From Bacillota bacterium (GTDB lineage Bacteria; Bacillota; Clostridia; Peptostreptococcales; Anaerovoracaceae), in NCBI GenBank assembly GCA_017459895.1, contig JAFUCA010000002.1, forward strand, positions 1 to 64,000: DNA of 64,000 nucleotides. Reading direction: 5' to 3'. This document shows positions 1 to 64,000 of the stretch, in pieces; positions within the stretch are counted from its first letter, which is position 1, and each line of letters opens with the position of its first letter. The notes beneath the pieces are model-generated. The model was given only the letters and a program-made list of their open reading frames with translations. It searched no databases and was not told the origin of the DNA. The position numbers and the translations under genes were made by a program.

Positions 1-1313
1 ATCTCTGCCGGCGACCCGAGCCGTCCGGCATTGTCCGCCAGTATGATCTTCGACGCCATCATGAAGAGGGCTGCCGGAACCCCCTTGCCGGAGACATCCG
101 CAATCACAAGGCACAGATGATCCTCATCGATCAGGAAGTAATCGTAGAAATCACCGCCCACCTCTTTTGCCGGATCCATAGAAGCCGCCAGCCGGAATCC
201 AGCCTGCTTCCCGAAATCCGGCTGCTCCGCGGGCAGCATCGCCGCCTGGATCCGGGCGCCCATTGCCAGTTCCGCGTTGATCCGTTCTTTCTCCGATGTG
301 ATGGACCGGATCTCCTCAAGATGCTCATCGATCTCCAGCGACAAGTCGTTCATATCCTCTGACAGGCGGCCGATCTCGTTGCTGGAATCGACTTCTGACA
401 GTTCCTCCCGGAACCGGCGGCTGTCCCTGGAACTCATGTATCCGCGGATGCTCGCCTGCACTCTGCGCAAAGGCTGCAGAGCCACCTGATTCAGAAGGGC
501 CAGGCACATCCATGCCAAAAGGATCTGGGTGAGAACGGCGACAGCGGTCCCCTGGATCGCCCTGCGATTGATATCGTCCCGGATGTCGGTAAGATCAAAA
601 GTCATACCGATGAACAGATCTCCCTGCTTCGCCTCTCCGATCCAGGAATAGTAATCCACATAGTCTCCGGCAGATACGAGATGTGAATGATTCTCCCGAG
701 CCCGGTCCATCCCTTCCTTCTGGCTGTCGGACACATCTGCCTTTACCCCCAGAGTATAGACTTCCTCGTACCGGGTCCCCCGTTTGGCGCCGGGATCCGC
801 CGCGCTGAGCAGGAAGAACTGCCTGTGGTGATCTTTCCCGGAAGAAACGATGAACAGGAAGGCCGCCTTTTGCGTATGCTTGATCTGATTCAGCCGCGTG
901 ATGATCCAGGAGTAGGTCACCTCCGCGTACAGCTTCTGATCCTCTTCCGACATGGCCTGCAGATCTGATTCATCCGCATACTTCAGCTGCAGATCCGGAT
1001 ACGCCCGGGTCAGGATCGCGGCCTTTCGCTCCGTTTCATTTTCGCTGCTGTAATCGGCATCATATTCGATATCCATCTCATCCGCATGTGCCTGCCAGTA
1101 ATCCAGCAGCCACTCATAGGCCGGATATTCCTTCAGGGCAAGCTCCGCCTCCTCTGAGGTCTGAGACGCATCGCTCTCCACCTGCCTTCTGACCATACCG
1201 TCCGAAACTACCTGCTGGGCAAAGTAGGTCAGAGCTCCCACCGCCAGCGCTCCCGCCGCGAACAGGATCGCCACCTGCAGCAGGAGCCCTCTTTTTCTCA
1301 CTGTTTTCTTCAT
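1..1313 (-). CDS. membrane sensor with SpoIIE/PP2C-type phosphatase domain (3' end outside window)
   Basis: The reading frame opens with ATG at 1311-1313 and stays open to the left edge, so about 437 residues are visible and the C-terminus is cut off. A first membrane segment lies near residues 9-28. An extracytoplasmic sensor region of about 220 residues follows, then a second membrane segment near residue 255 and a HAMP-like linker. The RsbU/SpoIIE phosphatase motifs VGGDFYDYF and ADVSGKGVPAALFM are near the visible end; in this family such residues bind metal and dephosphorylate an anti-sigma antagonist. I infer a stress or general signalling role. The partner is not in the window. The gene contains one GCAAAGGCTG motif (467-476). 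Confidence 0.85.
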   Translation of the reverse strand, partial: MKKTVRKRGLLLQVAILFAAGALAVGALTYFAQQVVSDGMVRRQVESDASQTSEEAELALKEYPAYEWLLDYWQAHADEMDIEYDADYSSENETERKAAILTRAYPDLQLKYADESDLQAMSEEDQKLYAEVTYSWIITRLNQIKHTQKAAFLFIVSSGKDHHRQFFLLSAADPGAKRGTRYEEVYTLGVKADVSDSQKEGMDRARENHSHLVSAGDYVDYYSWIGEAKQGDLFIGMTFDLTDIRDDINRRAIQGTAVAVLTQILLAWMCLALLNQVALQPLRRVQASIRGYMSSRDSRRFREELSEVDSSNEIGRLSEDMNDLSLEIDEHLEEIRSITSEKERINAELAMGARIQAAMLPAEQPDFGKQAGFRLAASMDPAKEVGGDFYDYFLIDEDHLCLVIADVSGKGVPAALFMMASKIILADNAGRLGSPAE

Positions 1314-1542
1314 CTCGTCCTTTCTGGCCGCACTGACATCGAATGTGTCAACATTCGATCCGATCCTGCATTCTCCCGCACTTGGAAATTATTATATCAT
1401 AGTTTTCTTTATATATAAGTATATGATTTACCAATACCTGGTGGTGTCATGAATCAAACAACAATATATCGCGGCAGTCAGTGTCCCGGCTGCCCTGCCG
1501 ATGGTATATAATGAGTATGCAATACAAGACAGGAGACAGGAT

Positions 1543-1905
1543 ATGCTATTGATCAAAAGACACTGGCCAGTGATACTGATGGCGATCGTATGGATCTGTT
1601 CCATCATTGACTGGAGATGGATCGGGACCACAGACGGAGACGCTCTTGGATTCAGCATTTTATTCTTCGGAATACTAATGCCGCTATGCTCATTTGTATT
1701 ATCGATCTGGTATGGATATCGGGTCCGGGTCCTTCGTAAATGGCTGATCGTATTTGCCTGCGGGATTGCCGGCGTCCTGATCGTGGCGATCAGCACCGGG
1801 GATTTTTCCTTTTGGCATAACAAGGAGCTTGGCCTGATGTCGCTCGTTCCTTCCGCAATCGGAATGATCATTGGATCTGGTGTCTGGAAACTCCTTCACA
1901 GATAG
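1543..1905 (+). CDS. small hypothetical membrane protein
   Basis: The product is 120 residues from ATG 1543, chosen because AGGAGA sits six bases upstream; an in-frame ATG at 1501 lacks such a site. Hydrophobic segments near residues 8-24, 36-58, 65-82 and 92-115 suggest four membrane passes, ending in a short basic tail. I do not recognise the family. It lies between the divergent phosphatase gene and the ECF sigma gene, with about 165 bases before the sigma start, so co-transcription is possible but not shown. Confidence 0.6.
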   Translation: MLLIKRHWPVILMAIVWICSIIDWRWIGTTDGDALGFSILFFGILMPLCSFVLSIWYGYRVRVLRKWLIVFACGIAGVLIVAISTGDFSFWHNKELGLMSLVPSAIGMIIGSGVWKLLHR

Positions 1906-2069
1906 ATTTCTATTTGCATGCCGAAGCAGAAGCAAAGACTGGTATTGGAGGCGGACCTGGTCATGCAGGCGTTTACAAATCTCGTGATCGATCCGGAATA
2001 ATCAAAAAAATCCGTCAGTTTGCAACAAATCGCTTCTTCACGGATTATATAAGTGAAGAGAGGAACAGT

Positions 2070-2561
2070 ATGGACATCGAAACAATATACAACAAGTATT
2101 TTCGGATCATTTACAGGTACCTTCTGTCCCTGTGCGGGGATCCGCACCTAGCGGAAGAACTTGCGCAGGAGACATTTCTGAAAGCGCTTTCGCAGAAAGA
2201 ACCTGAAAGTGTTGATGATAACGTCAATGCCTGGCTGTACACGATAGCGCGCAATCTGTATTTCCAGCAGTACAACAAATCCCGCAGGAGACAGAAGATA
2301 CTGAAACAGAATACCAGCGAGCAGTTTGCGGACAGTCCGGAAACAGTAATGATGCAAAAGCAGGGAAAGTTCAGGATCCACCAGCTTTTGCATGAGCTCG
2401 CAGAGCCGTACCGTGAGGTGTTCATGCTGCGAAACTACGGAGAACTGTCTTTTCGGGAGATCGCGGAGATCTTCGGAAGGAATGAGACCTGGGCGCGCAC
2501 AATTTATTACAGAGCGCGGAAGAAACTGATGGAGGATTTACGAGATGAAGATCACATGTAA
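2070..2561 (+). CDS. ECF-type RNA polymerase sigma factor
   Basis: The product is 163 residues. Region 2 is at the N-terminus (YRYLLSLCGDPHLAEELAQE, then WLYTIARNLY) and region 4 near the C-terminus (YREVFMLRNYGELSFREIAE, then ARTIYYRARKKL). The start at 2070 is supported by AGGA five bases upstream. The gene overlaps the downstream anti-sigma gene by 17 bases, the usual translational coupling of ECF/anti-sigma pairs. It probably directs envelope or stress genes and its own promoter, which I could not identify. A decayed copy of its 5' end sits at 9309-9368. Confidence 0.9.
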   Translation: MDIETIYNKYFRIIYRYLLSLCGDPHLAEELAQETFLKALSQKEPESVDDNVNAWLYTIARNLYFQQYNKSRRRQKILKQNTSEQFADSPETVMMQKQGKFRIHQLLHELAEPYREVFMLRNYGELSFREIAEIFGRNETWARTIYYRARKKLMEDLRDEDHM

Positions 2562-3297
2562 TATCATAGAAGACCTGATGCAGCAATACGTAGATGGTGT
2601 TTTGAGCGACGACAGCCGGCAGTTGGTAGAGGAACATCTTGACGGCTGCGAGGAATGCCGGCAGAAGGAGCAGCAGATCCGATCAATCTGCCGGGAACTG
2701 GATGAAGGTGCAAAGGCTGGCGCGGTGCCGGAGGCCAGACAGGATTACGGAAGCCTCCGAAGATTTCGCCGATGGATAACGCTGCGGAGGGCGCTGACCA
2801 TCACGCTGTCTGTTCTGGTCACGTTCTGTGTCGTAGTCGGGGGGGTGTTCCTGATGTTCGATCTGGAGAGTTATATGCCATATCAGAAGACGGGTATGCA
2901 TGTCAATGAAAATGGAATGATGTTTATGGATGAACCCTATTATGGATACCGGGGCGCATACAGCGGCATCGATCTGAATGGGGATATGATCGAGATCTTC
3001 TATATGACGGACACCTTCCAGAAACGGCACTTAGGGAAACCAACCAGAGGTCATGTCGTTGACTTCGGCGTGGAGGATCAGGGAACCCGGACGAATGAGG
3101 AGGGCGTCCGGGAAAAGATTCCGCCAATAGACAAAGTGTATTATCTCAAAGAAGAATATGTGAAAGAAAAGCATCTGATGGATCCCTTTGACTCCCACGC
3201 TTCCCTGATTCCACTGGATGCCGGCAAAGAAGAGGAACTGCGCATCATCAATGAAATTGAAAACGACTCGATTCTGGTGTGGGAAAGATCCAAATGA
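2545..3297 (+). CDS. anti-sigma factor with N-terminal zinc finger and one membrane segment
   Basis: The product is 250 residues. The N-terminal 45 residues carry the zinc-finger anti-sigma pattern HLDGCEECRQ (H-x3-C-x2-C). A single membrane segment lies near residues 86-108 and an extracytoplasmic domain of about 140 residues follows. Such proteins hold the partner ECF sigma at the membrane until a signal releases it. The gene starts 17 bases inside the sigma gene. The extracytoplasmic part is not a domain I recognise. The gene contains a GCAAAGGCTG motif at 2710. Confidence 0.85.
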   Translation: MKITCNIIEDLMQQYVDGVLSDDSRQLVEEHLDGCEECRQKEQQIRSICRELDEGAKAGAVPEARQDYGSLRRFRRWITLRRALTITLSVLVTFCVVVGGVFLMFDLESYMPYQKTGMHVNENGMMFMDEPYYGYRGAYSGIDLNGDMIEIFYMTDTFQKRHLGKPTRGHVVDFGVEDQGTRTNEEGVREKIPPIDKVYYLKEEYVKEKHLMDPFDSHASLIPLDAGKEEELRIINEIENDSILVWERSK

Positions 3298-3336
3298 GCA
3301 GTGAACAGCTCCATATGTAACTCTTATATCAAATCA

Positions 3337-3365
3337 GAAGCCTTGAGAATCCGCCTCAAGGCTTC
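3337..3365 (+). terminator. 11-bp perfect hairpin after the anti-sigma gene
   Basis: GAAGCCTTGAG (3337-3347) pairs perfectly with CTCAAGGCTTC (3355-3365) across a 7-base loop, 40 bases after the anti-sigma stop. No run of T follows on either strand, so it may be a weak terminator or an RNA-stabilising hairpin. Confidence 0.4.
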
Positions 3366-3390
3366 CATTGACTTTGAATCCTTCAAAAAA

Positions 3391-3450
3391 GGAGGCCTAA
3401 GCTGTGACAATTATCCGGGTGACTCATTGTCATTTCTGTATTGCAGAATC
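3391..3450 (+). pseudogene. remnant of the 3' end of a MerR-methyltransferase paralogue
   Basis: The reading frame here gives NYPGDSLSFLYC, nearly identical to the C-terminus of the intact gene at 6209-7462 (HCPGDSLSFLLYC), and the DNA matches closely (ccgggtga-tcrttgtc). Nothing upstream resembles the rest of that gene. I read it as the surviving tail of a deleted paralogue. The stretch 3298-3539 holds no other recognisable gene. Confidence 0.6.
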
Positions 3451-3539
3451 ACAAATATCACTGATAAAAAAGCACAAATATTACCGTTTATATTGCGCAA
3501 ATATCTCCGATATGGTAAAGTGTCTCCGGAGGAAATACC

Positions 3540-4823
3540 ATGAATTATATCGATAGAATAATAGATAATCAGTTTAATCTTCTGATGGAGGCTTTTGGAG
3601 CAACATTAATTGTCGGGCCAAAAGGCTGCGGGAAAACAACGACCGCAAAACAGAAGGCGAATACGATTATTGAATTCCAGGACGAAGAAAAACGAGAGAA
3701 CTACATTGATATGGCCGAAAACAGGCCCTCACGACTGCTTCGCGGAGAAAAGCCTGTTCTTTTGGACGAATGGCAGGATGCGCCCAAGATTTGGGGAGCT
3801 GTCCGCAAAGATGTTGATGACAGCGGTGAAACAGGTCAATATATTCTTACAGGATCAACATCAAATACTGCAGATACTCCTCATACAGGTACTCTTAGAA
3901 TCGCTCGGCTGAAGATGTACCCAATGAGCCTCTATGAATCAGGGGAATCAAATGGAAATGTCTCTCTGATGGAATTGTTCGATAATAAAGATGTCAATGA
4001 TGAGGAATGGGAATCTGATTTGTCTATAGACGAACTTGTTTTCGCCATATGCCGCGGGGGATGGCCAAGAGCAATTAATAACAAGTCACGTGCAGCAAAA
4101 CTAATTGTAGCCAAAACACTATATGAACAAACTGCTTATGTCGACATTTCCAATGTTGATAAACGTAAGAGAAATCCTGCCTGGGCAGAGTCCATTTTAA
4201 AATCATATGCACGTAACATCTGCCAGTTAACTGAATATAGGAACATTTTCAAAGATGTGAAATCTGATACCAATATGGTGGAATCCACATTCTATGAGTA
4301 CCTGGAAGCGCTGCAAAAATTGTATATCATTGAAGATGTCGAAGCATGGTGCCCTTCAATCCGCTCTAAGACCGCAATCCGAGCCTCAAAGAAGAAGAAC
4401 CTCATTGATCCGTCGCTGGCGGTTGCGGCCTTTGGAGTTGATCCTGATTACTTTGATAAAGATTATAAAACGCTCGGTTTCCTTTTTGAGTCGCTTGTAA
4501 TCAGGGATCTAAAGATTTATTCATCTGAACATGGCGGGAAGGTGTCATATTATCGGGACAGGTACGGGCTTGAGGCAGATGTTGTTTTGCATCTGGCGGA
4601 CGGTCGGTATGCTCTGATTGAAGTCAAGCTTGGTCAAGGTGAAATCGAGGAAGGTTCGCAGCACCTGCTTGAGATCGAACGTCTCATAGTGGAACACAAC
4701 AAAAAGGAGACACAGGTGCCACTGCGTCTGCCGGATCTTAAAATCGTTATCACTGGAGTCAAATACGGTTATATCAGACCAGATGGCGTCTATGTGGTTC
4801 CGATTGGTTGCTTAAAGGATTAG
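3540..4823 (+). CDS. AAA-type ATPase with C-terminal DUF4143 domain
   Basis: The product is 427 residues. Walker A is GPKGCGKTTT near residue 28; Walker B-like residues LLDEWQ follow near residue 80, then the sensor motif ILTGSTS. The C-terminal third has the DUF4143 pattern (FLFESLVIRDL, then ADVVLHLADGRYALIEVKLG), resembling a nuclease-like fold. Proteins of this class are common and scattered in anaerobes, often near gene-decay or mobile regions; their role is unclear. Here it lies beside a pseudogene remnant. Its composition looks more A+T-rich than its neighbours, which hints at transfer. Confidence 0.85.
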   Translation: MNYIDRIIDNQFNLLMEAFGATLIVGPKGCGKTTTAKQKANTIIEFQDEEKRENYIDMAENRPSRLLRGEKPVLLDEWQDAPKIWGAVRKDVDDSGETGQYILTGSTSNTADTPHTGTLRIARLKMYPMSLYESGESNGNVSLMELFDNKDVNDEEWESDLSIDELVFAICRGGWPRAINNKSRAAKLIVAKTLYEQTAYVDISNVDKRKRNPAWAESILKSYARNICQLTEYRNIFKDVKSDTNMVESTFYEYLEALQKLYIIEDVEAWCPSIRSKTAIRASKKKNLIDPSLAVAAFGVDPDYFDKDYKTLGFLFESLVIRDLKIYSSEHGGKVSYYRDRYGLEADVVLHLADGRYALIEVKLGQGEIEEGSQHLLEIERLIVEHNKKETQVPLRLPDLKIVITGVKYGYIRPDGVYVVPIGCLKD

Positions 4824-4945
4824 TTAATCTGCTTGCCTCGAATCATGTAAATCTTATCCTATCGCACTTAACCCGGGACTGGGTCCGGCCGGAAAAGACC
4901 TGACTTATTGAATTGACCTTATCACAGCATATTAGTAATGCTGTA

Positions 4946-6019
4946 TCAACCAGTTGTTCTTGTGATCAGCAAAGCCAGGATCACGGCGCTGATTCCGCCT
5001 GCCAGCTTCGCAGCCACCAGCGCCGCTGTCATTTCCGGCGCATAGCTTGCGATAAATCCCAGGTGATCGCCGAAAACAAAGGATCCGGAAACACAGAATG
5101 CCGCTGTCAGGATCCTGCCGCGATGATTCATCTCCGGCATCATGGAGAATATCGGGATGCAGTTTGCCAGAATCACGAGAAGCCCGCCGACCGCCGTTTC
5201 ATTCACACCGATCCGTCTGCCGATGCTCTGCAAAGGCTGGTGCAAAACCCTGGTTATGATCTCCACCAGAACATAGGCGCCGGCCAGAATCAATGCCACA
5301 TTTCCGATGATCACGATCGCTTCTTCCACCGGCATTGTATTCTCAAAGAATGTGAACGGTGTAAATTCCTTCATTACTCCAACACATACACCGGCAATAC
5401 TGATTCCCAGAATGACTTTCCCTAATATCATGAAAACGCGAACAATCGCTTTTTCCCACTTCCACAAGCAGATAATGATAATCAAAGAGAGTGCTGCGAC
5501 AGGCAGAATGTTCATCAGCATACAGGAAAAACGAAGCCCTGACGCGATTCCGCCGACTATGATTCCGATCGGAATCGTAATCATTCCAATGAGCACTCCC
5601 TTTATTACCTCTTTCTGATGCCCATTTCCAGTAAGCGCCATCCCAACGGGAATGTTGAACGAAATGGTATCCCCCAGCATGGAGGCGGTCATCAATGCAA
5701 GGATATATCCATCCGTCCCTGCCATGAGCTGCTTCGCCAGCGGAGCGCCGCCGATATCAAGCCCCAGTATCATACCGCCAAACATCGCGGGATCCGCGCC
5801 GATTGCAGTAAAAGCAGGCACAATAACAGGTCTGACGATATCCCCGATCAGCGGTGCCAGAACCAGCAGCCCCCCTGTGGAAATCATCAGTGTACCCATT
5901 GCCATAATGCCGTCTTCAAATTTGTTCCCCAGTTTCAGCCTGCTGCCGGTCATGCGGTCCGCGGCTCCGACGAGAACAAAAGCTATCATGAGATAGATGA
6001 TAATATGATTGATATCCAT
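4946..6019 (-). CDS. eutH: EutH-family ethanolamine (possibly choline) transporter
   Basis: The product is 357 residues with about ten hydrophobic segments and the EutH signature regions GLDIGGAPLAKQLMAG and FVFGDHLGFIASYAPEMTA. EutH facilitates ethanolamine entry. I chose ATG 6019; no strong ribosome site is visible, and a TTG at 6040 with AGGGG just upstream is an alternative. The gene stands alone, about 35 kb from the choline BMC locus and with no ethanolamine lyase in the window, so whether it feeds that locus is unknown. It contains GCAAAGGCTG at 5230. Confidence 0.9.
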   Translation of the reverse strand: MDINHIIIYLMIAFVLVGAADRMTGSRLKLGNKFEDGIMAMGTLMISTGGLLVLAPLIGDIVRPVIVPAFTAIGADPAMFGGMILGLDIGGAPLAKQLMAGTDGYILALMTASMLGDTISFNIPVGMALTGNGHQKEVIKGVLIGMITIPIGIIVGGIASGLRFSCMLMNILPVAALSLIIIICLWKWEKAIVRVFMILGKVILGISIAGVCVGVMKEFTPFTFFENTMPVEEAIVIIGNVALILAGAYVLVEIITRVLHQPLQSIGRRIGVNETAVGGLLVILANCIPIFSMMPEMNHRGRILTAAFCVSGSFVFGDHLGFIASYAPEMTAALVAAKLAGGISAVILALLITRTTG

Positions 6020-6208
6020 ATTCAGATCATAACAGCTCAAGTCCCCTGTGTGTCAATACAGAATATCATGATCTGTTCCACAAATCACGAAGTGGGCTGT
6101 GCGAAAGCGGCCTCACAAATTCATCTATGCGCCGACTTCTCTTTTGTATTATAATTTTACTGACGGTGAACCAGCCTTTGCGCCGGATACAGTGAGTGGA
6201 GGAACCTT

Positions 6209-7462
6209 ATGAAGACCGGACAGTTTGCAGAAAAATACAATCTGACGCCAAATGGTATCCGCTATTATATTGAACAGGGGCTTCTGAATCCCGGAAAACG
6301 GGGGCAGCAGTACGATTTTGACGAGGAATGCATCCGGCGGATGGAGGAGATTCAGCGGCTAAAGCAGATGCATTATTCTCTGGATGAAATCAGCCGGATC
6401 TTTCATGTGAAAGAGCTGTCTCAGCACACATTGAATGAGCGGGCGCGGCAGGACTATAATCAGCTTTTTCAGAATAAGATCCTGCAGTTACAAAACGAGA
6501 TCCGTGGCCTTGAGGAGAGCATTCGGATCCTTGAGAATGCGATTCTGCCTGCTCCTGCACAGAATATGCAGTATGGAACCGGGATTCCAATCGGGCTCCT
6601 GCCCATTCTGAGCTGTCCTGATTGCGGCGGCGAATTTGATTTCAAAGATACAGACATCCGCAGAGGCAGACTGTCCTCAGGCAAAGGCCGGTGCAGCTGC
6701 GGATACGAACTGGAGATCAGGGACGGGATCCTGATATGCCGCAGCAGCGGGGATTTCCCGCCAATGCATATCGAATGGAGCGATCTCCCGAATCTGCTCT
6801 CGGAATGTTCCGTCGACTATCTGAATCTGGAAGCAAACGCCTACTATCGGCTGAAGAATCTTCTGCTTGATGGTTTTGCAGACGAAAATGGGCAGATCAA
6901 GGGTACCATTATCACTTCCGGCGGGTACGCAGGAAATTTCATTTGCAAATATCACAAGCTGTTCCATCCGGATACGACGTTCATCATCGCGGATCAGAGC
7001 CTCGAAGTTCTGCATTTTATCCGGGATAAACTGGGCGTTCTCAACGATGCGTTCGAGATCATTTACATTTGTTCTCCTGACTTTGACCTCCCCCTGAGGG
7101 ATGCGTCTGTCGATCTGTTCCTGGATGATTATTCTTCCAGTGAATTCATATTCTATAATCCAAAATACCCGCTGGAGTTGATGCGCCGTGTTCTGAAGGC
7201 GAAATCCATCTGTACGGGAGTGTTCACGTATTATCAGCGTTCAGCGAAATCATTGGAAACAATCCAAAAGGATTATCCCCGCGCAGAGATTCCTTTGTTT
7301 TGTTCGGATACATTCCGCAGGCACCTCATCTCCTCCGGTGTTGATCTGGTGACGGCCGATGAAGTCGGCAGTACTGAAAATCCCGGGGGCGGTCTTGCTT
7401 TTGATTACCACTGTCCGGGTGATTCGTTGTCTTTTCTTCTGTATTGCGGGGTAGTGAAATAG
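6209..7462 (+). CDS. MerR-like HTH - zinc ribbon - SAM methyltransferase fusion
   Basis: The product is 417 residues in three parts. Residues 1-75 are a MerR winged helix (FAEKYNLTPNGIRYYIEQGL) followed by a coiled coil to about 110. Residues 130-180 contain paired cysteines CPDC and CSCG, a zinc ribbon like that of RlmA-type methyltransferases. The rest is a Rossmann methyltransferase-like domain (TIITSGGYAGNFICKYH, then LPLRDASVDLFLDD). I infer an antibiotic- or stress-responsive regulator with a catalytic or pseudo-catalytic effector domain. The gene is divergent from eutH. A tail of a second copy survives at 3391-3450. Confidence 0.7.
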   Translation: MKTGQFAEKYNLTPNGIRYYIEQGLLNPGKRGQQYDFDEECIRRMEEIQRLKQMHYSLDEISRIFHVKELSQHTLNERARQDYNQLFQNKILQLQNEIRGLEESIRILENAILPAPAQNMQYGTGIPIGLLPILSCPDCGGEFDFKDTDIRRGRLSSGKGRCSCGYELEIRDGILICRSSGDFPPMHIEWSDLPNLLSECSVDYLNLEANAYYRLKNLLLDGFADENGQIKGTIITSGGYAGNFICKYHKLFHPDTTFIIADQSLEVLHFIRDKLGVLNDAFEIIYICSPDFDLPLRDASVDLFLDDYSSSEFIFYNPKYPLELMRRVLKAKSICTGVFTYYQRSAKSLETIQKDYPRAEIPLFCSDTFRRHLISSGVDLVTADEVGSTENPGGGLAFDYHCPGDSLSFLLYCGVVK

Positions 7463-7508
7463 TAAAAAAAAACGAATCTGCAAAAGTTATATTCCCCCGA
7501 TGCAATTG

Positions 7509-7592
7509 TCATTTCCCCATACGGCAGTGCCCGATGATGCCCGCCTTCTTCTCCCAGTGCTCCATGCCATCCTGTTCGTAGGCTTTTTCATT
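7509..7592 (-). pseudogene. 3' remnant of a second DUF1287 gene
   Basis: About 84 bases match the 3' end of the intact DUF1287 gene at 8582-9280 with about four mismatches. Read on the minus strand they give the same ending (HWEKKAGIIGHCRMGK then stop), with Cys for Tyr. The similarity stops abruptly upstream. This is a recent partial duplication or the stump of a deleted paralogue. Confidence 0.75.
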
Positions 7593-7779
7593 GTTTTCCG
7601 CTTTGAAATATGCGTTTTCAATGTTTTATCCCTTCTATTTAGTTGTTTTCACTACTTTTGGCATCAAACAAAATAAATACAGCGGTATGATCAACAGTCA
7701 GGTCACACTGGACGACCTCTTTGCAGATTAGCTATATATTTACGGAGAATGCTTTTCTTCCCGCAGGATTATCTGTCTT

Positions 7780-7905
7780 TTATAGTATTGGCATGTTCAT
7801 AGCCAGTCTTGCCATTCTTCCGTTGCCGTCAGCCCAGGGACGGATGAGTACAGGATTGCAATGCGCCTTGAAACAAAACTCATACACCGCGTCTACGCTA
7901 TCAGC
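7780..7905 (-). pseudogene. Fic-domain remnant
   Basis: In one minus-strand frame the sequence reads VYEFCFKAHCNPV, then RPWADGNGRMARLAMN and a stop at 7780-7782. This is the core of the Fic AMP-transferase motif HPFxxGNGRxxR, with the catalytic His replaced by Arg and the rest of the domain missing. The fragment starts inside the end of the DJ-1 gene. The remaining DNA of 7463-7892 shows nothing I recognise. Confidence 0.7.
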
Positions 7906-8507
7906 ATCAATTCTTTCACTTTGTCTGCGCTTTCTCTGTCCGTCAGCATCTCAAGGAGCTGAAATGCCACGCCGGTCGCAGTGGATGGCCCGCAGGAGGT
8001 GATCAGATTCCCGTCAACGACGATCGGCTCATCTGTCATCACTTCCGCGCCCATTTCCGCCAGCTGCTTCTGACGGTGTCCTCCGCTCAGTGCGTAGGTC
8101 GTTGCTCTCCTGCCTTCGAGGATTCCGCTGTTTCCCAGCGCCAGCGCGCCAACGCAGATGCTCGCGATCGGTTTCCCGGCTTTATGGAATGCGCGGATCA
8201 GTCCTGCGGTGTCCTGTCTGTAAGCTTCACCGTAGTAGCCGCACTCCCCGAAACCGCCGGGGATCGCCAACGCGTCGTAATCCCCCTCGCACACGCTTAC
8301 CGGAGCGCATACGCCGGCGCCTCTGCGCCAAAGCACCCGGTCCACTGTGATCGACACGCCAAATGCGCTCCGCACTTCCCGTGAGAAACCCGCCGTATCG
8401 TATTCGATATCGATTCCGCCCTCCAGTTTCGCCCAGCCGAGCACATCCGCAAATGCGCTGAACTCGAGCAGTTCGAAGCCGCTGAGCGCCAGCAACAGAA
8501 CTTTCAT
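7893..8507 (-). CDS. DJ-1/PfpI family protein
   Basis: The product is 204 residues starting at ATG 8507, where MKVLLLALSGFELLE begins and AAGG lies five bases upstream. A longer frame to 8585 exists but its extra 26 residues are outside the family. The nucleophile elbow ASICVGALAL carries the conserved cysteine, and the GGFGE turn comes before it. Family members are glyoxalases, deglycase-like enzymes or regulators; the substrate cannot be read from sequence. Its last codons overlap a Fic remnant. Confidence 0.85.
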   Translation of the reverse strand: MKVLLLALSGFELLEFSAFADVLGWAKLEGGIDIEYDTAGFSREVRSAFGVSITVDRVLWRRGAGVCAPVSVCEGDYDALAIPGGFGECGYYGEAYRQDTAGLIRAFHKAGKPIASICVGALALGNSGILEGRRATTYALSGGHRQKQLAEMGAEVMTDEPIVVDGNLITSCGPSTATGVAFQLLEMLTDRESADKVKELMLIA

Positions 8508-8581
8508 CGTAACCTTCGCACCTCCCTCCGGTGACGCCGCTTTATCATCCATTATAATCTTAATACCATCTGCCGCAATTG

Positions 8582-9280
8582 TCATTTCCCCATCCGGTAG
8601 TGCCCGATGATGCCCGCCTTCTTTTCCCAGTGCTCCATGCCATCCTGCTCGTAGGCTTTTTGAACCGGACTGACAAGGTGAATGATATATGGGATGCCCT
8701 TGCGGTTCCGTTTGTCCGATACCATCGCGATGTGCGTTCCGAACACGACGATGTCCCCGCCCTGCCAGCTTTTAATGTCCTGCAGATCTGTGGTCAGGCT
8801 CTGCGCATTTCGTGAGAAGAAAACATTCAGGTTCTCCACACGACGGAAATCAATATTGCTGTCCGGGGTCTCAATTCCGTAGGCATCCGGTGCTGAAGCG
8901 ATATCGCCGGCCACCAGCTCCTTCAGATCGTAGCCCGCGCCTCTGCAGGCGAAGGCCACCACATCCGTGCACACGCCATACCCGTCGTCCGGATACCCTC
9001 CCGCATAGTACTGGCTCTTGTATTTCGGATTGGTCGCAATATATTCCCGGGCGCTCTGCAGCATATCCGTCTGATCGTCGATTCCGTCTCCATCGGCGTC
9101 GGTGCTGCTGACGTACCGCTCGATCTCAAACTGCGGCGCGTGATCCGCCCTGCTGTCTGTTTCGGTCGTTGCCTGATTGTACCAGAACGGATGCTGCCAC
9201 AGGAGAAGGGCGCCGGCGATGACCAGAGCCAGCAGGGTGACGATCCCGATCATGATTTTTTGATTGTTTCTGTTTCTCAT
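8582..9280 (-). CDS. DUF1287 (NlpC/P60-like) exported protein
   Basis: The product is 232 residues. One N-terminal membrane segment (residues 9-28) is followed by a DUF1287 domain with GVCTDVVAFACRGAGYDL (likely catalytic Cys) and DIVVFGTHIAMVSD (likely catalytic His). This family resembles cell-wall amidases. A TATAAT hexamer lies just upstream of the ATG (near 9287-9292), so the transcript may have almost no leader; no clear ribosome site is visible. The 3' end is duplicated at 7509-7592. Confidence 0.8.
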   Translation of the reverse strand: MRNRNNQKIMIGIVTLLALVIAGALLLWQHPFWYNQATTETDSRADHAPQFEIERYVSSTDADGDGIDDQTDMLQSAREYIATNPKYKSQYYAGGYPDDGYGVCTDVVAFACRGAGYDLKELVAGDIASAPDAYGIETPDSNIDFRRVENLNVFFSRNAQSLTTDLQDIKSWQGGDIVVFGTHIAMVSDKRNRKGIPYIIHLVSPVQKAYEQDGMEHWEKKAGIIGHYRMGK

Positions 9281-9308
9281 ATGTTTCTATTATATACTAT
9301 GAAGTCAA

Positions 9309-9368
9309 GAGAGGTGCAGAATGGACATCGAAATCATATACAGGCACCTTCTGTCCCCGCCCGGATAG
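9309..9368 (+). pseudogene. decayed 5' end of an ECF sigma gene
   Basis: The sequence repeats the start of the sigma gene at 2070, including its ribosome-site region: atggacatcgaa is identical and the later part matches tacaggYaccttctgtcccc, with about 24 bases deleted between. It reads MDIEIIYRHLLSPPG and then stops at 9366-9368. The next gene, at 9446, is unrelated. Confidence 0.7.
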
Positions 9369-9445
9369 GATCGGCGAATCAATACCCTTCGCGGATTTGC
9401 GCAGATCTCTTTTCCGTGGTAGACTGTTGTCAGGAGAAGAACCAT

Positions 9446-9865
9446 ATGATCCGATACGAAGGAAGTCACCCCTGGGAACAGTATTTCACCAGATTTTTTG
9501 ACAAAGGCTGGACGCAATCCGGCTCCCCGTATTACTTTCAAATAATCCATGACAAGAAAGGAAATCCATCCAATCTGCAGTGTTTCTATAAGGAGCAAGG
9601 CGGAGGAATAACGTATGCAGGAACATACAAAATCCTCAGGACGGAAGAGATCAATGGCGATAACTATGTTGTTCTTCGAAGAATGGATGATGAACCCTTT
9701 GACGATATCAAACCCTGTTCCGATGATAAGCGTTTAGATAACGTTGGAGATATCATCACCGCAAGATACTATCCGACAGGGTGGTATCGCCTTGAACTCA
9801 TGCCGCCAGTACCGTCGATCTCAGAACGGCTGCTGAAAGAGTTTGACGAATCTTCTATATCCTGA
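9446..9865 (+). CDS. hypothetical protein, 139 residues
   Basis: ATG 9446 is preceded by AGGAG at nine bases. The product is hydrophilic, with no membrane segment and no motif I recognise. Aromatic and charged residues are spread evenly (FFDKGWTQSG, then YYPTGWYRLELM), which suggests a small globular cytosolic domain. It lies 48 bases before the agmatinase gene and between the sigma-gene remnant and that gene. A functional link to agmatinase is possible from spacing only. Confidence 0.6.
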   Translation: MIRYEGSHPWEQYFTRFFDKGWTQSGSPYYFQIIHDKKGNPSNLQCFYKEQGGGITYAGTYKILRTEEINGDNYVVLRRMDDEPFDDIKPCSDDKRLDNVGDIITARYYPTGWYRLELMPPVPSISERLLKEFDESSIS

Positions 9866-9913
9866 TCGCAGCAAGACCTGATAATTCGAATACAGACACG
9901 GAGGATCACTACC

Positions 9914-10843
9914 ATGAAGAAAAACGACCACGCACTCAATCCAAACACCTGGTTCGGGCTGAACCAGCCGGGACAGGACATTCAGAACGTAGATGCCGTT
10001 ATTTTCGGCATCCCTTACGATGGCGGCGTCAGCTACCGGGGCGGCGCATCCCAGGCACCGGACCTGCTGCGGGCCAATACGGATCACGCCACCGCTTGCA
10101 GTGAGCGGCTGGGATTCTTTCAGGACTACCGGGTTCTGGACGCCGGCAATTTCGAAGGCGCGGAACGGGATGCGGTTTTCAGTGAAGTGCAGGATTATGT
10201 GACCGCACTGGTATCCGCTGGCAGGAGATTCACCATGGTCGGCGGGGATCACTCTGTGACGATCCCTGTGGAGAGAGGCATCAACGCTGCGCTGGATGAG
10301 CCCTTCGGTATCATCCATATCGATGCCCATATGGACCTGAGCTACGAACTGGAAGGCGATCCCCTGTCCCATGGGTCCACCGAGCAGAGAGCCCTGGAGC
10401 TCTCCAACGTCGGTTCCACCGAGAACCTCTATTTCATCGGCATCCGCTCCATCGAACCGGACGAGTTCGAGTTCAGCCGTACCCATGACATTCAGGTGAA
10501 GACCGCCTGGGACTGCTATCACGAGGGGATCGAAGCGGTGGCAGATGACTGCATCGCTAAAATGAAGAGATTCAAGAAGGTATACCTCACCTTTGACATC
10601 GACGCATTGGATCCGGCCTATGCCGGAGGCACCGGGACGCCGCAGTTCGGCGGGCTCACTTCACGGATGGCCCTGACCCTGATCCAGAAGCTTTTCACCG
10701 AGCTCAATATCATCGGCTTCGATGTGGTGGAGATCGCGCCGCCCCTGGACGATTCTCTGGCTGCGATGTACGCCGGAAGGAAGATCATCAGCGAAGCCTG
10801 GAGCATCTGGGCGGACGAGCTGGGAAAGCTGACGAAGTTCTGA
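9914..10843 (+). CDS. speB: agmatinase (ureohydrolase family)
   Basis: The product is 309 residues, the usual length. Manganese-binding motifs are complete: GGDHSVTIP, HIDAHMDLSYE and FDIDALDPAYAGGTGTP. The enzyme would hydrolyse agmatine to putrescine and urea. Related arginase-fold enzymes such as guanidinobutyrase share these motifs, so the exact substrate is inferred. GGAGG sits nine bases before the ATG. No arginine decarboxylase is nearby. Confidence 0.9.
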   Translation: MKKNDHALNPNTWFGLNQPGQDIQNVDAVIFGIPYDGGVSYRGGASQAPDLLRANTDHATACSERLGFFQDYRVLDAGNFEGAERDAVFSEVQDYVTALVSAGRRFTMVGGDHSVTIPVERGINAALDEPFGIIHIDAHMDLSYELEGDPLSHGSTEQRALELSNVGSTENLYFIGIRSIEPDEFEFSRTHDIQVKTAWDCYHEGIEAVADDCIAKMKRFKKVYLTFDIDALDPAYAGGTGTPQFGGLTSRMALTLIQKLFTELNIIGFDVVEIAPPLDDSLAAMYAGRKIISEAWSIWADELGKLTKF

Positions 10844-10960
10844 TGACAAAAGCGGTGGAGCCGAGATCTATTCGCTGCTAAGATCCCCTGCGAACTCCGG
10901 GTCCACCTGCTCTACCCCGGCCGGATGCTGGTTTAACTGCGCCTCCGGGAGGCTGTCAGA

Positions 10961-11641
10961 TCAGAGAGATGCGCCTGCCCAGCCGATGATCATCAGGGCG
11001 ACGGAGAGCAGCCCTGCCAGCATAATCGTTTTATTCAGGACCGCGACCCTTCGGAAGGAGCCTCTCCCGGGGAGGGGTTTCGCCCCCACAATGCGCCGGG
11101 CGTGTCCGGCGTATTTCACCATGGCGCGGAGGGACATGATGACAGCCAACAGTATCAAAACCGTCAGCCCTGTATACCGGAGTATGCCCATGTCGTGTAT
11201 GGTATGAAGCACGCCGTCCTCGGACGAGAACAGACGAAATCCATGAAAGAGGTTGTCCCAGGCCAGGTATCCGCAGCTCAGTACCGCCAGACCGGCGGCG
11301 ATGGCGTACCCTCTGGCCCTCCTCGCGAAGCTCTGCCGGTCCGTGAAAAGCTCCGCCGCATGGTTATCTTCACAATAGAACACGTCCATTCCTCTGCTGG
11401 ACCCGGCGTGCTTCCAGCCGCTCTCCTCATAAAAAGCAACCTCCTCCGCCTTTGCCCTGCCGATGGCATTCGGCACGATCCGATACCGCAGCTTCCGGGG
11501 TTCGCATTCTTCGAAGGTCGCGAAACAGGAGAACATCCCTGTCAGCAGCCAGCCTTTGCCTGCCAGATCCTCCAGCCAGCTTTCCATGTATTCGTATTCA
11601 TAGACCCCGAACGGAATGTATTTCGTTTTTGTCTTTCCCAC
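10961..11641 (-). CDS. DUF2812 membrane protein (PadR-partner)
   Basis: The product is 226 residues if translation starts at GTG 11641, preferred because AGGAGG lies seven bases upstream; the longer frame from ATG 11665 would place that ribosome site inside the gene. The N-terminal DUF2812 domain (YEYMESWLEDLAGKGWLL) is followed by three hydrophobic segments near residues 118-138, 155-175 and 200-222. It follows a PadR gene by 26 bases, a common pairing in Firmicutes in which PadR controls the membrane protein. It contains a GCAAAGGCTG copy. Confidence 0.8.
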   Translation of the reverse strand: MGKTKTKYIPFGVYEYEYMESWLEDLAGKGWLLTGMFSCFATFEECEPRKLRYRIVPNAIGRAKAEEVAFYEESGWKHAGSSRGMDVFYCEDNHAAELFTDRQSFARRARGYAIAAGLAVLSCGYLAWDNLFHGFRLFSSEDGVLHTIHDMGILRYTGLTVLILLAVIMSLRAMVKYAGHARRIVGAKPLPGRGSFRRVAVLNKTIMLAGLLSVALMIIGWAGASL

Positions 11642-11667
11642 GATGTCACCTCCTCGGCGGAGCATTT

Positions 11668-12045
11668 TTATGCAAAGGCTGGTTTTCCTGCTGCTCCAGC
11701 CTTTGCACGGACCTCCTCATCTGCCTCCTGCGCCGGCTGATAATCTCTCTGCGTATCCGCAAGGCATATGCGCAGCCGATCGACCTCTTCCTGAAAGAGC
11801 TGGTTCCCCTTCTCTGTGATCTCATACGGGATCCGGCGCCCGTCCTGTTCCATTCTCCGGATAACACCCTCCTTCTGGAAGGTGGATAAAATGGCATACA
11901 GCGTCCCCGGTCCCAGCCGGACGCGGTCGGAGGTGAGCCCCTGGACATACTCCGCGATCTCGGTTCCGCTCATACTCCTCCTGGACAGGCACAGGAGCAC
12001 ATAATACATCGGCTCTGTCAAAGGATCCAAGGCTTTTTTCGGCAT
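11668..12045 (-). CDS. PadR-family transcriptional repressor
   Basis: The product is 125 residues with the PadR winged helix (SRRSMSGTEIAEYV, then LGPGTLYAILSTFQKEG). It ends with a short Ala-rich tail encoded by a 37-bp perfect inverted repeat made from two GCAAAGGCTG copies. Its promoter overlaps two palindromes (12065-12125), which suggests autoregulation. It is the first gene of a pair with the DUF2812 protein. Confidence 0.9.
   Translation of the reverse strand: MPKKALDPLTEPMYYVLLCLSRRSMSGTEIAEYVQGLTSDRVRLGPGTLYAILSTFQKEGVIRRMEQDGRRIPYEITEKGNQLFQEEVDRLRICLADTQRDYQPAQEADEEVRAKAGAAGKPAFA
11671..11707. repeat. inverted pair of the GCAAAGGCTG motif
   Basis: TGCAAAGGCTGG (11671-11682) and CCAGCCTTTGCA (11696-11707) are perfect 12-bp inverted arms around a 13-base loop. 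The element spans the stop codon and last residues of the PadR gene, so it could form an RNA hairpin there. Confidence 0.85.
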
Positions 12046-12064
12046 GGTTCACCTCCCGATCATC

Positions 12065-12125
12065 ATATATCGTATTACGATATATCCTCCATTCTTATCT
12101 TAATATCGTTTATCGATATTGTCAA
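12065..12125 (-). promoter_or_regulatory. padR promoter with two palindromic operators
   Basis: On the minus strand TTGACA (12120-12125) and TAAGAT (12097-12102) are 17 bases apart. The spacer is the palindrome AATATCG-N5-CGATATT (12102-12120). A 21-bp perfect palindrome with ATATATCGTA arms lies at 12065-12085, between the promoter and the padR start. Both are likely PadR binding sites. Confidence 0.75.
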
Positions 12126-12210
12126 GAGCCAGTCTGCATCACAAAAAACTTCGTGACAATCCGAGCAAAGAATTGTCACGAAGCAGACATAATCATTTGT
12201 TTTATGACAC
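12119..12210. repeat. partial copy of the 39-bp palindromic repeat array
   Basis: CGTGACAA (12152-12159), a 13-base spacer and TTGTCACG (12173-12180) reproduce exactly the repeat junction of the array at 38287-38554. The left unit begins TTGTCAAG at 12119 (41 bp) and the right unit ends near TATGACAC at 12210 (38 bp). The inner arms extend to 12 perfect bases (12149-12160 with 12172-12183). The copy lies between the amidohydrolase and padR genes. Confidence 0.6.
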
Positions 12211-12225
12211 CTTGCAGGACTGCCC

Positions 12226-12966
12226 TCACAGTCCCAGCAGCTTCGCCGCGTTGTTGTAATAATAATCCTCCAGCTGCGCGTCATTCAGCCCGCTCACCAG
12301 GCCCTTCTGGATCTCCACGGAAGGATGGTGGAAGGGCAGATCCAGGCCGAACATCACCCGGTCCGCGCCCACCTGCAGATAGGCGTCCCGGATCTTGGTA
12401 TGCATAGGCATCCCCGATGTCTCCAGATAGAGATTCGGATGCTTGATGGCCATGTCGATGGCGGACTGAATGTAGATGCCGTTGCCGTGGCCCATGTGGA
12501 TCATGACGATGTTGACATCCGGGAAGCGCTCCGCCAGCTCCGCCGCCGCCCAGGGCAGCGAATAGGGCGGATGCCCCGTGTGGATCATCAGAGGAACCCG
12601 CAGTTCCCGCGCCAGTTCCGCGATGCCCAGCACCGGCTCGTCGGTAATCCGGAACGCCTGAAACAGCGGATGCAGCTTGATTCCGCGGAAGCCATGCTCC
12701 TGCACCGCTTCCAGCACCTGCGTTCTGGCCGCCGGGTCTGCCGGATCCACCCAGATCGCCCCCAACAGCCGGTCCGGATAGCGATCCACCGCCTCGATGC
12801 TCTCCCTGGCGGGGAATGTGGAGATCACGGTCTTCTCGATGTTGTAATCATCCATGACCTGCAGCATCTCCTCCGGTGTGATGCCCACATCGCACCAGCC
12901 GCCGAAATATCCGATGTGACTGTGGAAGTCGATTTTTTTGTGTTTTCTCTGCGCTTCGTAGATCAT
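12226..12966 (-). CDS. amidohydrolase-family metal-dependent hydrolase
   Basis: The product is 246 residues with amidohydrolase-2 features: DFHSHIGYF at the N-terminus, GIKLHPLFQ, PLMIHTGHPPYS, IVMIHMGHGNG and a late Asp in VMFGLDLPFHHPS. Such TIM-barrel enzymes hydrolyse or decarboxylate small ring compounds; the substrate is unknown. The gene overlaps the ECF S-component gene by 4 bases, which suggests that the imported compound or its product is the substrate. Confidence 0.8.
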   Translation of the reverse strand: MIYEAQRKHKKIDFHSHIGYFGGWCDVGITPEEMLQVMDDYNIEKTVISTFPARESIEAVDRYPDRLLGAIWVDPADPAARTQVLEAVQEHGFRGIKLHPLFQAFRITDEPVLGIAELARELRVPLMIHTGHPPYSLPWAAAELAERFPDVNIVMIHMGHGNGIYIQSAIDMAIKHPNLYLETSGMPMHTKIRDAYLQVGADRVMFGLDLPFHHPSVEIQKGLVSGLNDAQLEDYYYNNAAKLLGL

Positions 12967-13484
12967 TGCACTGCCTCCCGAAAATATTTTCTCAGCGCGG
13001 TCTTCTCCAGCGCCGCCGCCAGCAGGAATGCGATGGCGATCCCAAGCCCGGTCTGGGCGAGCAGGGGAACCAGCGCCGCGATCATCGCGGCCTTACCAAA
13101 CAGAACGAACCAGAAGATCAGATATCCGATGCTCTGCACGATGCCTCCGGCGATCCCGCCCACCAGCCAGGCCGCCTTTCCGGACAGCCCGAAGACCTTA
13201 TGGGAGAGAATCAGCCCCATGACCAGCGCCAGCGCCGCCTTGCACGCGAAGGTCGGCAGCGCCCAGATGGTATAGCCGCTGACGACATCCGCCAGGGCCG
13301 CGCCGATGCCCCCCGCCAGAGCCGCCCGCTTCCCTCCCAGGATCAGAACCGCCAGGAAGATCATACAGTCTCCCAGATGCATGTACCCGAAGGGCAGCGG
13401 GAACTTGAACAGAAATACCCCCAGGAAGACCAGCGCGATGAACAGCGCTGTCTCGGTTATCTTTGTGATTTTCTCATTTCTCAT
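12963..13484 (-). CDS. ECF transporter S component
   Basis: The product is 173 residues with about six membrane segments and the N-terminal pattern typical of energy-coupling-factor substrate-binding subunits (ALFIALVFLGVFLF, then HLGDCMIFLAVLILGGKRAA). S components bind a vitamin or metabolite and share the AAT module encoded elsewhere. The downstream amidohydrolase overlaps it by 4 bases. The leader of about 100 bases showed no riboswitch I could assign. Confidence 0.8.
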   Translation of the reverse strand: MRNEKITKITETALFIALVFLGVFLFKFPLPFGYMHLGDCMIFLAVLILGGKRAALAGGIGAALADVVSGYTIWALPTFACKAALALVMGLILSHKVFGLSGKAAWLVGGIAGGIVQSIGYLIFWFVLFGKAAMIAALVPLLAQTGLGIAIAFLLAAALEKTALRKYFREAVQ

Positions 13485-13712
13485 ATCTCTTTACCTCCAC
13501 CTAAAGCATACCGGATTAGTAGGCGAATGAAAAGAGACAGTCCCGATTCTTTTCGTCAGTACAGTCTCCGGATTTCCTGCGAAAAGGCCCGCCTGTCCCT
13601 CCGAAGGTGTACAGTTTTTGAGAAATTCCGGTGTAATGAGCACCAAAGAAATACTCCATTGTTTTTCCGCGCCCGATCGATTAGTATTAATACAGGAAGA
13701 GAGGAAGCGCGA

Positions 13713-14891
13713 ATGAAGATCGCATGGTTCTGTATCCCGGCCCACGGACACACGAATCCGACGCTGGGAGTGGTAAAAGAGCTGACCGATGCAGGTCATC
13801 AGGTATATTACTTCTCCTTTGAGATGTTCCGGGAAAAGATCGAGGACGCCGGCGCCGTATTCATCGGATGCGACGGCTATGATTTTGAAATGGAAGACAA
13901 AGAAAATGCGGACCGGGTCGGCAAGGACAAGGCTTTTGCAACCGAGCTCCTCGTTTCTTCGACCCTCGCCCTCGACGAGATGACGACAGAAAAAGTAAAG
14001 GAGATCGGGCCGGACATCGTCGTATCCGATTCCGTTGCCTTCTGGGGGAAGCTGGTCGCAATGAAGCACGGCCTGCCCTATGTCTCCTCGACAACGACCT
14101 TCGCCTTCAACCGTTATTCGGCGAAATACATGAGCGAATCCCCATGGGATATCGCGAAGATGCTTTTCACCATGCCGCGGATCAACAAGCAGCTCAAACG
14201 TCTGCGGGAGAAAGGATATCCCGTGAAAGGCATCCTGGATATCGTCCAGAATGATAACGACACGAATACGATCGTCTATACATCTAAGTATTTTCAGCCC
14301 TGCGCGGACTCCTTCTCCGACCGGTACTGCTTCATAGGCCCTTCGATCCGGCCGATCCGGGAACCGGTCGCCAAAACAGCGGAGAAGACAGTATACATTT
14401 CGATGGGAACCGTGAACCAGAACCGCGAATTCTACCGAAACTGCATCCGCGCGCTGGGCCAGACCGACTGGCAGGTCATCATCTCCATGGGCACAAACCC
14501 GGAGCATTTCGACGATCTGCCCGGGAATATCCAGATCTACGAGACAGTGGATCAGATGGCCGTGCTGTCGGTCGCGGACGCGTTCATCACACACTGCGGC
14601 ATGAACTCCGCTTCGGAAGGGCTGTATTTCCGGGTGCCGCTGGTCCTGTTCCCGCAGACGCCGGAGCAGGGAGCCGTAGCGAAGAGGGTCGAAGAACTCG
14701 GCGCCGGAATGATGCTGGAATCCATCGGAGAAGAGGATATCCTGCGCGCCCTCCGCGAGGTCCTGACCAATCCCTCTTACCTTGAAAACGCCGCCCGGAT
14801 ATCGGACAGCTTCCGAGCCTGCGGCGGCGCGGCGCAGGCAAGGGCATTTCTCGAGGAGTCGGTTATTTCCCACTCTGGAAACAGTCGATAA
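13713..14891 (+). CDS. MGT-family (GT1) glycosyltransferase
   Basis: The product is 392 residues from ATG 13713, supported by GAGGAAG upstream; the much longer open frame before it is non-coding. The N-terminal fold starts WFCIPAHGHTNPTLGVVKEL, and the nucleotide-sugar signature is THCGMNSASEGLYFRVPLV followed by FPQTPEQGAVAKRVEELGAG. This matches macrolide- or flavonoid-type transferases that glycosylate small hydrophobic acceptors, often as detoxification. A candidate promoter is TTGTTT-N17-TAGTAT just upstream. It is convergent with the repair gene at 15033. Confidence 0.85.
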   Translation: MKIAWFCIPAHGHTNPTLGVVKELTDAGHQVYYFSFEMFREKIEDAGAVFIGCDGYDFEMEDKENADRVGKDKAFATELLVSSTLALDEMTTEKVKEIGPDIVVSDSVAFWGKLVAMKHGLPYVSSTTTFAFNRYSAKYMSESPWDIAKMLFTMPRINKQLKRLREKGYPVKGILDIVQNDNDTNTIVYTSKYFQPCADSFSDRYCFIGPSIRPIREPVAKTAEKTVYISMGTVNQNREFYRNCIRALGQTDWQVIISMGTNPEHFDDLPGNIQIYETVDQMAVLSVADAFITHCGMNSASEGLYFRVPLVLFPQTPEQGAVAKRVEELGAGMMLESIGEEDILRALREVLTNPSYLENAARISDSFRACGGAAQARAFLEESVISHSGNSR

Positions 14892-14963
14892 TATCGCTGA
14901 TTCTTATTCCATTTCTCTAAAGCGCCGTTCCCTTCTTCAGAACTGCCAGGGTCAATGTCCGGC

Positions 14964-15020
14964 TTCTAACATTCACTAACAAAAACTAAAAAACACTAAC
15001 AAATTCTAAGATTCACTAAT
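14964..15020. repeat. 17-bp direct repeat with 40-bp period between convergent genes
   Basis: TTCTAACATTCACTAAC (14964-14980) recurs as TTCTAAGATTCACTAAT (15004-15020) with two mismatches, and a shorter CACTAAC lies between at 14994-15000. The region separates the convergent glycosyltransferase and ogt genes. I see no stem and no known signal in it. Confidence 0.6.
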
Positions 15021-15032
15021 AAACGCTTACGA

Positions 15033-15566
15033 TTACAGCGCCGTCCCCTTCTTCGGAACAAACAGCCTTTGCATATCCGTTCCCTCCAGCTGAAGGAGAC
15101 GGATCTTCTTATCGATCCCTGCGGCGTATCCGGTGAGGCTGCCGTTAGAACCCACCACCCGGTGACAGGGAATGATGATGGAGATCTCGTTGTGCCCCAC
15201 AGCGCCGCCCACCGCCTGGGAGGACATCCGCAAGAGGCCCCGCTGCTGCGCGATGCGCCCGGCGATCTGGCCGTAGGTCATCGTCTCACCATAGGGGATC
15301 TGCAGCAGGATCTCCCACACTTCCTTCTGAAAATCCGTTCCGACCATGTGGATCGGCGGCAGGAAGTCCGGCTCTTCTCCGGCGAAATAGATATCCAGCC
15401 ACTCCCTCGCCTTCGCAAAGGCCGGGCATTCCCGCTCCTCATGCTCCGGATCCAGATAGTATCCGAAATACTTCTGCCCTTCGATCCACAGCCCCGTCAG
15501 GCCCTGATCATCGGCCGCCAGCGTCAGCCTGCCCACCGGCGAATCGTAATACGTTAAGTATTGCAT
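15033..15566 (-). CDS. ogt: methylated-DNA-protein cysteine methyltransferase
   Basis: The product is 177 residues from ATG 15566; upstream in-frame sequence is the shadow of the preceding gene. The active-site motif is IIPCHRVVGSNGSLTGYAAG, with the helix-turn-helix before it (QIPYGETMTYGQIAGRIAQ). It removes alkyl groups from O6-alkylguanine by a suicide reaction. The start lies 13 bases inside the upstream FAD gene, so it ends the SCIFF operon. It contains a GCAAAGGCTG copy near its 3' end. Confidence 0.93.
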   Translation of the reverse strand: MQYLTYYDSPVGRLTLAADDQGLTGLWIEGQKYFGYYLDPEHEERECPAFAKAREWLDIYFAGEEPDFLPPIHMVGTDFQKEVWEILLQIPYGETMTYGQIAGRIAQQRGLLRMSSQAVGGAVGHNEISIIIPCHRVVGSNGSLTGYAAGIDKKIRLLQLEGTDMQRLFVPKKGTAL

Positions 15567-17038
15567 CTGATTCCCTCCATTCCCGCTTCTGCAATGATAT
15601 TCACGCGGGTGCTCCCCACATCCCGCACCAGCACCTGGCCCGGTGCGATTCCCTGGGCCGGAAGCGCGATCGTCATCTCCCGCAGGGCCTCTGCGATCTC
15701 CTTCATTTCCCTTAGGGCCACCGGCGCGTCGCTTCGAACCGGTATCAGCCGGTCCCCTCCGGCTTCCTCCGCCTGCCGGATCCGCATAGTCGTCGTCAGG
15801 ATCCGCTGCGGGTCCGTCCTCTCCTGCCGCGCAAAGGCTGCTCCTCTGGGGCACCCGTTGCCTGTGATGCTCCACTCCCCTTGCTCCGCATCATCCGTCT
15901 TCGTGATCCGGATCTGACATCCCTTCGGACACAGGGTGCAGGTCACGCTGCCCTCCTCCGGCATTCCCCTGCGGGCTGCATTGTGAAGTTCCTTTTCCCA
16001 TTTTCGCAAAGGCTGGCCCGCGGCGAAGGCGGCGGCATTCCTTCCGGCCGCTTCGCCCTGCTCCGAAACAAAGTCGGCCAGATCCATGACTTCCCGCGCA
16101 TTTCCGCAGGCGAAAATTCCGGGGATGCTGGTCTGCAGGTAAAAGTCCGTTGCCGCACCGCCTCTTCGGTTCAGAGCGACCCCCGCGGTCTTCGCTACTT
16201 CATTTTCGGGGATCAGCCCCACCGACAGGATCAGCGTGTCGCATTCGATGCGACGTCCGGTGCCGGGAATCGGCTGCAGGTGTTCATCTACCTGAGACAG
16301 CTCCACCGCTACCAGCCGGTCCCTGCCATAGATATTGGAAACACCGGTGCGAAGGTACAGAGGGATGTCGTAATCGAACAGGCATTGCCGCACATTTCTG
16401 GCAAGACCGGTGGGCTGCTCCATGACTTCCGCCGCGCAAAGGACCTGCGCGCCCTCCAGGCTCAGGCGCCTTGCCATGATCAGCCCGATGTCACCGGATC
16501 CCAGGATCACGACCCTCCGGCCGACCATGATGTTCTTTCGGTTGATCAGGTTCTGGGCGACGCCGGCGGTGAAGATCCCTGCCGGCCGGGTCCCCGGAAT
16601 CGAGAGCATCCCCCTCGTCCGCTCCCGGCATCCGGTGGCGAGAACGACGGCCTTCGCATAAAACACCTGCCGGCCGCCTGGGCTGATGGCCGTTACGGCG
16701 AAACGAGCGATCTCTTCTGTGATCCGCCGGATCTCCGTCACCATGTGGCCTGTCAAAACCCTTACGCCCGATGCTTCTGCCTTCTCCTGCTCGATCCGGG
16801 CATACTCCGGTCCGGACAGCTGGGCTCCGTAGCGCACGATCCCAAACCCGTCGTGGACGCACTGGTTCAGGATCCCGCCGGGGATCTCCTCCCGTTCCAG
16901 AACCAGCACGCCGGGCGTCTGTCCCCCGCGCCGCAGTTCCTTCGCCGCCGCGGCCGCCGCCGAAAGTCCGCCGGGTCCTGCGCCGATGACGAGGACGTCG
17001 CAGTAATTCCGTTGTTCCGTCCGGCTGCGCATATTCAC
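15554..17038 (-). CDS. FAD/NAD-dependent oxidoreductase with C-terminal DUF1667 domain
   Basis: The product is 494 residues. The FAD motif is VIGAGPGGLSAAAAAAKE, and a second Rossmann motif is VILGSGDIGLIMARRL. The C-terminal 120 residues form a DUF1667 domain (CTLCPKGCQIRI), usually encoded as a separate gene beside anaerobic glycerol-3-phosphate dehydrogenase-like proteins; here it is fused. It overlaps the GlpA-like gene by 4 bases. I infer a two-subunit dehydrogenase passing electrons through the flavins. The true substrate is not fixed by sequence. Confidence 0.8.
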   Translation of the reverse strand: MNMRSRTEQRNYCDVLVIGAGPGGLSAAAAAAKELRRGGQTPGVLVLEREEIPGGILNQCVHDGFGIVRYGAQLSGPEYARIEQEKAEASGVRVLTGHMVTEIRRITEEIARFAVTAISPGGRQVFYAKAVVLATGCRERTRGMLSIPGTRPAGIFTAGVAQNLINRKNIMVGRRVVILGSGDIGLIMARRLSLEGAQVLCAAEVMEQPTGLARNVRQCLFDYDIPLYLRTGVSNIYGRDRLVAVELSQVDEHLQPIPGTGRRIECDTLILSVGLIPENEVAKTAGVALNRRGGAATDFYLQTSIPGIFACGNAREVMDLADFVSEQGEAAGRNAAAFAAGQPLRKWEKELHNAARRGMPEEGSVTCTLCPKGCQIRITKTDDAEQGEWSITGNGCPRGAAFARQERTDPQRILTTTMRIRQAEEAGGDRLIPVRSDAPVALREMKEIAEALREMTIALPAQGIAPGQVLVRDVGSTRVNIIAEAGMEGIRCNT

Positions 17039-18567
17039 TTCACCCTTCCTGCAAACATCTCACTGCCGCTATTCCGGTAGCGGATCTCCTCCGGCTTCAC
17101 ACCGTATTCCCGCACCAGCATCTCCGTGATCCTGGGCAGGCAGTAGCCGCCATTGCACCTTCCGGTGGTCGCCCAGGCCCGGTACTTGATCGCAGCGATG
17201 CTCCGTGCTCCCAGCGGATTTTCGATGGCCTGCCGGATCTCCCGCTTCGTGATCTTCTGGCATCGGCAGATGATCTCCCCATACTCCGGATCCTCTCGAA
17301 TCAACTCCGCCTGCCGCTGCGGGCTCTGCTCCCGAAAGCGCAGGATGCCCCGGCGGCTTTCTTCAAAGTCGTTCTTCCGACGCAGGCCGCGGGATGACCG
17401 GCCGGCTGCTCCGGCACGCTCCATCTGTTCGATCATTCGGCACACCTGCCGCGCGATGGGTACCGACGCCGTCAGTCCCGGGGATTCAATCCCTACCAGA
17501 TCGATCAGTCCCAGTACATCCTCCTCCGCGCGGATCACAAAGTCCTGATAGCCCCCTTCCTCCGGCGGCGCCAGCTTCGGGCGGATTCCGCTGTAGTTTC
17601 CGATGGGCTGCATATCTCTGACCGCCGGCACAAGCTGTACCGCCTGCCGCATGAGTTCTTCCATGACCGGCCTGGTGCAGGCGTAGTCATCGCGGATATC
17701 CAGGTATTCCGCCGACGGGCCGATGATGATGTTGCCGTCGCTGGTGGGCGTCAGATGCACCCCCAGCCCGCCCGCTTTCTTTCGCGGCGCCGGGTACACC
17801 GGCATTGCCAGCTCGCTTTTATCGAGAATAAAATACTCCCCGCGGCAGGGATAGATGTGGTAGCGGTCCGCTCCGGCCATGGCCGCGATCCGGTCCGCCT
17901 GCAGTCCGGCTGCATTGATCAGATACCGGCAGCCGAAGTTCCTGCCGCCGGCTTCGATCCGAAACCGCTGCCCCTCAGGCTCGTGCTCCCGTGCTCCAGC
18001 CCGCCGGATCCCGGTCACCTCGGTGTCCAGATAAAACTGTGCTCCGTTCGCCCGGGCATTCTCCGCCAGGGCTGCGCAGTAGAGGAAGGGATTCGTGATC
18101 CCGGTATGGGGCGACCAGAGTGCCTTGGCCGGGCCGCTTCTTCCGGCCGCTGCACCGCCGATGGATCCCATGCCCCGCTCCTCCAGCAGCTGCTCCAGGC
18201 GCCTGCCCTCCAGAATCTCCAGGTCCCGGCATCCATTCATCCGGCCCTGTGCCAGCAAATGCTCCAGAGTCTGCACGTCCTCATCATCAAAGGCCAGCAG
18301 CAGCTTTCCCGTCTCACGAAACGGAACGTCCAGCTTTTGCGCAAGGTCGGCAAACCCCTCATTTCCCTCCACGCAAAGGCTGGCCATCCGGCTTCCCGGA
18401 CGATTGTTGAATCCGGCATGCACCACTGCGGAATTCCTCCCGGTGGTCTCCCCGGCTACGTCGCTGTTCTTTTCCAGCACTGCGATCGAGAGCCGGTACC
18501 GGGAGAGCTCCCGCGCGCAGGCGCATCCCACCGCGCCCGCGCCTATGATGATCACATCATATTCCAT
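17035..18567 (-). CDS. GlpA-like FAD oxidoreductase with BFD-type [2Fe-2S] domain
   Basis: The product is 510 residues. The N-terminal FAD site is VIIIGAGAVGCACARELSRY, followed by the DAO fold (GIRPKLAPPEEGGYQDF). Near residue 435 a BFD-like iron-sulfur domain has ICRCQKITKREI and GRCNGGYCLP cysteines. This arrangement matches anaerobic glycerol-3-phosphate or 2-hydroxyglutarate dehydrogenase-like subunits. The gene starts 11 bases inside the SCIFF maturase gene. Confidence 0.8.
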   Translation of the reverse strand: MEYDVIIIGAGAVGCACARELSRYRLSIAVLEKNSDVAGETTGRNSAVVHAGFNNRPGSRMASLCVEGNEGFADLAQKLDVPFRETGKLLLAFDDEDVQTLEHLLAQGRMNGCRDLEILEGRRLEQLLEERGMGSIGGAAAGRSGPAKALWSPHTGITNPFLYCAALAENARANGAQFYLDTEVTGIRRAGAREHEPEGQRFRIEAGGRNFGCRYLINAAGLQADRIAAMAGADRYHIYPCRGEYFILDKSELAMPVYPAPRKKAGGLGVHLTPTSDGNIIIGPSAEYLDIRDDYACTRPVMEELMRQAVQLVPAVRDMQPIGNYSGIRPKLAPPEEGGYQDFVIRAEEDVLGLIDLVGIESPGLTASVPIARQVCRMIEQMERAGAAGRSSRGLRRKNDFEESRRGILRFREQSPQRQAELIREDPEYGEIICRCQKITKREIRQAIENPLGARSIAAIKYRAWATTGRCNGGYCLPRITEMLVREYGVKPEEIRYRNSGSEMFAGRVK

Positions 18568-19963
18568 TTCCTTCCGTCTCCGCCACTTTCATCATGATCG
18601 CGCACTCCATCCGCTTTCGGAACAGCCGGCAGCCGTACTCGTAAACTCCGGAAATGGATCCGGTCCCGTGATAGGCGTTGGCCGCGCAGCCGCCGGAGCA
18701 GTAGAGCTTCGCCCAGCAGTCCGCACACTCCTCATGTGCGTAGATGTTGTTGCGGCCGAACGCCTCCTGCAGCGCCGCCGCATCGATTCCGTTCCAGATG
18801 TTGCCCATCCGGAATTTCTCTTCTCCCACGAACTGATGGCACGGGTAGAGATCGCCCCAGGGCGTCACGGCATAATATTCCGTTCCCGCGCCGCACCCGG
18901 CGATCCGCTTGTAGATACAGGGGCCCCCTTCCAGGTCCAGCATATAGTGATAGAAGGTGACCGGCCGTCCCTCCTCCTGCCGCTGCAGCATCCAGCGGGC
19001 CAGTTCCTCGTACTGCTCGTAGAGCAAAGGCAGGTCTGCCTCGGTCAAGGCCAGCGGATCGGAAGGATCCGTGACCACCGGCTCCATGGAGAGCTGATCG
19101 AAGCCCAGTTCGGCCATGTGTTTGATGTCCTCGGTAAAGTCCGGATTGCAGTGGGTGAAGGTGCCCCGCATATAGTATTCGCCGCCGTCTCTCGCCTGCA
19201 CCAGCTTTTGGAATTTCGGCACGATGATGTCGTAGCTGCCCTGACCGCCCATCGTCCGGCGGAAGCGGTCGTGAACTTCCCTGCGTCCGTCCAGGCTCAG
19301 CACGACATTGTGCATTTCCCGGTTGGTGAATTCGATGATCTCGTCGGTGAGACCCACCCCGTTGGTGGTCAGTGTGAACCGGATGTTCTTATTGTGCTCC
19401 CGCTCAAGCTGCCGTCCGTAGCGGACCGTCTCCTTCACCACATCCCAGTTCATCAGCGGCTCCCCGCCGAAGAAATCCACGTCCAGATTGTAATGGCTGC
19501 CGGACTCCCGCACCAGGAAATCCAGCGCCGCCCGGGCCGTTTCCGCTGTCATCACGGCGCGCTCGCCGTGAAAGTTTCCCTGGCTGGCGAAGCAGTAACT
19601 GCAGCTGAGATTGCAGGTATGTGCCACGTGCAGGCAGAGGGCTTTCACAAAAGGTGCGCGGGGCTTCAGAAGCTCCGGGTGAGGCGCAAACAGGTCCTCC
19701 GAAAACAGCTGCCCCAGCCTTTGCAGCTCGTCGATGTCCTCAAACACCTCGGCGACGGAGGAAGCCGTTTCCTGAGGATACCGCTCCAGAATCTGCGCCG
19801 TGATCTTCGCCCGGTCCTCCTCTGTAACCTCACGGCCCTCGCCTTCGATGACCGCACAAAAAAGACGGATGATGTCATAAGAGGCATCATCCACGCAATG
19901 TACAGAGCCGCTGTTCACGTCGAGTACGATGTTGTACCCATTCAGTCGGTACGGATGGATCAT
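18557..19963 (-). CDS. scfB: radical SAM SCIFF-peptide maturase (thioether-forming)
   Basis: The product is 468 residues. The radical SAM cluster motif is CNLSCSYC (C-x3-C-x2-C) with GGEP after it, and a C-terminal SPASM region has multiple cysteines (IAGCGAGTEYYAVTPWGDLYPC, split here as GCGAG and LYPCHQF; then CADCWAKLYCSGGCAAN). The N-terminal 90 residues resemble a peptide-binding wing. The enzyme would install sulfur-to-carbon thioether links in the SCIFF peptide encoded directly upstream, whose stop overlaps this start (TAATG). Confidence 0.93.
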   Translation of the reverse strand: MIHPYRLNGYNIVLDVNSGSVHCVDDASYDIIRLFCAVIEGEGREVTEEDRAKITAQILERYPQETASSVAEVFEDIDELQRLGQLFSEDLFAPHPELLKPRAPFVKALCLHVAHTCNLSCSYCFASQGNFHGERAVMTAETARAALDFLVRESGSHYNLDVDFFGGEPLMNWDVVKETVRYGRQLEREHNKNIRFTLTTNGVGLTDEIIEFTNREMHNVVLSLDGRREVHDRFRRTMGGQGSYDIIVPKFQKLVQARDGGEYYMRGTFTHCNPDFTEDIKHMAELGFDQLSMEPVVTDPSDPLALTEADLPLLYEQYEELARWMLQRQEEGRPVTFYHYMLDLEGGPCIYKRIAGCGAGTEYYAVTPWGDLYPCHQFVGEEKFRMGNIWNGIDAAALQEAFGRNNIYAHEECADCWAKLYCSGGCAANAYHGTGSISGVYEYGCRLFRKRMECAIMMKVAETEGNGI

Positions 19964-20106
19964 TACTTGGTCTTCTCACACTTCTGGTTAGCGATCCCGC
20001 AGGATGTCTTGCAGGCGGACTGGCAGGATGTCTGACACTCGCCGCAGCCGTCCCTGCGGATGCTTTCCTTCATGTTCTTCGTGTTAATTGTTTTGATTCT
20101 GTTCAT
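19963..20106 (-). CDS. scfA: SCIFF ranthipeptide precursor, 47 residues
   Basis: Translated by hand: 47 residues starting MNRIKTINTKNMKESIRRDG. Six cysteines follow at 21, 24, 28, 32, 36 and 43, the defining 'six cysteines in forty-five' pattern. AAGGAG lies seven bases before the ATG at 20104-20106. The stop overlaps the start of its maturase by one base. SCIFF is among the most conserved modified peptides of Clostridia; its role is unresolved, with quorum sensing and redox proposals. Confidence 0.95.
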   Translation of the reverse strand: MNRIKTINTKNMKESIRRDGCGECQTSCQSACKTSCGIANQKCEKTK

Positions 20107-20145
20107 GATAGTACTCCTTGTCTGATTGTCGAAACTCCATTCATT

Positions 20146-20763
20146 CTATACCTGTTCCGCCTGCGGCGCAAGGGGGTTTTCGCGGCACAGCCCCTTCAGA
20201 TAGAGGGGCAGGATCTGCTGGGAGTACTGAGTCAGGGAGTAGTTGCCGCTGACCAGGCACCAGTCGTACATCATGCCCCGCTCGAATGTAGCGTAGGCCC
20301 GCATGATGTCGTTGACGGACAGCTCCTCCCGAAACACCCCCTTCTGCTGACCCTCGGTGGCGATCTGCCGGAGCAGCCGGTAGTAGGTCCGGTCCGGCTC
20401 CAGCAGATGCTTCTCACCCTTGGTTACCAGCTGGGTCGAAAACAGCTGGGACAGCACCGTGACGGAGACGGTGTTTTCGATCATCACGAACAGTTCCTGA
20501 TTGATGCGGATCAGCTTCTCGATGGGATCCAGAGCCGGGTCCAGCGTTTCCATCAGCTCCTCGTATTTCTCATCGAACAGATAGGACAGCGAGCCCATCA
20601 GCGCGTCCTTCGACTCGAAGTAGTGATAGAAGGATCCCTTGGACGTGTTGGAGGCCTCCACGATGTCATCGATGGTGGTGTTATCGTAGCCGTATTGGTA
20701 GAACAGCTGCCATGCGGCGGACACGATCCGGCTCTTAGTCTGGTTTTTGCCCTGTTTTTTCAT
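20146..20763 (-). CDS. TetR-family regulator
   Basis: The product is 205 residues from ATG 20763 (AAGGAACC upstream). The N-terminal helix-turn-helix is SRIVSAAWQLFYQYGYDNTT, then VEASNTSKGSFYHYFESKD. The ligand domain is generic. It is divergent from putP across a 188-base gap that holds a 23-bp palindrome (20792-20814), so it probably controls itself and putP. Confidence 0.9.
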   Translation of the reverse strand: MKKQGKNQTKSRIVSAAWQLFYQYGYDNTTIDDIVEASNTSKGSFYHYFESKDALMGSLSYLFDEKYEELMETLDPALDPIEKLIRINQELFVMIENTVSVTVLSQLFSTQLVTKGEKHLLEPDRTYYRLLRQIATEGQQKGVFREELSVNDIMRAYATFERGMMYDWCLVSGNYSLTQYSQQILPLYLKGLCRENPLAPQAEQV

Positions 20764-20791
20764 CCGTTCTGGTTCCTTTCTTTTTCTTTGT

Positions 20792-20814
20792 CTATACTTT
20801 AGTCTAACGTATAG
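20792..20814. promoter_or_regulatory. TetR-like operator palindrome
   Basis: CTATAC and GTATAG are perfect outer arms, with TTAG/CTAA inner arms around a central T. Only one of eleven pairs is mismatched. It lies 29 bases upstream of the tetR start and in the tetR-putP intergenic region. Confidence 0.7.
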
Positions 20815-20951
20815 ATCCACTGATTTCAATATTTTTATCAATTATTACATGGTAGAAACTACATTTTATTCTATAATTCAGTCCATATTTCATTCTACCC
20901 TGTCCGATGGTACAATATTCAAGCTGATAATAAATATGAGGAGAAGAGTTT

Positions 20952-22463
20952 ATGAATGTAGAAATTATTGTATTTGTTCTTTACTTCGTCGTTCTGTTCG
21001 GCGTTGCGGTGTTCTTTTTCCTGAACGGAAGCAACAAGAACCAGAAGGACTTCTTCCTGGGGGGCCGTTCCATGGGTCCCTGGGTCACGGCGATGTCCGC
21101 CCAGGCATCGGATATGTCGGCCTGGCTGCTGATGGGTCTTCCGGGCTCCATCATCGCCTTCGGTTTCGGCCAGATCTGGATCGGCATCGGTCTTGTGCTG
21201 GGCACGGCCGCCAACTGGATCTTCTGCGCCAAGCGGCTCCGGGAGTTCAGTAAGGCATCCAACGACTCCATTACCATCCCCCAGTATCTGACCAACCGGT
21301 TCGCCAGTTCCAGTCAGGCGCTCCAGGTGATCTGCGCGCTGATCTTCCTGATCGCGTTCACGATCTACGTATCATCGGCCTTTGTGGCGGGGACCTCGGT
21401 TCTGACTATGCTGTTCCCGGGAATCAACGAGCGTCTGGCCATGACCATCTTCGCGCTGGTTATCATCGGCTACACCTTCCTGGGCGGCTTCAAGGCGGTC
21501 TGCTGGACGGACTTCTTCCAGGGCCTGCTGATGCTGGCAGCCCTGCTGGCCATTCCCATCATCGTCTCTGCCACGCAAAACCTGGACACCTCGCTGCTGT
21601 CTCAGGTCTATGAATACACCGACGCGGCATCCGGCGAGGTCGTTACCTGCGACTTCGGCACCGGCCTGCTGTCCGCCAGCTGGCAGGAAGTAGTCTCGGG
21701 TCTTGCCTGGGGTCTTGGTTACTTCGGTATGCCCCACATCATCGTCCGGTTCATGTCCATCGAGAAACCCTCCATGGTCAAGAAGTCGGCCACCATCGCC
21801 ATCATCTGGGTCATCCTCTCCCTGGGCGCGGCCTGTCTGATGGCTTACCAGGCGAGAATGATCGTCGGCGAAGAGCTGCTGACCGTCGGCGCCCAGAAGA
21901 CGGTCTTCATCGTCATGGCCCGCCGCTTCTTCCCGCCGGTCATTTCCGGATTCCTGCTGGCAGCCATTATGGCGGCCTCCGTCTCCACGGCGGACTCCCA
22001 GCTGCTGGTTGCTTCCAGTTCCTTCACAGCGGACCTGTACCAGCCTATCGTCCGTAAGGACGCCAGCGACAAGGAGATCCTGTGGGTGGGCCGGATCGCG
22101 GTCATCTGCATCGCAGTCATCGCCTACGTCATCGCCTCCTCCAAGGGCGCGGGAGCCCAGGCGATCATGAACCTGGTAGAAAACGCCTGGGGCGTCTTCG
22201 GCGCGGCCTTCGGTCCGGTCATCCTGCTGTCTCTCTTCTGGAGACGGTTCAACTACGCGGGCGCCTGCGCCGGCGTTGTGATCGGCGCGGCGGTGGACAT
22301 CATCTGGCTGATCTGCCTCTCCGGTACCGGTGTCTATGAGATCCTGCCGGGCTTTATCGCCGGCGGCATCGTTGCCTACGTCGTAGCCCGGATCACTCCG
22401 GCCCCCGGCAAGGAGGTCACCGATATCTTCGATTCCGCCATCGCAGAAGGCGAAGAAGGTTAG
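20952..22463 (+). CDS. putP: sodium/proline symporter (SSS family)
   Basis: The product is 503 residues with about thirteen membrane segments. The family signatures FFLGGRSMGPWVTAMSAQAS and AAIMAASVSTADSQLLVASS are present, and GGFKAVCWTDFFQGLLML is typical of PutP. It would import proline with sodium. Related SSS members carry betaine or choline, so substrate breadth is uncertain. A strong terminator follows at 22497-22536. Confidence 0.85.
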   Translation: MNVEIIVFVLYFVVLFGVAVFFFLNGSNKNQKDFFLGGRSMGPWVTAMSAQASDMSAWLLMGLPGSIIAFGFGQIWIGIGLVLGTAANWIFCAKRLREFSKASNDSITIPQYLTNRFASSSQALQVICALIFLIAFTIYVSSAFVAGTSVLTMLFPGINERLAMTIFALVIIGYTFLGGFKAVCWTDFFQGLLMLAALLAIPIIVSATQNLDTSLLSQVYEYTDAASGEVVTCDFGTGLLSASWQEVVSGLAWGLGYFGMPHIIVRFMSIEKPSMVKKSATIAIIWVILSLGAACLMAYQARMIVGEELLTVGAQKTVFIVMARRFFPPVISGFLLAAIMAASVSTADSQLLVASSSFTADLYQPIVRKDASDKEILWVGRIAVICIAVIAYVIASSKGAGAQAIMNLVENAWGVFGAAFGPVILLSLFWRRFNYAGACAGVVIGAAVDIIWLICLSGTGVYEILPGFIAGGIVAYVVARITPAPGKEVTDIFDSAIAEGEEG

Positions 22464-22496
22464 ACCCGGTCACGGAGTTTATAAATCAGAGAATCG

Positions 22497-22536
22497 GGTG
22501 GCGCATCCGAGAGAAACCGGAAGCGCCATCTTTTTT
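22497..22536 (+). terminator. rho-independent terminator after putP
   Basis: The stem GGTGGCGC (22497-22504) pairs with GCGCCATC (22523-22530). The loop can form a small inner stem, and six T follow at 22531-22536. Confidence 0.85.
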
Positions 22537-22658
22537 ATACTCCGCTTCAGGTACAATTTCAGCTGGCAAAAGCAATTCTTTAATGTTGTTCTAACCTTCC
22601 GTTGTTAGTATAGCTTGGGTTAATTTGGAGAACAGGTAAATACTACCGGAGAAAACGA

Positions 22659-24290
22659 ATGACATTAGAAACCTTATTCTCTCTTCTGGGAGGCGTCGGC
22701 CTCTTCCTGTACGGCATGACCGTCATGTCCTCGGGTCTGCGCAACGCCTGCGGCGACAACCTGCAGGTCATCCTCGAAAAAGCTACTTCAAACAAATTCA
22801 TGGCCGTGCTCGTCGGCTTCGCCGTGACGATCCTGGTGCAGAGTTCCTCCGCCACCGACATCATGGTCATCGGTTTCGTCAATTCCGGAATGATGCGGCT
22901 GTCCCAGGCCATCGGCGTCATCATGGGAGCCAACATCGGAACCACCGTCACGGCGCAGATCACCGCCTTCAACATCGCCGCCTATGCGCCCTTCATTCTG
23001 TTCGCCGGCGCAGTCATGTTCCTTTTCCTGAAAAAAAGTCTGGTCAAGTACATCGGCGAATTCCTGATGGGTTTCGGCATGCTGTTCGTCGGAATCTCCA
23101 TCATGAAAGCGGCCATCGCTCCGATGGCCAAAAGCGACGGATTCGTCCACCTGCTTTCCGGGCTGGATCATCCCTTCGCCGCCGTCATCTTCGGCATCGC
23201 CTTCACCGCAATCCTGCAGAGTTCTTCCTCATCGACGGTCATCTTCCAGACCTTCGCCATGCAGGGTCTGCTGGGATATCACACCGCGGTGTACCTCGTG
23301 ATCGGCGCGGCCATCGGTTCTGTCACACCAAACCTGCTCGCCTCGCTGACCACGAATCGCAACGGCAAGCGGACGGCCCTCCTGAACCTGCTGTTCAACC
23401 TGATCCGCGCAGTGATTCTGATCATCCTGATCAACGTATTTCCGCAGATCCTGGAGCTCATCCAGAGTCTGTCGCCGAATTCCGTCGCACGGCAGGTGGC
23501 GAACACCCACACGATCTTCGCCATCATCGCCGTCTGTCTGGAACTGCCCATCACCAGCCTGATCATCCGGTTCGCGGAAAGGCTGATCCCGGTCCTACCC
23601 GAGGAAAACGAGCAGCTGGAAGACCGGAAGCTCCAGTATTTGCTTAACGTCAAGAATATGCCGTCCCGGATGGCGCTGGCCAACGCTCACCGCGAGATCG
23701 CCCGGATGGGCCGCATCGCCGAAAAGAACCTGAACCGGGCTCTGGATTGTTTCTTCGACTATGACGCATCCAAGGTCGCCTCCGTCAAAGCCCGGGAAGA
23801 AAGCGTCGATATTCTCGACAAGGAGATCGATGATGCCATGCTGGAGCTTCGTTCCATGTACTTCAGCGACGAAGCGCTGCGCCGGATCTCCATGTTCAAT
23901 ATCACCAAGACCGACATCGAGCGGATCTCCGACTATGCGGAAAACATCGTTGAATTCGCGGAAGAGATGCACGCGAAAAAGAGCGCGCTGTCGGAGGATG
24001 CCCTGGCAGAACTGAACCATATGGCGGAGGACGCCCGCCGCATCACCCGTCTGTCTCTGGATATCTTCTCTGAGGAGGACTTCTCACAGCTGCCCGAGCT
24101 GGATGAGATCGAATCCGGTATCGACCTGCAGAAGACCGAACTGGTCAGCAATCACGTGGATCGTCTCATGGAAGGGAACTGCGAACCCCTCGCCGGCATC
24201 ATCTTCACCAACGTGGTCAGTGAACTGGAGCGTATCGGTGACCATGCGGAGAACATCGCCTACGCCCTCTCCGGTCAGGATCCGCAGTAA
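22659..24290 (+). CDS. Na/Pi cotransporter family protein with PhoU-like C-terminus
   Basis: The product is 543 residues. Two inverted repeats carry the QSSSAT and QSSSSST motifs of the sodium-phosphate symporter family (residues about 60 and 185), with GANIGTTVTAQITAF between. From about residue 330 a soluble PhoU-like helical domain follows (DALAELNHMAEDARRITR, then VVSELERIGDHAENIAYAL). It probably moves phosphate or a related anion. No regulator is attached; the gene stands alone between the putP terminator and the iteron promoter. Confidence 0.9.
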   Translation: MTLETLFSLLGGVGLFLYGMTVMSSGLRNACGDNLQVILEKATSNKFMAVLVGFAVTILVQSSSATDIMVIGFVNSGMMRLSQAIGVIMGANIGTTVTAQITAFNIAAYAPFILFAGAVMFLFLKKSLVKYIGEFLMGFGMLFVGISIMKAAIAPMAKSDGFVHLLSGLDHPFAAVIFGIAFTAILQSSSSSTVIFQTFAMQGLLGYHTAVYLVIGAAIGSVTPNLLASLTTNRNGKRTALLNLLFNLIRAVILIILINVFPQILELIQSLSPNSVARQVANTHTIFAIIAVCLELPITSLIIRFAERLIPVLPEENEQLEDRKLQYLLNVKNMPSRMALANAHREIARMGRIAEKNLNRALDCFFDYDASKVASVKAREESVDILDKEIDDAMLELRSMYFSDEALRRISMFNITKTDIERISDYAENIVEFAEEMHAKKSALSEDALAELNHMAEDARRITRLSLDIFSEEDFSQLPELDEIESGIDLQKTELVSNHVDRLMEGNCEPLAGIIFTNVVSELERIGDHAENIAYALSGQDPQ

Positions 24291-24341
24291 CCTACAGCAC
24301 TTCTTCCCTCTCCCTCTCATCCTTTTGTTCTTTTATTGTTT

Positions 24342-24385
24342 TCGGGTTGCATTCGGGTCGTTATCGGGTTATAATCGGGTTGCAA
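24342..24385 (+). promoter_or_regulatory. promoter overlaid by four TCGGGT iterons with an 11-bp period
   Basis: TTGCAT (24347-24352) and TATAAT (24370-24375) are 17 bases apart. TCGGGT begins at 24342, 24353, 24364 and 24375, an exact 11-bp spacing, so four copies face the same side of the helix across both promoter elements. The downstream gene encodes a helix-turn-helix protein, which makes autoregulation likely. Confidence 0.75.
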
Positions 24386-24423
24386 GCAAAAGCTGGAGAA
24401 ACTCTGAAAGTGAGGAAATGCGG

Positions 24424-25251
24424 ATGTACCTCGAAGAAATGAAGCGAATCAAACGGCAGCGGGGCTACACCAACGAACAGATCTGCGAGGGAACCGAGCT
24501 CCCCCTCGGTACCGTGCGGAAGATTTTTTCGGGCGAGACGAAGCATCCCCGGTATGAAACGATGCAGGCACTGGAGAAATTCTTTTCCGATCCCCACGCG
24601 GCGAACTACCCCGGCCCGATCTATGATTTTTATCCGGGACAGCCTCCGGTTCTGGTGAAAGAGCGAAATACCGCAGAGGATTACATCGCCTACACCGGCG
24701 GGACATTTAACGCGGGCGATCTGGACCGTCTCCGCGGGGATGATGGCAGAGGGGAGCTGATCGACGGAGTGATCTTTAATATGGCCTCTCCGTCCGTCGC
24801 GCACCAGCTGATACAGACGCAGCTGGCAACCCGGCTGCAGTCGTTCGTAGATAACAACAGCGGCGATTGTCTTACCCTCACCTGTCCGTTGGACGTATAT
24901 ATCGAGAAGAACGAAACCACCATTCTTCAGCCGGATGTGGTCGTCATCTGTGACCGGGATCTGTTTCGGGACGGGAAGGTCTGGGGCGCACCGGATCTGG
25001 TCATTGAGATCCTCTCTCCGTCCACGAAGGAACGGGACCTGGGAGCGAAATACCTTAAGTATATGGGATTCGGCGTCCGGGAATACTGGATCGTCGACCC
25101 GATGAAGGAGCGGATCATCGTGTATGACTTTGCTCACGATCATCTGATCCGCATTTACACCTTCCGGGATAAGGTGCCGGTCGCCATCTGGGACGGGGAT
25201 CTGGAGATCGATTTCACCCCCATCGCTCAGGCAGTCAAATCGATTTCCTGA
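24424..25251 (+). CDS. HTH - Uma2-type PD-(D/E)XK nuclease-fold protein
   Basis: The product is 275 residues. ATG 24424 is chosen because AGGA is seven bases upstream; ATG 24418 is too close to it. Residues 1-60 are an Xre-like helix-turn-helix (YTNEQICEGTELPLGTVRKI). The rest is a Uma2/DUF820 domain with the nuclease-like core PDVVVI, PDLVIEILSPST and REYWIVD. Uma2 proteins are widespread, and no cellular DNA target is known to me. The 3' end overlaps the convergent alcohol dehydrogenase gene by 17 bases. Confidence 0.8.
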   Translation: MYLEEMKRIKRQRGYTNEQICEGTELPLGTVRKIFSGETKHPRYETMQALEKFFSDPHAANYPGPIYDFYPGQPPVLVKERNTAEDYIAYTGGTFNAGDLDRLRGDDGRGELIDGVIFNMASPSVAHQLIQTQLATRLQSFVDNNSGDCLTLTCPLDVYIEKNETTILQPDVVVICDRDLFRDGKVWGAPDLVIEILSPSTKERDLGAKYLKYMGFGVREYWIVDPMKERIIVYDFAHDHLIRIYTFRDKVPVAIWDGDLEIDFTPIAQAVKSIS

Positions 25252-26464
25252 CCCGGCGCAGGATCCGCTTCACGTCACCGCGGTCATAGATGACCGGCAC
25301 CGGATAGAGGGGATTCGCTTCCTTCGTTGCCCATGCGGCCATCAGATCCAGATCCTCCTCCCGGATCTGAGGGAATCCCTCCGGAATCCCCATCTCCCGG
25401 TTCATCTGCCGGATCCGGGCGATGAAGGCTTCGGCAAGAGCCTGGTCCGAACCTTGCCCGCCCCCATCCAGCAGCCGCTCGATTCCTGCAGTCCGTACCA
25501 GCTTCGCCAGAGGTCTCCGGGCCGCTTTGCCGTAGTCCTCTAAAACCTCCGGCAGCAGGACCGCGTTCGCCTGGCCGTGGGGGATGTGGTACAGTCCCCC
25601 CAGGGTGTGGGCGATGGCATGGACGTTGCCGACGCAGGCAACGGTAAAGGCCTGTCCGGCCAGATAGGATGCTTCCAGCATTTTCTGACGCGCCCGTCCG
25701 CCGGAGGAGCCCGCCCCGCCCTCATACACAAACGGCAGATACATCATGATGTCATGAGCCGCTGCGGCGCACTGTCCGGCGGTTGCCCGCTTATGATACG
25801 GCCGGTTCAGCCATGCCTCCACCGCATGGGTCAGGGCATCCATCCCCGTGGCAGCGACGATCGCCGGGGGAATATCTGCGGTCAGGTCCGAATCCAGCAC
25901 CGCGGCATCCGGGCAGAGGCACGGGTCGTTTATCGCAAATTTACGATGTGTCTTGCTGTCCGTCACAACGGCAGCGACGGTGCACTCGGATCCGGTGCCC
26001 GCTGTCGTTGGAATTGCAACCATAAACGGCGTTTTGCGTCGGACCTTCATCACGCCGCTAAGCTGCTGCAGGGTCTTCCCCGGGCGGGCCAGCAAGGCGC
26101 CTCCCGCCTTCGCCGCATCCATATTGGATCCGCCGCCGAGGGCGATGAAGGAATCGCAGTCTCCCGCGCGATAGGCTTTCACCACCCGCTGGACCAGATC
26201 TGTTCCCGGATCCGGCTCCACCTCGCAGAACACGCAGTGCGCGCAGCCCGCTTCCGACAGCGCCCGCTCCAGCCTTTGGAAGAAATCGGTCCTTGAAACT
26301 CTGGGGCCGGTCACGATCAGAGGCCGGGACAGCCCCCGATCCGTCAGAAGCTTCGGCACCTGCGTGATCGCACCGCTGCCCCGCAGAACCTCCTGTCTCG
26401 ATGAAGGCAGCAGCTTCATTCCGATCCCCATCCCCAATTGATAACCCCGCTCATACAGATGCAT
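25235..26464 (-). CDS. iron-containing alcohol dehydrogenase
   Basis: The product is 409 residues. The nucleotide site is ALGGGSNMDAAK. Metal ligands are in GMDALTHAVEAWLN and NVHAIAHTLGGLYHIPHGQANA (Fe-ADH signature). Family members act on short alcohols, lactaldehyde or butanol. It is the last gene of a six-gene operon and starts just after the GtrA stop, with AAGGAGAG in that stop region. It may reduce the aldehyde released by the operon's aldolase. Confidence 0.88.
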   Translation of the reverse strand: MHLYERGYQLGMGIGMKLLPSSRQEVLRGSGAITQVPKLLTDRGLSRPLIVTGPRVSRTDFFQRLERALSEAGCAHCVFCEVEPDPGTDLVQRVVKAYRAGDCDSFIALGGGSNMDAAKAGGALLARPGKTLQQLSGVMKVRRKTPFMVAIPTTAGTGSECTVAAVVTDSKTHRKFAINDPCLCPDAAVLDSDLTADIPPAIVAATGMDALTHAVEAWLNRPYHKRATAGQCAAAAHDIMMYLPFVYEGGAGSSGGRARQKMLEASYLAGQAFTVACVGNVHAIAHTLGGLYHIPHGQANAVLLPEVLEDYGKAARRPLAKLVRTAGIERLLDGGGQGSDQALAEAFIARIRQMNREMGIPEGFPQIREEDLDLMAAWATKEANPLYPVPVIYDRGDVKRILRRVRKSI

Positions 26465-26466
26465 GG

Positions 26467-26934
26467 CTACTCTCCTTCCTGCGCTTTCTTCTTCTCCTCG
26501 ATCTTATGGGCCCTCCGATTGGTATCGATGGTCTTACCGAAAACGAAGAACCGCTGGTACAGAAACTCGGTCACGATGTTGCAGGCCATATTCATCCCCG
26601 TGACCAGATAATCATTCCACCCCAGCGTCTCGGCCAGGTAATTGCCGCCGATGGTCGTCACCGGAGTGAAGACGCAGTAGTACGCCGCGACCTTCATCAT
26701 CGCCACCGGAACGTTGTTTGCCGACTGGAAGGTGAAATGCCGGTTCATGGTGAAATTCCACAGCACCGAACAGATCAGTGCCGTCAGATAACAGGGCCAG
26801 TAGGGGAAATCCGTCGCGACCTCCATCAGCGTGAATACACCGATCTCAATGATCCCTGCCGATGCGGAAAACATCACGAACTTCAGCACCCGCAGCGCTT
26901 CTTTTTTCTTTTTGTTGTTCAGATCCTCTGTCAT
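26467..26934 (-). CDS. GtrA-family membrane protein
   Basis: The product is 155 residues from ATG 26934 (purine-rich GGAGAAGAGGG upstream). A GTG at 26952 overlapping the kinase stop is an alternative but covers the ribosome site. Four membrane segments and the family motif SVLWNFTMNRHFTF are visible; the tail is strongly basic. GtrA-like proteins are thought to move lipid-linked sugars, an odd partner for a catabolic operon. Confidence 0.85.
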   Translation of the reverse strand: MTEDLNNKKKKEALRVLKFVMFSASAGIIEIGVFTLMEVATDFPYWPCYLTALICSVLWNFTMNRHFTFQSANNVPVAMMKVAAYYCVFTPVTTIGGNYLAETLGWNDYLVTGMNMACNIVTEFLYQRFFVFGKTIDTNRRAHKIEEKKKAQEGE

Positions 26935-26948
26935 TTTCCCTCTTCTCC

Positions 26949-28538
26949 TCACGCCATTTCCGCAAGCAGCTTTCGGTTCTGTCTGTGTAGTTTTTTGAAC
27001 ACCTCGTAGTTTTTCCGATAGACCGGCGCGTGTTCCGGGCGCGGTGCAAAGGCTGTCTTTACCCGGATGACATCGGCGATGCTTTCGATATCCCGGACCT
27101 TGCCCAGTCCCACCGCCGCCGTGAGGGCTGCCCCGAGGGCGCCGGCGTTCTGGGGGCTTTCCACGACTTCGATGGTCCGGCCGGTGATATCCGCCAGGAT
27201 CTGGGCGATGACGGGGCTGTTGGCCACGCCTCCGCAGAACCGGATGGTCTGTGATGTCCGGATTTTCTTATCCTGACACTCCAGCATCCAGCACAGATGG
27301 TAGCAGATCCCCTCTGTGACCGCGCGAATCATTTCCGTCTTGCCGGTGTCCAGCCTCAGCCCGAAGAACATCCCTGCCGCATTGGGGTCTTCGAAGGGAC
27401 AGCGGTTGCCGTGAAGCCAGGGCGTGAAGATCACACCGCCGGCCCCGGGCTGCGCCCGGCCGATCACCTCCGACAGGTATTCCTGCAGGCTGTGATAGAT
27501 CTGCTCCGGATCCTCCGTGACCGGCTGCTTCTGCAGATAGATCCCGATCTCATCCAGCGCCAGATGTTCCCGGACCCAGTCCAGACATTTGCCGGCGGTC
27601 TCCATCTCCGCAAAGTAGTTGAACTTCCCCTCCTGAGCGCCGATGATGGAGGCGATCATGGCGCCGGTATCCACGGTCTGCTTCCCGACGATCGTGGATA
27701 CCCATCCGGAGGTGCCGCAATAGATATGGGTGTCACCGGTCCGAACGCTCCCGGCGCCAACGCCGATCAGAGACGCATCGCCTCCCCCGCCGAAGACCGG
27801 CGTTCCCGGGGCAAGGCCGAGTTCCTCCGCCCGCTCCTGCCTCAGATAGCCTGCCACATCCGTCGTGCGGATCACATTGGGCAGATGGCGCATTTCCACA
27901 CCGAACATCCGGGTCAGACGTTCACTCCAGCCACGCCGTTCTCCCCGGGTGTCGTAGAGCATGGTGGCGTAGGCGCTGTCCTCGGTCATAACGGCCTCAC
28001 CGGTCATACGGACGATCAGCGCCTCTTTGACGTCCAGCCACCACCGGGCCTGTTCGAATGCCCGGGGTTCGTGATTTCTCACCCAGAGGTATTTCCACAG
28101 GGGGTCCTTCACGCTGCCGGAAACCGCCCCCGTGATCCTGAGGGACGTGAGAAGGCGGTAGGCGTTCATGCCGGCGATCCTGAAACCGCTGGCGATGCCC
28201 TGCTTCATCTCCTCTTTTCCCCTCTGATCCATGTAGCTCATGGGATGGCGCACCGGATCTCCCTGTTCGTCAACCAGCACCAGACCCTGCATCTGGGAGC
28301 AGAATGAGATCCCATTGATCTCTCCCGCCTCGACGGGAGCATGCTCCATAAGCTGTTTCGTGCTCCGCCGCATCGCGTCCCACCACTCCTCCATGTGCTG
28401 CTCTGCGCCGCCGCCAGGCAAGGTGTACAGACCATATTCTCCGGAGGTGCTCCCGATCATCTCTATGCCCTGGTCGATGCGGAACAGGCAGGTCTTCAGG
28501 CTGGTCGAGCCGATGTCATACGCTAATATATAAGTCAT
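26949..28538 (-). CDS. FGGY-family carbohydrate kinase
   Basis: The product is 529 residues. The N-terminus is ILAYDIGSTSLKTCLF, the phosphate-binding region follows (IYCGTSGWVSTIVG), and the FGGY C-terminal adenosine site is IRFCGGVANSPVIAQILADI. The family phosphorylates pentuloses, glycerol or erythritol-like polyols; the substrate is open. It overlaps the tetR gene by 4 bases and precedes gtrA. It contains GCAAAGGCTG at 27046. Confidence 0.88.
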   Translation of the reverse strand: MTYILAYDIGSTSLKTCLFRIDQGIEMIGSTSGEYGLYTLPGGGAEQHMEEWWDAMRRSTKQLMEHAPVEAGEINGISFCSQMQGLVLVDEQGDPVRHPMSYMDQRGKEEMKQGIASGFRIAGMNAYRLLTSLRITGAVSGSVKDPLWKYLWVRNHEPRAFEQARWWLDVKEALIVRMTGEAVMTEDSAYATMLYDTRGERRGWSERLTRMFGVEMRHLPNVIRTTDVAGYLRQERAEELGLAPGTPVFGGGGDASLIGVGAGSVRTGDTHIYCGTSGWVSTIVGKQTVDTGAMIASIIGAQEGKFNYFAEMETAGKCLDWVREHLALDEIGIYLQKQPVTEDPEQIYHSLQEYLSEVIGRAQPGAGGVIFTPWLHGNRCPFEDPNAAGMFFGLRLDTGKTEMIRAVTEGICYHLCWMLECQDKKIRTSQTIRFCGGVANSPVIAQILADITGRTIEVVESPQNAGALGAALTAAVGLGKVRDIESIADVIRVKTAFAPRPEHAPVYRKNYEVFKKLHRQNRKLLAEMA

Positions 28539-29203
28539 CTGTTTTCTCCCCGAAATGCTCCCTCGATAAAACGCATCAGCTGCCCGCGCACTTCCTCATC
28601 CTTTTTCTCATCCGCAGCGTCCTCCCCGCAATAGAGGCGGAACCGTTCCTGATAGTAATCGCAGGCATAGGCGAAGTGCAGCATCATCATGAGGTTGTCA
28701 AAGAAAAAGGCAAAGGCCGCCGGATCCAGATCCCCGCGGACCTCGCCGCTGTCCTTCGCTTCCTGCAGCAGCTGGCGGTACAGCCCGGCGGACCGGCCTT
28801 CGATCAGCTCGGCCACACTCCCGCTTCCGTCCACGTGCTCCGCTTCCATCCGGAGCACCGGTGCTCCCGAAACCGTGATCTGATGATACAGGCGGAAATA
28901 CTCCGGATGCTCCCGGGCCGCCTGCTGGCTCCTGCGGATCAGGTTTTCGATCATCTCCATCAAAGTCCCGCCGGCAGCCTGCGTTTCCCGGAACACCGCA
29001 TCCAGATAGTCCAGACTTTGCTGCACACAAACGGTGAAGAGACCAGTCTTATCCTGATAGTATTTATACAGCACTCCGACGCTGACCCCTGACTCGGTGG
29101 CAATCTTATTGATGTTTGCTCCGGCAAATCCCCGGTCCGCGAAATGGCGTATTGCCGTTTCGATGATCCTTTCGATCTGCTCCTGTGTCAGAGGCTTCAG
29201 CAT
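28535..29203 (-). CDS. TetR-family regulator within the operon
   Basis: The product is 222 residues with the helix-turn-helix ETAIRHFADRGFAGANINKI, then SGVSVGVLYKYYQDKTG. It overlaps the aldolase gene by 7 bases and the kinase gene by 4, so it is co-translated with the enzymes. Two GTGAA/TTCAC palindromes at the operon promoter (31849-31918) are its likely targets. Confidence 0.9.
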   Translation of the reverse strand: MLKPLTQEQIERIIETAIRHFADRGFAGANINKIATESGVSVGVLYKYYQDKTGLFTVCVQQSLDYLDAVFRETQAAGGTLMEMIENLIRRSQQAAREHPEYFRLYHQITVSGAPVLRMEAEHVDGSGSVAELIEGRSAGLYRQLLQEAKDSGEVRGDLDPAAFAFFFDNLMMMLHFAYACDYYQERFRLYCGEDAADEKKDEEVRGQLMRFIEGAFRGENR

Positions 29204-30276
29204 GACTTCTCTCCTTCCGGGGAAGCCGCATCGCCTGCGGCTATATCCCGCTGTTTGGAATACTTTCGCAGATAGACAGCCCGTTCCAGGCGTGCGCTGA
29301 ACTTCTCGATGGGAGGAATGGCCTTTTTCAAAGCCAGATTCGCTGCCTGACAGTTCTTCTCAAATACGATGGCAACCGCCTCCGCCTCCTCCGGTGTGTC
29401 GGCGAAGCAGATGGCTCCGTCCTCATGAACGAGGACCGCGTTCCTGCCTCCGCAGGCGCTGCGCCACTGATCGATGGTGGGATCCTGTGCAATGCAGCGC
29501 GTGGAGATCCCTCCGATCTGAGCCATGTCGTCCAGGTACGGCATCAGCGTTTTGCCGCGGCGGCTCATCTCCATGATATACGGAGTCCACGTATGGATCC
29601 GGTACTTGCCGTCGTGCTCATGGATCTGATACTGGGTGGCTGCCCCCGCGCTGCGCCGCAGCTTTTCCCCGGTCTGCTTCTCATAGATACGGCCGCAGAC
29701 GGTCTCCAGCGTATTCGCCGCGGCGAGGGCCTGTGCGTCATCCTCCCCCATGCAGACGGCGCCGTGATAGCGCATGAGCACCGCGTTGCTCTTCGGGTAC
29801 TCCCCCGCCGCGCGGGCTACGTTCTTCGCCAGCCGTTTGGTGGAAGACAGTCCGTAGAAGGCGCAGGGAATGGAACCCCCCAGAATCTTCCGCTCCTCGT
29901 CCCGGCAGATGACCCGCCCAGGCAGCGACTCGAGATCGATGTCCTCTCCCAGAACACTGACGGCAGAAGCGTTTGGCTGATGGGTATGGATGATGAATCC
30001 GCATTCCGGACGCAGCCGGTAGATGCCGGCGTGCATTCCCTTCTCACTGGATGGCTTGACGTTTCCTTCCCAGCGCAGGTCCCCGATGCCGACCTCCACC
30101 AGATCCTCCGGGGTCAGACTCTCGTACGCCCGGCCGCTGGGCGTGATCAGAAATGTTTCTTCTGTGATCCTCGCGCTGACGTTGCCCCAGGTCCGGGCGA
30201 TCAGGCCCTGCTCCATCAGGACCCGGCAGGTCTGCAGGATCATCTCCGCCGCTTCTTCTCTGTTGAATATCGTCAT
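29197..30276 (-). CDS. class II aldolase/adducin-family protein
   Basis: The product is 359 residues from ATG 30276 (AGGGAG upstream); the longer frame to 30378 is rejected. It has the zinc-aldolase features TWGNVSARI, GFIIHTHQPNAS (HxH) and VLMRYHGAVCMG. At 359 residues it is longer than the usual 210-250; the extra C-terminal half (from about 215) looks like a second, degenerate aldolase-like domain (AVLVHEDGAICFADTPEEAE). It may cleave the phosphorylated sugar made by the kinase. Confidence 0.85.
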   Translation of the reverse strand: MTIFNREEAAEMILQTCRVLMEQGLIARTWGNVSARITEETFLITPSGRAYESLTPEDLVEVGIGDLRWEGNVKPSSEKGMHAGIYRLRPECGFIIHTHQPNASAVSVLGEDIDLESLPGRVICRDEERKILGGSIPCAFYGLSSTKRLAKNVARAAGEYPKSNAVLMRYHGAVCMGEDDAQALAAANTLETVCGRIYEKQTGEKLRRSAGAATQYQIHEHDGKYRIHTWTPYIMEMSRRGKTLMPYLDDMAQIGGISTRCIAQDPTIDQWRSACGGRNAVLVHEDGAICFADTPEEAEAVAIVFEKNCQAANLALKKAIPPIEKFSARLERAVYLRKYSKQRDIAAGDAASPEGEKSC

Positions 30277-30307
30277 GGCATTCTCCCTTTGTCTCTTGTT
30301 TGCTCTC

Positions 30308-31822
30308 TTATTTCTCGTTCTGTCTGCGGACTGCCTTGAGCCGGTCCACATTGCCGCAGCTGGCGAATACTCGGTCAAACCTGCCGATCACGTCGTCGAT
30401 CATCCCCTCATCGTAGGCCGCGCTGGTATAAAGCCGTGATCCCGCCAGGGTCACGATGCCTTCTGCCATATAGGCCGCCCCCATGTATTCCATCTCCTTT
30501 TGTCTCCGGGAGGTCTCCTTCAGGATCTTCGGCAGCTGCCAGGGCTTGCTCCAATCGATGGCGAAGTGCATGGTTCCCACGGTGTCCACATGACAGATGG
30601 ATCCCTGATTGAAGATGACGAAGGGCAGATCGTGTTTCTCTGCAGAGGCGCGGATCCCGGCGGTCAGCCGGTCCGCCATCCGTCCAGCCTTTTCACAGGC
30701 CCCGGTACGCTCGATCTCCTCGATGGTATGGTAACCTGCGACGCAGGAGATCGGTGTGGCAGCCATCGTCCCGCCGCAGAGCGCCTTCTTCACTTTCTTT
30801 CCGGAGGAATCGATCCCTGCCCCCAGATGCTGCATGCAGTCCCTGTGACCGCCGATGCCGCCGGCCCCCGGATAGCCGCCGGCGATGACTTTGCCGAAGA
30901 TGGTCAGGTCCGGATCGACGCCGAAATAGCCCTGCGCTCCCGCAGTGCCGATTCGGAAGCCCGTCACGACCTCATCAAAGATCAGCAGCGCCCCGTACTT
31001 ATGGGCCAGTTCCTCGCAGCCCCGCACAAATTCCCGGCTGACCGGACGGGTTCCGCTCTCCGGGCCCACCGGCTCCACGTAGACCGCTGCGGTACCGCCG
31101 TTTCTCCTGTTTCGCTTCAGCTTCTTCTCCAGATCCTCCAGATCCCCGGGGAAGAACTCATCGGTGTGACCGAAGACGTATTTCGGGATGCCTCTGGACT
31201 GCTGGCCCTTCGTCCCCGGAATCCGGATGCCGTAGGCCAGCTGATCCGACCATCCGTGGTAAGCCCCGCCCATCTTCAGGATGTTCTTGTTTCCGGTCTT
31301 GAGCCGGGCGACCCTGGCCGCGCACATGCAGGCTTCCGTTCCGGAACCCAGCATGCGGAACATCTCCACCGACGGAACCAGCTCCGAGATCTTCTTCGCC
31401 AGCTTGTATTCGTACTCGTGGAACAGGCCGGTGGAAGGCCCGCAGGTATTCAGCAGATTGATGACCTTCTCCCGGACGCTCTGGGGATTGCTTCCCAGCA
31501 CCGTCGGCCCGCCCGCCTGCAGCAGATCGTAGTATTCATTGCCGTCGATATCCCAGAGCTTCGCTCCTTCCGCCTTCGTGATCACGATGGGGAACGGATA
31601 ATTGAAGGCGAGATTGTGCTGCACCCCGCCTGGGATGACCTGCTTCGCCTCCTCGATCCGCTCCTTCGATCCGGCGCACTTCTTCTCGAAATACTCCTCC
31701 TCGTACATCCGCAGCGCATCGGGCATGATGCCGTACACCGGGCCTTTGATCAGCGCATCCAGCTGCTCCGTCACCGCCTTCGCGTTCAGATATTCATCGA
31801 TTGCAAAACCGTTATATGCCAT
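30308..31822 (-). CDS. class III aminotransferase, glutamate-1-semialdehyde aminomutase-like
   Basis: The product is 504 residues from ATG 31822, chosen because AAGGAGG is five bases upstream. PLP motifs are GTEACMCAARVARLKTG, LLIFDEVVTGFRIG and IFGKVIAGGYPGAGGIGG (lysine in GK). It resembles GSA aminomutase but there are no heme genes nearby, and it heads an operon with a kinase, aldolase and alcohol dehydrogenase. I infer amino-group removal or transfer on an amino-sugar or amino-polyol. Confidence 0.85.
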   Translation of the reverse strand: MAYNGFAIDEYLNAKAVTEQLDALIKGPVYGIMPDALRMYEEEYFEKKCAGSKERIEEAKQVIPGGVQHNLAFNYPFPIVITKAEGAKLWDIDGNEYYDLLQAGGPTVLGSNPQSVREKVINLLNTCGPSTGLFHEYEYKLAKKISELVPSVEMFRMLGSGTEACMCAARVARLKTGNKNILKMGGAYHGWSDQLAYGIRIPGTKGQQSRGIPKYVFGHTDEFFPGDLEDLEKKLKRNRRNGGTAAVYVEPVGPESGTRPVSREFVRGCEELAHKYGALLIFDEVVTGFRIGTAGAQGYFGVDPDLTIFGKVIAGGYPGAGGIGGHRDCMQHLGAGIDSSGKKVKKALCGGTMAATPISCVAGYHTIEEIERTGACEKAGRMADRLTAGIRASAEKHDLPFVIFNQGSICHVDTVGTMHFAIDWSKPWQLPKILKETSRRQKEMEYMGAAYMAEGIVTLAGSRLYTSAAYDEGMIDDVIGRFDRVFASCGNVDRLKAVRRQNEK

Positions 31823-31848
31823 GGGGACCTCCTTGCTTTGATCTGTTC

Positions 31849-31918
31849 GTGAATATTGATTCACAAGCTCTGAACTCATTATATTGCAGCCGTGCGCCTC
31901 CGTCAAGTGAATCTTCAC
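31849..31918 (-). promoter_or_regulatory. promoter and paired TetR-like operators of the six-gene operon
   Basis: On the minus strand TTGACG (31901-31906) and TATAAT (31878-31883) are 17 bases apart. GTGAATCTTCAC (31907-31918) lies against the -35 and GTGAAT-ATTG-ATTCAC (31849-31864) lies in the leader. The shared GTGAA/TTCAC arms fit one regulator, probably the operon's own TetR. Confidence 0.75.
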
Positions 31919-31994
31919 TCACGAGTGGTCTTCTCCTTCCTCCGCCGGCAAGGATGGAGGACCCGGCAGGCACCGCCGGCCCGACAGGCGCACC

Positions 31995-32031
31995 AAAAAA
32001 CAGGGCGCGTCGCTTCCTGCCATGCGCCCTG
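31995..32031 (-). terminator. rho-independent terminator after the surface-protein genes
   Basis: Read on the minus strand, CAGGGCGC (32024-32031) pairs with GCGCCCTG (32001-32008) and is followed by six T (31995-32000). The rest of the 310-base gap 31823-32132 holds only the promoter above. Confidence 0.85.
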
Positions 32032-32132
32032 CTGAGCAACCATATCTGTTTCCGTTATCAATCACTTGATATATGCTGTCATAAATCCTGACCTCTGCCA
32101 GCGGGAACAGCTTTCGTACATTACGGTCTGAT

Positions 32133-32894
32133 TCACTTCACTTTCTTAGTAACCTTTTTCGAAAATGCTCCGTTATAGTTCTTGCCGTCAACGACACGCA
32201 CTGCACGGACTCGTACCTGATATTTCTTACCGGCTTTCAGATTCCTGATCGTGATCCTGGTCTTTCCGGTCTCTTTGGTTTTCCACTTGGATGCTCCCTT
32301 TTTCTTGTACTGCACCTGATACCTGGTCGCATAAGGTACGGAAGCATACTTCACAGTCAGTTTCTTCTTACCCGCCTTGACGGAACTCAGTTTCGCTTTG
32401 GCCGGCTTAGGTACAACCTGGGAGATCTTCAGTGTGAATGGAATGTCCTCCACATAATCGTTCGAATTGATCACGAGATAATAAGTCCTGTTTTTCTTGA
32501 GGCTGTATGGCTCAGAGACCGTTATGCCATTCGGGTACGGAGCCACGAAACCCACATCATTTCCATCGCTGTCGCGGATCGTCATATTGATCCTGTGCGT
32601 GGTATCTGCAGGTCCGGCTGTCGACTCGAATATATAAGATACATGTGAATTAGCCGTTGTCCGGAATTGATAAAATCCCGCCCCTTTGTAGCCTCCTATT
32701 GCTGTCCCGCTGTAAGTCGTCTCCAGATTCAGCATCTTAGCATTGGTCATTGTGGTCCCGCCAGGTCCCATGTCCTCCGCTGCAAGCACTTTGCCACTAT
32801 CACTCATCAGAGGTGCGATCACAACCGCGATCGCCAGCGCCATCAATACCAGCACAGCGCTGAACCCTCTTCTCTCAACCATACTTCCTCTCAT
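32133..32894 (-). CDS. secreted protein with PPC-like and fibronectin type III domains
   Basis: The product is 253 residues from ATG 32894 (AAGGAGG seven bases upstream). A signal peptide (MALAIAVVIAPLMSDSGKVLA) occupies about residues 1-38. A beta-rich pre-peptidase-like domain is followed by a fibronectin-III-like domain (TRYQVQYKKKGASKWKTKET, then GKKYQVRVRAVR). The C-terminus is Lys-rich. It probably acts at the cell surface with the large protein encoded just upstream, from which it is about 60 bases away. Confidence 0.75.
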   Translation of the reverse strand: MRGSMVERRGFSAVLVLMALAIAVVIAPLMSDSGKVLAAEDMGPGGTTMTNAKMLNLETTYSGTAIGGYKGAGFYQFRTTANSHVSYIFESTAGPADTTHRINMTIRDSDGNDVGFVAPYPNGITVSEPYSLKKNRTYYLVINSNDYVEDIPFTLKISQVVPKPAKAKLSSVKAGKKKLTVKYASVPYATRYQVQYKKKGASKWKTKETGKTRITIRNLKAGKKYQVRVRAVRVVDGKNYNGAFSKKVTKKVK

Positions 32895-32955
32895 AGTCAA
32901 TCCTCCTTTTGTCATAAAGTATGTGATATTTACCCCTCACGCCCTTTCAGGGCGC

Positions 32956-35900
32956 TCATTTCACCTTTACTGTCACGGTCACGGTCCTGGACCCAGCGTT
33001 ATACATCGTGTCACCGGCTGCGGTGACTTTCACCTTGAGCTTATAGGTTCCTTTCTTTGTCTTTTTCTTCACGGTAATCTTACCGGTTTTCGCGTTCAGC
33101 TTCAAGGCCTTTTTTGCCTTTGCCGTGCCCCCTGCCACCTTATATGTGACGGTTCCTTTCGCGTTCTTTACGGTCAGCGGCTTCACGACCTGTTTCTTTT
33201 TCTTAAGCTTCTTCGCCTTAACGGTTTTCTTAACTGCCTTCACCGTCATCGGCTGCGCCAGTTTCGCAGGTGCCGGCGGATCGGCTGGTTCCACCACCGG
33301 GGTCTGCCCAGGTGCGAGTCTGGGGATGACTTCGGTCTTCGTGTGCGATGGATCCAGCAGACAGATGTATTCGATCAGCCCGGTCTCGTCTCTGGTGGGA
33401 GTCTTCACGACCGTTCCCTCGTCCCAGTCATGCGCATTTTTATCCACCGGCAGGATGACCTCTTCATAAGCCACCTCCTTCTCCCCTGCAGCGTCAAGGA
33501 AGTACCGGCCGCAGCTTTCGCACCAGTAATACGCAATGTTCCCTTCGTCTGCACAGGTTGGTTTCACCGCGCTGATCCGCTTCATATCATGCTCATGTCC
33601 GCTTCCCTGTACTTCATGAACCTTCGCCTCAAGTTCCTCCAGCTTTTGGAGCGCCTCTTCGCTGACAAGAGCCTTCTGCGCCTTCGTCAGCTGATCGTAA
33701 TCCCACCGGAGATCCGCAATGGTCCTCTCCATCCCATCATCCAGCGTCTCCTCTGTGATATCCTCCGGCGTCAGTTCCAGGGCAAGCAGCGCCGCCGTAT
33801 AGGCATCCGCCGCTTCCTGGTCCGCCTGCGCCTTCTGCAGCTGCCGGATCAGGTCTTCCGCGTCCGTCAGGATCTGGCGGTTTTCTACCAGCATTCGCGC
33901 GTCCGCCGGCAGAGCACTCCAGGCCGCCTCCGCGTTCTCCACACCCTCTGCAAAGGCTGGATACGCCGGATCGTCTGCCGAGACAGGCAGGGTCAGCTGG
34001 CGGAGATCCTCGATCGCATCCGTTGCCGCCTGAACTCTCGGATCCTCCGCGTATTTCTCCTGGGTCTGCTGCCGATAAACGTCATTCAGCAGCTCCTCGA
34101 TCGCCTCGCAAAGGTCCCCTCCCACCAGTTTCTTCTGATAAGAAGTCAGGCCTTCGTAGTTTTCTCTCAGTTCCTCCACCTGCTGGCGGTAGGCTTCGGT
34201 CATGTCGCTGAGGGATTCCGGTCTTGCCGCAAGCACCTCTTCTGCCTGGGCGGCGACGTTTTCCGCAATCTTCTGATCCGCCGTTTTCCCGCTTGGAATG
34301 ACCGTGACCGCGTTCCACTCGCAAGCAGGATCGTACCAATAGGTTCTGTCATAGGCATCCCTCTCATGGTGAGAATTGCAGCAAAGGAGAATATACGTGT
34401 AAGCCTGACCATTGGTCACGTCCCGGTCGGTCCATTGATACGTCCCGCTGCCCGAGGCCAGAACCGTATAGACGGCGTCATAAGCAGTTCCGTAGATCGG
34501 ATTGTAGTATGCTCCGTTTATCTTCGCGATCTGATAATAGGAAGCTTCTTCTCCGCTGCCGCTCTTGTTCCACCGAAGGGTGATCCGGTTGTCCCCTGCC
34601 TCAGCCTCCGGCCTGACCGGCTGCGGCCATGCCGCAGCGCCTGCCGCGCCGGAACCCGGCCATGGGATTTCCACCGTATTGCTGAAGCCACTGCGCGTTC
34701 CGTCCTGTGATACCGCATAGATCTTCAGCCGGAGCGTCTCGCCGCCGTAATCCTCCCACAGTGCCGGATTCGTCCATTCTGTGAGGGCCGCGCAGTCCGC
34801 ATCGCCGGAAGCATTCTCAAGATCTTCACTGTACCACTCCTCCGGATCTGAATCCACCGTCTGGTAACTCAGGCGGAATTCATAGGGAAGCGCTCCTCCC
34901 TCCGGCATGTTCCAGCTGAGCAGCACATCACTTCCGGATACCTGCGCGCTGAGATCCGTGGGCCCGGATACATTCCCATCCCGCACCGTCGGCTTTACCT
35001 TCACGGTCTTGCTCTTGTGGGCCTTCCCTGCGGAGTCCACCGCGCCGACGCAGTATTCGTACGTGTCTCCGGCCGTCAGGCCTGTATCTTCATACTGCCT
35101 TTCCGCATCGGAGGCGGCCGTATGGATCATGGTCCATTTGCTGCCGCTGCTTCTGCGCCAGATCCGGTACTCGCTGATCTCGGTATCGGAATCGCCGATC
35201 AGTCCGGTCCAGGTGAGCTTCGCCGAAGACGCACTGCTTGCCAGCGCGGTAAGCTCCGGAATCCCGTCCACGGTCAGCTCGAGCGGCTCTGCGGCCGTTT
35301 CCCCGGCACCGTTGACCGCGCTCACCGTGATCTTGATCGGTTTTCCGATCATCTTATCCCCGGAATAGATATCGTATTCCACCGCATACTGTGTCCCGAG
35401 ATCCACATCGTATTGGAATGATGCCGCCGGGCAGCTTCCGCTGATCCTTGCTCCGTCATTCACCCGGATCCGATACTCCGAAACAGCCTCTCCAGCCTTT
35501 GGAGCATTCCAGCAGATGCGGAGTTTGCCGATCCGGTCCGACATGTCGCTGTACTTCAGATCCAACGACGCATGGACATCCCTCGGTGCATTCGGCGCCG
35601 CCGTATCTTCCGTGGCCGGCGCATTTCCGTCATCTGCGGCATACTCCACGACCTCCGACGGATCGCTGACACCGCTGTCGTTATAGGCCGTGATCCAGTA
35701 CCGATGCGGGGAAAGATCTTCTGTGCTCTCATCACTTCCGTCATCCTCCCAGACCGGATAATCTGTATAGGCTGTGGTATTCGCATCCCTGCTGAGGTAC
35801 CGCCCGTCGGCGTCCTCTTCCTGGAGGGGATGGACCCATGTGTTGTGCCACATATTCGTATTGCGAACGCCGCCGTCCTCCCGGAAGATCACATATCCGT

Positions 35901-37842
35901 CCGGTCTGCCTCCCTTCTCCGAAGGAGACCACTGCAGCTGTACATCTCCATACGCATCGATCCGGCTCACCAGTCGCGGCGCTCCCGGCGCCTGATCCAG
36001 TTCTGCCGGATCCACGTCCCCGGTAAACCGGTGATAGGAACAGACATTGCTCTTCACCGTCAGGCCCTGGTACTGATCATTGGTCCAGATCACATAATAT
36101 CTATAATCTCCATCCGCTGCCAGCACATCCGTGTACCGGATCTGTCCGGCCGGGCCGTCCCAGGCGTTCAGCAGTTTCCCGTCCCGGTACAGGCGGTAGG
36201 TTCCCTCAAGAAACGCGGACCAGTAGATCGTCGCGTCCTCTCCGTTGGACGTCAGCTGATGGATCTCCAAAGGCTGGCCTCCCGGGGCGAACTCGTAGGA
36301 CTCCCCTGCCGTGGCGACATTGAACACGTAGGGCTCCGTCTGCCGGCCGTCGCGGGCATAGCCGATCACCTTATAGGTATAGACTGCGCCCGTCGTCACA
36401 CCGGCATCGATCTCATCCCCATCGGAAGTGATGGTAAAGGTGACCTTCTCATAGGCGCTGTCATCTGCGGAGACCGGCTTTCTCCAATATTCAAACCGAT
36501 CAACTCCGGTCGCGGGAATGTCAATGCTGAGACCGCTGTGACCGTCTTCGTCAATATAGCGGACCGTATGCCCCTCAATCGAAAGATCCCATTCCTTCGT
36601 CGTATAGGCGATCACCTTATTGCTGGCATAGCCCTCGGTTCCGTCCGGCGCGACCGCCGTCACCCAGAGGGTATATTCCGTCTCCTCCTGTTCTGCCGGC
36701 AGACTTACCTGCCAGTTGTAATATCCGGATCCCAGCTTTTTGACGGCATTGCGCCGGACCTGCCGGACCAGCGTTCCGTTGCTGTAAACATTGAAGTGAT
36801 CTACCAGGTCTTCACCCTGGTCCTGACCGTTTCCCGTCAGTTCGTCTTCTTCATTGGTCGCCGGATCCCTCTGCACCCCATGGGCGTCCCAGTACCACGT
36901 AAGTCCGATCTCATCCTGCCCTCCGCTGCTGGCACTGGCCAAAGGGGCTGCGGGCTTCAGACGGATGCTGGCTTTGGGTGAGACCGAAACGGATCTGCTG
37001 GCATCGCCGGAAAAGGGACTGCTGCTGCCATCGGAGATCACGATGTAGGAATAGGTCTTTCCGTTTTGGGCATAGTAATCGACGTAGACCGGATCGGAGA
37101 ACCCGTTGCCATCCCCCTCCGACATGGTCCGCACGTTGCCGAGATAAATGTAATTGTCCAGTTCGGGAAGGGATGTGTTCTCGTCGGTTCCTTCTCTGCG
37201 AAAGACCGAGTAGTTGGTACAGGTATCCACCGGAGTCCAGGAGATCTCTGCCCGGTCGTTGCCGGCCTTCGCGGTGATCTTCTTTACCTTCGGCGTCAAA
37301 TATGGATTCTCCCCGGTCAAAGTGATGCTGATCGGGATCGTCAGGATCCCGCTATTAAAAGTATATGCGCTGCTGTTTGGTGTGACCTCATCAAAGGGCA
37401 GATGGGCCCCGAGCTGTCCGTGATACGTCCCGGCCGTCAGTCCGGATGGATCAAAGTAGATGAAGGCCTGTGCGGTCTTGTTCGTTGTGCTTCCCGACAC
37501 CACGTCGCTTCTCAGCCGGAAGGCGTTATCCACTGGAGATTGTCCGTAGAATTCAAAGCTAATTTTAAGGAAATCGCTTAACTCAATTGCTGTAGTGTAA
37601 CGAATCGCCAGCCGAAACTCTATCGGGCCCGATGCTCCCTGGGGATCCAGTTTCGACAGATCGATCGTCCCCAGATCCATCGAATCCTTCGCTTTGAACG
37701 CGCCATCCTCCATCAATCCGACGCTTACGTTCTCCGCTGCAAAGGCTGTCTGGGCACTGGTTCCTCCGGCAATCGCCGGAAGTATCATCACTGCTGCTAA
37801 CAGTACCAGCGCCAGCGCGCATCTCTTCATACGTCGATCCAT
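32956..37842 (-). CDS. large secreted multi-domain fibronectin-type surface protein
   Basis: The product is 1628 residues. A signal peptide lies at residues 1-37 (LALVLLAAVMILPAIAG). Multiple fibronectin-III-like domains follow to about residue 1130. A helical region (FIVAR-like repeats such as EKYAEDPRVQAATDAIEDLR) lies between about 1180 and 1420, followed by a Cys-containing module near 1440. The C-terminal 90 residues form a Lys-rich beta domain (GTVTYKVAGGTAKAKKALKL) common in clostridial surface proteins. No LPXTG motif is visible, so anchoring is unclear. It carries three GCAAAGGCTG-type motifs plus one variant. Confidence 0.8.
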   Translation of the reverse strand: MDRRMKRCALALVLLAAVMILPAIAGGTSAQTAFAAENVSVGLMEDGAFKAKDSMDLGTIDLSKLDPQGASGPIEFRLAIRYTTAIELSDFLKISFEFYGQSPVDNAFRLRSDVVSGSTTNKTAQAFIYFDPSGLTAGTYHGQLGAHLPFDEVTPNSSAYTFNSGILTIPISITLTGENPYLTPKVKKITAKAGNDRAEISWTPVDTCTNYSVFRREGTDENTSLPELDNYIYLGNVRTMSEGDGNGFSDPVYVDYYAQNGKTYSYIVISDGSSSPFSGDASRSVSVSPKASIRLKPAAPLASASSGGQDEIGLTWYWDAHGVQRDPATNEEDELTGNGQDQGEDLVDHFNVYSNGTLVRQVRRNAVKKLGSGYYNWQVSLPAEQEETEYTLWVTAVAPDGTEGYASNKVIAYTTKEWDLSIEGHTVRYIDEDGHSGLSIDIPATGVDRFEYWRKPVSADDSAYEKVTFTITSDGDEIDAGVTTGAVYTYKVIGYARDGRQTEPYVFNVATAGESYEFAPGGQPLEIHQLTSNGEDATIYWSAFLEGTYRLYRDGKLLNAWDGPAGQIRYTDVLAADGDYRYYVIWTNDQYQGLTVKSNVCSYHRFTGDVDPAELDQAPGAPRLVSRIDAYGDVQLQWSPSEKGGRPDGYVIFREDGGVRNTNMWHNTWVHPLQEEDADGRYLSRDANTTAYTDYPVWEDDGSDESTEDLSPHRYWITAYNDSGVSDPSEVVEYAADDGNAPATEDTAAPNAPRDVHASLDLKYSDMSDRIGKLRICWNAPKAGEAVSEYRIRVNDGARISGSCPAASFQYDVDLGTQYAVEYDIYSGDKMIGKPIKITVSAVNGAGETAAEPLELTVDGIPELTALASSASSAKLTWTGLIGDSDTEISEYRIWRRSSGSKWTMIHTAASDAERQYEDTGLTAGDTYEYCVGAVDSAGKAHKSKTVKVKPTVRDGNVSGPTDLSAQVSGSDVLLSWNMPEGGALPYEFRLSYQTVDSDPEEWYSEDLENASGDADCAALTEWTNPALWEDYGGETLRLKIYAVSQDGTRSGFSNTVEIPWPGSGAAGAAAWPQPVRPEAEAGDNRITLRWNKSGSGEEASYYQIAKINGAYYNPIYGTAYDAVYTVLASGSGTYQWTDRDVTNGQAYTYILLCCNSHHERDAYDRTYWYDPACEWNAVTVIPSGKTADQKIAENVAAQAEEVLAARPESLSDMTEAYRQQVEELRENYEGLTSYQKKLVGGDLCEAIEELLNDVYRQQTQEKYAEDPRVQAATDAIEDLRQLTLPVSADDPAYPAFAEGVENAEAAWSALPADARMLVENRQILTDAEDLIRQLQKAQADQEAADAYTAALLALELTPEDITEETLDDGMERTIADLRWDYDQLTKAQKALVSEEALQKLEELEAKVHEVQGSGHEHDMKRISAVKPTCADEGNIAYYWCESCGRYFLDAAGEKEVAYEEVILPVDKNAHDWDEGTVVKTPTRDETGLIEYICLLDPSHTKTEVIPRLAPGQTPVVEPADPPAPAKLAQPMTVKAVKKTVKAKKLKKKKQVVKPLTVKNAKGTVTYKVAGGTAKAKKALKLNAKTGKITVKKKTKKGTYKLKVKVTAAGDTMYNAGSRTVTVTVKVK

Positions 37843-37873
37843 ATCCGATCCCCCCTATCCTATGCGATTGAAT

Positions 37874-38236
37874 CTACTGTCTCCCCATCGTCTGCACCAG
37901 ACCGTCCTGGGCGAACATAGTCTGCAAAGTCTGGATGTCGACTTCGGTGCTCAGGTCGTCCTTTTCGGTCAGCTTGCGCTCGATGTTGATGAACGCCTCG
38001 TAGCGGTTCCACTTATCGACCCTGCGCCAGGTGAGGATCAGGACCGCGATGCCCAGCAGGAGCAGGATGCCGCCTACGATCAGACTGTCCGCGTGCCACG
38101 GATAGGGGAATTCCACAAAATCCATCACCCGCACGAGCCCGATCGCCGACAGGATGCAGCCGCAGATATACCGCGTCCGTCCGGTCCGCTTATTTCGGAT
38201 CTTCTTAATTTCCTTCCAGTTAAAAGGCATGTTCAT
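37874..38236 (-). CDS. small hypothetical membrane protein
   Basis: The product is 120 residues with two membrane segments near residues 24-40 and 50-69, a basic N-terminus (KEIKKIRNKRTGRTR) and an acidic helical tail. The start is preceded by GGGAG. I do not recognise the family. It lies just downstream, in the transcription direction, of the palindromic repeat array at 38287-38554. Confidence 0.6.
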   Translation of the reverse strand: MNMPFNWKEIKKIRNKRTGRTRYICGCILSAIGLVRVMDFVEFPYPWHADSLIVGGILLLLGIAVLILTWRRVDKWNRYEAFINIERKLTEKDDLSTEVDIQTLQTMFAQDGLVQTMGRQ

Positions 38237-38286
38237 CGTTCGTTTCTCCCTGCTTTATCATGGCAAAGGTTTCCCTGCATGTCGCT

Positions 38287-38554
38287 TTGTCACGCAACGC
38301 TTATTTTTTGGATCTGACGTGACAATTCTTCGTTTCGTTTGTCACGCGATGCTTCAAATCAGGGTATGCCGTGACAATTTGCGATGCAAAGGCTGAGGCG
38401 GCCGCATGAAATTGTCACGCGAGACCTCTTTTATGCTCTTACCTTGACAAAAGCTCCTTCGGTTTGTCACGCAGTGCGCGGTTTTCGCCAGTTCCATGAC
38501 AAACGCATTCTGAAATTGTCACGCAACACTTCAAATCAGGGCGTACCGTGACAA
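38287..38554. repeat. five 39-bp interrupted palindromes with a 52-bp period
   Basis: Units at 38287-38325, 38339-38377, 38412-38450, 38464-38502 and 38516-38554 are each exactly 39 bp. Each starts TTGTCACGC and ends with CGTGACAA or a one- to two-base variant, so each can fold into a hairpin with 8-bp arms. Interiors differ, but units 2 and 5 share CTTCAAATCAGGG. Spacers are 13 bases, except 34 between units 2 and 3, where 21 extra bases carry GCAAAGGCTG. The array fills most of the 377-base gap 38237-38613. Spacers are too short and interiors too variable for CRISPR. Confidence 0.9.
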
Positions 38555-38613
38555 TTTCCTCTTTTCATGTACTGGTCGCTTGATGTACCTCCCGGTGTCT
38601 GTTCACCAGATCA

Positions 38614-40488
38614 TTAATAGATGATGTTTCCGCCGGACTGCACCTTCTGCAGAAGCTCCCGGTAGGCGGCGTGCTGCATCGCGCATCCGGTGGGCAGTTC
38701 CTCAAAGAACAGCTTAAAGCAGCTGTCACAGCCGATGCAGGCTCTGGCCGGATCCGGCTGCACGCCCTGCAGGATCGCAGGCATGAAGCTGTCATCCGCC
38801 ATGACGCTGCGTCCGAAGCCGGCGATATCAAACCAGCCGTCCCGGATCCCGCCGGCGGCGACATTGGCGCTGAAGGGTCCGAACCAGGATAGACCCGTTC
38901 CGACGATGCGGATGTCCGCCGGCATGCTCTGCCGGATCTCTCTCGTTGCCTGCAGCAGAGCCGCCGTCCCTGCGAGGGGATCCACCTCGGCGGTCTCATT
39001 GAAATTATCCAGGTACCCGTTTCCCGCCGGGGCGAACCGGGGACTCGTGGTGGTCAGGTTGAAGATGCGGATTCCCTTGCGGTAAAGCTGACGCATCAGA
39101 TCCTTCACCTCGGTCAGGTCGATCCGCATCGGCCCGCAGACCGGCGCGCTGCATTCGTCGCAGGCAGCCGCTCCGGCGGCGGATCCGGTGCCCTCGCAGG
39201 TCGGGGGCAAAGTGCCGGTGCCTTCGCAGGTTCTGGGCGCCGCGGTGCCGCTCCCCGCAAACACCGGGTTGCCCTGCCAGTTGGTTTCGGTACTGCCGGC
39301 GATCTGGCCGAGGCCGGGATTGCCCTGCCAGGAGCTCCTCTCCGGATCGGATACCGCAAATGGAGCGGGGTTGCCCTGCCAGTTGGTCCTGGTACTGATG
39401 ATCTGATCTCTGCCCGGGTTCCCCTGCCAGCTGCTTTTCTCCGATTCAGAGACTGCAAGGGGAGCGGGATTTCCGGTCCAGTTGGTCTTGGTGCTGAGGA
39501 TCTGCTGCCGGTCCGGATTGCCCTGCCAGTTGCTGCGCTGCGCCTGCAGCGCCGGTTCAATCTGGGGATTGCCCTGCCAGCTGCTGGTCACCGCGGCCGC
39601 GCTGCCGTTCACTGCGGCAGCGGCGCCTCCGCCATGGCTGCCGTTCACCGCGGCGCCCGCTCCTGCCGCCATGCCCCATCCGTAGGGCCAGGGGATCCCA
39701 TCGTAGGCGTTGAGCCGGACGACGACATCGATCCGCGAACCGACTCTGCTTCGGATCTGGTCCACCGCGCCCAGCGCGAAGCGGAACCGGTTTTCCCGGC
39801 TGCCGCCGTAGCGGCCCTGCCGGGTGTAGGCACAGAGGAGTTCTTTGAACAGATACTGATGGCAGAGCTTCAGTTCCACCGCATCGAAGCCGGCCTCCAT
39901 CGCCAGCGCCGCAGCTTCCCCTACTCTCACCTGCAGCTGATCCAGATATTCATCCGTCACGATCCGGGGCGTCCCCATCACAGGATCCAGACAGGGGCTC
40001 GCGAATGCCGCCATCGGCGCCGGATTTCCGGCGCTGTCCTTGCTGCATCTTCCGGAATGCGTCAGCTGCAGGACTTTGTACGGAGCCGCGAAGCCAGCCT
40101 TTGCAGCCGAGGCATCGATGGTGCGGATCAGCTGCCGGAATCCCTCACAGCTTCCCTCGTGGATCCAGAGCTGCCGACCCGAGTCCCTTCCTTCCGGGCA
40201 CACGGCGGTCGCCTCCACCCACAGAATTCCCGCGCCCTGCGCCGCCAGCTTCTCGTATCTGGCCAGGGTCAAAGAGCTGGGCGAGCCGTCATCACACGCG
40301 TCCAGACCTTCCAAAGGCTGGATGGCCATGGAGTTGTCAAACCGCCGCCCGCCGACAGCGAAGCTTCGTCCCAGAGGGGTCAGATCTCCGCTCACCGGGA
40401 CCGCATACCCGGCCTGCTGCGCCGTCCGCCGGAATTCCTCCGCCGAGTTGATTTTGCTGATGTCAAATGGGAATCGCACCTTTGCCAT
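38614..40488 (-). CDS. Old Yellow Enzyme-like flavin oxidoreductase with a 180-residue repeat insertion
   Basis: The product is 624 residues. Residues 1-270 are an OYE TIM barrel (QPLEGLDA, QLTHSGR, RYGGSRENRFRF, VVRLNAYDG). Residues about 272-452 are an Ala/Gly/Ser-rich insertion with seven WQGNP repeats and several cysteines. The barrel resumes at IDLTEVKDLMRQL and ends with FGRSVMADDSF and a Cys group (CIGCDSCFKLFFEELPTGC) like the iron-sulfur loop of 2,4-dienoyl-CoA reductases. The usual HGAHGYLL is replaced by CHQYLF. The substrate is unknown. It lies after the terminator of the choline operon. Confidence 0.85.
   Translation of the reverse strand: MAKVRFPFDISKINSAEEFRRTAQQAGYAVPVSGDLTPLGRSFAVGGRRFDNSMAIQPLEGLDACDDGSPSSLTLARYEKLAAQGAGILWVEATAVCPEGRDSGRQLWIHEGSCEGFRQLIRTIDASAAKAGFAAPYKVLQLTHSGRCSKDSAGNPAPMAAFASPCLDPVMGTPRIVTDEYLDQLQVRVGEAAALAMEAGFDAVELKLCHQYLFKELLCAYTRQGRYGGSRENRFRFALGAVDQIRSRVGSRIDVVVRLNAYDGIPWPYGWGMAAGAGAAVNGSHGGGAAAAVNGSAAAVTSSWQGNPQIEPALQAQRSNWQGNPDRQQILSTKTNWTGNPAPLAVSESEKSSWQGNPGRDQIISTRTNWQGNPAPFAVSDPERSSWQGNPGLGQIAGSTETNWQGNPVFAGSGTAAPRTCEGTGTLPPTCEGTGSAAGAAACDECSAPVCGPMRIDLTEVKDLMRQLYRKGIRIFNLTTTSPRFAPAGNGYLDNFNETAEVDPLAGTAALLQATREIRQSMPADIRIVGTGLSWFGPFSANVAAGGIRDGWFDIAGFGRSVMADDSFMPAILQGVQPDPARACIGCDSCFKLFFEELPTGCAMQHAAYRELLQKVQSGGNIIY
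39235..39587 (-). repeat. seven tandem WQGNP-coding repeats inside the flavoenzyme gene
   Basis: Trp residues are at 304, 321, 337, 354, 370, 387 and 404, spaced 17, 16, 17, 16, 17 and 17. Two unit types alternate: SSWQGNPGxxQIxST and TNWQGNPAPxAVSxxE. The higher-order period is therefore about 33 residues (99 bp). DNA identity between units is high around ttgccctgccagttg, so expansion was by duplication. One unit has WTGNP. Confidence 0.9.
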
Positions 40489-40503
40489 GATTTCTGTCCT
40501 CCG

Positions 40504-40539
40504 AAAAAAGATGCCGCCGCGAAAGCAGCAGCATCTTTT
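40504..40539 (-). terminator. rho-independent terminator of the minus-strand choline arm
   Basis: AAAAGATGC (40506-40514) and GCATCTTTT (40531-40539) are perfect arms. On the minus strand the second arm runs into six T. It lies between the flavodiiron stop and the flavoenzyme start. Confidence 0.85.
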
Positions 40540-40555
40540 GAAATTACGTCACAGT

Positions 40556-43126
40556 CTATTTCCAGCCGTGCAGTTTCGCCAGGGTGGTCTCCACATCCGC
40601 ACCGGTCTGATAGCATTCCATGACCTTGGCGCTGTCGGAGGTATCCCCGATGATCACTGCTCCGACGAATACATCGTGGAGGAAATAGAACTTCTTATAG
40701 GTCAGCATTCTCGGATCGTCGACCTCAATGGTCTTGTAGATCTCGCCTTCCTTCTTGCCGTTGTCGCCGAGAGCGAAGAGCTCGATACCGAATCCGGTAA
40801 AGCTGACGGCCGGTGTAATGCCCTCATAAACGAGGCTGTCGCCGACGGCATTGGCGCCGGCTACGCGGCCCATCTCCACCGCCTGGTTCCAGATACCGAT
40901 GGACACGCCGTTGCAAGCGGCCACATCACCGGCAGCGTATACATCCGGCAGGGTCGTTTCCATCTTCTCATTGACATTGATGAACCGCTCCGCGGATGCT
41001 CCCGCCGTCTGCAGCACCTGCACGTTGGCCTTGGTTCCGGTGGACAGGATCACCAGCTGCGCCGGGATCTTCTCTGTCTCCAGAGCAACTCCGTCCGCCT
41101 GGATGCCGCTGATCTTCGCCCCCGTGATCACCCGGACGCCCTTGGCCTCCGCGGCGGCTTTCAGGAACCGGGATCCGGTCTCGTCCAGCTGCCGTCCCAT
41201 CAGGCTCGGCGCCATTTCCACCACGGTCACATTGCGTCCGGTCTTGATAAACTCGGAAGCCGCTTCCAGTCCCAGTACGCCTCCGCCGATCATGACGATG
41301 TCCTTGACCTGCGGGAGGGCATTCTGGATCGCGATGATATCCGTGACCTTGCGGATCACGCGGACCATCGGCTGATCCGCACCCGGGATCGGCGGCACGA
41401 AGCTCTCCGCGCCGGTGGCATAGACCAGCTTGTCGTAGCTTCTGGTCTCGCCGTTTGCGAGGGTCAGCGTCTTCGTTCCTCCGTCGATGCGGGTTACCGC
41501 AGCGCCGAAGGTGACCTTGATGTTGTTGTTCACATACCAGTCCGGATTCTTGGTGATGAAACCGAGGATGTCCGGTTTGGCCAGAATGTTCTTTGTCAGC
41601 ATCGGCCGGTTGTAGCAGGGCAGATCCTCATCGGTGATGATCTCGATGGAAGCCGCGTGGTTTCTCTCCCGGGCTGCTTCCGCTGCCGTCAGAGCCGCCA
41701 CTCCGCCGCCGACGATGACGACGTTCACAGGATCGGTGGATGTGAATCCCGTATTCGCTACATTTACTGCAACGAACTGTTCCGGGCCAACCCCGCAGAT
41801 GGGACAGCTTTGCGGCGGGACATCGCCGTAGACCACTTCTCCGCAGACCAGGCACTTCCATGCCTGCGCACCGCCTGCCGCCGGCGCCGCCGGAGCGGAC
41901 CCGCCAGCCTTTGTATTGTCATAGTGCGCCTTCGCCTTGAGACCGAAGCCGTAGCCGAAGTCAAAGGCCTGCTGCAGCTCCACCGGAGATGGCTTGAACT
42001 GAACGCGGAAGCCGTCTTTGTAGACATCCATGTTCAGCTGATGCAGCCGTTCGATCAGATGGGGCACCGCCTCGCCCGACCAGCCGTAAGCTCCGAAAGC
42101 GGATGCCGGCTTACCGCCGTGCAGTCCCGCGAACAGGGACGTGGTCAGATCGTAGATCGGCTTCAGCGCCTCGCCCAGGACCGTCGGTGATCCGAAGAGC
42201 AGGCCGTCCGCCCAGTACATTTCACCGACCACCTCGCCGGCATCAGCATAGACCATATCATAGGCCTTGACCTCGATGTCGCTGCAGGCTTTGTGAATGC
42301 CCGCGGTGATCTGATCCGCCAGCGTCTTGGTATATCCGTAGGCCGCCACATAGGGCATGATGACCACCGGATGGTCGTTCGGGTTGACTTCCGTGGACCA
42401 GTCGCGGTAGACCTCGATCCAGTGAGGAATGTCATTATCGAGTACCGGACCGTGACCCGGGCAGATCATGGAGATGGATTTGTCCTTGATCTTCTCCAGC
42501 GCCTCCAGTACATACGGCTTGAACGGTCCGATGATGTTGTCGTAGTAGTATTTCATCATCCGCATGGAGCTGTCCAGATCCGTTACGGTGGACTGGAGGA
42601 TCCCCGGATGACTGTAGTGGTTTCCGAAGGAATCGCAGGGTACCAGAATGCCGTCCTCCCGGATGTAGGTCCACATGGTGTCGGGCCAGTGGAGATTCGG
42701 TACGATCATGAATTCCAGCGTTTTGTCTCCCAAAGGCAGGACATCCCCGTCACTGATCGGAATGGAGTTGAACTCCCGGTTGCTGACCGCCTTCATGAAG
42801 CCGAGGGCCGTCGGTGTGCCGACCAGCTTGATCCCCGGGTTCAGGTCGATAATCCGCTCCGCCGTTCCGGCGTGATCCGGTTCGGTGTGGTTCACGATCA
42901 GGTAATCGATGTCCTGGATATTGACCAGCGTCTGCAGCTGGGCGATGTATTCATCCGCCCATTTCTCTTTGGCCGTTTCAAAAAGCGCCGTCTTCTCGCT
43001 TCCCTTCAGCAGGTACGAGTTGTAGGTCGTACCGAAGTCGGTGTGCATGATGATATCAAACACTTCCAGATCCGGATCCAGAATGCCGGTCCAATAAAAG
43101 TTTTTTCTGAGTTCCATTGTACTCAT
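40556..43126 (-). CDS. class F flavodiiron protein (FDP-rubredoxin-NAD(P)H:rubredoxin oxidoreductase fusion)
   Basis: The product is 856 residues in four parts. The beta-lactamase-like diiron domain has ligands H80, E82, D84, H85, H146, D165 and H225. A flavodoxin domain spans about 252-395. A rubredoxin has C425, C428, C441 and C444. A pyridine-nucleotide-disulfide oxidoreductase runs from about 468 (VVIVGGGVAALTAAEA). This single-chain chain of cofactors can carry electrons from NAD(P)H to reduce oxygen or peroxide to water. As the last gene of the choline arm it probably protects the glycyl radical enzyme or recycles NAD. Confidence 0.92.
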   Translation of the reverse strand: MSTMELRKNFYWTGILDPDLEVFDIIMHTDFGTTYNSYLLKGSEKTALFETAKEKWADEYIAQLQTLVNIQDIDYLIVNHTEPDHAGTAERIIDLNPGIKLVGTPTALGFMKAVSNREFNSIPISDGDVLPLGDKTLEFMIVPNLHWPDTMWTYIREDGILVPCDSFGNHYSHPGILQSTVTDLDSSMRMMKYYYDNIIGPFKPYVLEALEKIKDKSISMICPGHGPVLDNDIPHWIEVYRDWSTEVNPNDHPVVIMPYVAAYGYTKTLADQITAGIHKACSDIEVKAYDMVYADAGEVVGEMYWADGLLFGSPTVLGEALKPIYDLTTSLFAGLHGGKPASAFGAYGWSGEAVPHLIERLHQLNMDVYKDGFRVQFKPSPVELQQAFDFGYGFGLKAKAHYDNTKAGGSAPAAPAAGGAQAWKCLVCGEVVYGDVPPQSCPICGVGPEQFVAVNVANTGFTSTDPVNVVIVGGGVAALTAAEAARERNHAASIEIITDEDLPCYNRPMLTKNILAKPDILGFITKNPDWYVNNNIKVTFGAAVTRIDGGTKTLTLANGETRSYDKLVYATGAESFVPPIPGADQPMVRVIRKVTDIIAIQNALPQVKDIVMIGGGVLGLEAASEFIKTGRNVTVVEMAPSLMGRQLDETGSRFLKAAAEAKGVRVITGAKISGIQADGVALETEKIPAQLVILSTGTKANVQVLQTAGASAERFINVNEKMETTLPDVYAAGDVAACNGVSIGIWNQAVEMGRVAGANAVGDSLVYEGITPAVSFTGFGIELFALGDNGKKEGEIYKTIEVDDPRMLTYKKFYFLHDVFVGAVIIGDTSDSAKVMECYQTGADVETTLAKLHGWK

Positions 43127-43171
43127 AGCCGTTCTCCCTGCTGTATAGCAGCATTAACAATTGCGGCAGTC

Positions 43172-43717
43172 TTAGAAATAGGTTCCGATCTTCTCCATGC
43201 CGGCGATGGCCGGTGTGCTCTGCACCGCGCCTGCTTCAAACACAGACGGGACCACGATGTGGCCTTTGTTTTCCCAGTGCATCAGCTCGGCTGTTTTCTC
43301 GTATGTCCTGATGATCGGATCATAGGTGTCCATCTGATCGGATTCTCCGCAGACAACGAACAGGCTCTCTCTGACACGGGTCGGATTCTCCGAGCAGTAG
43401 AATGAGAAGAGCTTGTCGATGGCAGCCTTGATCCCCGCCGGCCAGTTGAACCAGTACAGCGGTGTGAAGATGGCGATCGCATCCGCCTTGAGCAGATCCA
43501 GGGCGAACTCGGTGAAATCATCCACCACCATACACGGGGTGCCCTTGCTGAAGCATCCCTGGCAGCCGACACAGGGGCCGATCTGCTTCCTTCCGGCATC
43601 AAAACGCAGGACGCTGTTGCCGGCACTCTGGACACCACGAATGAAGGCATCTGCCAGCTGGTCGCTGTTGCCGCCGACCCGCGGGCTGCCCGTTAATACC
43701 AAAATGGTCTTATTCAT
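43172..43717 (-). CDS. iron-sulfur flavoprotein (NADPH-dependent FMN reductase fold)
   Basis: The product is 181 residues from ATG 43717, chosen because AAAGGA lies eight bases upstream; the longer frame to 43804 runs through a strong hairpin. The FMN phosphate loop is LTGSPRVGGNSDQL and the cysteine motif CVGCQGCFSKGTPC suits a [4Fe-4S] cluster. Such proteins shuttle electrons among ferredoxin, flavins and oxygen-defence enzymes. It sits between a shell gene and the class F flavodiiron gene. Confidence 0.88.
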   Translation of the reverse strand: MNKTILVLTGSPRVGGNSDQLADAFIRGVQSAGNSVLRFDAGRKQIGPCVGCQGCFSKGTPCMVVDDFTEFALDLLKADAIAIFTPLYWFNWPAGIKAAIDKLFSFYCSENPTRVRESLFVVCGESDQMDTYDPIIRTYEKTAELMHWENKGHIVVPSVFEAGAVQSTPAIAGMEKIGTYF

Positions 43718-43752
43718 ATCATTCGTCCTTTCACAATTACGACCTGATGAAA

Positions 43753-43786
43753 CACCGCACAGGCAGACATGACTGCCTGTGCGGTG
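43753..43786. other. perfect 14-bp hairpin between shell gene and flavoprotein gene
   Basis: CACCGCACAGGCAG (43753-43766) pairs perfectly with CTGCCTGTGCGGTG (43773-43786) across a 6-base loop. No poly-T follows on the minus strand (TTTC only). It may attenuate transcription or protect the upstream shell-operon mRNA. Confidence 0.7.
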
Positions 43787-43827
43787 CGTCGTATCATGAA
43801 TCAATTCGTTTTTAAGCTAAGGATGGT

Positions 43828-44133
43828 TTAGCCCTCATCCGGTCTCTGCGGATTCTTCGGATCCGGCAGAATGGTCTCAACTTCGATGTGGGGACGAGGA
43901 ATTACGTGAGCGTGGAGCAGTTCGCCTACTCTCTGAGCTGCAGCAGCGCCGGCATCGACGGAAGCCTTGCATGCGCCGACATCTCCTCTGACCATGACGG
44001 TTACCAGTCCGCCGCCTACGAAGTTCTTACCGATCAGGTAAACGTTCGCAGCCTTTACCATAGCATCTGCTGCTTCGATGGAGCCGATCAGACCTTTGGT
44101 TTCGATCATTCCTAATGCATCATACTTTGCCAT
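43828..44133 (-). CDS. BMC-H hexameric shell protein
   Basis: The product is 101 residues with a single canonical BMC domain ([20 protein letters not shown], then [19 protein letters not shown]) and a short Pro/Asp tail. Such hexamers tile the facets of the microcompartment. It is downstream of pduL in the minus arm. Confidence 0.95.
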
Positions 44134-44186
44134 TTTTAGTTTCCTCCTGTTTCTGAAAACTGTTGATTATTCGTAACTCGTGTTTT

Positions 44187-44870
44187 TTACTTAATCAGTT
44201 TGAACGTCGTCTTGGAAGTAATTGCGAGCGCGTTCGCTTCCTCGGTGTCTACGTGGCACTCCAGAGAATGGCCTTCGCCGGCTCTGATGGCAACGTTGCC
44301 CAGGATACCACATCTCGGTCCGTCAAATTCCATGGACACGATCTGGCCGTTGGCTACGCCGTAGGCTGCCGCTTCGGCCGCTGTCATGTGGATGTGTCTC
44401 TGAGCGACAATGACGCCCTCTGCCAGTATTACGGTTCCCGCAGGTCCCACCAGGGTGCATCCCGGGGATCCGGCCAGATCGCCGGACATTCTCGTCGGCG
44501 GCTTGATTCCCAGTTTGAAGGAATCACCCAGCAGGACTTCGACCTGAGTCGCCTTGCGGAGCGGTCCCAGTACGCGGACCTTCTCCAGGGCCCCCTTCGG
44601 TCCTACGATCGTCAGGGTCTCCTTGCAGGCAAACTGTCCCGGCTGCTTCAGATCCTTGATCTTTGTCAGCTCATATCCGGGTCCGAACAGGACATCCAGA
44701 TCTGCCTGTGACAGGTGGATGTGTCTGTTGGAGATCCCGACAGGGATCGGTTCCAGCCCGCCGGCGGGAGCCGCCGGAGCGGGAGCCGGTGCCTGTGCGC
44801 CTGAGCCGCTACTGTAGCACGCTGCTGCTTCCAGAATCTGTTTCAGCAATGCTTCATAATCCTGTGCCAT
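44187..44870 (-). CDS. pduL: PduL-type phosphotransacylase
   Basis: The product is 227 residues. An N-terminal amphipathic helix (YEALLKQILEAAACYSS) and an Ala/Pro linker form a likely encapsulation peptide. The catalytic domain has the metal-binding repeats ISNRHIHLS and VAQRHIHMT and a later ECHVD. It converts acetyl-CoA and phosphate to acetyl phosphate and frees CoA inside the compartment. One base separates it from the aldehyde dehydrogenase gene. Confidence 0.94.
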   Translation of the reverse strand: MAQDYEALLKQILEAAACYSSGSGAQAPAPAPAAPAGGLEPIPVGISNRHIHLSQADLDVLFGPGYELTKIKDLKQPGQFACKETLTIVGPKGALEKVRVLGPLRKATQVEVLLGDSFKLGIKPPTRMSGDLAGSPGCTLVGPAGTVILAEGVIVAQRHIHMTAAEAAAYGVANGQIVSMEFDGPRCGILGNVAIRAGEGHSLECHVDTEEANALAITSKTTFKLIK

Positions 44871-44871
44871 A

Positions 44872-46557
44872 TTATTCTCCTCTCAGGGCCTTGGTCATGG
44901 ATTCGATCATCGCATTCAGCTGATTGGTATCGATTCCGGGACCCGGCATAGCTGCCGGCGCGCCGATGGGTGCCGCAGAATTCTGGATCGCCTGCGGAGA
45001 CGGTGCGCTCAGAATGTCATTGGCTGTGAACGGTGTTCCGCAGGATCCGCAGCTGGGGCTGTAGGAAACGAATCCGGAGTTGTTTACTACCGGAGTCGGT
45101 GCCGGTGCGACCGGAGCCGGAGCTGCCGGAGCTGCGGCGATCGCGCCGATTCTTTCGAGCTCAGCTGTATGAGTCCATGTCGGGTCATCCTGTACCAGTC
45201 TGGTAACATCCTTGATGCCGTAAGCAACTCTCTTGACGTTCACCAGGTGCATCGGCGTTACGTTCTCGGATACCGAGCTGCCGCCCCAGGTTCCGCATCC
45301 CAGTGTGAAGGATGGAGCCAGGCCGGTGCTGGCGCCGACGCCGCCCATGGTGCTTCCGGTGTTAACGACGATTCTGGATGCCGGTTTGGCGGAGAATTCC
45401 AGAACCATGTTTCTGTCTTCGGTGTGGATGCTCATGGTATGTCCGATACCATTCTGCAGCAGATCCTTGGACAGGTCACATGCTTCTCTCCAGTCTTTGA
45501 CAACGTAGAATGCCAGTACGCTGGTCAGCTTCTCGTAGGACAGCGGATTGCCTTCACCGACGCCGTCCTGGGGTCCGAGCAGCACTTTCGTGCCTTCCGG
45601 AATGCTGATGCCTGCCGCGTTGGCAATGACCTGCGGACTGCGGCCGACGAACTTGGCGTTCATTGCGTGTCCGCCGTTCTTGAACAGCAGCTTGCAGACC
45701 TTCTCTGTTTCTTCCTTCGTCATGAAGTAGCCGCCCTGACGCTTGAATTCAGCGATAACGGCGTCTTTATTGCACTCTTCGCATACGACGGACTGCTCGG
45801 AAGCGCAGATCGTGCCGTAGTCGAAGCTCTTGCTTGTGATGATGTTTCTGACCGCCTGCTCGACGTTCGCCGTTCTCTCGATGTAGGCCGGAGAGTTACC
45901 GGCGCCTACGCCCAGAGCCGGTTTGCCGGCACTGTAGGCTGCCTTGACCATTCCCGGACCGCCGGTGGCGATGATGACCTTGACGTTCTTGTGATGCATC
46001 AGTTCATCGGTTGCCTGCATCGTCGGCATGCTGACGCATGCGATGGTGTTGGCCGGTGCGCCCGCCTGTACGGCTGCGTCCGCCATCAGCTGTGCCGCTC
46101 TGAGCGTGCACTTCGCAGCGGATGGGTGGGGCGAGAAGATGATCGCATTTCTCGCCTTGACTGCGATCATTGACTTAAAGATCGCGGTGGATGTCGGGTT
46201 GGTGGAGGGTACGATACCCATAACCAGGCCGACCGGTTCAGCGATCTTGAGGATTCCGTTGACCGGATCTTCCTCGATGATCCCGGATGTCTTCATGTCC
46301 TTCATGGACTGATACAGAAGAGTGGATGCCAGGTGGTTTTTGTATGTTTTGTCGGCGACCTTACCAAAACCGGTCTCCTCAACTGCCATCTGGGCCAGCT
46401 CTACAGCGTGCTCTTCTGCAACGCGGACCATGTTGACCAGGATCTTGTCGATCTGTTCCTCTGTGTATGTGGCGATCTGTTCGGTTGCGATCTGTCCCAG
46501 ACGCGCCATGTCTCTTACTTCCTGTACGGAACGAAGATCATAATCCATGTTGTCCAT
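44872..46557 (-). CDS. CoA-acylating acetaldehyde dehydrogenase (CutF-like)
   Basis: The product is 561 residues with catalytic Cys251 in FDYGTICASEQ and the NAD site GVGAGNSPAYIERTA. The last 90 residues are a flexible extension with SCGSCG and a terminal amphipathic helix (NQLNAMIESMTKALRG), a likely encapsulation peptide. It oxidises acetaldehyde from choline cleavage to acetyl-CoA. A second homologue at 56653 has lost the active cysteine, so this is the working enzyme. Confidence 0.93.
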   Translation of the reverse strand: MDNMDYDLRSVQEVRDMARLGQIATEQIATYTEEQIDKILVNMVRVAEEHAVELAQMAVEETGFGKVADKTYKNHLASTLLYQSMKDMKTSGIIEEDPVNGILKIAEPVGLVMGIVPSTNPTSTAIFKSMIAVKARNAIIFSPHPSAAKCTLRAAQLMADAAVQAGAPANTIACVSMPTMQATDELMHHKNVKVIIATGGPGMVKAAYSAGKPALGVGAGNSPAYIERTANVEQAVRNIITSKSFDYGTICASEQSVVCEECNKDAVIAEFKRQGGYFMTKEETEKVCKLLFKNGGHAMNAKFVGRSPQVIANAAGISIPEGTKVLLGPQDGVGEGNPLSYEKLTSVLAFYVVKDWREACDLSKDLLQNGIGHTMSIHTEDRNMVLEFSAKPASRIVVNTGSTMGGVGASTGLAPSFTLGCGTWGGSSVSENVTPMHLVNVKRVAYGIKDVTRLVQDDPTWTHTAELERIGAIAAAPAAPAPVAPAPTPVVNNSGFVSYSPSCGSCGTPFTANDILSAPSPQAIQNSAAPIGAPAAMPGPGIDTNQLNAMIESMTKALRGE

Positions 46558-46606
46558 ATTGCAACTCCTCCCTGTTGGATTTCTGTTGTTTAACTAATCG
46601 TCTTGT

Positions 46607-47029
46607 TTACTTCTTAAAGTATTTGCTGAACTCTTCGATGAGGACCTTCTTGTTGGCATTTCTGATCTCTCTGCCGGCAATGCCGAACTCGCCGTTGTAT
46701 TCACGAGCCAGCGCTCTCAGGTCAACGACCTTGACCTTGCCGAGTGCTTTGACCGCTGCATCTGCGCCATGTTTCCTGACCATGGCGTCCAGCGCCTTGC
46801 GATCCGCCGGAGCTTCCAGATCATCGGCTTTCGCCGGTGCCTTCTCTGCCTTCGCGGGAGCCTTCGGAGCCGCCTTTGGTTTTTCCTCCTTCGCAGGGAC
46901 CTTTTCAGCCTTTGCGGGAGCCGCCGGTTTCTCCTCAGCCTTTGCCGGAGCTTCTGTTACAGCAGGAGCTGCCGGTGCGCTTGCAGGAACTGCCTTAGCA
47001 GGTTCTTCAGATGCCTTCTCCGGTCTCAC
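46607..47029 (-). CDS. Ala/Pro/Lys-rich protein with Rho_N-like C-terminal domain
   Basis: The product is 140 residues from GTG 47029; no ATG is available. The first 70 residues are PAKAE-type low-complexity repeats. The last 50 (KVVDLRALAREYNGEFGIAG, then NKKVLIEEFSKYF) look like a Rho_N/SAP-like nucleic-acid-binding fold. The frame extends upstream through a Pro/Glu-rich stretch to 47074 without a start, ending against the preceding BMC-H stop. It could be a detached or frameshift-linked tail of that shell protein, similar in idea to EutK. Two GCAAAGGCTG copies lie in it. Confidence 0.6.
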   Translation of the reverse strand: MRPEKASEEPAKAVPASAPAAPAVTEAPAKAEEKPAAPAKAEKVPAKEEKPKAAPKAPAKAEKAPAKADDLEAPADRKALDAMVRKHGADAAVKALGKVKVVDLRALAREYNGEFGIAGREIRNANKKVLIEEFSKYFKK

Positions 47030-47070
47030 CTCAGGTTCAGGAGGCTGTGGTTCCGGATCAGGCGTGTCGC

Positions 47071-47376
47071 CTAGTCATCCTCCTCGTCTTCGCCGTCTTC
47101 TTTGACGTGCTTGACGATCAGTCCATCCAGAGTTTCATGCGGACGCGGAATAACGTGTGTGGATACGATCTCGCCGCCCATTCTCGTAACTGCCGCTGCA
47201 GCTGCGTCTACGGAAGCCTTGCAGGCAGCAACATCGCCTGCGATGGTGATCGTTACCAGACCACCCTTAACGAATGTTCTCTCAACGAGAGTAACTTCTG
47301 CCGCCTTCAGCATAGCGTCGGCGCTCTCAATAGCAGGTACCAGACCTCTTGTTTCGATAAATCCAAGTGCTTTCAT
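47071..47376 (-). CDS. BMC-H hexameric shell protein with acidic tail
   Basis: The product is 101 residues with a canonical BMC domain (KALGFIETRGLVPAIESADA, then [18 protein letters not shown]). It ends in an acidic tail (KEDGEDEEDD) and stops at 47071. The following frame, displaced by one base, continues as a Pro-rich linker and Rho_N-like domain. Confidence 0.94.
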   Translation of the reverse strand: MKALGFIETRGLVPAIESADAMLKAAEVTLVERTFVKGGLVTITIAGDVAACKASVDAAAAAVTRMGGEIVSTHVIPRPHETLDGLIVKHVKEDGEDEEDD

Positions 47377-47425
47377 TGTAAATTCTCCTTTACTCCTGAA
47401 TTATTCTTAGTGTGTTTAGTAACGA

Positions 47426-48136
47426 TCAATATGTGCAATAGAATACCTTCGCTCTGGTATTCCCGCTGCTGAATACAACCTTGGAGCCCTTCTGAATGAA
47501 CAGGCAGTCTCCGGGGTATGCCGTGTGTGGTACGCCGTCGACCGTAACGGTCATGTTGCCTTCAACGACGTAGTAGATTTCCTGAGGTTCCACATCCCAG
47601 TTGAATGTGCACTGATCTACGGTCATGAATCCGGCGTTCATCGCGCTGTCAACGTCAGCGCCGATCAGTTCCTGATACTGGACCTTGCCGTTGTCCGCAG
47701 GGTTCTCCAGTTCGAGAACTTCCATCTTGATGCCGCCGCCGCGAACCAGCTTGAAGCCGTTGGCATTTTCTGCTGTGTACGGAGCTGCCGCTGCCGGAGC
47801 CATGTTGTCGAAGAATCCGTTCAGGAGACCCTGTTCCGTCATCTTCTTCAGAGCAGCGTAGATCATCTCAGTGCTCAGAGCTTCGCCCGCAGGAGCTGCT
47901 GCCGGTGCCGCTTCCGGTACGGAAGCGGATACGGTTCCAACCGGATTGGGTACGGAAGCCGAACATGTCGCAACGGGAGCCGGAGCCGGCGCGCAGCCGT
48001 CGATTACTTCCAGACCCTCGTACTTGATCACGTCCTTCGCCGCGGGGGTTACGATCGTGTTATCATCGATAACAACGGATCTGCCGCCCTGTGCGATGAT
48101 GTCTCTGATGCTCTTCTCGGTGAGTAATGTTTTCAT
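47426..48136 (-). CDS. eutQ: EutQ-like cupin protein
   Basis: The product is 236 residues. The N-terminal 47 residues share a module with the EutT-like protein of this locus (LTEKSIRDII, then VTPAAKDVIKYEGLEV). An Ala/Pro linker carries a possible encapsulation helix (ALSTEMIYAALKKMTEQGL). The C-terminal cupin has GFMTVDQCTFNWDVEPQEIY, then YPGDCLFIQKGS. EutQ of Salmonella has reported acetate kinase activity, so it could convert acetyl phosphate to acetate with ATP gain. That transfer of function is inference. Confidence 0.85.
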   Translation of the reverse strand: MKTLLTEKSIRDIIAQGGRSVVIDDNTIVTPAAKDVIKYEGLEVIDGCAPAPAPVATCSASVPNPVGTVSASVPEAAPAAAPAGEALSTEMIYAALKKMTEQGLLNGFFDNMAPAAAAPYTAENANGFKLVRGGGIKMEVLELENPADNGKVQYQELIGADVDSAMNAGFMTVDQCTFNWDVEPQEIYYVVEGNMTVTVDGVPHTAYPGDCLFIQKGSKVVFSSGNTRAKVFYCTY

Positions 48137-48179
48137 CGGTTTTCACATCCTTTCATCAACAACGAATTGATTTCTTAGC

Positions 48180-48728
48180 TTACAGTAATGATTCGACTAA
48201 TATATGGGAAGGTGACGGAATCACCTCAACATTGACCAGCAGTCCCTTTTCCTTGGCGATCGCCACACCGGCGTCCGCGCCTGACTGCACTGCGGCAACC
48301 TCTCCCGTGAAGGTGAAGTATGCCTTGCCGCCGATGCCGTTGCCCAGACGAAGCTCGATCGCTTCGACCTCACCTGCCTTGAGGCATTCATCGGCTGCGA
48401 TGATCATGGAAGCCAGCGAGAAGGATTCCATGATTCCGACCGCTTCCATGCGCTCCGGATAGGTCGCGCATGTGATCGCCGGGAAGACGGATTCACTGAC
48501 ATTGGGGATGACGATGGAGTCAACGTAGAACTCCTCCGCAAGCTCCTCGCCCAGCCGGACCGATGTCTCGACCGCGGCTACGTCTCCGGTTACGATCGTG
48601 ATGTACTTGCCTGGGCAGGATGTGGTAGAGGTTACGATATCGACCTCCGAGACCTTGACCATCTGGTCCGCCACATAAATGCCCCGGGCAATGCTGGTAA
48701 ATTCAACCATTCCTATTGCTCTACGCAT
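48180..48728 (-). CDS. pduT: BMC-T shell protein, PduT-type with Fe-S cysteine
   Basis: The product is 182 residues from ATG 48728 (AAGGAGG eight bases upstream), made of two BMC domains. Cys38 in TSCPGKY matches the cysteine that holds a [4Fe-4S] cluster at the PduT trimer pore. The pduS stop lies inside its ribosome site. PduT is expected to move electrons across the shell together with PduS. Confidence 0.92.
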   Translation of the reverse strand: MRRAIGMVEFTSIARGIYVADQMVKVSEVDIVTSTTSCPGKYITIVTGDVAAVETSVRLGEELAEEFYVDSIVIPNVSESVFPAITCATYPERMEAVGIMESFSLASMIIAADECLKAGEVEAIELRLGNGIGGKAYFTFTGEVAAVQSGADAGVAIAKEKGLLVNVEVIPSPSHILVESLL

Positions 48729-48730
48729 AT

Positions 48731-50062
48731 TCAACCCCTCCTTATGGCAATATACTTATCTGTAACTTCCGTAACCTGTCCCGAGATGCTGGCATGGATC
48801 GGTGCGCCCAGCGCCTTCTCCGGAATCTGGCCGATCATCTGACCGACGCTGACGGTCTCGCCTGCCTTGACCAGCGGGGTGCAGGGTGCACCGACGTGCT
48901 GGCTCAGAGGAATCCTGACCTCTGCGGGCTGCAGCTCGACTGTTGTCACAGGAGCCGGTTTGTCGAAGGCCTTCAGACCCAGTCTGGCGATCAGACGCTT
49001 GCTGGGAACCAGCCGGAAGGATCTGGAGCCGCGAGCCTGATATTTCTTTTCTTTATCCGGCTGATACTTGATCTTCTCAGCCATCATTTCATTGCGCAGA
49101 CGCAGGTTGTTCAGCCGCGGGTGCAGATTTGCCGGACAGGAGAAGTACTCGCAGAGGTTGCACTGGCAGCAGAGCTGCGCCATCGTCTTGCCCTCCACAT
49201 CGTCCAGCCCGTAGTTCGTGATCCGCATGGTCTTGTGCGGCTGCATATCGTGTCCGATCAGGAATCTCGGGCACATATCCGTGCACATCCTGCACTGCTC
49301 ACAGGTTGCCCGGTTGACCTTGCGCGCCTGATCCAGTGTACAGGATTTCTTGCGGATCAGCGGGTGATTCTTCTTCAGGATGACATATCCCTTGTTCTTT
49401 TTGACCACGGATCCGTTTCTGTCTGCCAGCAGCGGTCCCATCATCGGACCGCCGTCGATGATCTCATACGCTGAGAAATCATCGATGCCGGACTGCTTCA
49501 GAACATCCATGACCGGTGTGCCGACGGGGACCTTGAAGGTCTTTCTCTGGGGAATATCTCCTGCCAGAGTGACCCAGGTGTCCGTCACCGGCTGACCCTG
49601 GGCTGCCAGATAGCAGTTCAGAGCGGTCTCCGCATTCATGACGACGCATCCGCACATGATCGGAATACCGGTTTCCGGAACGGTTCTGCCGGTCAGCTCA
49701 TAGACCAGCACCTGCTCGTCACCGGCCGGATAGATGTCCGGCAGGATGCCGACGGATACATAGTCACCGACGCCCAGACGGGCGATGGTGTCTTCCAGGA
49801 TCTGAATGACGTCTCCATGCTTGCCCTTGATGCCGATGATGGCCTTCTGTGCCTTGACCTGACGGCCGGCCATCTCGAATCCGCGGATGATCTCCTCCGG
49901 ATACATGGCCATGATCTGCTGGTCGACCCGCAGGAGCGGTTCACACTCGGCTCCGTTGAGGAGGATGTATTCCGCCTCCGCGTTCAGTTTGACGTGGGTC
50001 GGGAAGCCGGCGCCTCCGGCTCCGATGATTCCCGCATCTCTTACCTGATCAAGAAAACTCAT
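48731..50062 (-). CDS. pduS: PduS-like RnfC-type flavin/Fe-S oxidoreductase
   Basis: The product is 443 residues. The N-terminus is RnfC-like (DAGIIGAGGAGFPTHVKLNA), then come the nucleotide/flavin region, two ferredoxin-type cysteine groups (CEQCRMCTDMC and CCQCNLCEYFSC) and a C-terminal biotinyl-like barrel. PduS oxidises NADH and passes electrons onward, probably through PduT. Its presence beside a B12-independent enzyme suggests a redox rather than cobalamin-reductase role here. Confidence 0.93.
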   Translation of the reverse strand: MSFLDQVRDAGIIGAGGAGFPTHVKLNAEAEYILLNGAECEPLLRVDQQIMAMYPEEIIRGFEMAGRQVKAQKAIIGIKGKHGDVIQILEDTIARLGVGDYVSVGILPDIYPAGDEQVLVYELTGRTVPETGIPIMCGCVVMNAETALNCYLAAQGQPVTDTWVTLAGDIPQRKTFKVPVGTPVMDVLKQSGIDDFSAYEIIDGGPMMGPLLADRNGSVVKKNKGYVILKKNHPLIRKKSCTLDQARKVNRATCEQCRMCTDMCPRFLIGHDMQPHKTMRITNYGLDDVEGKTMAQLCCQCNLCEYFSCPANLHPRLNNLRLRNEMMAEKIKYQPDKEKKYQARGSRSFRLVPSKRLIARLGLKAFDKPAPVTTVELQPAEVRIPLSQHVGAPCTPLVKAGETVSVGQMIGQIPEKALGAPIHASISGQVTEVTDKYIAIRRG

Positions 50063-50086
50063 CTTTCCTCTCCTACATAGTTAAAG

Positions 50087-50347
50087 TTAAAACTCACAAT
50101 CTTCATCTATGATCCCTACGATGGCCGCATCCGTGGGGATGCTGTCATCGCCGGCCATTCTTCTTGCGGACGAACCCAGGGCTACGAGCACCCGCTCACC
50201 GACACCCGCGCCGACCGTATCGATCGCTACCTGCCGCTGGCCTTCGTCCTTGCCTCCGATGACTTCCACAAGCATCAGCTTGTATCCGTTCAGCAGGTCC
50301 GTCTTCCTTGTCGACCAGATGTTGTCAACAACTTTCGCTGTGAGCAT
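50087..50347 (-). CDS. eutN: EutN/CcmL-type pentameric vertex protein (BMC-P)
   Basis: The product is 86 residues with the vertex-protein pattern NGYKLMLVEVIGGKDEGQRQ, then DTVGAGVGERVLVALGSSAR. Pentamers cap the vertices of the shell. It is the only BMC-P in the locus. Confidence 0.95.
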   Translation of the reverse strand: MLTAKVVDNIWSTRKTDLLNGYKLMLVEVIGGKDEGQRQVAIDTVGAGVGERVLVALGSSARRMAGDDSIPTDAAIVGIIDEDCEF

Positions 50348-50350
50348 TGC

Positions 50351-50659
50351 CTACTCTCCCTTCCTTCGTCTCTCCTCCGCATCGTCCTGGATCGCCTTGA
50401 TGGCCGCCTCAACCGATGCGGTATCTCCGAATATAGCTAACATGATCATATTCTGCGGACAGCTGCCGCGAATATCTTCTACTGTAACGCCGACGGTTTT
50501 CTCGGCGATATCGGACGCCACGACCATCTCGATCAGCTTCCCCTGCACCAGACCGACCGCGTCGATATTCTCGGGGAACTGGTCTTTGGGGGAACCCTTG
50601 CGATGCATCAGGATGTCGATCGTTCCTTTGGATGGCGTCTTAATGATCCTGAAATCCAT
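50351..50659 (-). CDS. divergent BMC-H shell protein of GrpU type
   Basis: The product is 102 residues. A weak BMC fold is recognisable (VGLVQGKLIEMVVASDIAEK, then FGDTASVEAAIKAI). Residues 65-69 read GSCPQ, with Cys67 as the only cysteine. From memory this matches the G-x-C-P-Q pore motif of GrpU, whose hexamer holds an iron-sulfur cluster. It lies 3 bases from eutN. Electron transfer or metal delivery across the shell is inferred. Confidence 0.8.
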   Translation of the reverse strand: MDFRIIKTPSKGTIDILMHRKGSPKDQFPENIDAVGLVQGKLIEMVVASDIAEKTVGVTVEDIRGSCPQNMIMLAIFGDTASVEAAIKAIQDDAEERRRKGE

Positions 50660-50677
50660 GGCGCTCCTTTCATTTCA

Positions 50678-51532
50678 TTAATACATTATTTCCTGTTTGC
50701 AGCTGAGTGCGATGCCCAACGGTGTGACGAACATCGGATTCGCCGGCTTGTAGACCGGGATGCCCAGCCTTTTCTCGATCGCTCCCTCGATCCCGGTCAG
50801 GCAGGAGGTTCCGCCTACCAGGCAGATCGATTCGACGTTTCGGCCTTCGATCTGTTTGCGGATGATCGTCGCGCACTTGTCGATGACCGGTCCCATCACC
50901 GGGAAGATCTCCCTGTGGTTCTTCTCGTCCCGCTTGTAGAGCTCTGCCTCTTCGAAAGGCATCTTGTAGGCTCCCGCAAGAACCAGCGAGAAGTGGGTCC
51001 CTCCGGTCGGCTCGTCCGCGATGTAGACCACCTCACCGTCTTCGATGATCGAGATGCCGGTCGTACCGCCGCCGATGTCGACGACCGCGCCGTCCCGGAT
51101 CTTCAGGACCTGATTGGCTGCCGTCGGCTCATCCAGCACATTGCTGACCTCGAAGCCCGCGCCCCGGACAACATTGGCGACTGCGCCGCCGTCCACGTTC
51201 TCGGTGCCCGGAGGAATGGCCGCTGCCGCGTAGATCAGTTCGTCTACGCCGAGCTTCTCTTCCAGCTCCTCCTTCATCTCTCTTACCAGATGAAGGGCTC
51301 CGACGTAATCGACCACCATACCGTCTCTGACGACACTGGCCCAGCGATAAGCGCCTGCCACCGGCTCGAAATTCTCGTCCAGCACTGCGATGACGACACA
51401 CGCGGTTCCAAGGTCCACCCCGGTATAGTAGATGGGCTCTTTCTTGTCCGATTTGATCGGGTGCTTGATCACTCTCTCAAATTTGTCCACCAGCTGGTCA
51501 CAGTAATCAAAATTTACCCTTGTCTCTGACAT
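50678..51532 (-). CDS. eutJ: EutJ-like actin-fold (Hsp70-type) chaperone
   Basis: The product is 284 residues from ATG 51532 (GGAGG six bases upstream), overlapping the EutT-like gene by 19 bases. Actin-fold ATPase motifs are TGVDLGTACVVIAVLDE, VDIGGGTTGISIIEDG and ICLVGGTSCLTGIE. EutJ is thought to assist enzyme or shell assembly; direct evidence is limited. Confidence 0.9.
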   Translation of the reverse strand: MSETRVNFDYCDQLVDKFERVIKHPIKSDKKEPIYYTGVDLGTACVVIAVLDENFEPVAGAYRWASVVRDGMVVDYVGALHLVREMKEELEEKLGVDELIYAAAAIPPGTENVDGGAVANVVRGAGFEVSNVLDEPTAANQVLKIRDGAVVDIGGGTTGISIIEDGEVVYIADEPTGGTHFSLVLAGAYKMPFEEAELYKRDEKNHREIFPVMGPVIDKCATIIRKQIEGRNVESICLVGGTSCLTGIEGAIEKRLGIPVYKPANPMFVTPLGIALSCKQEIMY

Positions 51533-52191
51533 CCGTCTCCTCCGAACGCTATGCATATCATCTGATGAAGCGTATTGATGATCTGATTTACACGCTCCGG
51601 AATCTCCTTATTGGTGCAGTGTGTCTCCAGGAGAACCACATGGAACTCGTAGAGCGCGCACCGGAGTCTGTGCAAAAGCAGGATCTCCTTACCCTTCGCC
51701 ATCTGAATATGGAAACTGGTGATGTCGAAACAATCGCCCAGATCTGACGAGAAATTCTCTGCGTTGATCCCGCTGCACGGTGTGCATGGCAGGGCGGGGA
51801 AGCTTCTTCCTTCATCGTTCATCTGACGGATGTCGTTGAAGTTATCTGCCAGTCCCAGCACCTTCTGTGCCATCACGGGATCCTTGTCCAGAAGATCGCT
51901 CGCTGTCTGAAGGAAGACTGCGCCGGTTGACTTCAGGGCCGCGTCCAGACGTTTTTTGTTGAGCAGGTCAGGTGTGCCGCCGCCGGAGCGGTTGCGGTTG
52001 TTCCAGCCTCCAACGACAACGCCGTCACCCTCCTGCATCGCCGTGCCATCGGCAGAATAGACTGCGATGTGACGATCCTGCAGGAACTGTCTGGCCCCCG
52101 GAGTCAGCCGCGTACCCGTTTCGATTTCGTAACTGGTGAACGGCTTATCCTTGTAAATCGTTCTCAAATCTTCTTCTGTTATAAATTTCAT
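51514..52191 (-). CDS. EutT-like corrinoid adenosyltransferase homologue
   Basis: The product is 225 residues. The N-terminus (FITEEDLRTIYKDKPF, then RLTPGARQFLQDRHIAVYS) matches the EutT/EutQ module, and the rest resembles the EutT helical bundle. A CTPC motif at 136-139 may replace the EutT metal site (CCxxC). CutC needs no B12, so the role here is unclear: a cobalamin source for another enzyme, or a structural remnant. It overlaps pduV by 4 bases and eutJ by 19. Confidence 0.75.
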   Translation of the reverse strand: MKFITEEDLRTIYKDKPFTSYEIETGTRLTPGARQFLQDRHIAVYSADGTAMQEGDGVVVGGWNNRNRSGGGTPDLLNKKRLDAALKSTGAVFLQTASDLLDKDPVMAQKVLGLADNFNDIRQMNDEGRSFPALPCTPCSGINAENFSSDLGDCFDITSFHIQMAKGKEILLLHRLRCALYEFHVVLLETHCTNKEIPERVNQIINTLHQMICIAFGGDGCQRQG

Positions 52192-52649
52192 CGATCTTTG
52201 TCCCTTTCAATCATAAACTCGCGTAAATGATCTTTGAGTTCTTCGATCCCCGTATTCTCCGTCAGGCTGACGGGGAAATAGGGCGGTTCCACTCCGGTGG
52301 TCCGCAGCTGCCGTTCGCAGATGGGCCGGTTTTCCGGATGGAGATCGGCTTTCATGATGACGCCGGTCACCGGGCACCGGAAGACCCTGGCAAACCCCGG
52401 AGAGTATATTTCGGTAACATTGCTCTGATCCACCAGGATCAGGATGTGTCCCGCGTTGTTTTGGGCTGCGGATATGAGGTGCTTGTACATCCACGGGTTC
52501 TCCAGATAGGATCCGGGAACATCGATGGTATATTTGCCGAAAATCATATCCTGCGTTTTTCTCAGGCGACCGTGGTAGTCATTGATCGCGTTGACCAGGG
52601 AGGTCTTCCCCGATTTGCCCGCGCCGATGACCATGATCTTTCGTCTCAT
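52188..52649 (-). CDS. pduV: PduV/EutP-like small GTPase
   Basis: The product is 153 residues with Walker A IGAGKSGKTSLV and a Ras-like fold (TIDVPGSYLENPWMYK, then GVIMKADLHPENRP for the specificity loop). PduV binds the PduU shell protein and affects microcompartment placement. Its start overlaps the PduU-like stop by 4 bases, the same order as in pdu operons. Confidence 0.9.
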   Translation of the reverse strand: MRRKIMVIGAGKSGKTSLVNAINDYHGRLRKTQDMIFGKYTIDVPGSYLENPWMYKHLISAAQNNAGHILILVDQSNVTEIYSPGFARVFRCPVTGVIMKADLHPENRPICERQLRTTGVEPPYFPVSLTENTGIEELKDHLREFMIERDKDR

Positions 52650-53002
52650 GTCTTCGTCACCTCTACTGTGGTGAAATCCATCAGGTCGTGCAGCGTCTGC
52701 GTGACCGCCTCCAGGGCCGTCTGTACGCTGTCCACATCTCCGGCGATGACGACCGATCCGGTGAAACGATCGAGAAATCCGATCTCCACCTGGGCCGCCT
52801 TCGTGGCGATGTCTGCTGCGATGATCGCTGTCTCATACGGGGACAGCGTCAGGATCCCGATGGCTCCCAGGTTGTCGATCCCGAGACGCTCATAGATATC
52901 CTCCACCGGCGCAGCGATGACGTGAGCAATGGTGACCTGTTTGCCGGGTACCGATTCCTCAATGACACGATTCAGTTGCTGAGTTCCGTCTAAGACTCCC
53001 AT
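52646..53002 (-). CDS. pduU: PduU/EutS-like circularly permuted BMC-H
   Basis: The product is 118 residues. An N-terminal extension precedes the permuted domain (ESVPGKQVTIAHVIAAP, then AIGILTLSPYETAIIAADIA and GFLDRFTGSVVIAGDV). It is very close to PduU in pattern and length. It forms a shell hexamer with a beta-barrel cap. It is paired with pduV. Confidence 0.93.
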   Translation of the reverse strand: MGVLDGTQQLNRVIEESVPGKQVTIAHVIAAPVEDIYERLGIDNLGAIGILTLSPYETAIIAADIATKAAQVEIGFLDRFTGSVVIAGDVDSVQTALEAVTQTLHDLMDFTTVEVTKT

Positions 53003-53028
53003 TCGCTAAACCTTTCTGTGTCTTACCG

Positions 53029-53976
53029 CTAATGCCGGATCACGGATACCGGCAGATCGTATTTGCTGATCCACCCTTCGATCCGGTCCAGATCTTCCTG
53101 CTCCAGCTTCACCTCATCGGTGATCGCGTAGTCCATATCCAGCTGATCGTACTTGTTGACGCCCATCTTGTGATACGGGAGCAGGTCGATTCCCTTGAAA
53201 TTCTTCATATCCTTGAAAGGAAGGAGGAATTCCATCGTGTGTTCGATCTCCTGCTGACTGTCGTTGACTCCCTTGAGCATCGGCATCCGGATACGGACGT
53301 TGTACCGGTTCTTCAGGAGCGTCTCCAGATTGTCCAGGATGATCTCGTTCCGCACTCCGGTCAGCTCGCTGTGGCGATCCGAATCGAAATGCTTGATATC
53401 AAACAGGAACAGGTCCACGAACTCGGCCAGCTTCAGAATATTTTCTTTTTTGCAATAGCCGCAGGTTTCGATGGCTGTATTGATCCCTTCCTGTTTGGCT
53501 GCCTGCAGCAGGTTCAGCGCTGCCTCCGGCTGTGCAGTGCATTCACCGCCGCCGAGAGTCACGCCTCCGCCGGACACGTCGTAGAATCCCCGGTCCTCTC
53601 TGACGATCTCCATCAGTTCGGAAATGGTCTTCGTCTCGCCGCAGATGTCCAGCGCGTTGTACAGGCAGGCATCTTCACAGGCCCTGCATCCGATGCAGTC
53701 GATGCTGCGGTCTACGAAGTGGCCGTCCGGCCCCATCTGATGGATCCCGACCGGACAGGCTTCGACGCATGCACCGCAGTGGACACAGACGTCCTTCTTG
53801 AACATGACCTGCGTCTTACGCTGCAGACCTTCGGGATTCGCGCACCATTTGCAGCGCAGAGGGCAGCCCTTGAAAAAGACCAGTGTCCTAACTCCGGGGC
53901 CGTCATGCATATTGTATTTCTGGATGTTGAATATGACCGCTTTACGTTCGATCAGATCTCCATTTTTGCCGCTCAT
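53029..53976 (-). CDS. cutD: choline TMA-lyase activating enzyme (radical SAM)
   Basis: The product is 315 residues. The radical SAM cysteines are C38, C42 and C45 in FKGCPLRCKWCANPEG. Two ferredoxin clusters are held by C64, C67, C70, C74 and C94, C97, C100, C104. It abstracts hydrogen from the glycine of CutC to make the radical. A GGAGG ribosome site is directly joined to a GCAAAGGCTG motif (53991-54000) in the short gap after cutC. Confidence 0.96.
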   Translation of the reverse strand: MSGKNGDLIERKAVIFNIQKYNMHDGPGVRTLVFFKGCPLRCKWCANPEGLQRKTQVMFKKDVCVHCGACVEACPVGIHQMGPDGHFVDRSIDCIGCRACEDACLYNALDICGETKTISELMEIVREDRGFYDVSGGGVTLGGGECTAQPEAALNLLQAAKQEGINTAIETCGYCKKENILKLAEFVDLFLFDIKHFDSDRHSELTGVRNEIILDNLETLLKNRYNVRIRMPMLKGVNDSQQEIEHTMEFLLPFKDMKNFKGIDLLPYHKMGVNKYDQLDMDYAITDEVKLEQEDLDRIEGWISKYDLPVSVIRH

Positions 53977-54017
53977 GATGCGCTTACCTCCAGCCTTTGC
54001 GTTAACTTACTTATTTC

Positions 54018-56603
54018 TTAGAACTTCGTCAGCATCGTACGGCTGATGATCTCGTCCTGTACGTCCTTACACAGCTCGGTGAAGAACGCGGAGTATCCGG
54101 CAACACGTACGACCAGATCTCTGTAGCTGTCCGGATCCTTCTGTGCAGCCAGCATGTCTTCGTTGTTGACGTAGTTGAACTGCATCTCGCCGTTGCCGAA
54201 CATGGAAGCCGTTCTCAGCAGAGTGATGATACCCGCTTCGCCTTCCGGTGTATCCAGGATACCCGGCATCAGCTTGAAGTTGTGTACCAGACCGATGTTC
54301 ATGTCGTCGTTGGACATCTTGGATACGGACTTGATGATCGCGGTCGGGCCCTTGAAGTCCGCGCCCTGTGTCGGGGAAATACCGTCGGACAGCGGAGTCC
54401 ATGCCTTACGGCCGTTCGCGGATGCGCCTGTCAGCTGACCAAACGGTGTGTTGTTGGAGATGGACAGGGTTCCGTGGGAAAGTCTGGAGTACAGAGTCTT
54501 GTATTTCTTGTGTTCTCTTTCGGTGAAGTCGATGATGTCGTTGCAGAACCAGTCAGCATAGTCATCGTCATTGCCGTACTTCGGTGCAGCCAGGCAGTCC
54601 TTCTGAACCTGCTCGTAGCCGACGAAGTCCGCCTTCAGAGCCTCATTCAGCTGATCCAGGGTGTACTTCTTGTCATCGAAGACCAGCTTCTTGATCGCTG
54701 CCATGGAGTCCGCGTAGGTTGCCAGACCGGACCATACGACGCCAGGGCCGAAGTTGTACATCGCGCCGCCGGCCTCAACGCCCTTGCCGCTTTCCATGCA
54801 GCCTTCGAACATGATGGACATCAGTGGCTTCGGTGCCAGTTCTCTGTGAACTCTCTGAGAGATGACCGTCATGACGGAGGTCCACTTGGTCATGTAGGCG
54901 ATGGTCGCCTTGACCGCGTTCTGGAACTCATCGAATGTCTTGTAGTTGCAGAGGTCGCCCAGATCCGGTGTGACCTGCTTGCCGTACCAGAGCGGAACAC
55001 CGTGGTTCAGGGTCAGCTCGATGGCGATCGGCCACTGGGTGTAGGAAGTGGATGTCCACTGATAGAGTCTTCCTGCCTTCTGCGGTTCTACGCAGCCCAT
55101 CAGGCAGTAGTCTCTCGCATCCTCTACGTCGATGCCCTTGGCCAGCATCATCTTGATATGCGTATCGTCGAAGTGGCAGGCCGGGAATCCCATTCCTGCT
55201 CTGACGACGTCTACGATCTTCTCCATGTACTTCTGCGGTGACTTGTTGTGGATACGGCAGGCCAGCGACGGCTGATAGATCTTGGTGAATCTGACTGCAT
55301 CCATCAGCAGGTAGGTCAGGTCGTTGGTCGCATCCTCGCCCTTACGGGTAACGCCGCCGACGCACATGTTAACGAAAGGCTGGTATCCTGCGAAGAACTT
55401 GGAAGCGCCTTCGGAGGTAACCCACATCATCTCGGACATCTTGATCAGCATGCAGGATGCCAGCTCAAATGCCTGATACTGTGTCATCCGGCCGGACTCG
55501 ATGTCCGCCTTGTAGAACGGATACATGTACTGGTCAACACGGCCGATGGACATTCCGGTCTGGTTCTCTTCGACCGGCAGCAGGGACTCGATGGTCCATA
55601 CGGACTGGATCGCTTCCCAGAAGTTCTCCGGCTTTCTGGCCGGAACCTTCAGGTTGACTTCGGAGATTCTCATCAGCTCCTGCTTACGAACCGGGTCGCT
55701 GCACTGCTGCGCCAGCTGCGCCGCATACTCGGACATTCTTCTCGCATAGATCATGACACCTTCGGTGGTATCGATGACGCCCTTGTAGAAGTAGATCTTA
55801 TCGATGTCATCCGGGTTCGCGTAATCCAGCTCAGCCAGGTGTGCTTTCGCCTCGTTCTGGATGTCCTGCATACCCTTCTTCATCAGGATGACGTCGTATC
55901 CCGGGTTGGAGTCGCCGCCGCCGTTCTCTGCGTGATAGGAACAGTCGGATACATAGGATTCGCCGGACAGTTCCCATCCGCCGCACTCTCTGTACTGGTC
56001 ATAGCAGTGCTCCGCTACGGACTTGCCTCTCCAGAACGGGATCAGCTCGTCTTTGATGTATCTCTTATCTTCTTCGGAAATATAGAACGGGTCCTGATCT
56101 CTGGTTGCGATGGTATCCAGTTCGTCTTCCATCCACTCCCATGCGATATCAGGGGAGAATGCGCCGACACGCGGGCCGCCGGTGGGGTTGCCAACGATCA
56201 GCTCGTGATCCTGGATGATCAGGGGCGCTGTCTCGCAGCAGCGTCTGAACGCTTTCGCTCTCAGGATGATCTTGGGCATTCCCGGATGCTCCTTGGTAAC
56301 TTCCGTAACCGCTCTCGCACGTGCTGTGGAGATGGACGGCACCTGCTTACGATAGTTGTCCTTTAATGCCAGAATACGCGGTGTAGGTCCATCCGGCTGC
56401 CAGCCCGGATCCGTCGGAGCGACTGCCGCAGGAGCTGCTGCCGGTGCCGGGGCTGTATAGGCCGGAGCCGCCGGTGCTGCAGCTTCGTTTGCCGCAATAT
56501 TGCTTGTCACACCTTCGAACATTTTCTTGAGGGCTTCTCTTTCCTCATAGGACATGTCTTTCGTGGCTTCTGCCAGTTTCTCTGAAAATTCACGAATATC
56601 CAA
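54018..56603 (-). CDS. cutC: choline trimethylamine-lyase (glycyl radical enzyme)
   Basis: The product is 861 residues. Published CutC active-site residues of Desulfovibrio alaskensis all recur at a constant +15 offset: Y223, D231, F410, C504, E506, T517, Y521 and radical glycine G836 (RVAGYSAFF). The motif [20 protein letters not shown] is diagnostic of choline lyase rather than propanediol or pyruvate lyases. Residues 1-65 are a helix plus Ala/Pro linker, a likely encapsulation tag. It splits choline into trimethylamine and acetaldehyde. Confidence 0.97.
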
Positions 56604-56652
56604 TGTTCTACCTCCCTTTCTTGTAAGGATTTTTGACTGTGTAATTTATCTG

Positions 56653-58158
56653 TTAATCTTTTAATCCGTCGATATTGTTGATGATATATCTCAGAACATC
56701 CTGTACACTCTGTACTTCTTCTTCATGGTGGATATCCTCGATGCTCTTCGTGGGACGATCCGTCAGCTGCGTCCGTCCGAACATCTGCGCATCCACCGTC
56801 TGCATATCTCTGATGCCAAAACCGACTTTTCGTACATAGATCAGATTCTCCGGTGATACGTTATCCGACGTGATGCCGTACCCGGCCGTTCCGCTGCCCA
56901 GCGTCATCGCCGGTACCAGATTGGTGGTCGCGCCCATGCTCCCGAAGGTGGCCGGTGTGTTGACCAGCACTCTGCCGACGGGTTTCTTCAGCGCGAACTC
57001 CCGGATCACGTTCTCCGATCTGGAGTGGATCACCAGCGTGTGCCCCTGCCTCTGGGTCAGGAGCAGCTCAATACATTTCTCACAGGCATGCATCCAGTCT
57101 TCTTCGACGAAATATGCCATGACCGGTCCCAGTTTCTCCCTGGTGTACGGATTTCTCGAGGAGGCGAATTTCTCCTCGGAGATCAGGAGCACCGTTCCTT
57201 CCGGAACACGGAACCCTGCCTTCTGCGCCAGTTTCTCCGCGGGGATCCCGATCAATGCCTCGTTGGCGCTGCCGTCCATCTCGAAGATGATATCCGCCAG
57301 CCGGCGGGATTCCTCGCCGCTCATGAACCATGCGTGATTGCGCCGGAACTCTTCTTTGACCTGCTCCGCGATGGGAGCATCCACGACGATGGTCTGCTCC
57401 GCCGCCGGCAGCAGTCCGTAGTCAAAGGTCTTGCTCGCGATAATATCGCTGACCGCCTTCGGAATGTCCGCCGTACGTTCGATGAAGACCGGACCGTTGC
57501 CCGCGCCGCCGTAGATCAGCGGCTTGTTCGAATCCTGGGCCGCCTTCAGCATTCCCGGTACACCCGTGTTGAGGATCATGGCGGTATGCTCGTGATTCAT
57601 CAGCTCGATGGTCCCGCTCGCCGTCACCGTATGCATGTAGCTTACCGCATCCTCCGGCATTCCCGCGGCTTCCCCGGCCTCGATCATCAGATCCAGCGCC
57701 TTGCCGATGGTCTGCCTGGCTCTCGGGTGCGGTGAAAAGACGATGGAGTTGCCGGACTTGACCGCGATCAGCGCCTTGTAGATCGTCGTTGATACCGGGC
57801 TGGTCGCAGGGCACAGCGCCGCAATGACTCCCATCGGAACGCCGATGTCCACCAGACCCTTCGCCGGATCATCATTGATCACGCCGACGCAGCGTTTGCC
57901 GCGAAGCGACTGTCTGAGGTAGGTGCAGACAAAATGATTCTTGGCATATTTATCCTTCCAGTTGCCGAAATCCGTCTCGTCAGCAGACAGGACTGCCAGT
58001 TCCTCAATGTGAGGCTGCACGGCGTCCGCCATGGCTTCCACGAATGTGTCCAGCTTCTCCTGCGGGTACAGCGCCAGCTCCTGCTGGGCGCGGTACGCGT
58101 CCTCTGCCAGAATACGTGCCTCCTGGATGGAGAGAAGATCGTTATCTATGATATTCAT
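56653..58158 (-). CDS. aldehyde dehydrogenase pseudoenzyme
   Basis: The product is 501 residues, full length and alignable throughout with the enzyme at 44872 (GGAGNGPVFIERTA, SKTFDYG). The catalytic cysteine position is Pro251 in FDYGLLPAAEQ (codon CCG), where the homologue has Cys251. The NAD region is intact. It cannot do thiol-based acylating catalysis, so it is probably a structural or regulatory partner. Its C-terminus ends in a short helix (VQSVQDVLRYIINNI), possibly for encapsulation. It lies next to cutC. Confidence 0.92.
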   Translation of the reverse strand: MNIIDNDLLSIQEARILAEDAYRAQQELALYPQEKLDTFVEAMADAVQPHIEELAVLSADETDFGNWKDKYAKNHFVCTYLRQSLRGKRCVGVINDDPAKGLVDIGVPMGVIAALCPATSPVSTTIYKALIAVKSGNSIVFSPHPRARQTIGKALDLMIEAGEAAGMPEDAVSYMHTVTASGTIELMNHEHTAMILNTGVPGMLKAAQDSNKPLIYGGAGNGPVFIERTADIPKAVSDIIASKTFDYGLLPAAEQTIVVDAPIAEQVKEEFRRNHAWFMSGEESRRLADIIFEMDGSANEALIGIPAEKLAQKAGFRVPEGTVLLISEEKFASSRNPYTREKLGPVMAYFVEEDWMHACEKCIELLLTQRQGHTLVIHSRSENVIREFALKKPVGRVLVNTPATFGSMGATTNLVPAMTLGSGTAGYGITSDNVSPENLIYVRKVGFGIRDMQTVDAQMFGRTQLTDRPTKSIEDIHHEEEVQSVQDVLRYIINNIDGLKD

Positions 58159-58190
58159 TTGTAATCACTCCCTCCGCCTGCGACAGCCTT

Positions 58191-58505
58191 TTAATATGGT
58201 AACAGTTTATCTAATGTGTATCTCTCGATGATCTTCTCGAGTGCCGGATGCGGTGTCGCGATAACGCAGGAGCTGTAGACTTCCGTTCCCATCTCCTCGA
58301 CCGCCTTGACGCCTGCCTCTACTGCAGACTTGCATGCGCCGACATCACCTCTGACCAGTACCGAAATGTAACCGGATGCGGTGTTCTCATATCCGACGAA
58401 CTCGACCTCAGCTGCCTTGACCATTGCGTCGGCAGCCTGGCAGATGAATACCAGCCCGAAGGTTTCGATCATTCCTAATGCTCTTCCGCTTCTTCCACTT
58501 GCCAT
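58191..58505 (-). CDS. BMC-H hexameric shell protein
   Basis: The product is 104 residues with a single BMC domain (ALGMIETFGLVFICQAADAM, then [19 protein letters not shown]). It is the second gene of the minus arm and carries a longer C-terminal helix than its neighbour. Confidence 0.95.
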   Translation of the reverse strand: MASGRSGRALGMIETFGLVFICQAADAMVKAAEVEFVGYENTASGYISVLVRGDVGACKSAVEAGVKAVEEMGTEVYSSCVIATPHPALEKIIERYTLDKLLPY

Positions 58506-58529
58506 TGGTTTACTTCCTTTCTAATCTAA

Positions 58530-58832
58530 TTAGTAAATATCAACGTCATGACAGGATACGATATCGCCGACTTCCCGGATGGGTCTGGGGATTACGTTCT
58601 GTGCCGTTAATGTGCCGATCGCCGCCGCTGCCTTCGCGCCTGCTTCTACCGATGCTCTGCAGGCCGCAACGTCACCGGTAACGATGATGGTAACCAGTGT
58701 GGAACCGATATTCTCGTAGGAAACCAGTTCGACCTCAGCTGCCTTCAGCATCTTGTCGCATGCATCCAGTGCCGGCACCATGCCGATCGTCTCGACGAAA
58801 CCGACCGCTTCTTGACCATAAAATCTAGGCAT
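58530..58832 (-). CDS. BMC-H hexameric shell protein (first gene of minus arm)
   Basis: The product is 100 residues with a canonical BMC domain (AVGFVETIGMVPALDACDKM, then IVTGDVAACRASVEAGAKA). Its start has GGAG upstream. It is the promoter-proximal gene and probably the most abundant shell component. Confidence 0.95.
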   Translation of the reverse strand: MPRFYGQEAVGFVETIGMVPALDACDKMLKAAEVELVSYENIGSTLVTIIVTGDVAACRASVEAGAKAAAAIGTLTAQNVIPRPIREVGDIVSCHDVDIY

Positions 58833-58911
58833 TTGACATAACTCCTTTCTATATACGTTTGTTTTTCAGACAGAATGAACTGTTTAAAAATAGCGACAAA
58901 TAGTCATATTC

Positions 58912-58942
58912 ATTTTACAAGTTCCTCTTAGCGTAATGTCAA
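58912..58942 (-). promoter_or_regulatory. MerR-type promoter of the minus-strand choline arm
   Basis: TTGACA (58937-58942) and TAAAAT (58912-58917) are 19 bases apart, the long spacing typical of MerR-activated promoters. The spacer holds the box TTACGCTAAGAGGAA (58922-58936 on -). The regulator is probably the MerR protein at 60619. Confidence 0.8.
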
Positions 58943-59101
58943 TAAGAGATTTTTCGGGAGCATCCGTCTCATCGCCTATTCCCAATTAATAATTCTGACA
59001 ATTCGCGGTTTTTGAACGTTCGTGCTCCCCTGCCCGTGCTCCGGCCAGCCTTTGGATAACCAAATATATACAGGGCATGATTTCCAATCATTGTCCAAAC
59101 C

Positions 59102-59116
59102 TTCCCCTTAGGGTAA
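59102..59116 (-). promoter_or_regulatory. second MerR-like box in the divergent region
   Basis: TTACCCTAAGGGGAA on the minus strand matches the promoter box at 58922 in 13 of 15 positions and is close to a perfect dyad. No good -35/-10 pair surrounds it, so it may be an auxiliary operator. The 421-base gap 58833-59253 otherwise holds two promoters and one variant GCAAAGGCTG site (59046). Confidence 0.65.
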
Positions 59117-59146
59117 CTCTTTGGCCGTGCTCCGAAAGAAAACCGT

Positions 59147-59175
59147 TTGACGGGGGGCGAAATTTGCGGTAAAGT
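59147..59175 (+). promoter_or_regulatory. sigma-A-like promoter of the plus-strand choline arm
   Basis: TTGACG (59147-59152) and TAAAGT (59170-59175) are 17 bases apart, 79 bases before the first shell gene. The spacing is normal, so this arm may be constitutive or repressed through the box at 59102. Confidence 0.65.
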
Positions 59176-59253
59176 TGTTACATATATGACAGCATTTCAA
59201 GATTGTTATTAATATGACAATCTTCGGTCAGCAGCGAAGAGAGGACGTTCGTT

Positions 59254-59634
59254 ATGGATATGAATCAGGGACATCAGGGTGGATCCGGCCAAATGCGGAT
59301 CGTGCAGGAACTGGTCGCCGGTAAGGAGATCACTCTTGCCCATATCATCGGCGGTCCCCTTCCGATCGTCTATCAGAAGCTGGGACTCAACCCGGACATC
59401 GACTACCGAACCAGCGCCATCGGGATCATGAATCTGACCCCGCCGGAGTCCGCTGTCATCGCTTCCGATATCGCCGTGAAGAGCGGCAATGTGTATCTCG
59501 GCTTCGCGGACCGCTTCAGCGGCACCCTCATCATCACCGGTGAGATCGCCGAGGTCACGACTGCGATCGAAGAGATCGTGAATTACTTTCAGAACACACT
59601 GGGCTACGTTGTCTGCCCGATCACCAAGCGTTAA
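59254..59634 (+). CDS. PduU/EutS-like permuted BMC-H (first plus-arm copy)
   Basis: The product is 126 residues: VAGKEITLAHIIGGPLPIVY, then AIGIMNLTPPESAVIASDIA and GFADRFSGTLIITGEIA. The N-terminus is Gly/Gln-rich. It is followed after 18 bases by a second PduU-like gene. Three PduU-like proteins in one locus is unusual. Confidence 0.92.
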   Translation: MDMNQGHQGGSGQMRIVQELVAGKEITLAHIIGGPLPIVYQKLGLNPDIDYRTSAIGIMNLTPPESAVIASDIAVKSGNVYLGFADRFSGTLIITGEIAEVTTAIEEIVNYFQNTLGYVVCPITKR

Positions 59635-59652
59635 CGGCGGGAGGGCAGTTTC

Positions 59653-60102
59653 GTGAGCTATAAATCCAATTCGATGAGCCGCGAAGACAACCTGGCCGCT
59701 GTCAGCCAACTGTTTCAGGAAGCCATGCGCCACGCCAGCGGCGGACAGGTGCGGATCATTTCCCCACTGGTCTCCGGCAAGGAGATCACCCTGGCGCATG
59801 TGATCGGTACTTCCATCTATCCCATTTACAAGAACCTTGGCCTTGATATCGGCTTCCACAAAGGGGATGACCCGACGGGACGCTCCATCGGGCTGCTTCA
59901 TATTACCCCGGCCGAGTCCGTCGTCATCGCTGCCGATATCGCGGTGAAGTCCGGCGATGTGGATATCGGCTTTATGGATCGTTTCACCGGCAGTCTGATC
60001 ATCACGGGAGCACGGGCCGAAGTGGATGAGGCCATTTCCGAAAACGTACGTTATTTCTATGAGGACCTGGGCTATACCGTCTGCCCGATCAGTCACGAAT
60101 AG
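59653..60102 (+). CDS. PduU/EutS-like permuted BMC-H with extended N-terminus
   Basis: The product is 149 residues starting at GTG 59653, supported by GGGAGGG upstream; ATG 59674 is an alternative. About 30 extra N-terminal residues form a likely amphipathic helix (NLAAVSQLFQEAMRHASGG). The permuted domain reads VSGKEITLAHVIGTSIYPIY, then GFMDRFTGSLIITG. It is directly followed by a pduV-like GTPase gene, mirroring the pair at 52188-53002. Confidence 0.9.
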   Translation: MSYKSNSMSREDNLAAVSQLFQEAMRHASGGQVRIISPLVSGKEITLAHVIGTSIYPIYKNLGLDIGFHKGDDPTGRSIGLLHITPAESVVIAADIAVKSGDVDIGFMDRFTGSLIITGARAEVDEAISENVRYFYEDLGYTVCPISHE

Positions 60103-60111
60103 GAGGCCGCG

Positions 60112-60603
60112 ATGCGAAAGCTCTTTCTCTGCGGCCGTTCGGAAGCCGGCAAAACATCACTGACCCAGGCGCTCAAGGGCGAAAACGTACACTACATCAA
60201 GACCCAGTACGTCAAGACCTGGGACATTACCATCGACACTCCCGGAGAATACGCCGAAACCAAGAGCCTGGCCATGGCCCTCGGTATTTTTTCCTTTGAC
60301 TCCGATGTAGTCGGCCTGCTGTGCGGCGCCGACGAACCATACAATCTGTTCGATCCGGCCATCGTCGGCGTGGTCAACCGGCCTCTGATCGGGATCATCA
60401 CCAAGATCGACGAGCCGAACGCCAACGTTCCGATGGTCCGGCAGTGGCTGGAGGAAGCCGGCTGCGAGGAGATCTTCCCCGTCGACAGCGTCACCGGCCG
60501 AGGCATTGAAGAACTGCGGAACTATCTGCTGCAGCCCAAACAGCCGCTGGATCTTGACCGGGTCATGCGCAATCAGGCAATGGGTCTGAGAGACTGGGCT
60601 TAG
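60112..60603 (+). CDS. second PduV/EutP-like GTPase
   Basis: The product is 163 residues with Walker A LCGRSEAGKTSLTQAL, switch-like TIDTPGEYAE and specificity-like IGIITKIDEPNA. It lies 9 bases after a PduU-like gene and 15 before the merR gene. It probably binds the preceding shell protein. Confidence 0.9.
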   Translation: MRKLFLCGRSEAGKTSLTQALKGENVHYIKTQYVKTWDITIDTPGEYAETKSLAMALGIFSFDSDVVGLLCGADEPYNLFDPAIVGVVNRPLIGIITKIDEPNANVPMVRQWLEEAGCEEIFPVDSVTGRGIEELRNYLLQPKQPLDLDRVMRNQAMGLRDWA

Positions 60604-60618
60604 AGCGGAGGGGCTCCC

Positions 60619-61500
60619 ATGGGCAACGCAGATCATCCTACATTATTTACCATAGGGCAGACCGCAGAGATCTGCGGCGTTTCTGCACGTACGCTCCGTT
60701 TCTATGAAGAGCACGGTCTGATCCGCCCGGATAAGGTGGACGAAGAAAATCGCTACCGGTACTACAGCTACAATACCATGCGGCAGATCCAGACGATCCG
60801 TTATCTGCTGGACGAGGGGTTCGCCCTCTCCACGATCCAGGACGTGCTCCAGAAGGATGATCTGAACGCGCTGAAGGAGCATTTCCAGAATCAGATCACA
60901 GAGACCGAAGCCCAGATCCGCTATCAGAAGCAAAGGCTGGCCAGCCTGCGTGCCTGGCGGGCGCTCCTTGTCGAAGGAGGCTATGTCCTGGAGCACCGCG
61001 ACTGTTCCATCGGCACCCGCTTCCTGGAAAAGCAGTCCTTCTTTTATTTTCAGCATGTCCCTCAGACCGAGGAAGAACGGACGGAAGCTTTTATTGAGAC
61101 GCAGTACTTCACGGAATCCAAGCTCCGGGGACACACGATGGTGGACATGGGCGGAGCATTCACATTCCTGTATGATTCCACGAAGGATCGTCTGAGCGGC
61201 AATGCGGAGAAGATCACCCTGCTGCAGACCGTCTATCCCGACAGCGAAAGTACCGACAAGACCATCTCTTTCGGCGGCTTCCTGGCCGTAAACTGCTATC
61301 ACATCGGAACTCTGAACAACATCTGTGACACCTACGACCGGATGCTTCACTGGGCGCGGGAGCACCAGTTCCCGCTGCAGGGACAGTGTCTGGAACGACA
61401 TGTACTGGATACCTACTCGGTCCAGTCCGAGGACAGCTTCGTCACCGAGATCCTGCTGCCGGTGGCCGGCGATACCGCCGAATTCGAAAAAATCATTTGA
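60619..61500 (+). CDS. MerR-family regulator with GyrI/BmrR-like effector domain
   Basis: The product is 293 residues. The winged helix is FTIGQTAEICGVSARTLRFY, followed by a dimer coiled coil to about 115 and an AraC/GyrI-like effector domain. BmrR relatives bind cationic lipophilic molecules, so a quaternary amine such as choline is an attractive ligand (inference). Four CCCTAAGGG-type boxes in the locus, two of them inside long-spacer promoters, are likely sites. It contains GCAAAGGCTG at 60930. Confidence 0.88.
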   Translation: MGNADHPTLFTIGQTAEICGVSARTLRFYEEHGLIRPDKVDEENRYRYYSYNTMRQIQTIRYLLDEGFALSTIQDVLQKDDLNALKEHFQNQITETEAQIRYQKQRLASLRAWRALLVEGGYVLEHRDCSIGTRFLEKQSFFYFQHVPQTEEERTEAFIETQYFTESKLRGHTMVDMGGAFTFLYDSTKDRLSGNAEKITLLQTVYPDSESTDKTISFGGFLAVNCYHIGTLNNICDTYDRMLHWAREHQFPLQGQCLERHVLDTYSVQSEDSFVTEILLPVAGDTAEFEKII

Positions 61501-61592
61501 CCTTCACGCTGGGTGAAGGGATACCATAAATATGACACCTCCGGAATTGACCCAATCCGTTATCGCACCGGATCACTACAGGAGCATATATA

Positions 61593-61919
61593 ATGGTAGT
61601 TGCTTATACTCTGCTCGCTGCGTGCATCGCAGCCAATCTGCTGTCCTGCTCACTGCTGACTGCATCAGATGGCTTCACGAAGCCTCTGCAGTCCTGGAGC
61701 GGGATCTTCCTGGCTCTGCTGAACTATTTCCTGCTGTCCAGGGCCATCCTGACCATCGATATCAGCATCGCCTATGCCATCTGGGTCGGCATCGGGATCA
61801 TCGTTTCCGCGCTGATCTCCGTCTTCTATTTCAAGCAGCATCTGACCCGCACCGGTGTGATCTCCATCGGACTGATCGGCTTCGGACTGGTGTTCATTCA
61901 CCTGTTCGGCACGATGTGA
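61593..61919 (+). CDS. SMR-family small membrane transporter, subunit 1
   Basis: The product is 108 residues with four membrane segments and SMR features (SIAYAIWVGIGIIVSALISV). The conserved Glu of EmrE near residue 14 is not present, as is common in one partner of paired SMR heterodimers. The next gene is a second SMR subunit 23 bases away. SMR pairs occur in choline-lyase clusters and may export trimethylamine or move choline; this is inference. Confidence 0.85.
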   Translation: MVVAYTLLAACIAANLLSCSLLTASDGFTKPLQSWSGIFLALLNYFLLSRAILTIDISIAYAIWVGIGIIVSALISVFYFKQHLTRTGVISIGLIGFGLVFIHLFGTM

Positions 61920-61941
61920 TGGTTGGAAAGGAGTGATATGT

Positions 61942-62295
61942 ATGAAGGAATCCAAACCGATGACAAAGAAGACCGCCTACTTCTATTTCGTTCTCTGTAT
62001 TTTTTTCGAACAGATCGGCAACCTCTTCATCAGCTTCACGGACGGTTTCACCGTGCTCCTGCCCAGCCTGGCATGCCTGCTCTTTTACGGGCTTTGCTAT
62101 GCCTGCTTCGCGAAAAGCCTGAAGGTCATCAACCTGGCCATCGGCTTCGCCGTCTGGTCCGGGGTTTCCATCATCGTGATCGCCTGCATCGATATGCTGA
62201 TCCTCCACGCTCACCTGAACTGGGCGGATTTCGTGGGAATGGCGATCATAATCGTTGGAATCGTGGGCATGAACCTGAACGGTTCGCAGGAATAA
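61942..62295 (+). CDS. SMR-family small membrane transporter, subunit 2
   Basis: The product is 117 residues from ATG 61942 (AAGGAG eight bases upstream). The first membrane segment carries a central glutamate (FYFVLCIFFEQIGNLF), matching the proton/substrate Glu of EmrE, followed by INLAIGFAVWSGVSIIVIAC. It probably pairs with the preceding subunit. A terminator follows. Confidence 0.88.
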   Translation: MKESKPMTKKTAYFYFVLCIFFEQIGNLFISFTDGFTVLLPSLACLLFYGLCYACFAKSLKVINLAIGFAVWSGVSIIVIACIDMLILHAHLNWADFVGMAIIIVGIVGMNLNGSQE

Positions 62296-62340
62296 CGAAA
62301 AAAGTTTGTCTGAAACCTTGCTGTAAACAGAAATGCCTTG

Positions 62341-62381
62341 AACGGCGGATTTTCCAGAATCCGCCGTTTCTTTTCTTTTTT
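62341..62381 (+). terminator. rho-independent terminator between SMR and DMT genes
   Basis: AACGGCGGATT (62341-62351) pairs perfectly with AATCCGCCGTT (62358-62368), and a T-rich run (tcttttctttttt) follows. Confidence 0.88.
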
Positions 62382-62464
62382 GGGAATTGTTATTTTTTTA
62401 GCAATTTCAACCGATTCCGCCGTTTTTGTCATTTTTTTGCTGTTTCATGCGTTTTATCAAACCA

Positions 62465-62538
62465 TTCCCTAAGGGGATTGTTTCTCCACTGCCGGAAGCA
62501 AAAACTCGTTGACCTTGCCCTAACGTCAAGGTTATAAT
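62465..62538 (+). promoter_or_regulatory. MerR boxes and promoter of the DMT transporter gene
   Basis: A box TTCCCTAAGGGGAT lies at 62465-62478. Downstream, TTGACC (62509-62514) and TATAAT (62533-62538) are 18 bases apart, with ACCTTG/CAAGGT arms (dyad around CCCTAACGT) filling the spacer. This layout is typical of MerR-controlled promoters. Confidence 0.75.
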
Positions 62539-62583
62539 GTTCTACGAGTTATTATTGTCTACAGTTTAATATGAGGTGAATCT

Positions 62584-63684
62584 ATGGAAAATGTACAAAA
62601 AGCTCCTGCAGTAGCAGCAGCGAAAACTGCCAGAGATAAAGCCTTCTGGAAGAAAGGTCTGCTGATCGCGATCTTCTCCGGCTTCCTCTATGGCGGTTAC
62701 ACATCCTTCATGACCGAAGGTATGATGCACGGTGTATGGAACGACATCTATGCGGATGTTCCCACCGGCGTTGCGGCAGGCGTCTCCGCCTTCTTCATCG
62801 TCTACACCGTCAGTGCCATCGGCGCGGCCTGCGTTGACCTTGGTTCCGCAGTCTGGTCCCTGTTCTACGGCGGCTGCATCGGTCAGCTGGGCGACTTCAA
62901 GCGGACACTGGCGACCAAGCCGGGCAAGATCCTGATCATCGCAGCGATCATCGGCGGCCCGCTGGCTTCCACCGCATACGTTATCGGCCTTCAGATGGCT
63001 GGTTCCATCATCGTTCCGATCGCGGCCCTGAATGCGGCCATCGGCGCGATCATCGGCCGGTTCGTCTTCAAGCAGAAACTGACTCTGGGCATGATCATCG
63101 GTATCATCATCTGCTTCATCGCGGCAGTCGTGATCGGATCCTCCTCCATGACGGATCTGAACTTCTCCGGCGGCGCAGCTCTGGGATGCCTGGCAGCCTT
63201 CATCGCAGCCATCGGCTGGGGTGTTGAGGGTGCTGTCGGCGGCTATGCCTGCTGCATGGTTGACACCGAGATCGCCATCATCATCCGTCAGTGCACTTCC
63301 GGTCTGGTCAACGCGGTCATCCTGGTTTCCATCCTGTCCATCATGGGCGGTGACGGAATCGGCTCCGGATGGCACGTTCTGACAAGCTGCCTGACCGACA
63401 TGCCGTCCATGTGGATGCTGTTCGTGGCTGGCGTCTTCTCGTCCTGGTCCTTCAAGTTCTGGTACAAGGGCGCTTCCATGTGCGGTGCTGCTCTGGGTAT
63501 GGGCTGCAACGGCGCGTACGCGTTCTGGGGTCCGTTCTGGTGCATGATCATCTGCGGCTTCATCTTCGGACACGACGGTTTCGTCCTTCCGGCAGTCGGC
63601 TGGATCGGCGCTCTGGTCATGGTTGCTGGTATCCTGATCCTGGCTATCTCCCAGAACAAGGCTACCCTGCAGGCTGAAGAATAA
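62584..63684 (+). CDS. DMT-like (EamA-type) ten-segment membrane transporter
   Basis: The product is 366 residues with about ten membrane segments arranged as two related halves (VGLQMAGSIIVPIAALNAAIG in the first half, split here; GAALGMGCNGAYAFWG in the second). The Ala-rich N-terminus is soluble. I do not know its substrate. Its own MerR-type promoter ties it to the choline regulon, so choline uptake is the leading guess, with polyamine or trimethylamine export as alternatives. Confidence 0.75.
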   Translation: MENVQKAPAVAAAKTARDKAFWKKGLLIAIFSGFLYGGYTSFMTEGMMHGVWNDIYADVPTGVAAGVSAFFIVYTVSAIGAACVDLGSAVWSLFYGGCIGQLGDFKRTLATKPGKILIIAAIIGGPLASTAYVIGLQMAGSIIVPIAALNAAIGAIIGRFVFKQKLTLGMIIGIIICFIAAVVIGSSSMTDLNFSGGAALGCLAAFIAAIGWGVEGAVGGYACCMVDTEIAIIIRQCTSGLVNAVILVSILSIMGGDGIGSGWHVLTSCLTDMPSMWMLFVAGVFSSWSFKFWYKGASMCGAALGMGCNGAYAFWGPFWCMIICGFIFGHDGFVLPAVGWIGALVMVAGILILAISQNKATLQAEE

Positions 63685-63698
63685 GGAGGTGCGAAGAT

Positions 63699-63962
63699 AT
63701 GAGACCATTATTCCAGGAAGTATTACACCTGTTCACCGACGGTAAAGAAAGAAGCCGTCAGATGGTACAGGACGAACTGAGAGCTGATTACGGCAACTTC
63801 AGATTCTTCAAGGACAAGAAGATGGACGAGGCTCTGCACACCGCCATGTCCAACGGCCTGATCGGCGAGTCCAGATATGAGCTGGACGAAAACGGCAATC
63901 TGGTGATGTACTATCAGTCCGATCAGGATATGATCGATCTGATCAACAGCTGGGTTAAATAA
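63699..63962 (+). CDS. hypothetical 87-residue cytosolic protein
   Basis: The product is 87 residues, 14 bases after the transporter gene and preceding a terminator, so it is co-transcribed. It looks like a small winged-helix-type fold (RSRQMVQDELRADYG, then DEALHTAMSNGLIGESRYEL). No family is recognised. A regulatory or transporter-partner role is only suggested by position. Confidence 0.65.
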   Translation: MRPLFQEVLHLFTDGKERSRQMVQDELRADYGNFRFFKDKKMDEALHTAMSNGLIGESRYELDENGNLVMYYQSDQDMIDLINSWVK

Positions 63963-63974
63963 AAACGACTTAAA

Positions 63975-64000
63975 AAGGCCTCTTCGAACGGAGAGGTCTT
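63975..64000 (+). terminator. terminator hairpin at the right edge
   Basis: AAGGCCTCT (63975-63983) pairs with AGAGGTCTT (63992-64000) with one G-T pair. The following bases are outside the window. Confidence 0.7.

Follow-up and report, generated by a model that had tools for sequence, protein, structure and literature searches.

The sequence-specific receptor of DNA-uptake systems is ComP, or the predicted ComN/PpdA. In the Neisseriaceae, the DNA-uptake sequence (DUS) GCCGTCTGAA and its dialects are 10-12 bp long and occur in hundreds to thousands of dispersed copies; as far as the cited part of the report goes, these dialects follow phylogeny around an invariant core, and some relatives are without any such repeat (PMC3630211). 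The USS of the Pasteurellaceae comes in AAGTGCGGT and ACAAGCGGT types, distributed by clade according to the cited excerpts (PMC12616744, PMC7811141). The relevant passages of a third study describe no chromosomal orientation bias for the USS, and in Haemophilus an uptake that is independent of orientation (PMC1939737).

Here we describe the word GCAAAGGCTG in a window from the genome of an uncultured gut Clostridia bacterium (the window being the whole 64-kb stretch of DNA analysed). From its distribution we infer that it is probably a DNA-uptake or self-recognition sequence with dialects in naturally transformable gut Clostridia, presumably recognised by a reader at the cell surface and spread by molecular drive. 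To our knowledge, such uptake tags were not known before in this bacterial group.

Copies in the window and across the genome

The window holds 21 exact copies of GCAAAGGCTG, 12 on the plus and 9 on the minus strand, spanning 467-60939, whereas 100 dinucleotide shuffles of the window gave a mean of 0.16 copies and a maximum of 1. This recount is identical to that of the initial annotation, but its six first-base variants have become seven (five with C and two with A). Sixteen of the 21 copies are genic, in several frames and in both orientations, and five lie outside genes; the original description was of copies in unrelated genes, in several frames and between genes. Sense copies are located at 2710..2719 and 60930..60939 on the plus strand and at 11550..11559, 15063..15072, 19715..19724 and 40095..40104 on the minus strand, and antisense copies on the plus strand at 467..476, 5230..5239, 15831..15840, 16006..16015, 18373..18382, 27046..27055, 33950..33959 and 37739..37748. 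The plus-strand copy at 11672..11681 and the minus-strand copy at 11697..11706 are the left and right arms of a convergent, inverted pair, the one pair of exact copies in the own-genome sample with a spacing under 60 bp. Two minus-strand copies, 6172..6181 and 53991..54000, lie between genes, while the plus-strand copy at 38386..38395 sits inside another intergenic repeat, GTGACAATT, with one arm on either side. Gene positions in the window come from a home-made gene caller that clipped ORF 46607-47029, and two of the five “outside” copies, at 46906..46915 and 46936..46945 (both minus), fall in this longer ORF. The first-base variants are ACAAAGGCTG at 9501..9510 (plus) and 41905..41914 (minus), and CCAAAGGCTG at 36267..36276 and 40311..40320 (plus) and at 26270..26279, 35493..35502 and 59046..59055 (minus). 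An Rfam scan of the window at gathering scores gave no match.

In the 2.5-Mb draft genome, GCAAAGGCTG occurs 864 times (about one per 2.9 kb), a number slightly inflated because the small contigs C12 and C14 duplicate other contigs (C12 repeats 36463-47671 of the window, C14 a part of contig C34); the reversed word occurs 10 times. Both duplicates were left out of the 465-kb count, frame and codon analyses, while the inverted-pair, 123-kb strand, first spacing and consensus analyses take in one or both. In the 465 kb of non-redundant own-genome sequence, GCAAAGGCTG is the commonest of all 10-mers, with 159 copies against 1.47 expected from an order-3 and 3.16 from an order-4 Markov model. The Markov comparison suggested in the initial annotation thus places the word far above expectation, and the copies are not confined to one coding domain.

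The motif is present in all six reading frames, and the 127 coding copies divide into 65 sense and 62 antisense. The other 32 of the 159 lie outside predicted genes, a 1.8-fold enrichment (p=0.0007) given that noncoding DNA makes up 11.1% of the bases. Synonymous resampling of 404 predicted genes in 50 runs yielded a mean of 2.2 motifs and a maximum of 5, compared to the 127 observed. Gln-Pro-Leu (QPL) is written CAG-CCT-TTG in 34 of 42 instances (expected 0.09), and QRL is written CAA-AGG-CTG in 25 of 55 (expected 0.16). Inside genes, the motif overrides codon choice at the DNA level. The six-frame spread and the resampling rule out a protein-domain repeat, as had been anticipated from the window, and the Markov and resampling controls together exclude a composition artefact.

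Consensus, strand balance and spacing

The extended consensus is TGCAAAGGCTGG-N5-C, which is asymmetric and about 18 bp long. Its distal C is found in 56% of coding copies (n = 178), in 58% of intergenic copies (n = 45) and in 56% of copies from same-dialect relatives (n = 52). Beyond the consensus, the flanks of the copies show no strongly conserved position, and mobile-element flanks were rejected. Among the exact 9-mers of the own-genome sample (n = 188), a single convergent pair is spaced by less than 60 bp. When the variant CAAAAGCTG is counted as well, the sample yields three convergent and two divergent pairs, five inverted pairs in all, at spacings of up to 30 bp; in G008, four pairs are convergent with a spacing of 30-100 bp. 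A terminator role is rejected since inverted pairs, though not absent, are rare and involve few copies. The five pairs and the inverted repeat in the window are what speaks for regarding the motif as a mobile element, a terminator hairpin or an artefact of composition. With flanks that are not strongly conserved, few inverted pairs and composition excluded, this explanation is refuted for nearly all copies, and we regard its probability as negligible.

Relative to genes the motif has no strand polarity, with 65 of the 127 coding copies in sense orientation. Along 123 contiguous kb the strand balance is 24:24, a valid test of polarity if the stretch straddles neither origin nor terminus. Segregation motifs of the KOPS/AIMS type, in contrast, orient to the terminus, and the likeness to chromosome-organising motifs drawn in the initial annotation is therefore disfavoured.

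In the own genome, two copies on the same strand lie within 1.5 kb of one another less often than expected, also when the duplicate contigs are left out, an effect that was noticed post hoc and that involves copy pairs which are not fully independent. It is not detectable in the relatives, where same- and opposite-strand pairs at 100-1500 bp number 10/12 in same-dialect relatives, 10/19 in G003, 65/44 in seven A-ending species and 64/65 in the T/C-ending group. This same-strand avoidance is not expected of a classical orientation-indifferent uptake sequence and counts against our main reading.

Could the motif instead be a recombination signal of the Chi type, recognised by AddAB, at which end degradation would stop and RecA would be loaded one-directionally? 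The density of 864 copies in 2.5 Mb and the possible directionality resemble E. coli Chi, GCTGGTGG; the direction-specific spacing would suit such a signal, and AddB-like matches occur in 30/30 genomes searched, none of them over the curated cut-off. However, E. coli Chi is strand-polar (67:12 by strand in 350 kb), unlike the motif, and shows no same-strand avoidance in the same control (19 pairs vs. 18.0 expected). We know of no Chi with codon-choice override of this strength, nor of Chi dialects inside one genus. The resemblance to Chi raised for the window is therefore disfavoured, and we consider a Chi-like function very unlikely.

The genome-wide, strand-balanced spread, the asymmetric consensus and the direction-dependent spacing in the own genome would also fit a binding site for an intracellular, chromosome-wide protein (acting in nucleoid structure, segregation, repair or self-marking defence) whose specificity shifts between species. 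Against this, the segregation and terminus motifs known to us are polar or limited to a domain. We judge such a protein to be unlikely, if somewhat less so than Chi.

Dialects and competence genes among relatives

The genus core GCAAARGC is enriched in 34/49 same-genus genomes, by thresholds on the contrast with the reversed word and on density; density is used as well because the reversed-word control is CpG-rich, which by itself makes it scarce in some genomes. G305, from another genus, has 110 copies of GCAAAGGC against 7 of its reverse, yet under 0.1 per kb. The density of GCAAAGGC is 0.33-0.55 per kb in 13 of 14 motif-rich genus genomes compared and 0.19 in the fourteenth, G002, and the densest of 273 family genomes from other genera reaches about 0.20 per kb.

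Around the shared core, the endings are specific to clades. Counts of GCAAAGGCTG versus GCAAAGGCAA are 864 vs. 15 in G000 and 556 vs. 8 in G011, but 7 vs. 517 in G003 and 50 vs. 254 in G008. Some species have sharp endings (CTG, CAA), others diffuse ones: in G013, G018, G027 and G030, the most frequent two-base ending accounts for 11-16% of core copies, and CTG and CAA words are similarly frequent in G013 (86/64) and G018 (70/67). Such core-sharing dialects match the uptake-sequence behaviour described in the cited part of the Neisseriaceae report (PMC3630211), which argues against an intracellular protein. In a tree of 30 species, all ten motif-poor species cluster together (ultrafast bootstrap 87). 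Samples of 20-44 kb from seven species of this clade contain no comparably enriched motif although its sampled members keep AddB-like matches, a further point against Chi. Other enriched words were seen in 80 PilT-selected named loci, several of them being local repeats or weak.

Genes for natural transformation, which the initial annotation had suggested comparing, are present in most genomes searched, including motif-poor ones. ComEC was found in 40/49 same-genus genomes (29/34 motif-rich and 11/15 motif-poor), DprA in 29/30 genomes searched, and ComEA-type domains and pilus-type ATPases over their cut-offs in 27/30 each. Because the ComEC and DprA families also match the E. coli controls, and because motif-poor genomes have similar rates, this presence is weak evidence and does not discriminate.

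The own genome carries a Tad/Flp-like locus and a type-IV-pilus-like operon. The ATPase of the latter occurs at >=68% identity in motif-rich genomes only (14/14; Fisher p=0.002). Of the other 20 among the 34 motif-rich genomes, six have a divergent copy at 50-58% and 14 lack an ATPase of this type, with a 41% match in one of the 14. As G030 (98% complete) and G021 (96%), both motif-rich, gave no match to this ATPase, the operon is not needed for the motif. It was not adopted as the reader, given the 20 genomes without a close ATPase and the operons nearer to the own genome's that are carried by species without motif enrichment. Comparison of the Tad-like locus by eye between five motif-rich and four motif-poor species revealed no gene exclusive to the former.

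Proposed mechanism and comparison with known uptake sequences

We hypothesize that a DNA-binding protein at the cell surface, belonging to the competence apparatus, would recognise the motif, so that fragments carrying it would enter cells more often and be incorporated into the chromosome by recombination. The motif would then accumulate wherever it arises, by molecular drive that selection on proteins keeps in check. Drift of the reader's specificity between species, with the genomic copies following, may have produced the dialects. A bolder proposal, which we put forward tentatively and think rather doubtful, is that this is a third independent uptake-dialect family, the first in a Gram-positive phylum, with a one-directional reader for which each copy serves one side over ~1-1.5 kb. 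With a one-sided reader, same-orientation copies would be redundant at short range and opposite-orientation copies would not. The motif would then give single-strand import an oriented entry signal, in contrast to the uptake described in the cited passages on Haemophilus. Should the spacing hold up, it would be informative about which strand is imported. Sequence-tagged bacterial sex would have evolved again, as a third case under a Gram-positive cell plan, hinting that rumen and gut bacteria undergo natural transformation that has gone unsuspected. The many related species with different endings and the motif-poor sister clade form a natural experiment in which to search for the reader.

In comparison with DUS and USS in general, the motif is likewise a short word that occurs hundreds of times, greatly exceeding the Markov expectation, on both strands without chromosomal polarity, genic in all frames despite the codon cost and in excess between genes. 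Its clade dialects share a core, with endings diffuse in the four species named above, and its carrier has natural-transformation machinery, a trait that does not discriminate. The likeness to DNA-uptake sequences noted in the initial annotation therefore stands for the sequence features tested, but not for inverted pairs in terminators, a common though not defining trait, which are rare here. The sequence is the motif's own: TGCAAAGGCTGG-N5-C is unrelated to GCCGTCTGAA and AAGTGCGGT as given in the cited texts. It differs from the Neisseriaceae DUS further in its host, Clostridia and not Betaproteobacteria, in that no ComP-type receptor was identified here, and in its few inverted pairs, the diffuse endings of some species and the same-strand spacing in its own genome; from the Pasteurellaceae USS it differs in having one distal C in place of an AT-rich tail, and a lower density. 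With the USS, as far as the cited excerpts describe it, it shares a core plus a weaker distal segment (17 nt in the extended USS), types that follow clades and the lack of chromosomal orientation bias (PMC1939737). With the DUS, within the cited part of the report, it shares its length, dispersed copies, core-sharing dialects and the existence of repeat-poor relatives (PMC3630211).

Abundance of the motif and its override of codon choice

The initial annotation had counted 21 exact copies of the dispersed 10-mer GCAAAGGCTG in the window, and our recount agrees with it at the same positions; of variants differing in the first base we find seven, one more than the six it reported. The word occurs 442 times on the plus and 422 times on the minus strand of the draft genome (G000; 2,495,951 bases in 55 contigs, 93% complete, 5% contamination), compared with 4 and 6 times for the reversed word, although contig orientation is arbitrary in drafts and this strand balance therefore says little by itself. 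C6, the contig that holds the window, has 24 copies on each strand in its first 123 kb. Two small contigs, C12 and C14, repeat sequence already present in C6 (at window 36463-47671) and in C34, respectively, with >99.9% identity, so that the draft is slightly redundant. The sample read comprised 485,569 bases including the window, or 465,228 bases after removal of the two duplicate contigs, and in the latter a simple home-made caller gave a set of 404 genes.

As the commonest 10-mer of these 465,228 bases, GCAAAGGCTG is present in 159 copies, where Markov models of order 3 and order 4 predict 1.47 and 3.16, respectively. The earlier remark that the copies fall in several reading frames holds throughout the sample: 127 copies lie in genes, 65 sense and 62 antisense, with all six frames represented. 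The remaining 32 are outside genes, while noncoding DNA makes up 11.1% of the bases (p=0.0007). When the proteins were kept and the codons redrawn from genome usage in 50 runs, the resampled genes held a mean of 2.2 motifs and a maximum of 5, compared with 127 in the real genes. Gln-Pro-Leu is written CAG-CCT-TTG in 34 of 42 cases (expected 0.09), Gln-Arg-Leu CAA-AGG-CTG in 25 of 55 (expected 0.16) and Ala-Lys-Ala GCA-AAG-GCT in 36 of 121 (expected 1.27). The motif is a feature of the DNA and not the result of protein conservation.

Alignment of 223 copies of the shorter 9-mer form, redundant contigs included, yields a consensus that is asymmetric and spans about 18 bp: T (63%), G (75%), CAAAGGCTG, G (72%), five unconserved bases, C (56%) and then a weaker C (46%). 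The distal C is found in 56% of coding copies, 58% of intergenic copies and 56% of 52 copies in same-dialect relatives, that is, those sharing the clade-specific ending. No strongly conserved position lies beyond this consensus in the 223 copies, the best being a T at 37% three bases ahead of the first T.

A second repeat, GTGACAATT, is intergenic in 20 of 20 copies (5 of them within a duplicate contig), often inverse-paired and clustered, at window positions 38319-38548, 12179 and 3404 and in the loci L001 (13490), L007 (10660), L010 (7293-7371) and L014 (8835-9012). It surrounds the motif copy at window 38386 and, twice in L014, the variant GCAAAAGCTGG; a search of the window gave no Rfam match. 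The minus strand of the window carries a glycyl-radical bacterial microcompartment locus at 44187-58832. Four BMC shell proteins are encoded there together with a pyruvate-formate-lyase-like enzyme, a radical-SAM protein, two aldehyde dehydrogenases, a phosphate propanoyltransferase and proteins resembling EutQ, EutP and RnfC.

Dialects among relatives

Among 119 relatives searched alongside G000, the exact 10-mer is abundant only in some genomes of the same genus (G011, 556; G010, 355; G001 and G045, 332 each). Sampled sequence of other relatives has the common core with other endings, namely GCAAAGGCAA(CG) in G003, TGCAAARGCA in G004, G008 and G038, T/C endings in G013 and G018, and a C ending in G030. 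Counts of the CTG and CAA words are 864/15 in G000, 7/517 in G003, 50/254 in G008 and 17/217 in G017, and near equal in G013 (86/64) and G018 (70/67), in both of which the endings are diffuse. Secondary enriched words, among them TTCTGACAA in G030, AAACCCCAC in G013 and GGCTAGGGTA in G018, accompany the core in L040, L027, L028 and adjoining loci of these three genomes.

With cut-offs that we set ourselves (GCAAARGC, the genus core, at >0.3 per kb and >1.9 times the reversed word), 34 of all 49 same-genus genomes are motif-rich and 15 motif-poor. Near the threshold are G012, G032 and G035 at 2.0-2.1 times the reversed word, G037, which is dense yet at 1.6 times, and G024 and G041, at 3.0 times yet <0.2 per kb. 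Elsewhere in the family, across 273 genomes from other genera, the density of GCAAAGGC reaches at most about 0.20 per kb (G066), and it is 0.33-0.55 per kb in 13 of the 14 motif-rich genus genomes of the same comparison. In a midpoint-rooted DprA and GroEL tree of 30 species (DprA in 29, GroEL in 26), the ten motif-poor species cluster with an ultrafast bootstrap of 87, and the endings broadly track clades, several deeper nodes being weak.

Strand arrangement and comparison with Chi

In the non-redundant G000 set, 9-mers 100-1500 bp apart form 28 same-strand and 80 opposite-strand pairs. The slightly redundant set has 29 same-strand pairs where about 64-67 are expected, and its opposite-strand pairs are undiminished (81 vs. 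68-72 expected). Eleven of 12 control 8-mers frequent in the same DNA, some mutually overlapping, lack this loss; it is seen only with the twelfth, AAGGCTGG, which belongs to the motif itself. The avoidance is a post hoc pattern, noticed after inspecting the data, and was not reproduced in relatives, so that it may require a strongly saturated genome or be peculiar to G000.

Could the motif be a recombination signal like Chi of E. coli? AddB-like matches occur in 30 of 30 genomes, motif-rich and motif-poor alike, with none above the curated cut-off. Chi has a 67:12 strand split across 350 kb of E. coli K-12 sequence, and 58 of 77 neighbours agree in orientation, whereas 65 of the 127 coding motif copies are sense and only 67 of 194 neighbouring 9-mers have the same orientation. 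A Chi-like role thus appears very improbable.

Transformation machinery and known uptake sequences

ComEC is present in 40 of the 49 same-genus genomes (29 of 34 motif-rich, 11 of 15 motif-poor), DprA in 29 of 30 genomes, and ComEA-type helix-hairpin-helix proteins and pilus-type ATPases above cut-off in 27 of 30 each. In G000, inspection of gene order by eye, together with a T2SSE match, points to a Tad/Flp-like locus. The genome also carries a type-IV-pilus-like operon (L088:5562-10391), likewise present in relatives, whose genes encode a transglutaminase-like and a PilC-like protein, four small membrane proteins, of which one matches DUF4860, and one PilT-like ATPase. Because Micrococcus luteus is transformed via a Flp/Tad pilus, according to PMC6370729, either locus could serve as the route of transformation in G000. 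No component of all this machinery draws a clean line between motif-rich and motif-poor species.

The G000 operon is closer to its counterparts in other species outside the genus sample (ATPase 73-81%) than to those in the genus-mates G003, G004, G008 and G018 (68-70%), which suggests transfer or divergent paralogues. In a scan with the PilT-like ATPase of G000, the best 80 of 268 named loci come almost entirely from metagenome-assembled Firmicutes with labels such as Lachnospiraceae and Oscillospiraceae; many of the names point to ruminant or rabbit gut, and one belongs to a strain-named isolate, Bacterium D16-50. Clostridia is accordingly a reasonable assignment. Two close loci among these 80, L144 and L146, share the G000 dialect. 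Further words are moderately enriched in L147, L199, L222 and other PilT-selected loci of other species, and are possibly more motifs of the uptake-like kind.

At the sequence level, there is good support for a genome-wide, uptake-sequence-like motif with dialects in Clostridia, and DNA uptake, the best account of its function, is probably what it serves. Sequence-tagged uptake is known only from Neisseriaceae and Pasteurellaceae, as PMC12616744 states. Among the matches listed from the open-licence literature, titles and abstract openings contain no earlier report of such a motif in Firmicutes, Clostridia, Lachnospiraceae or Bacillota, and none of the listed titles of papers containing the literal word GCAAAGGCTG concerns it. 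The published uptake sequences differ from the motif in sequence and host group, and often form inverted-pair terminators (PMC1852404), whereas inverted pairs of the motif, those with a variant word included, are rare. On the other hand, the motif resembles them in its abundance, excess between genes and lack of orientation bias (PMC1939737), in dialects that track phylogeny (PMC3630211) and in its extended consensus (PMC12616744).
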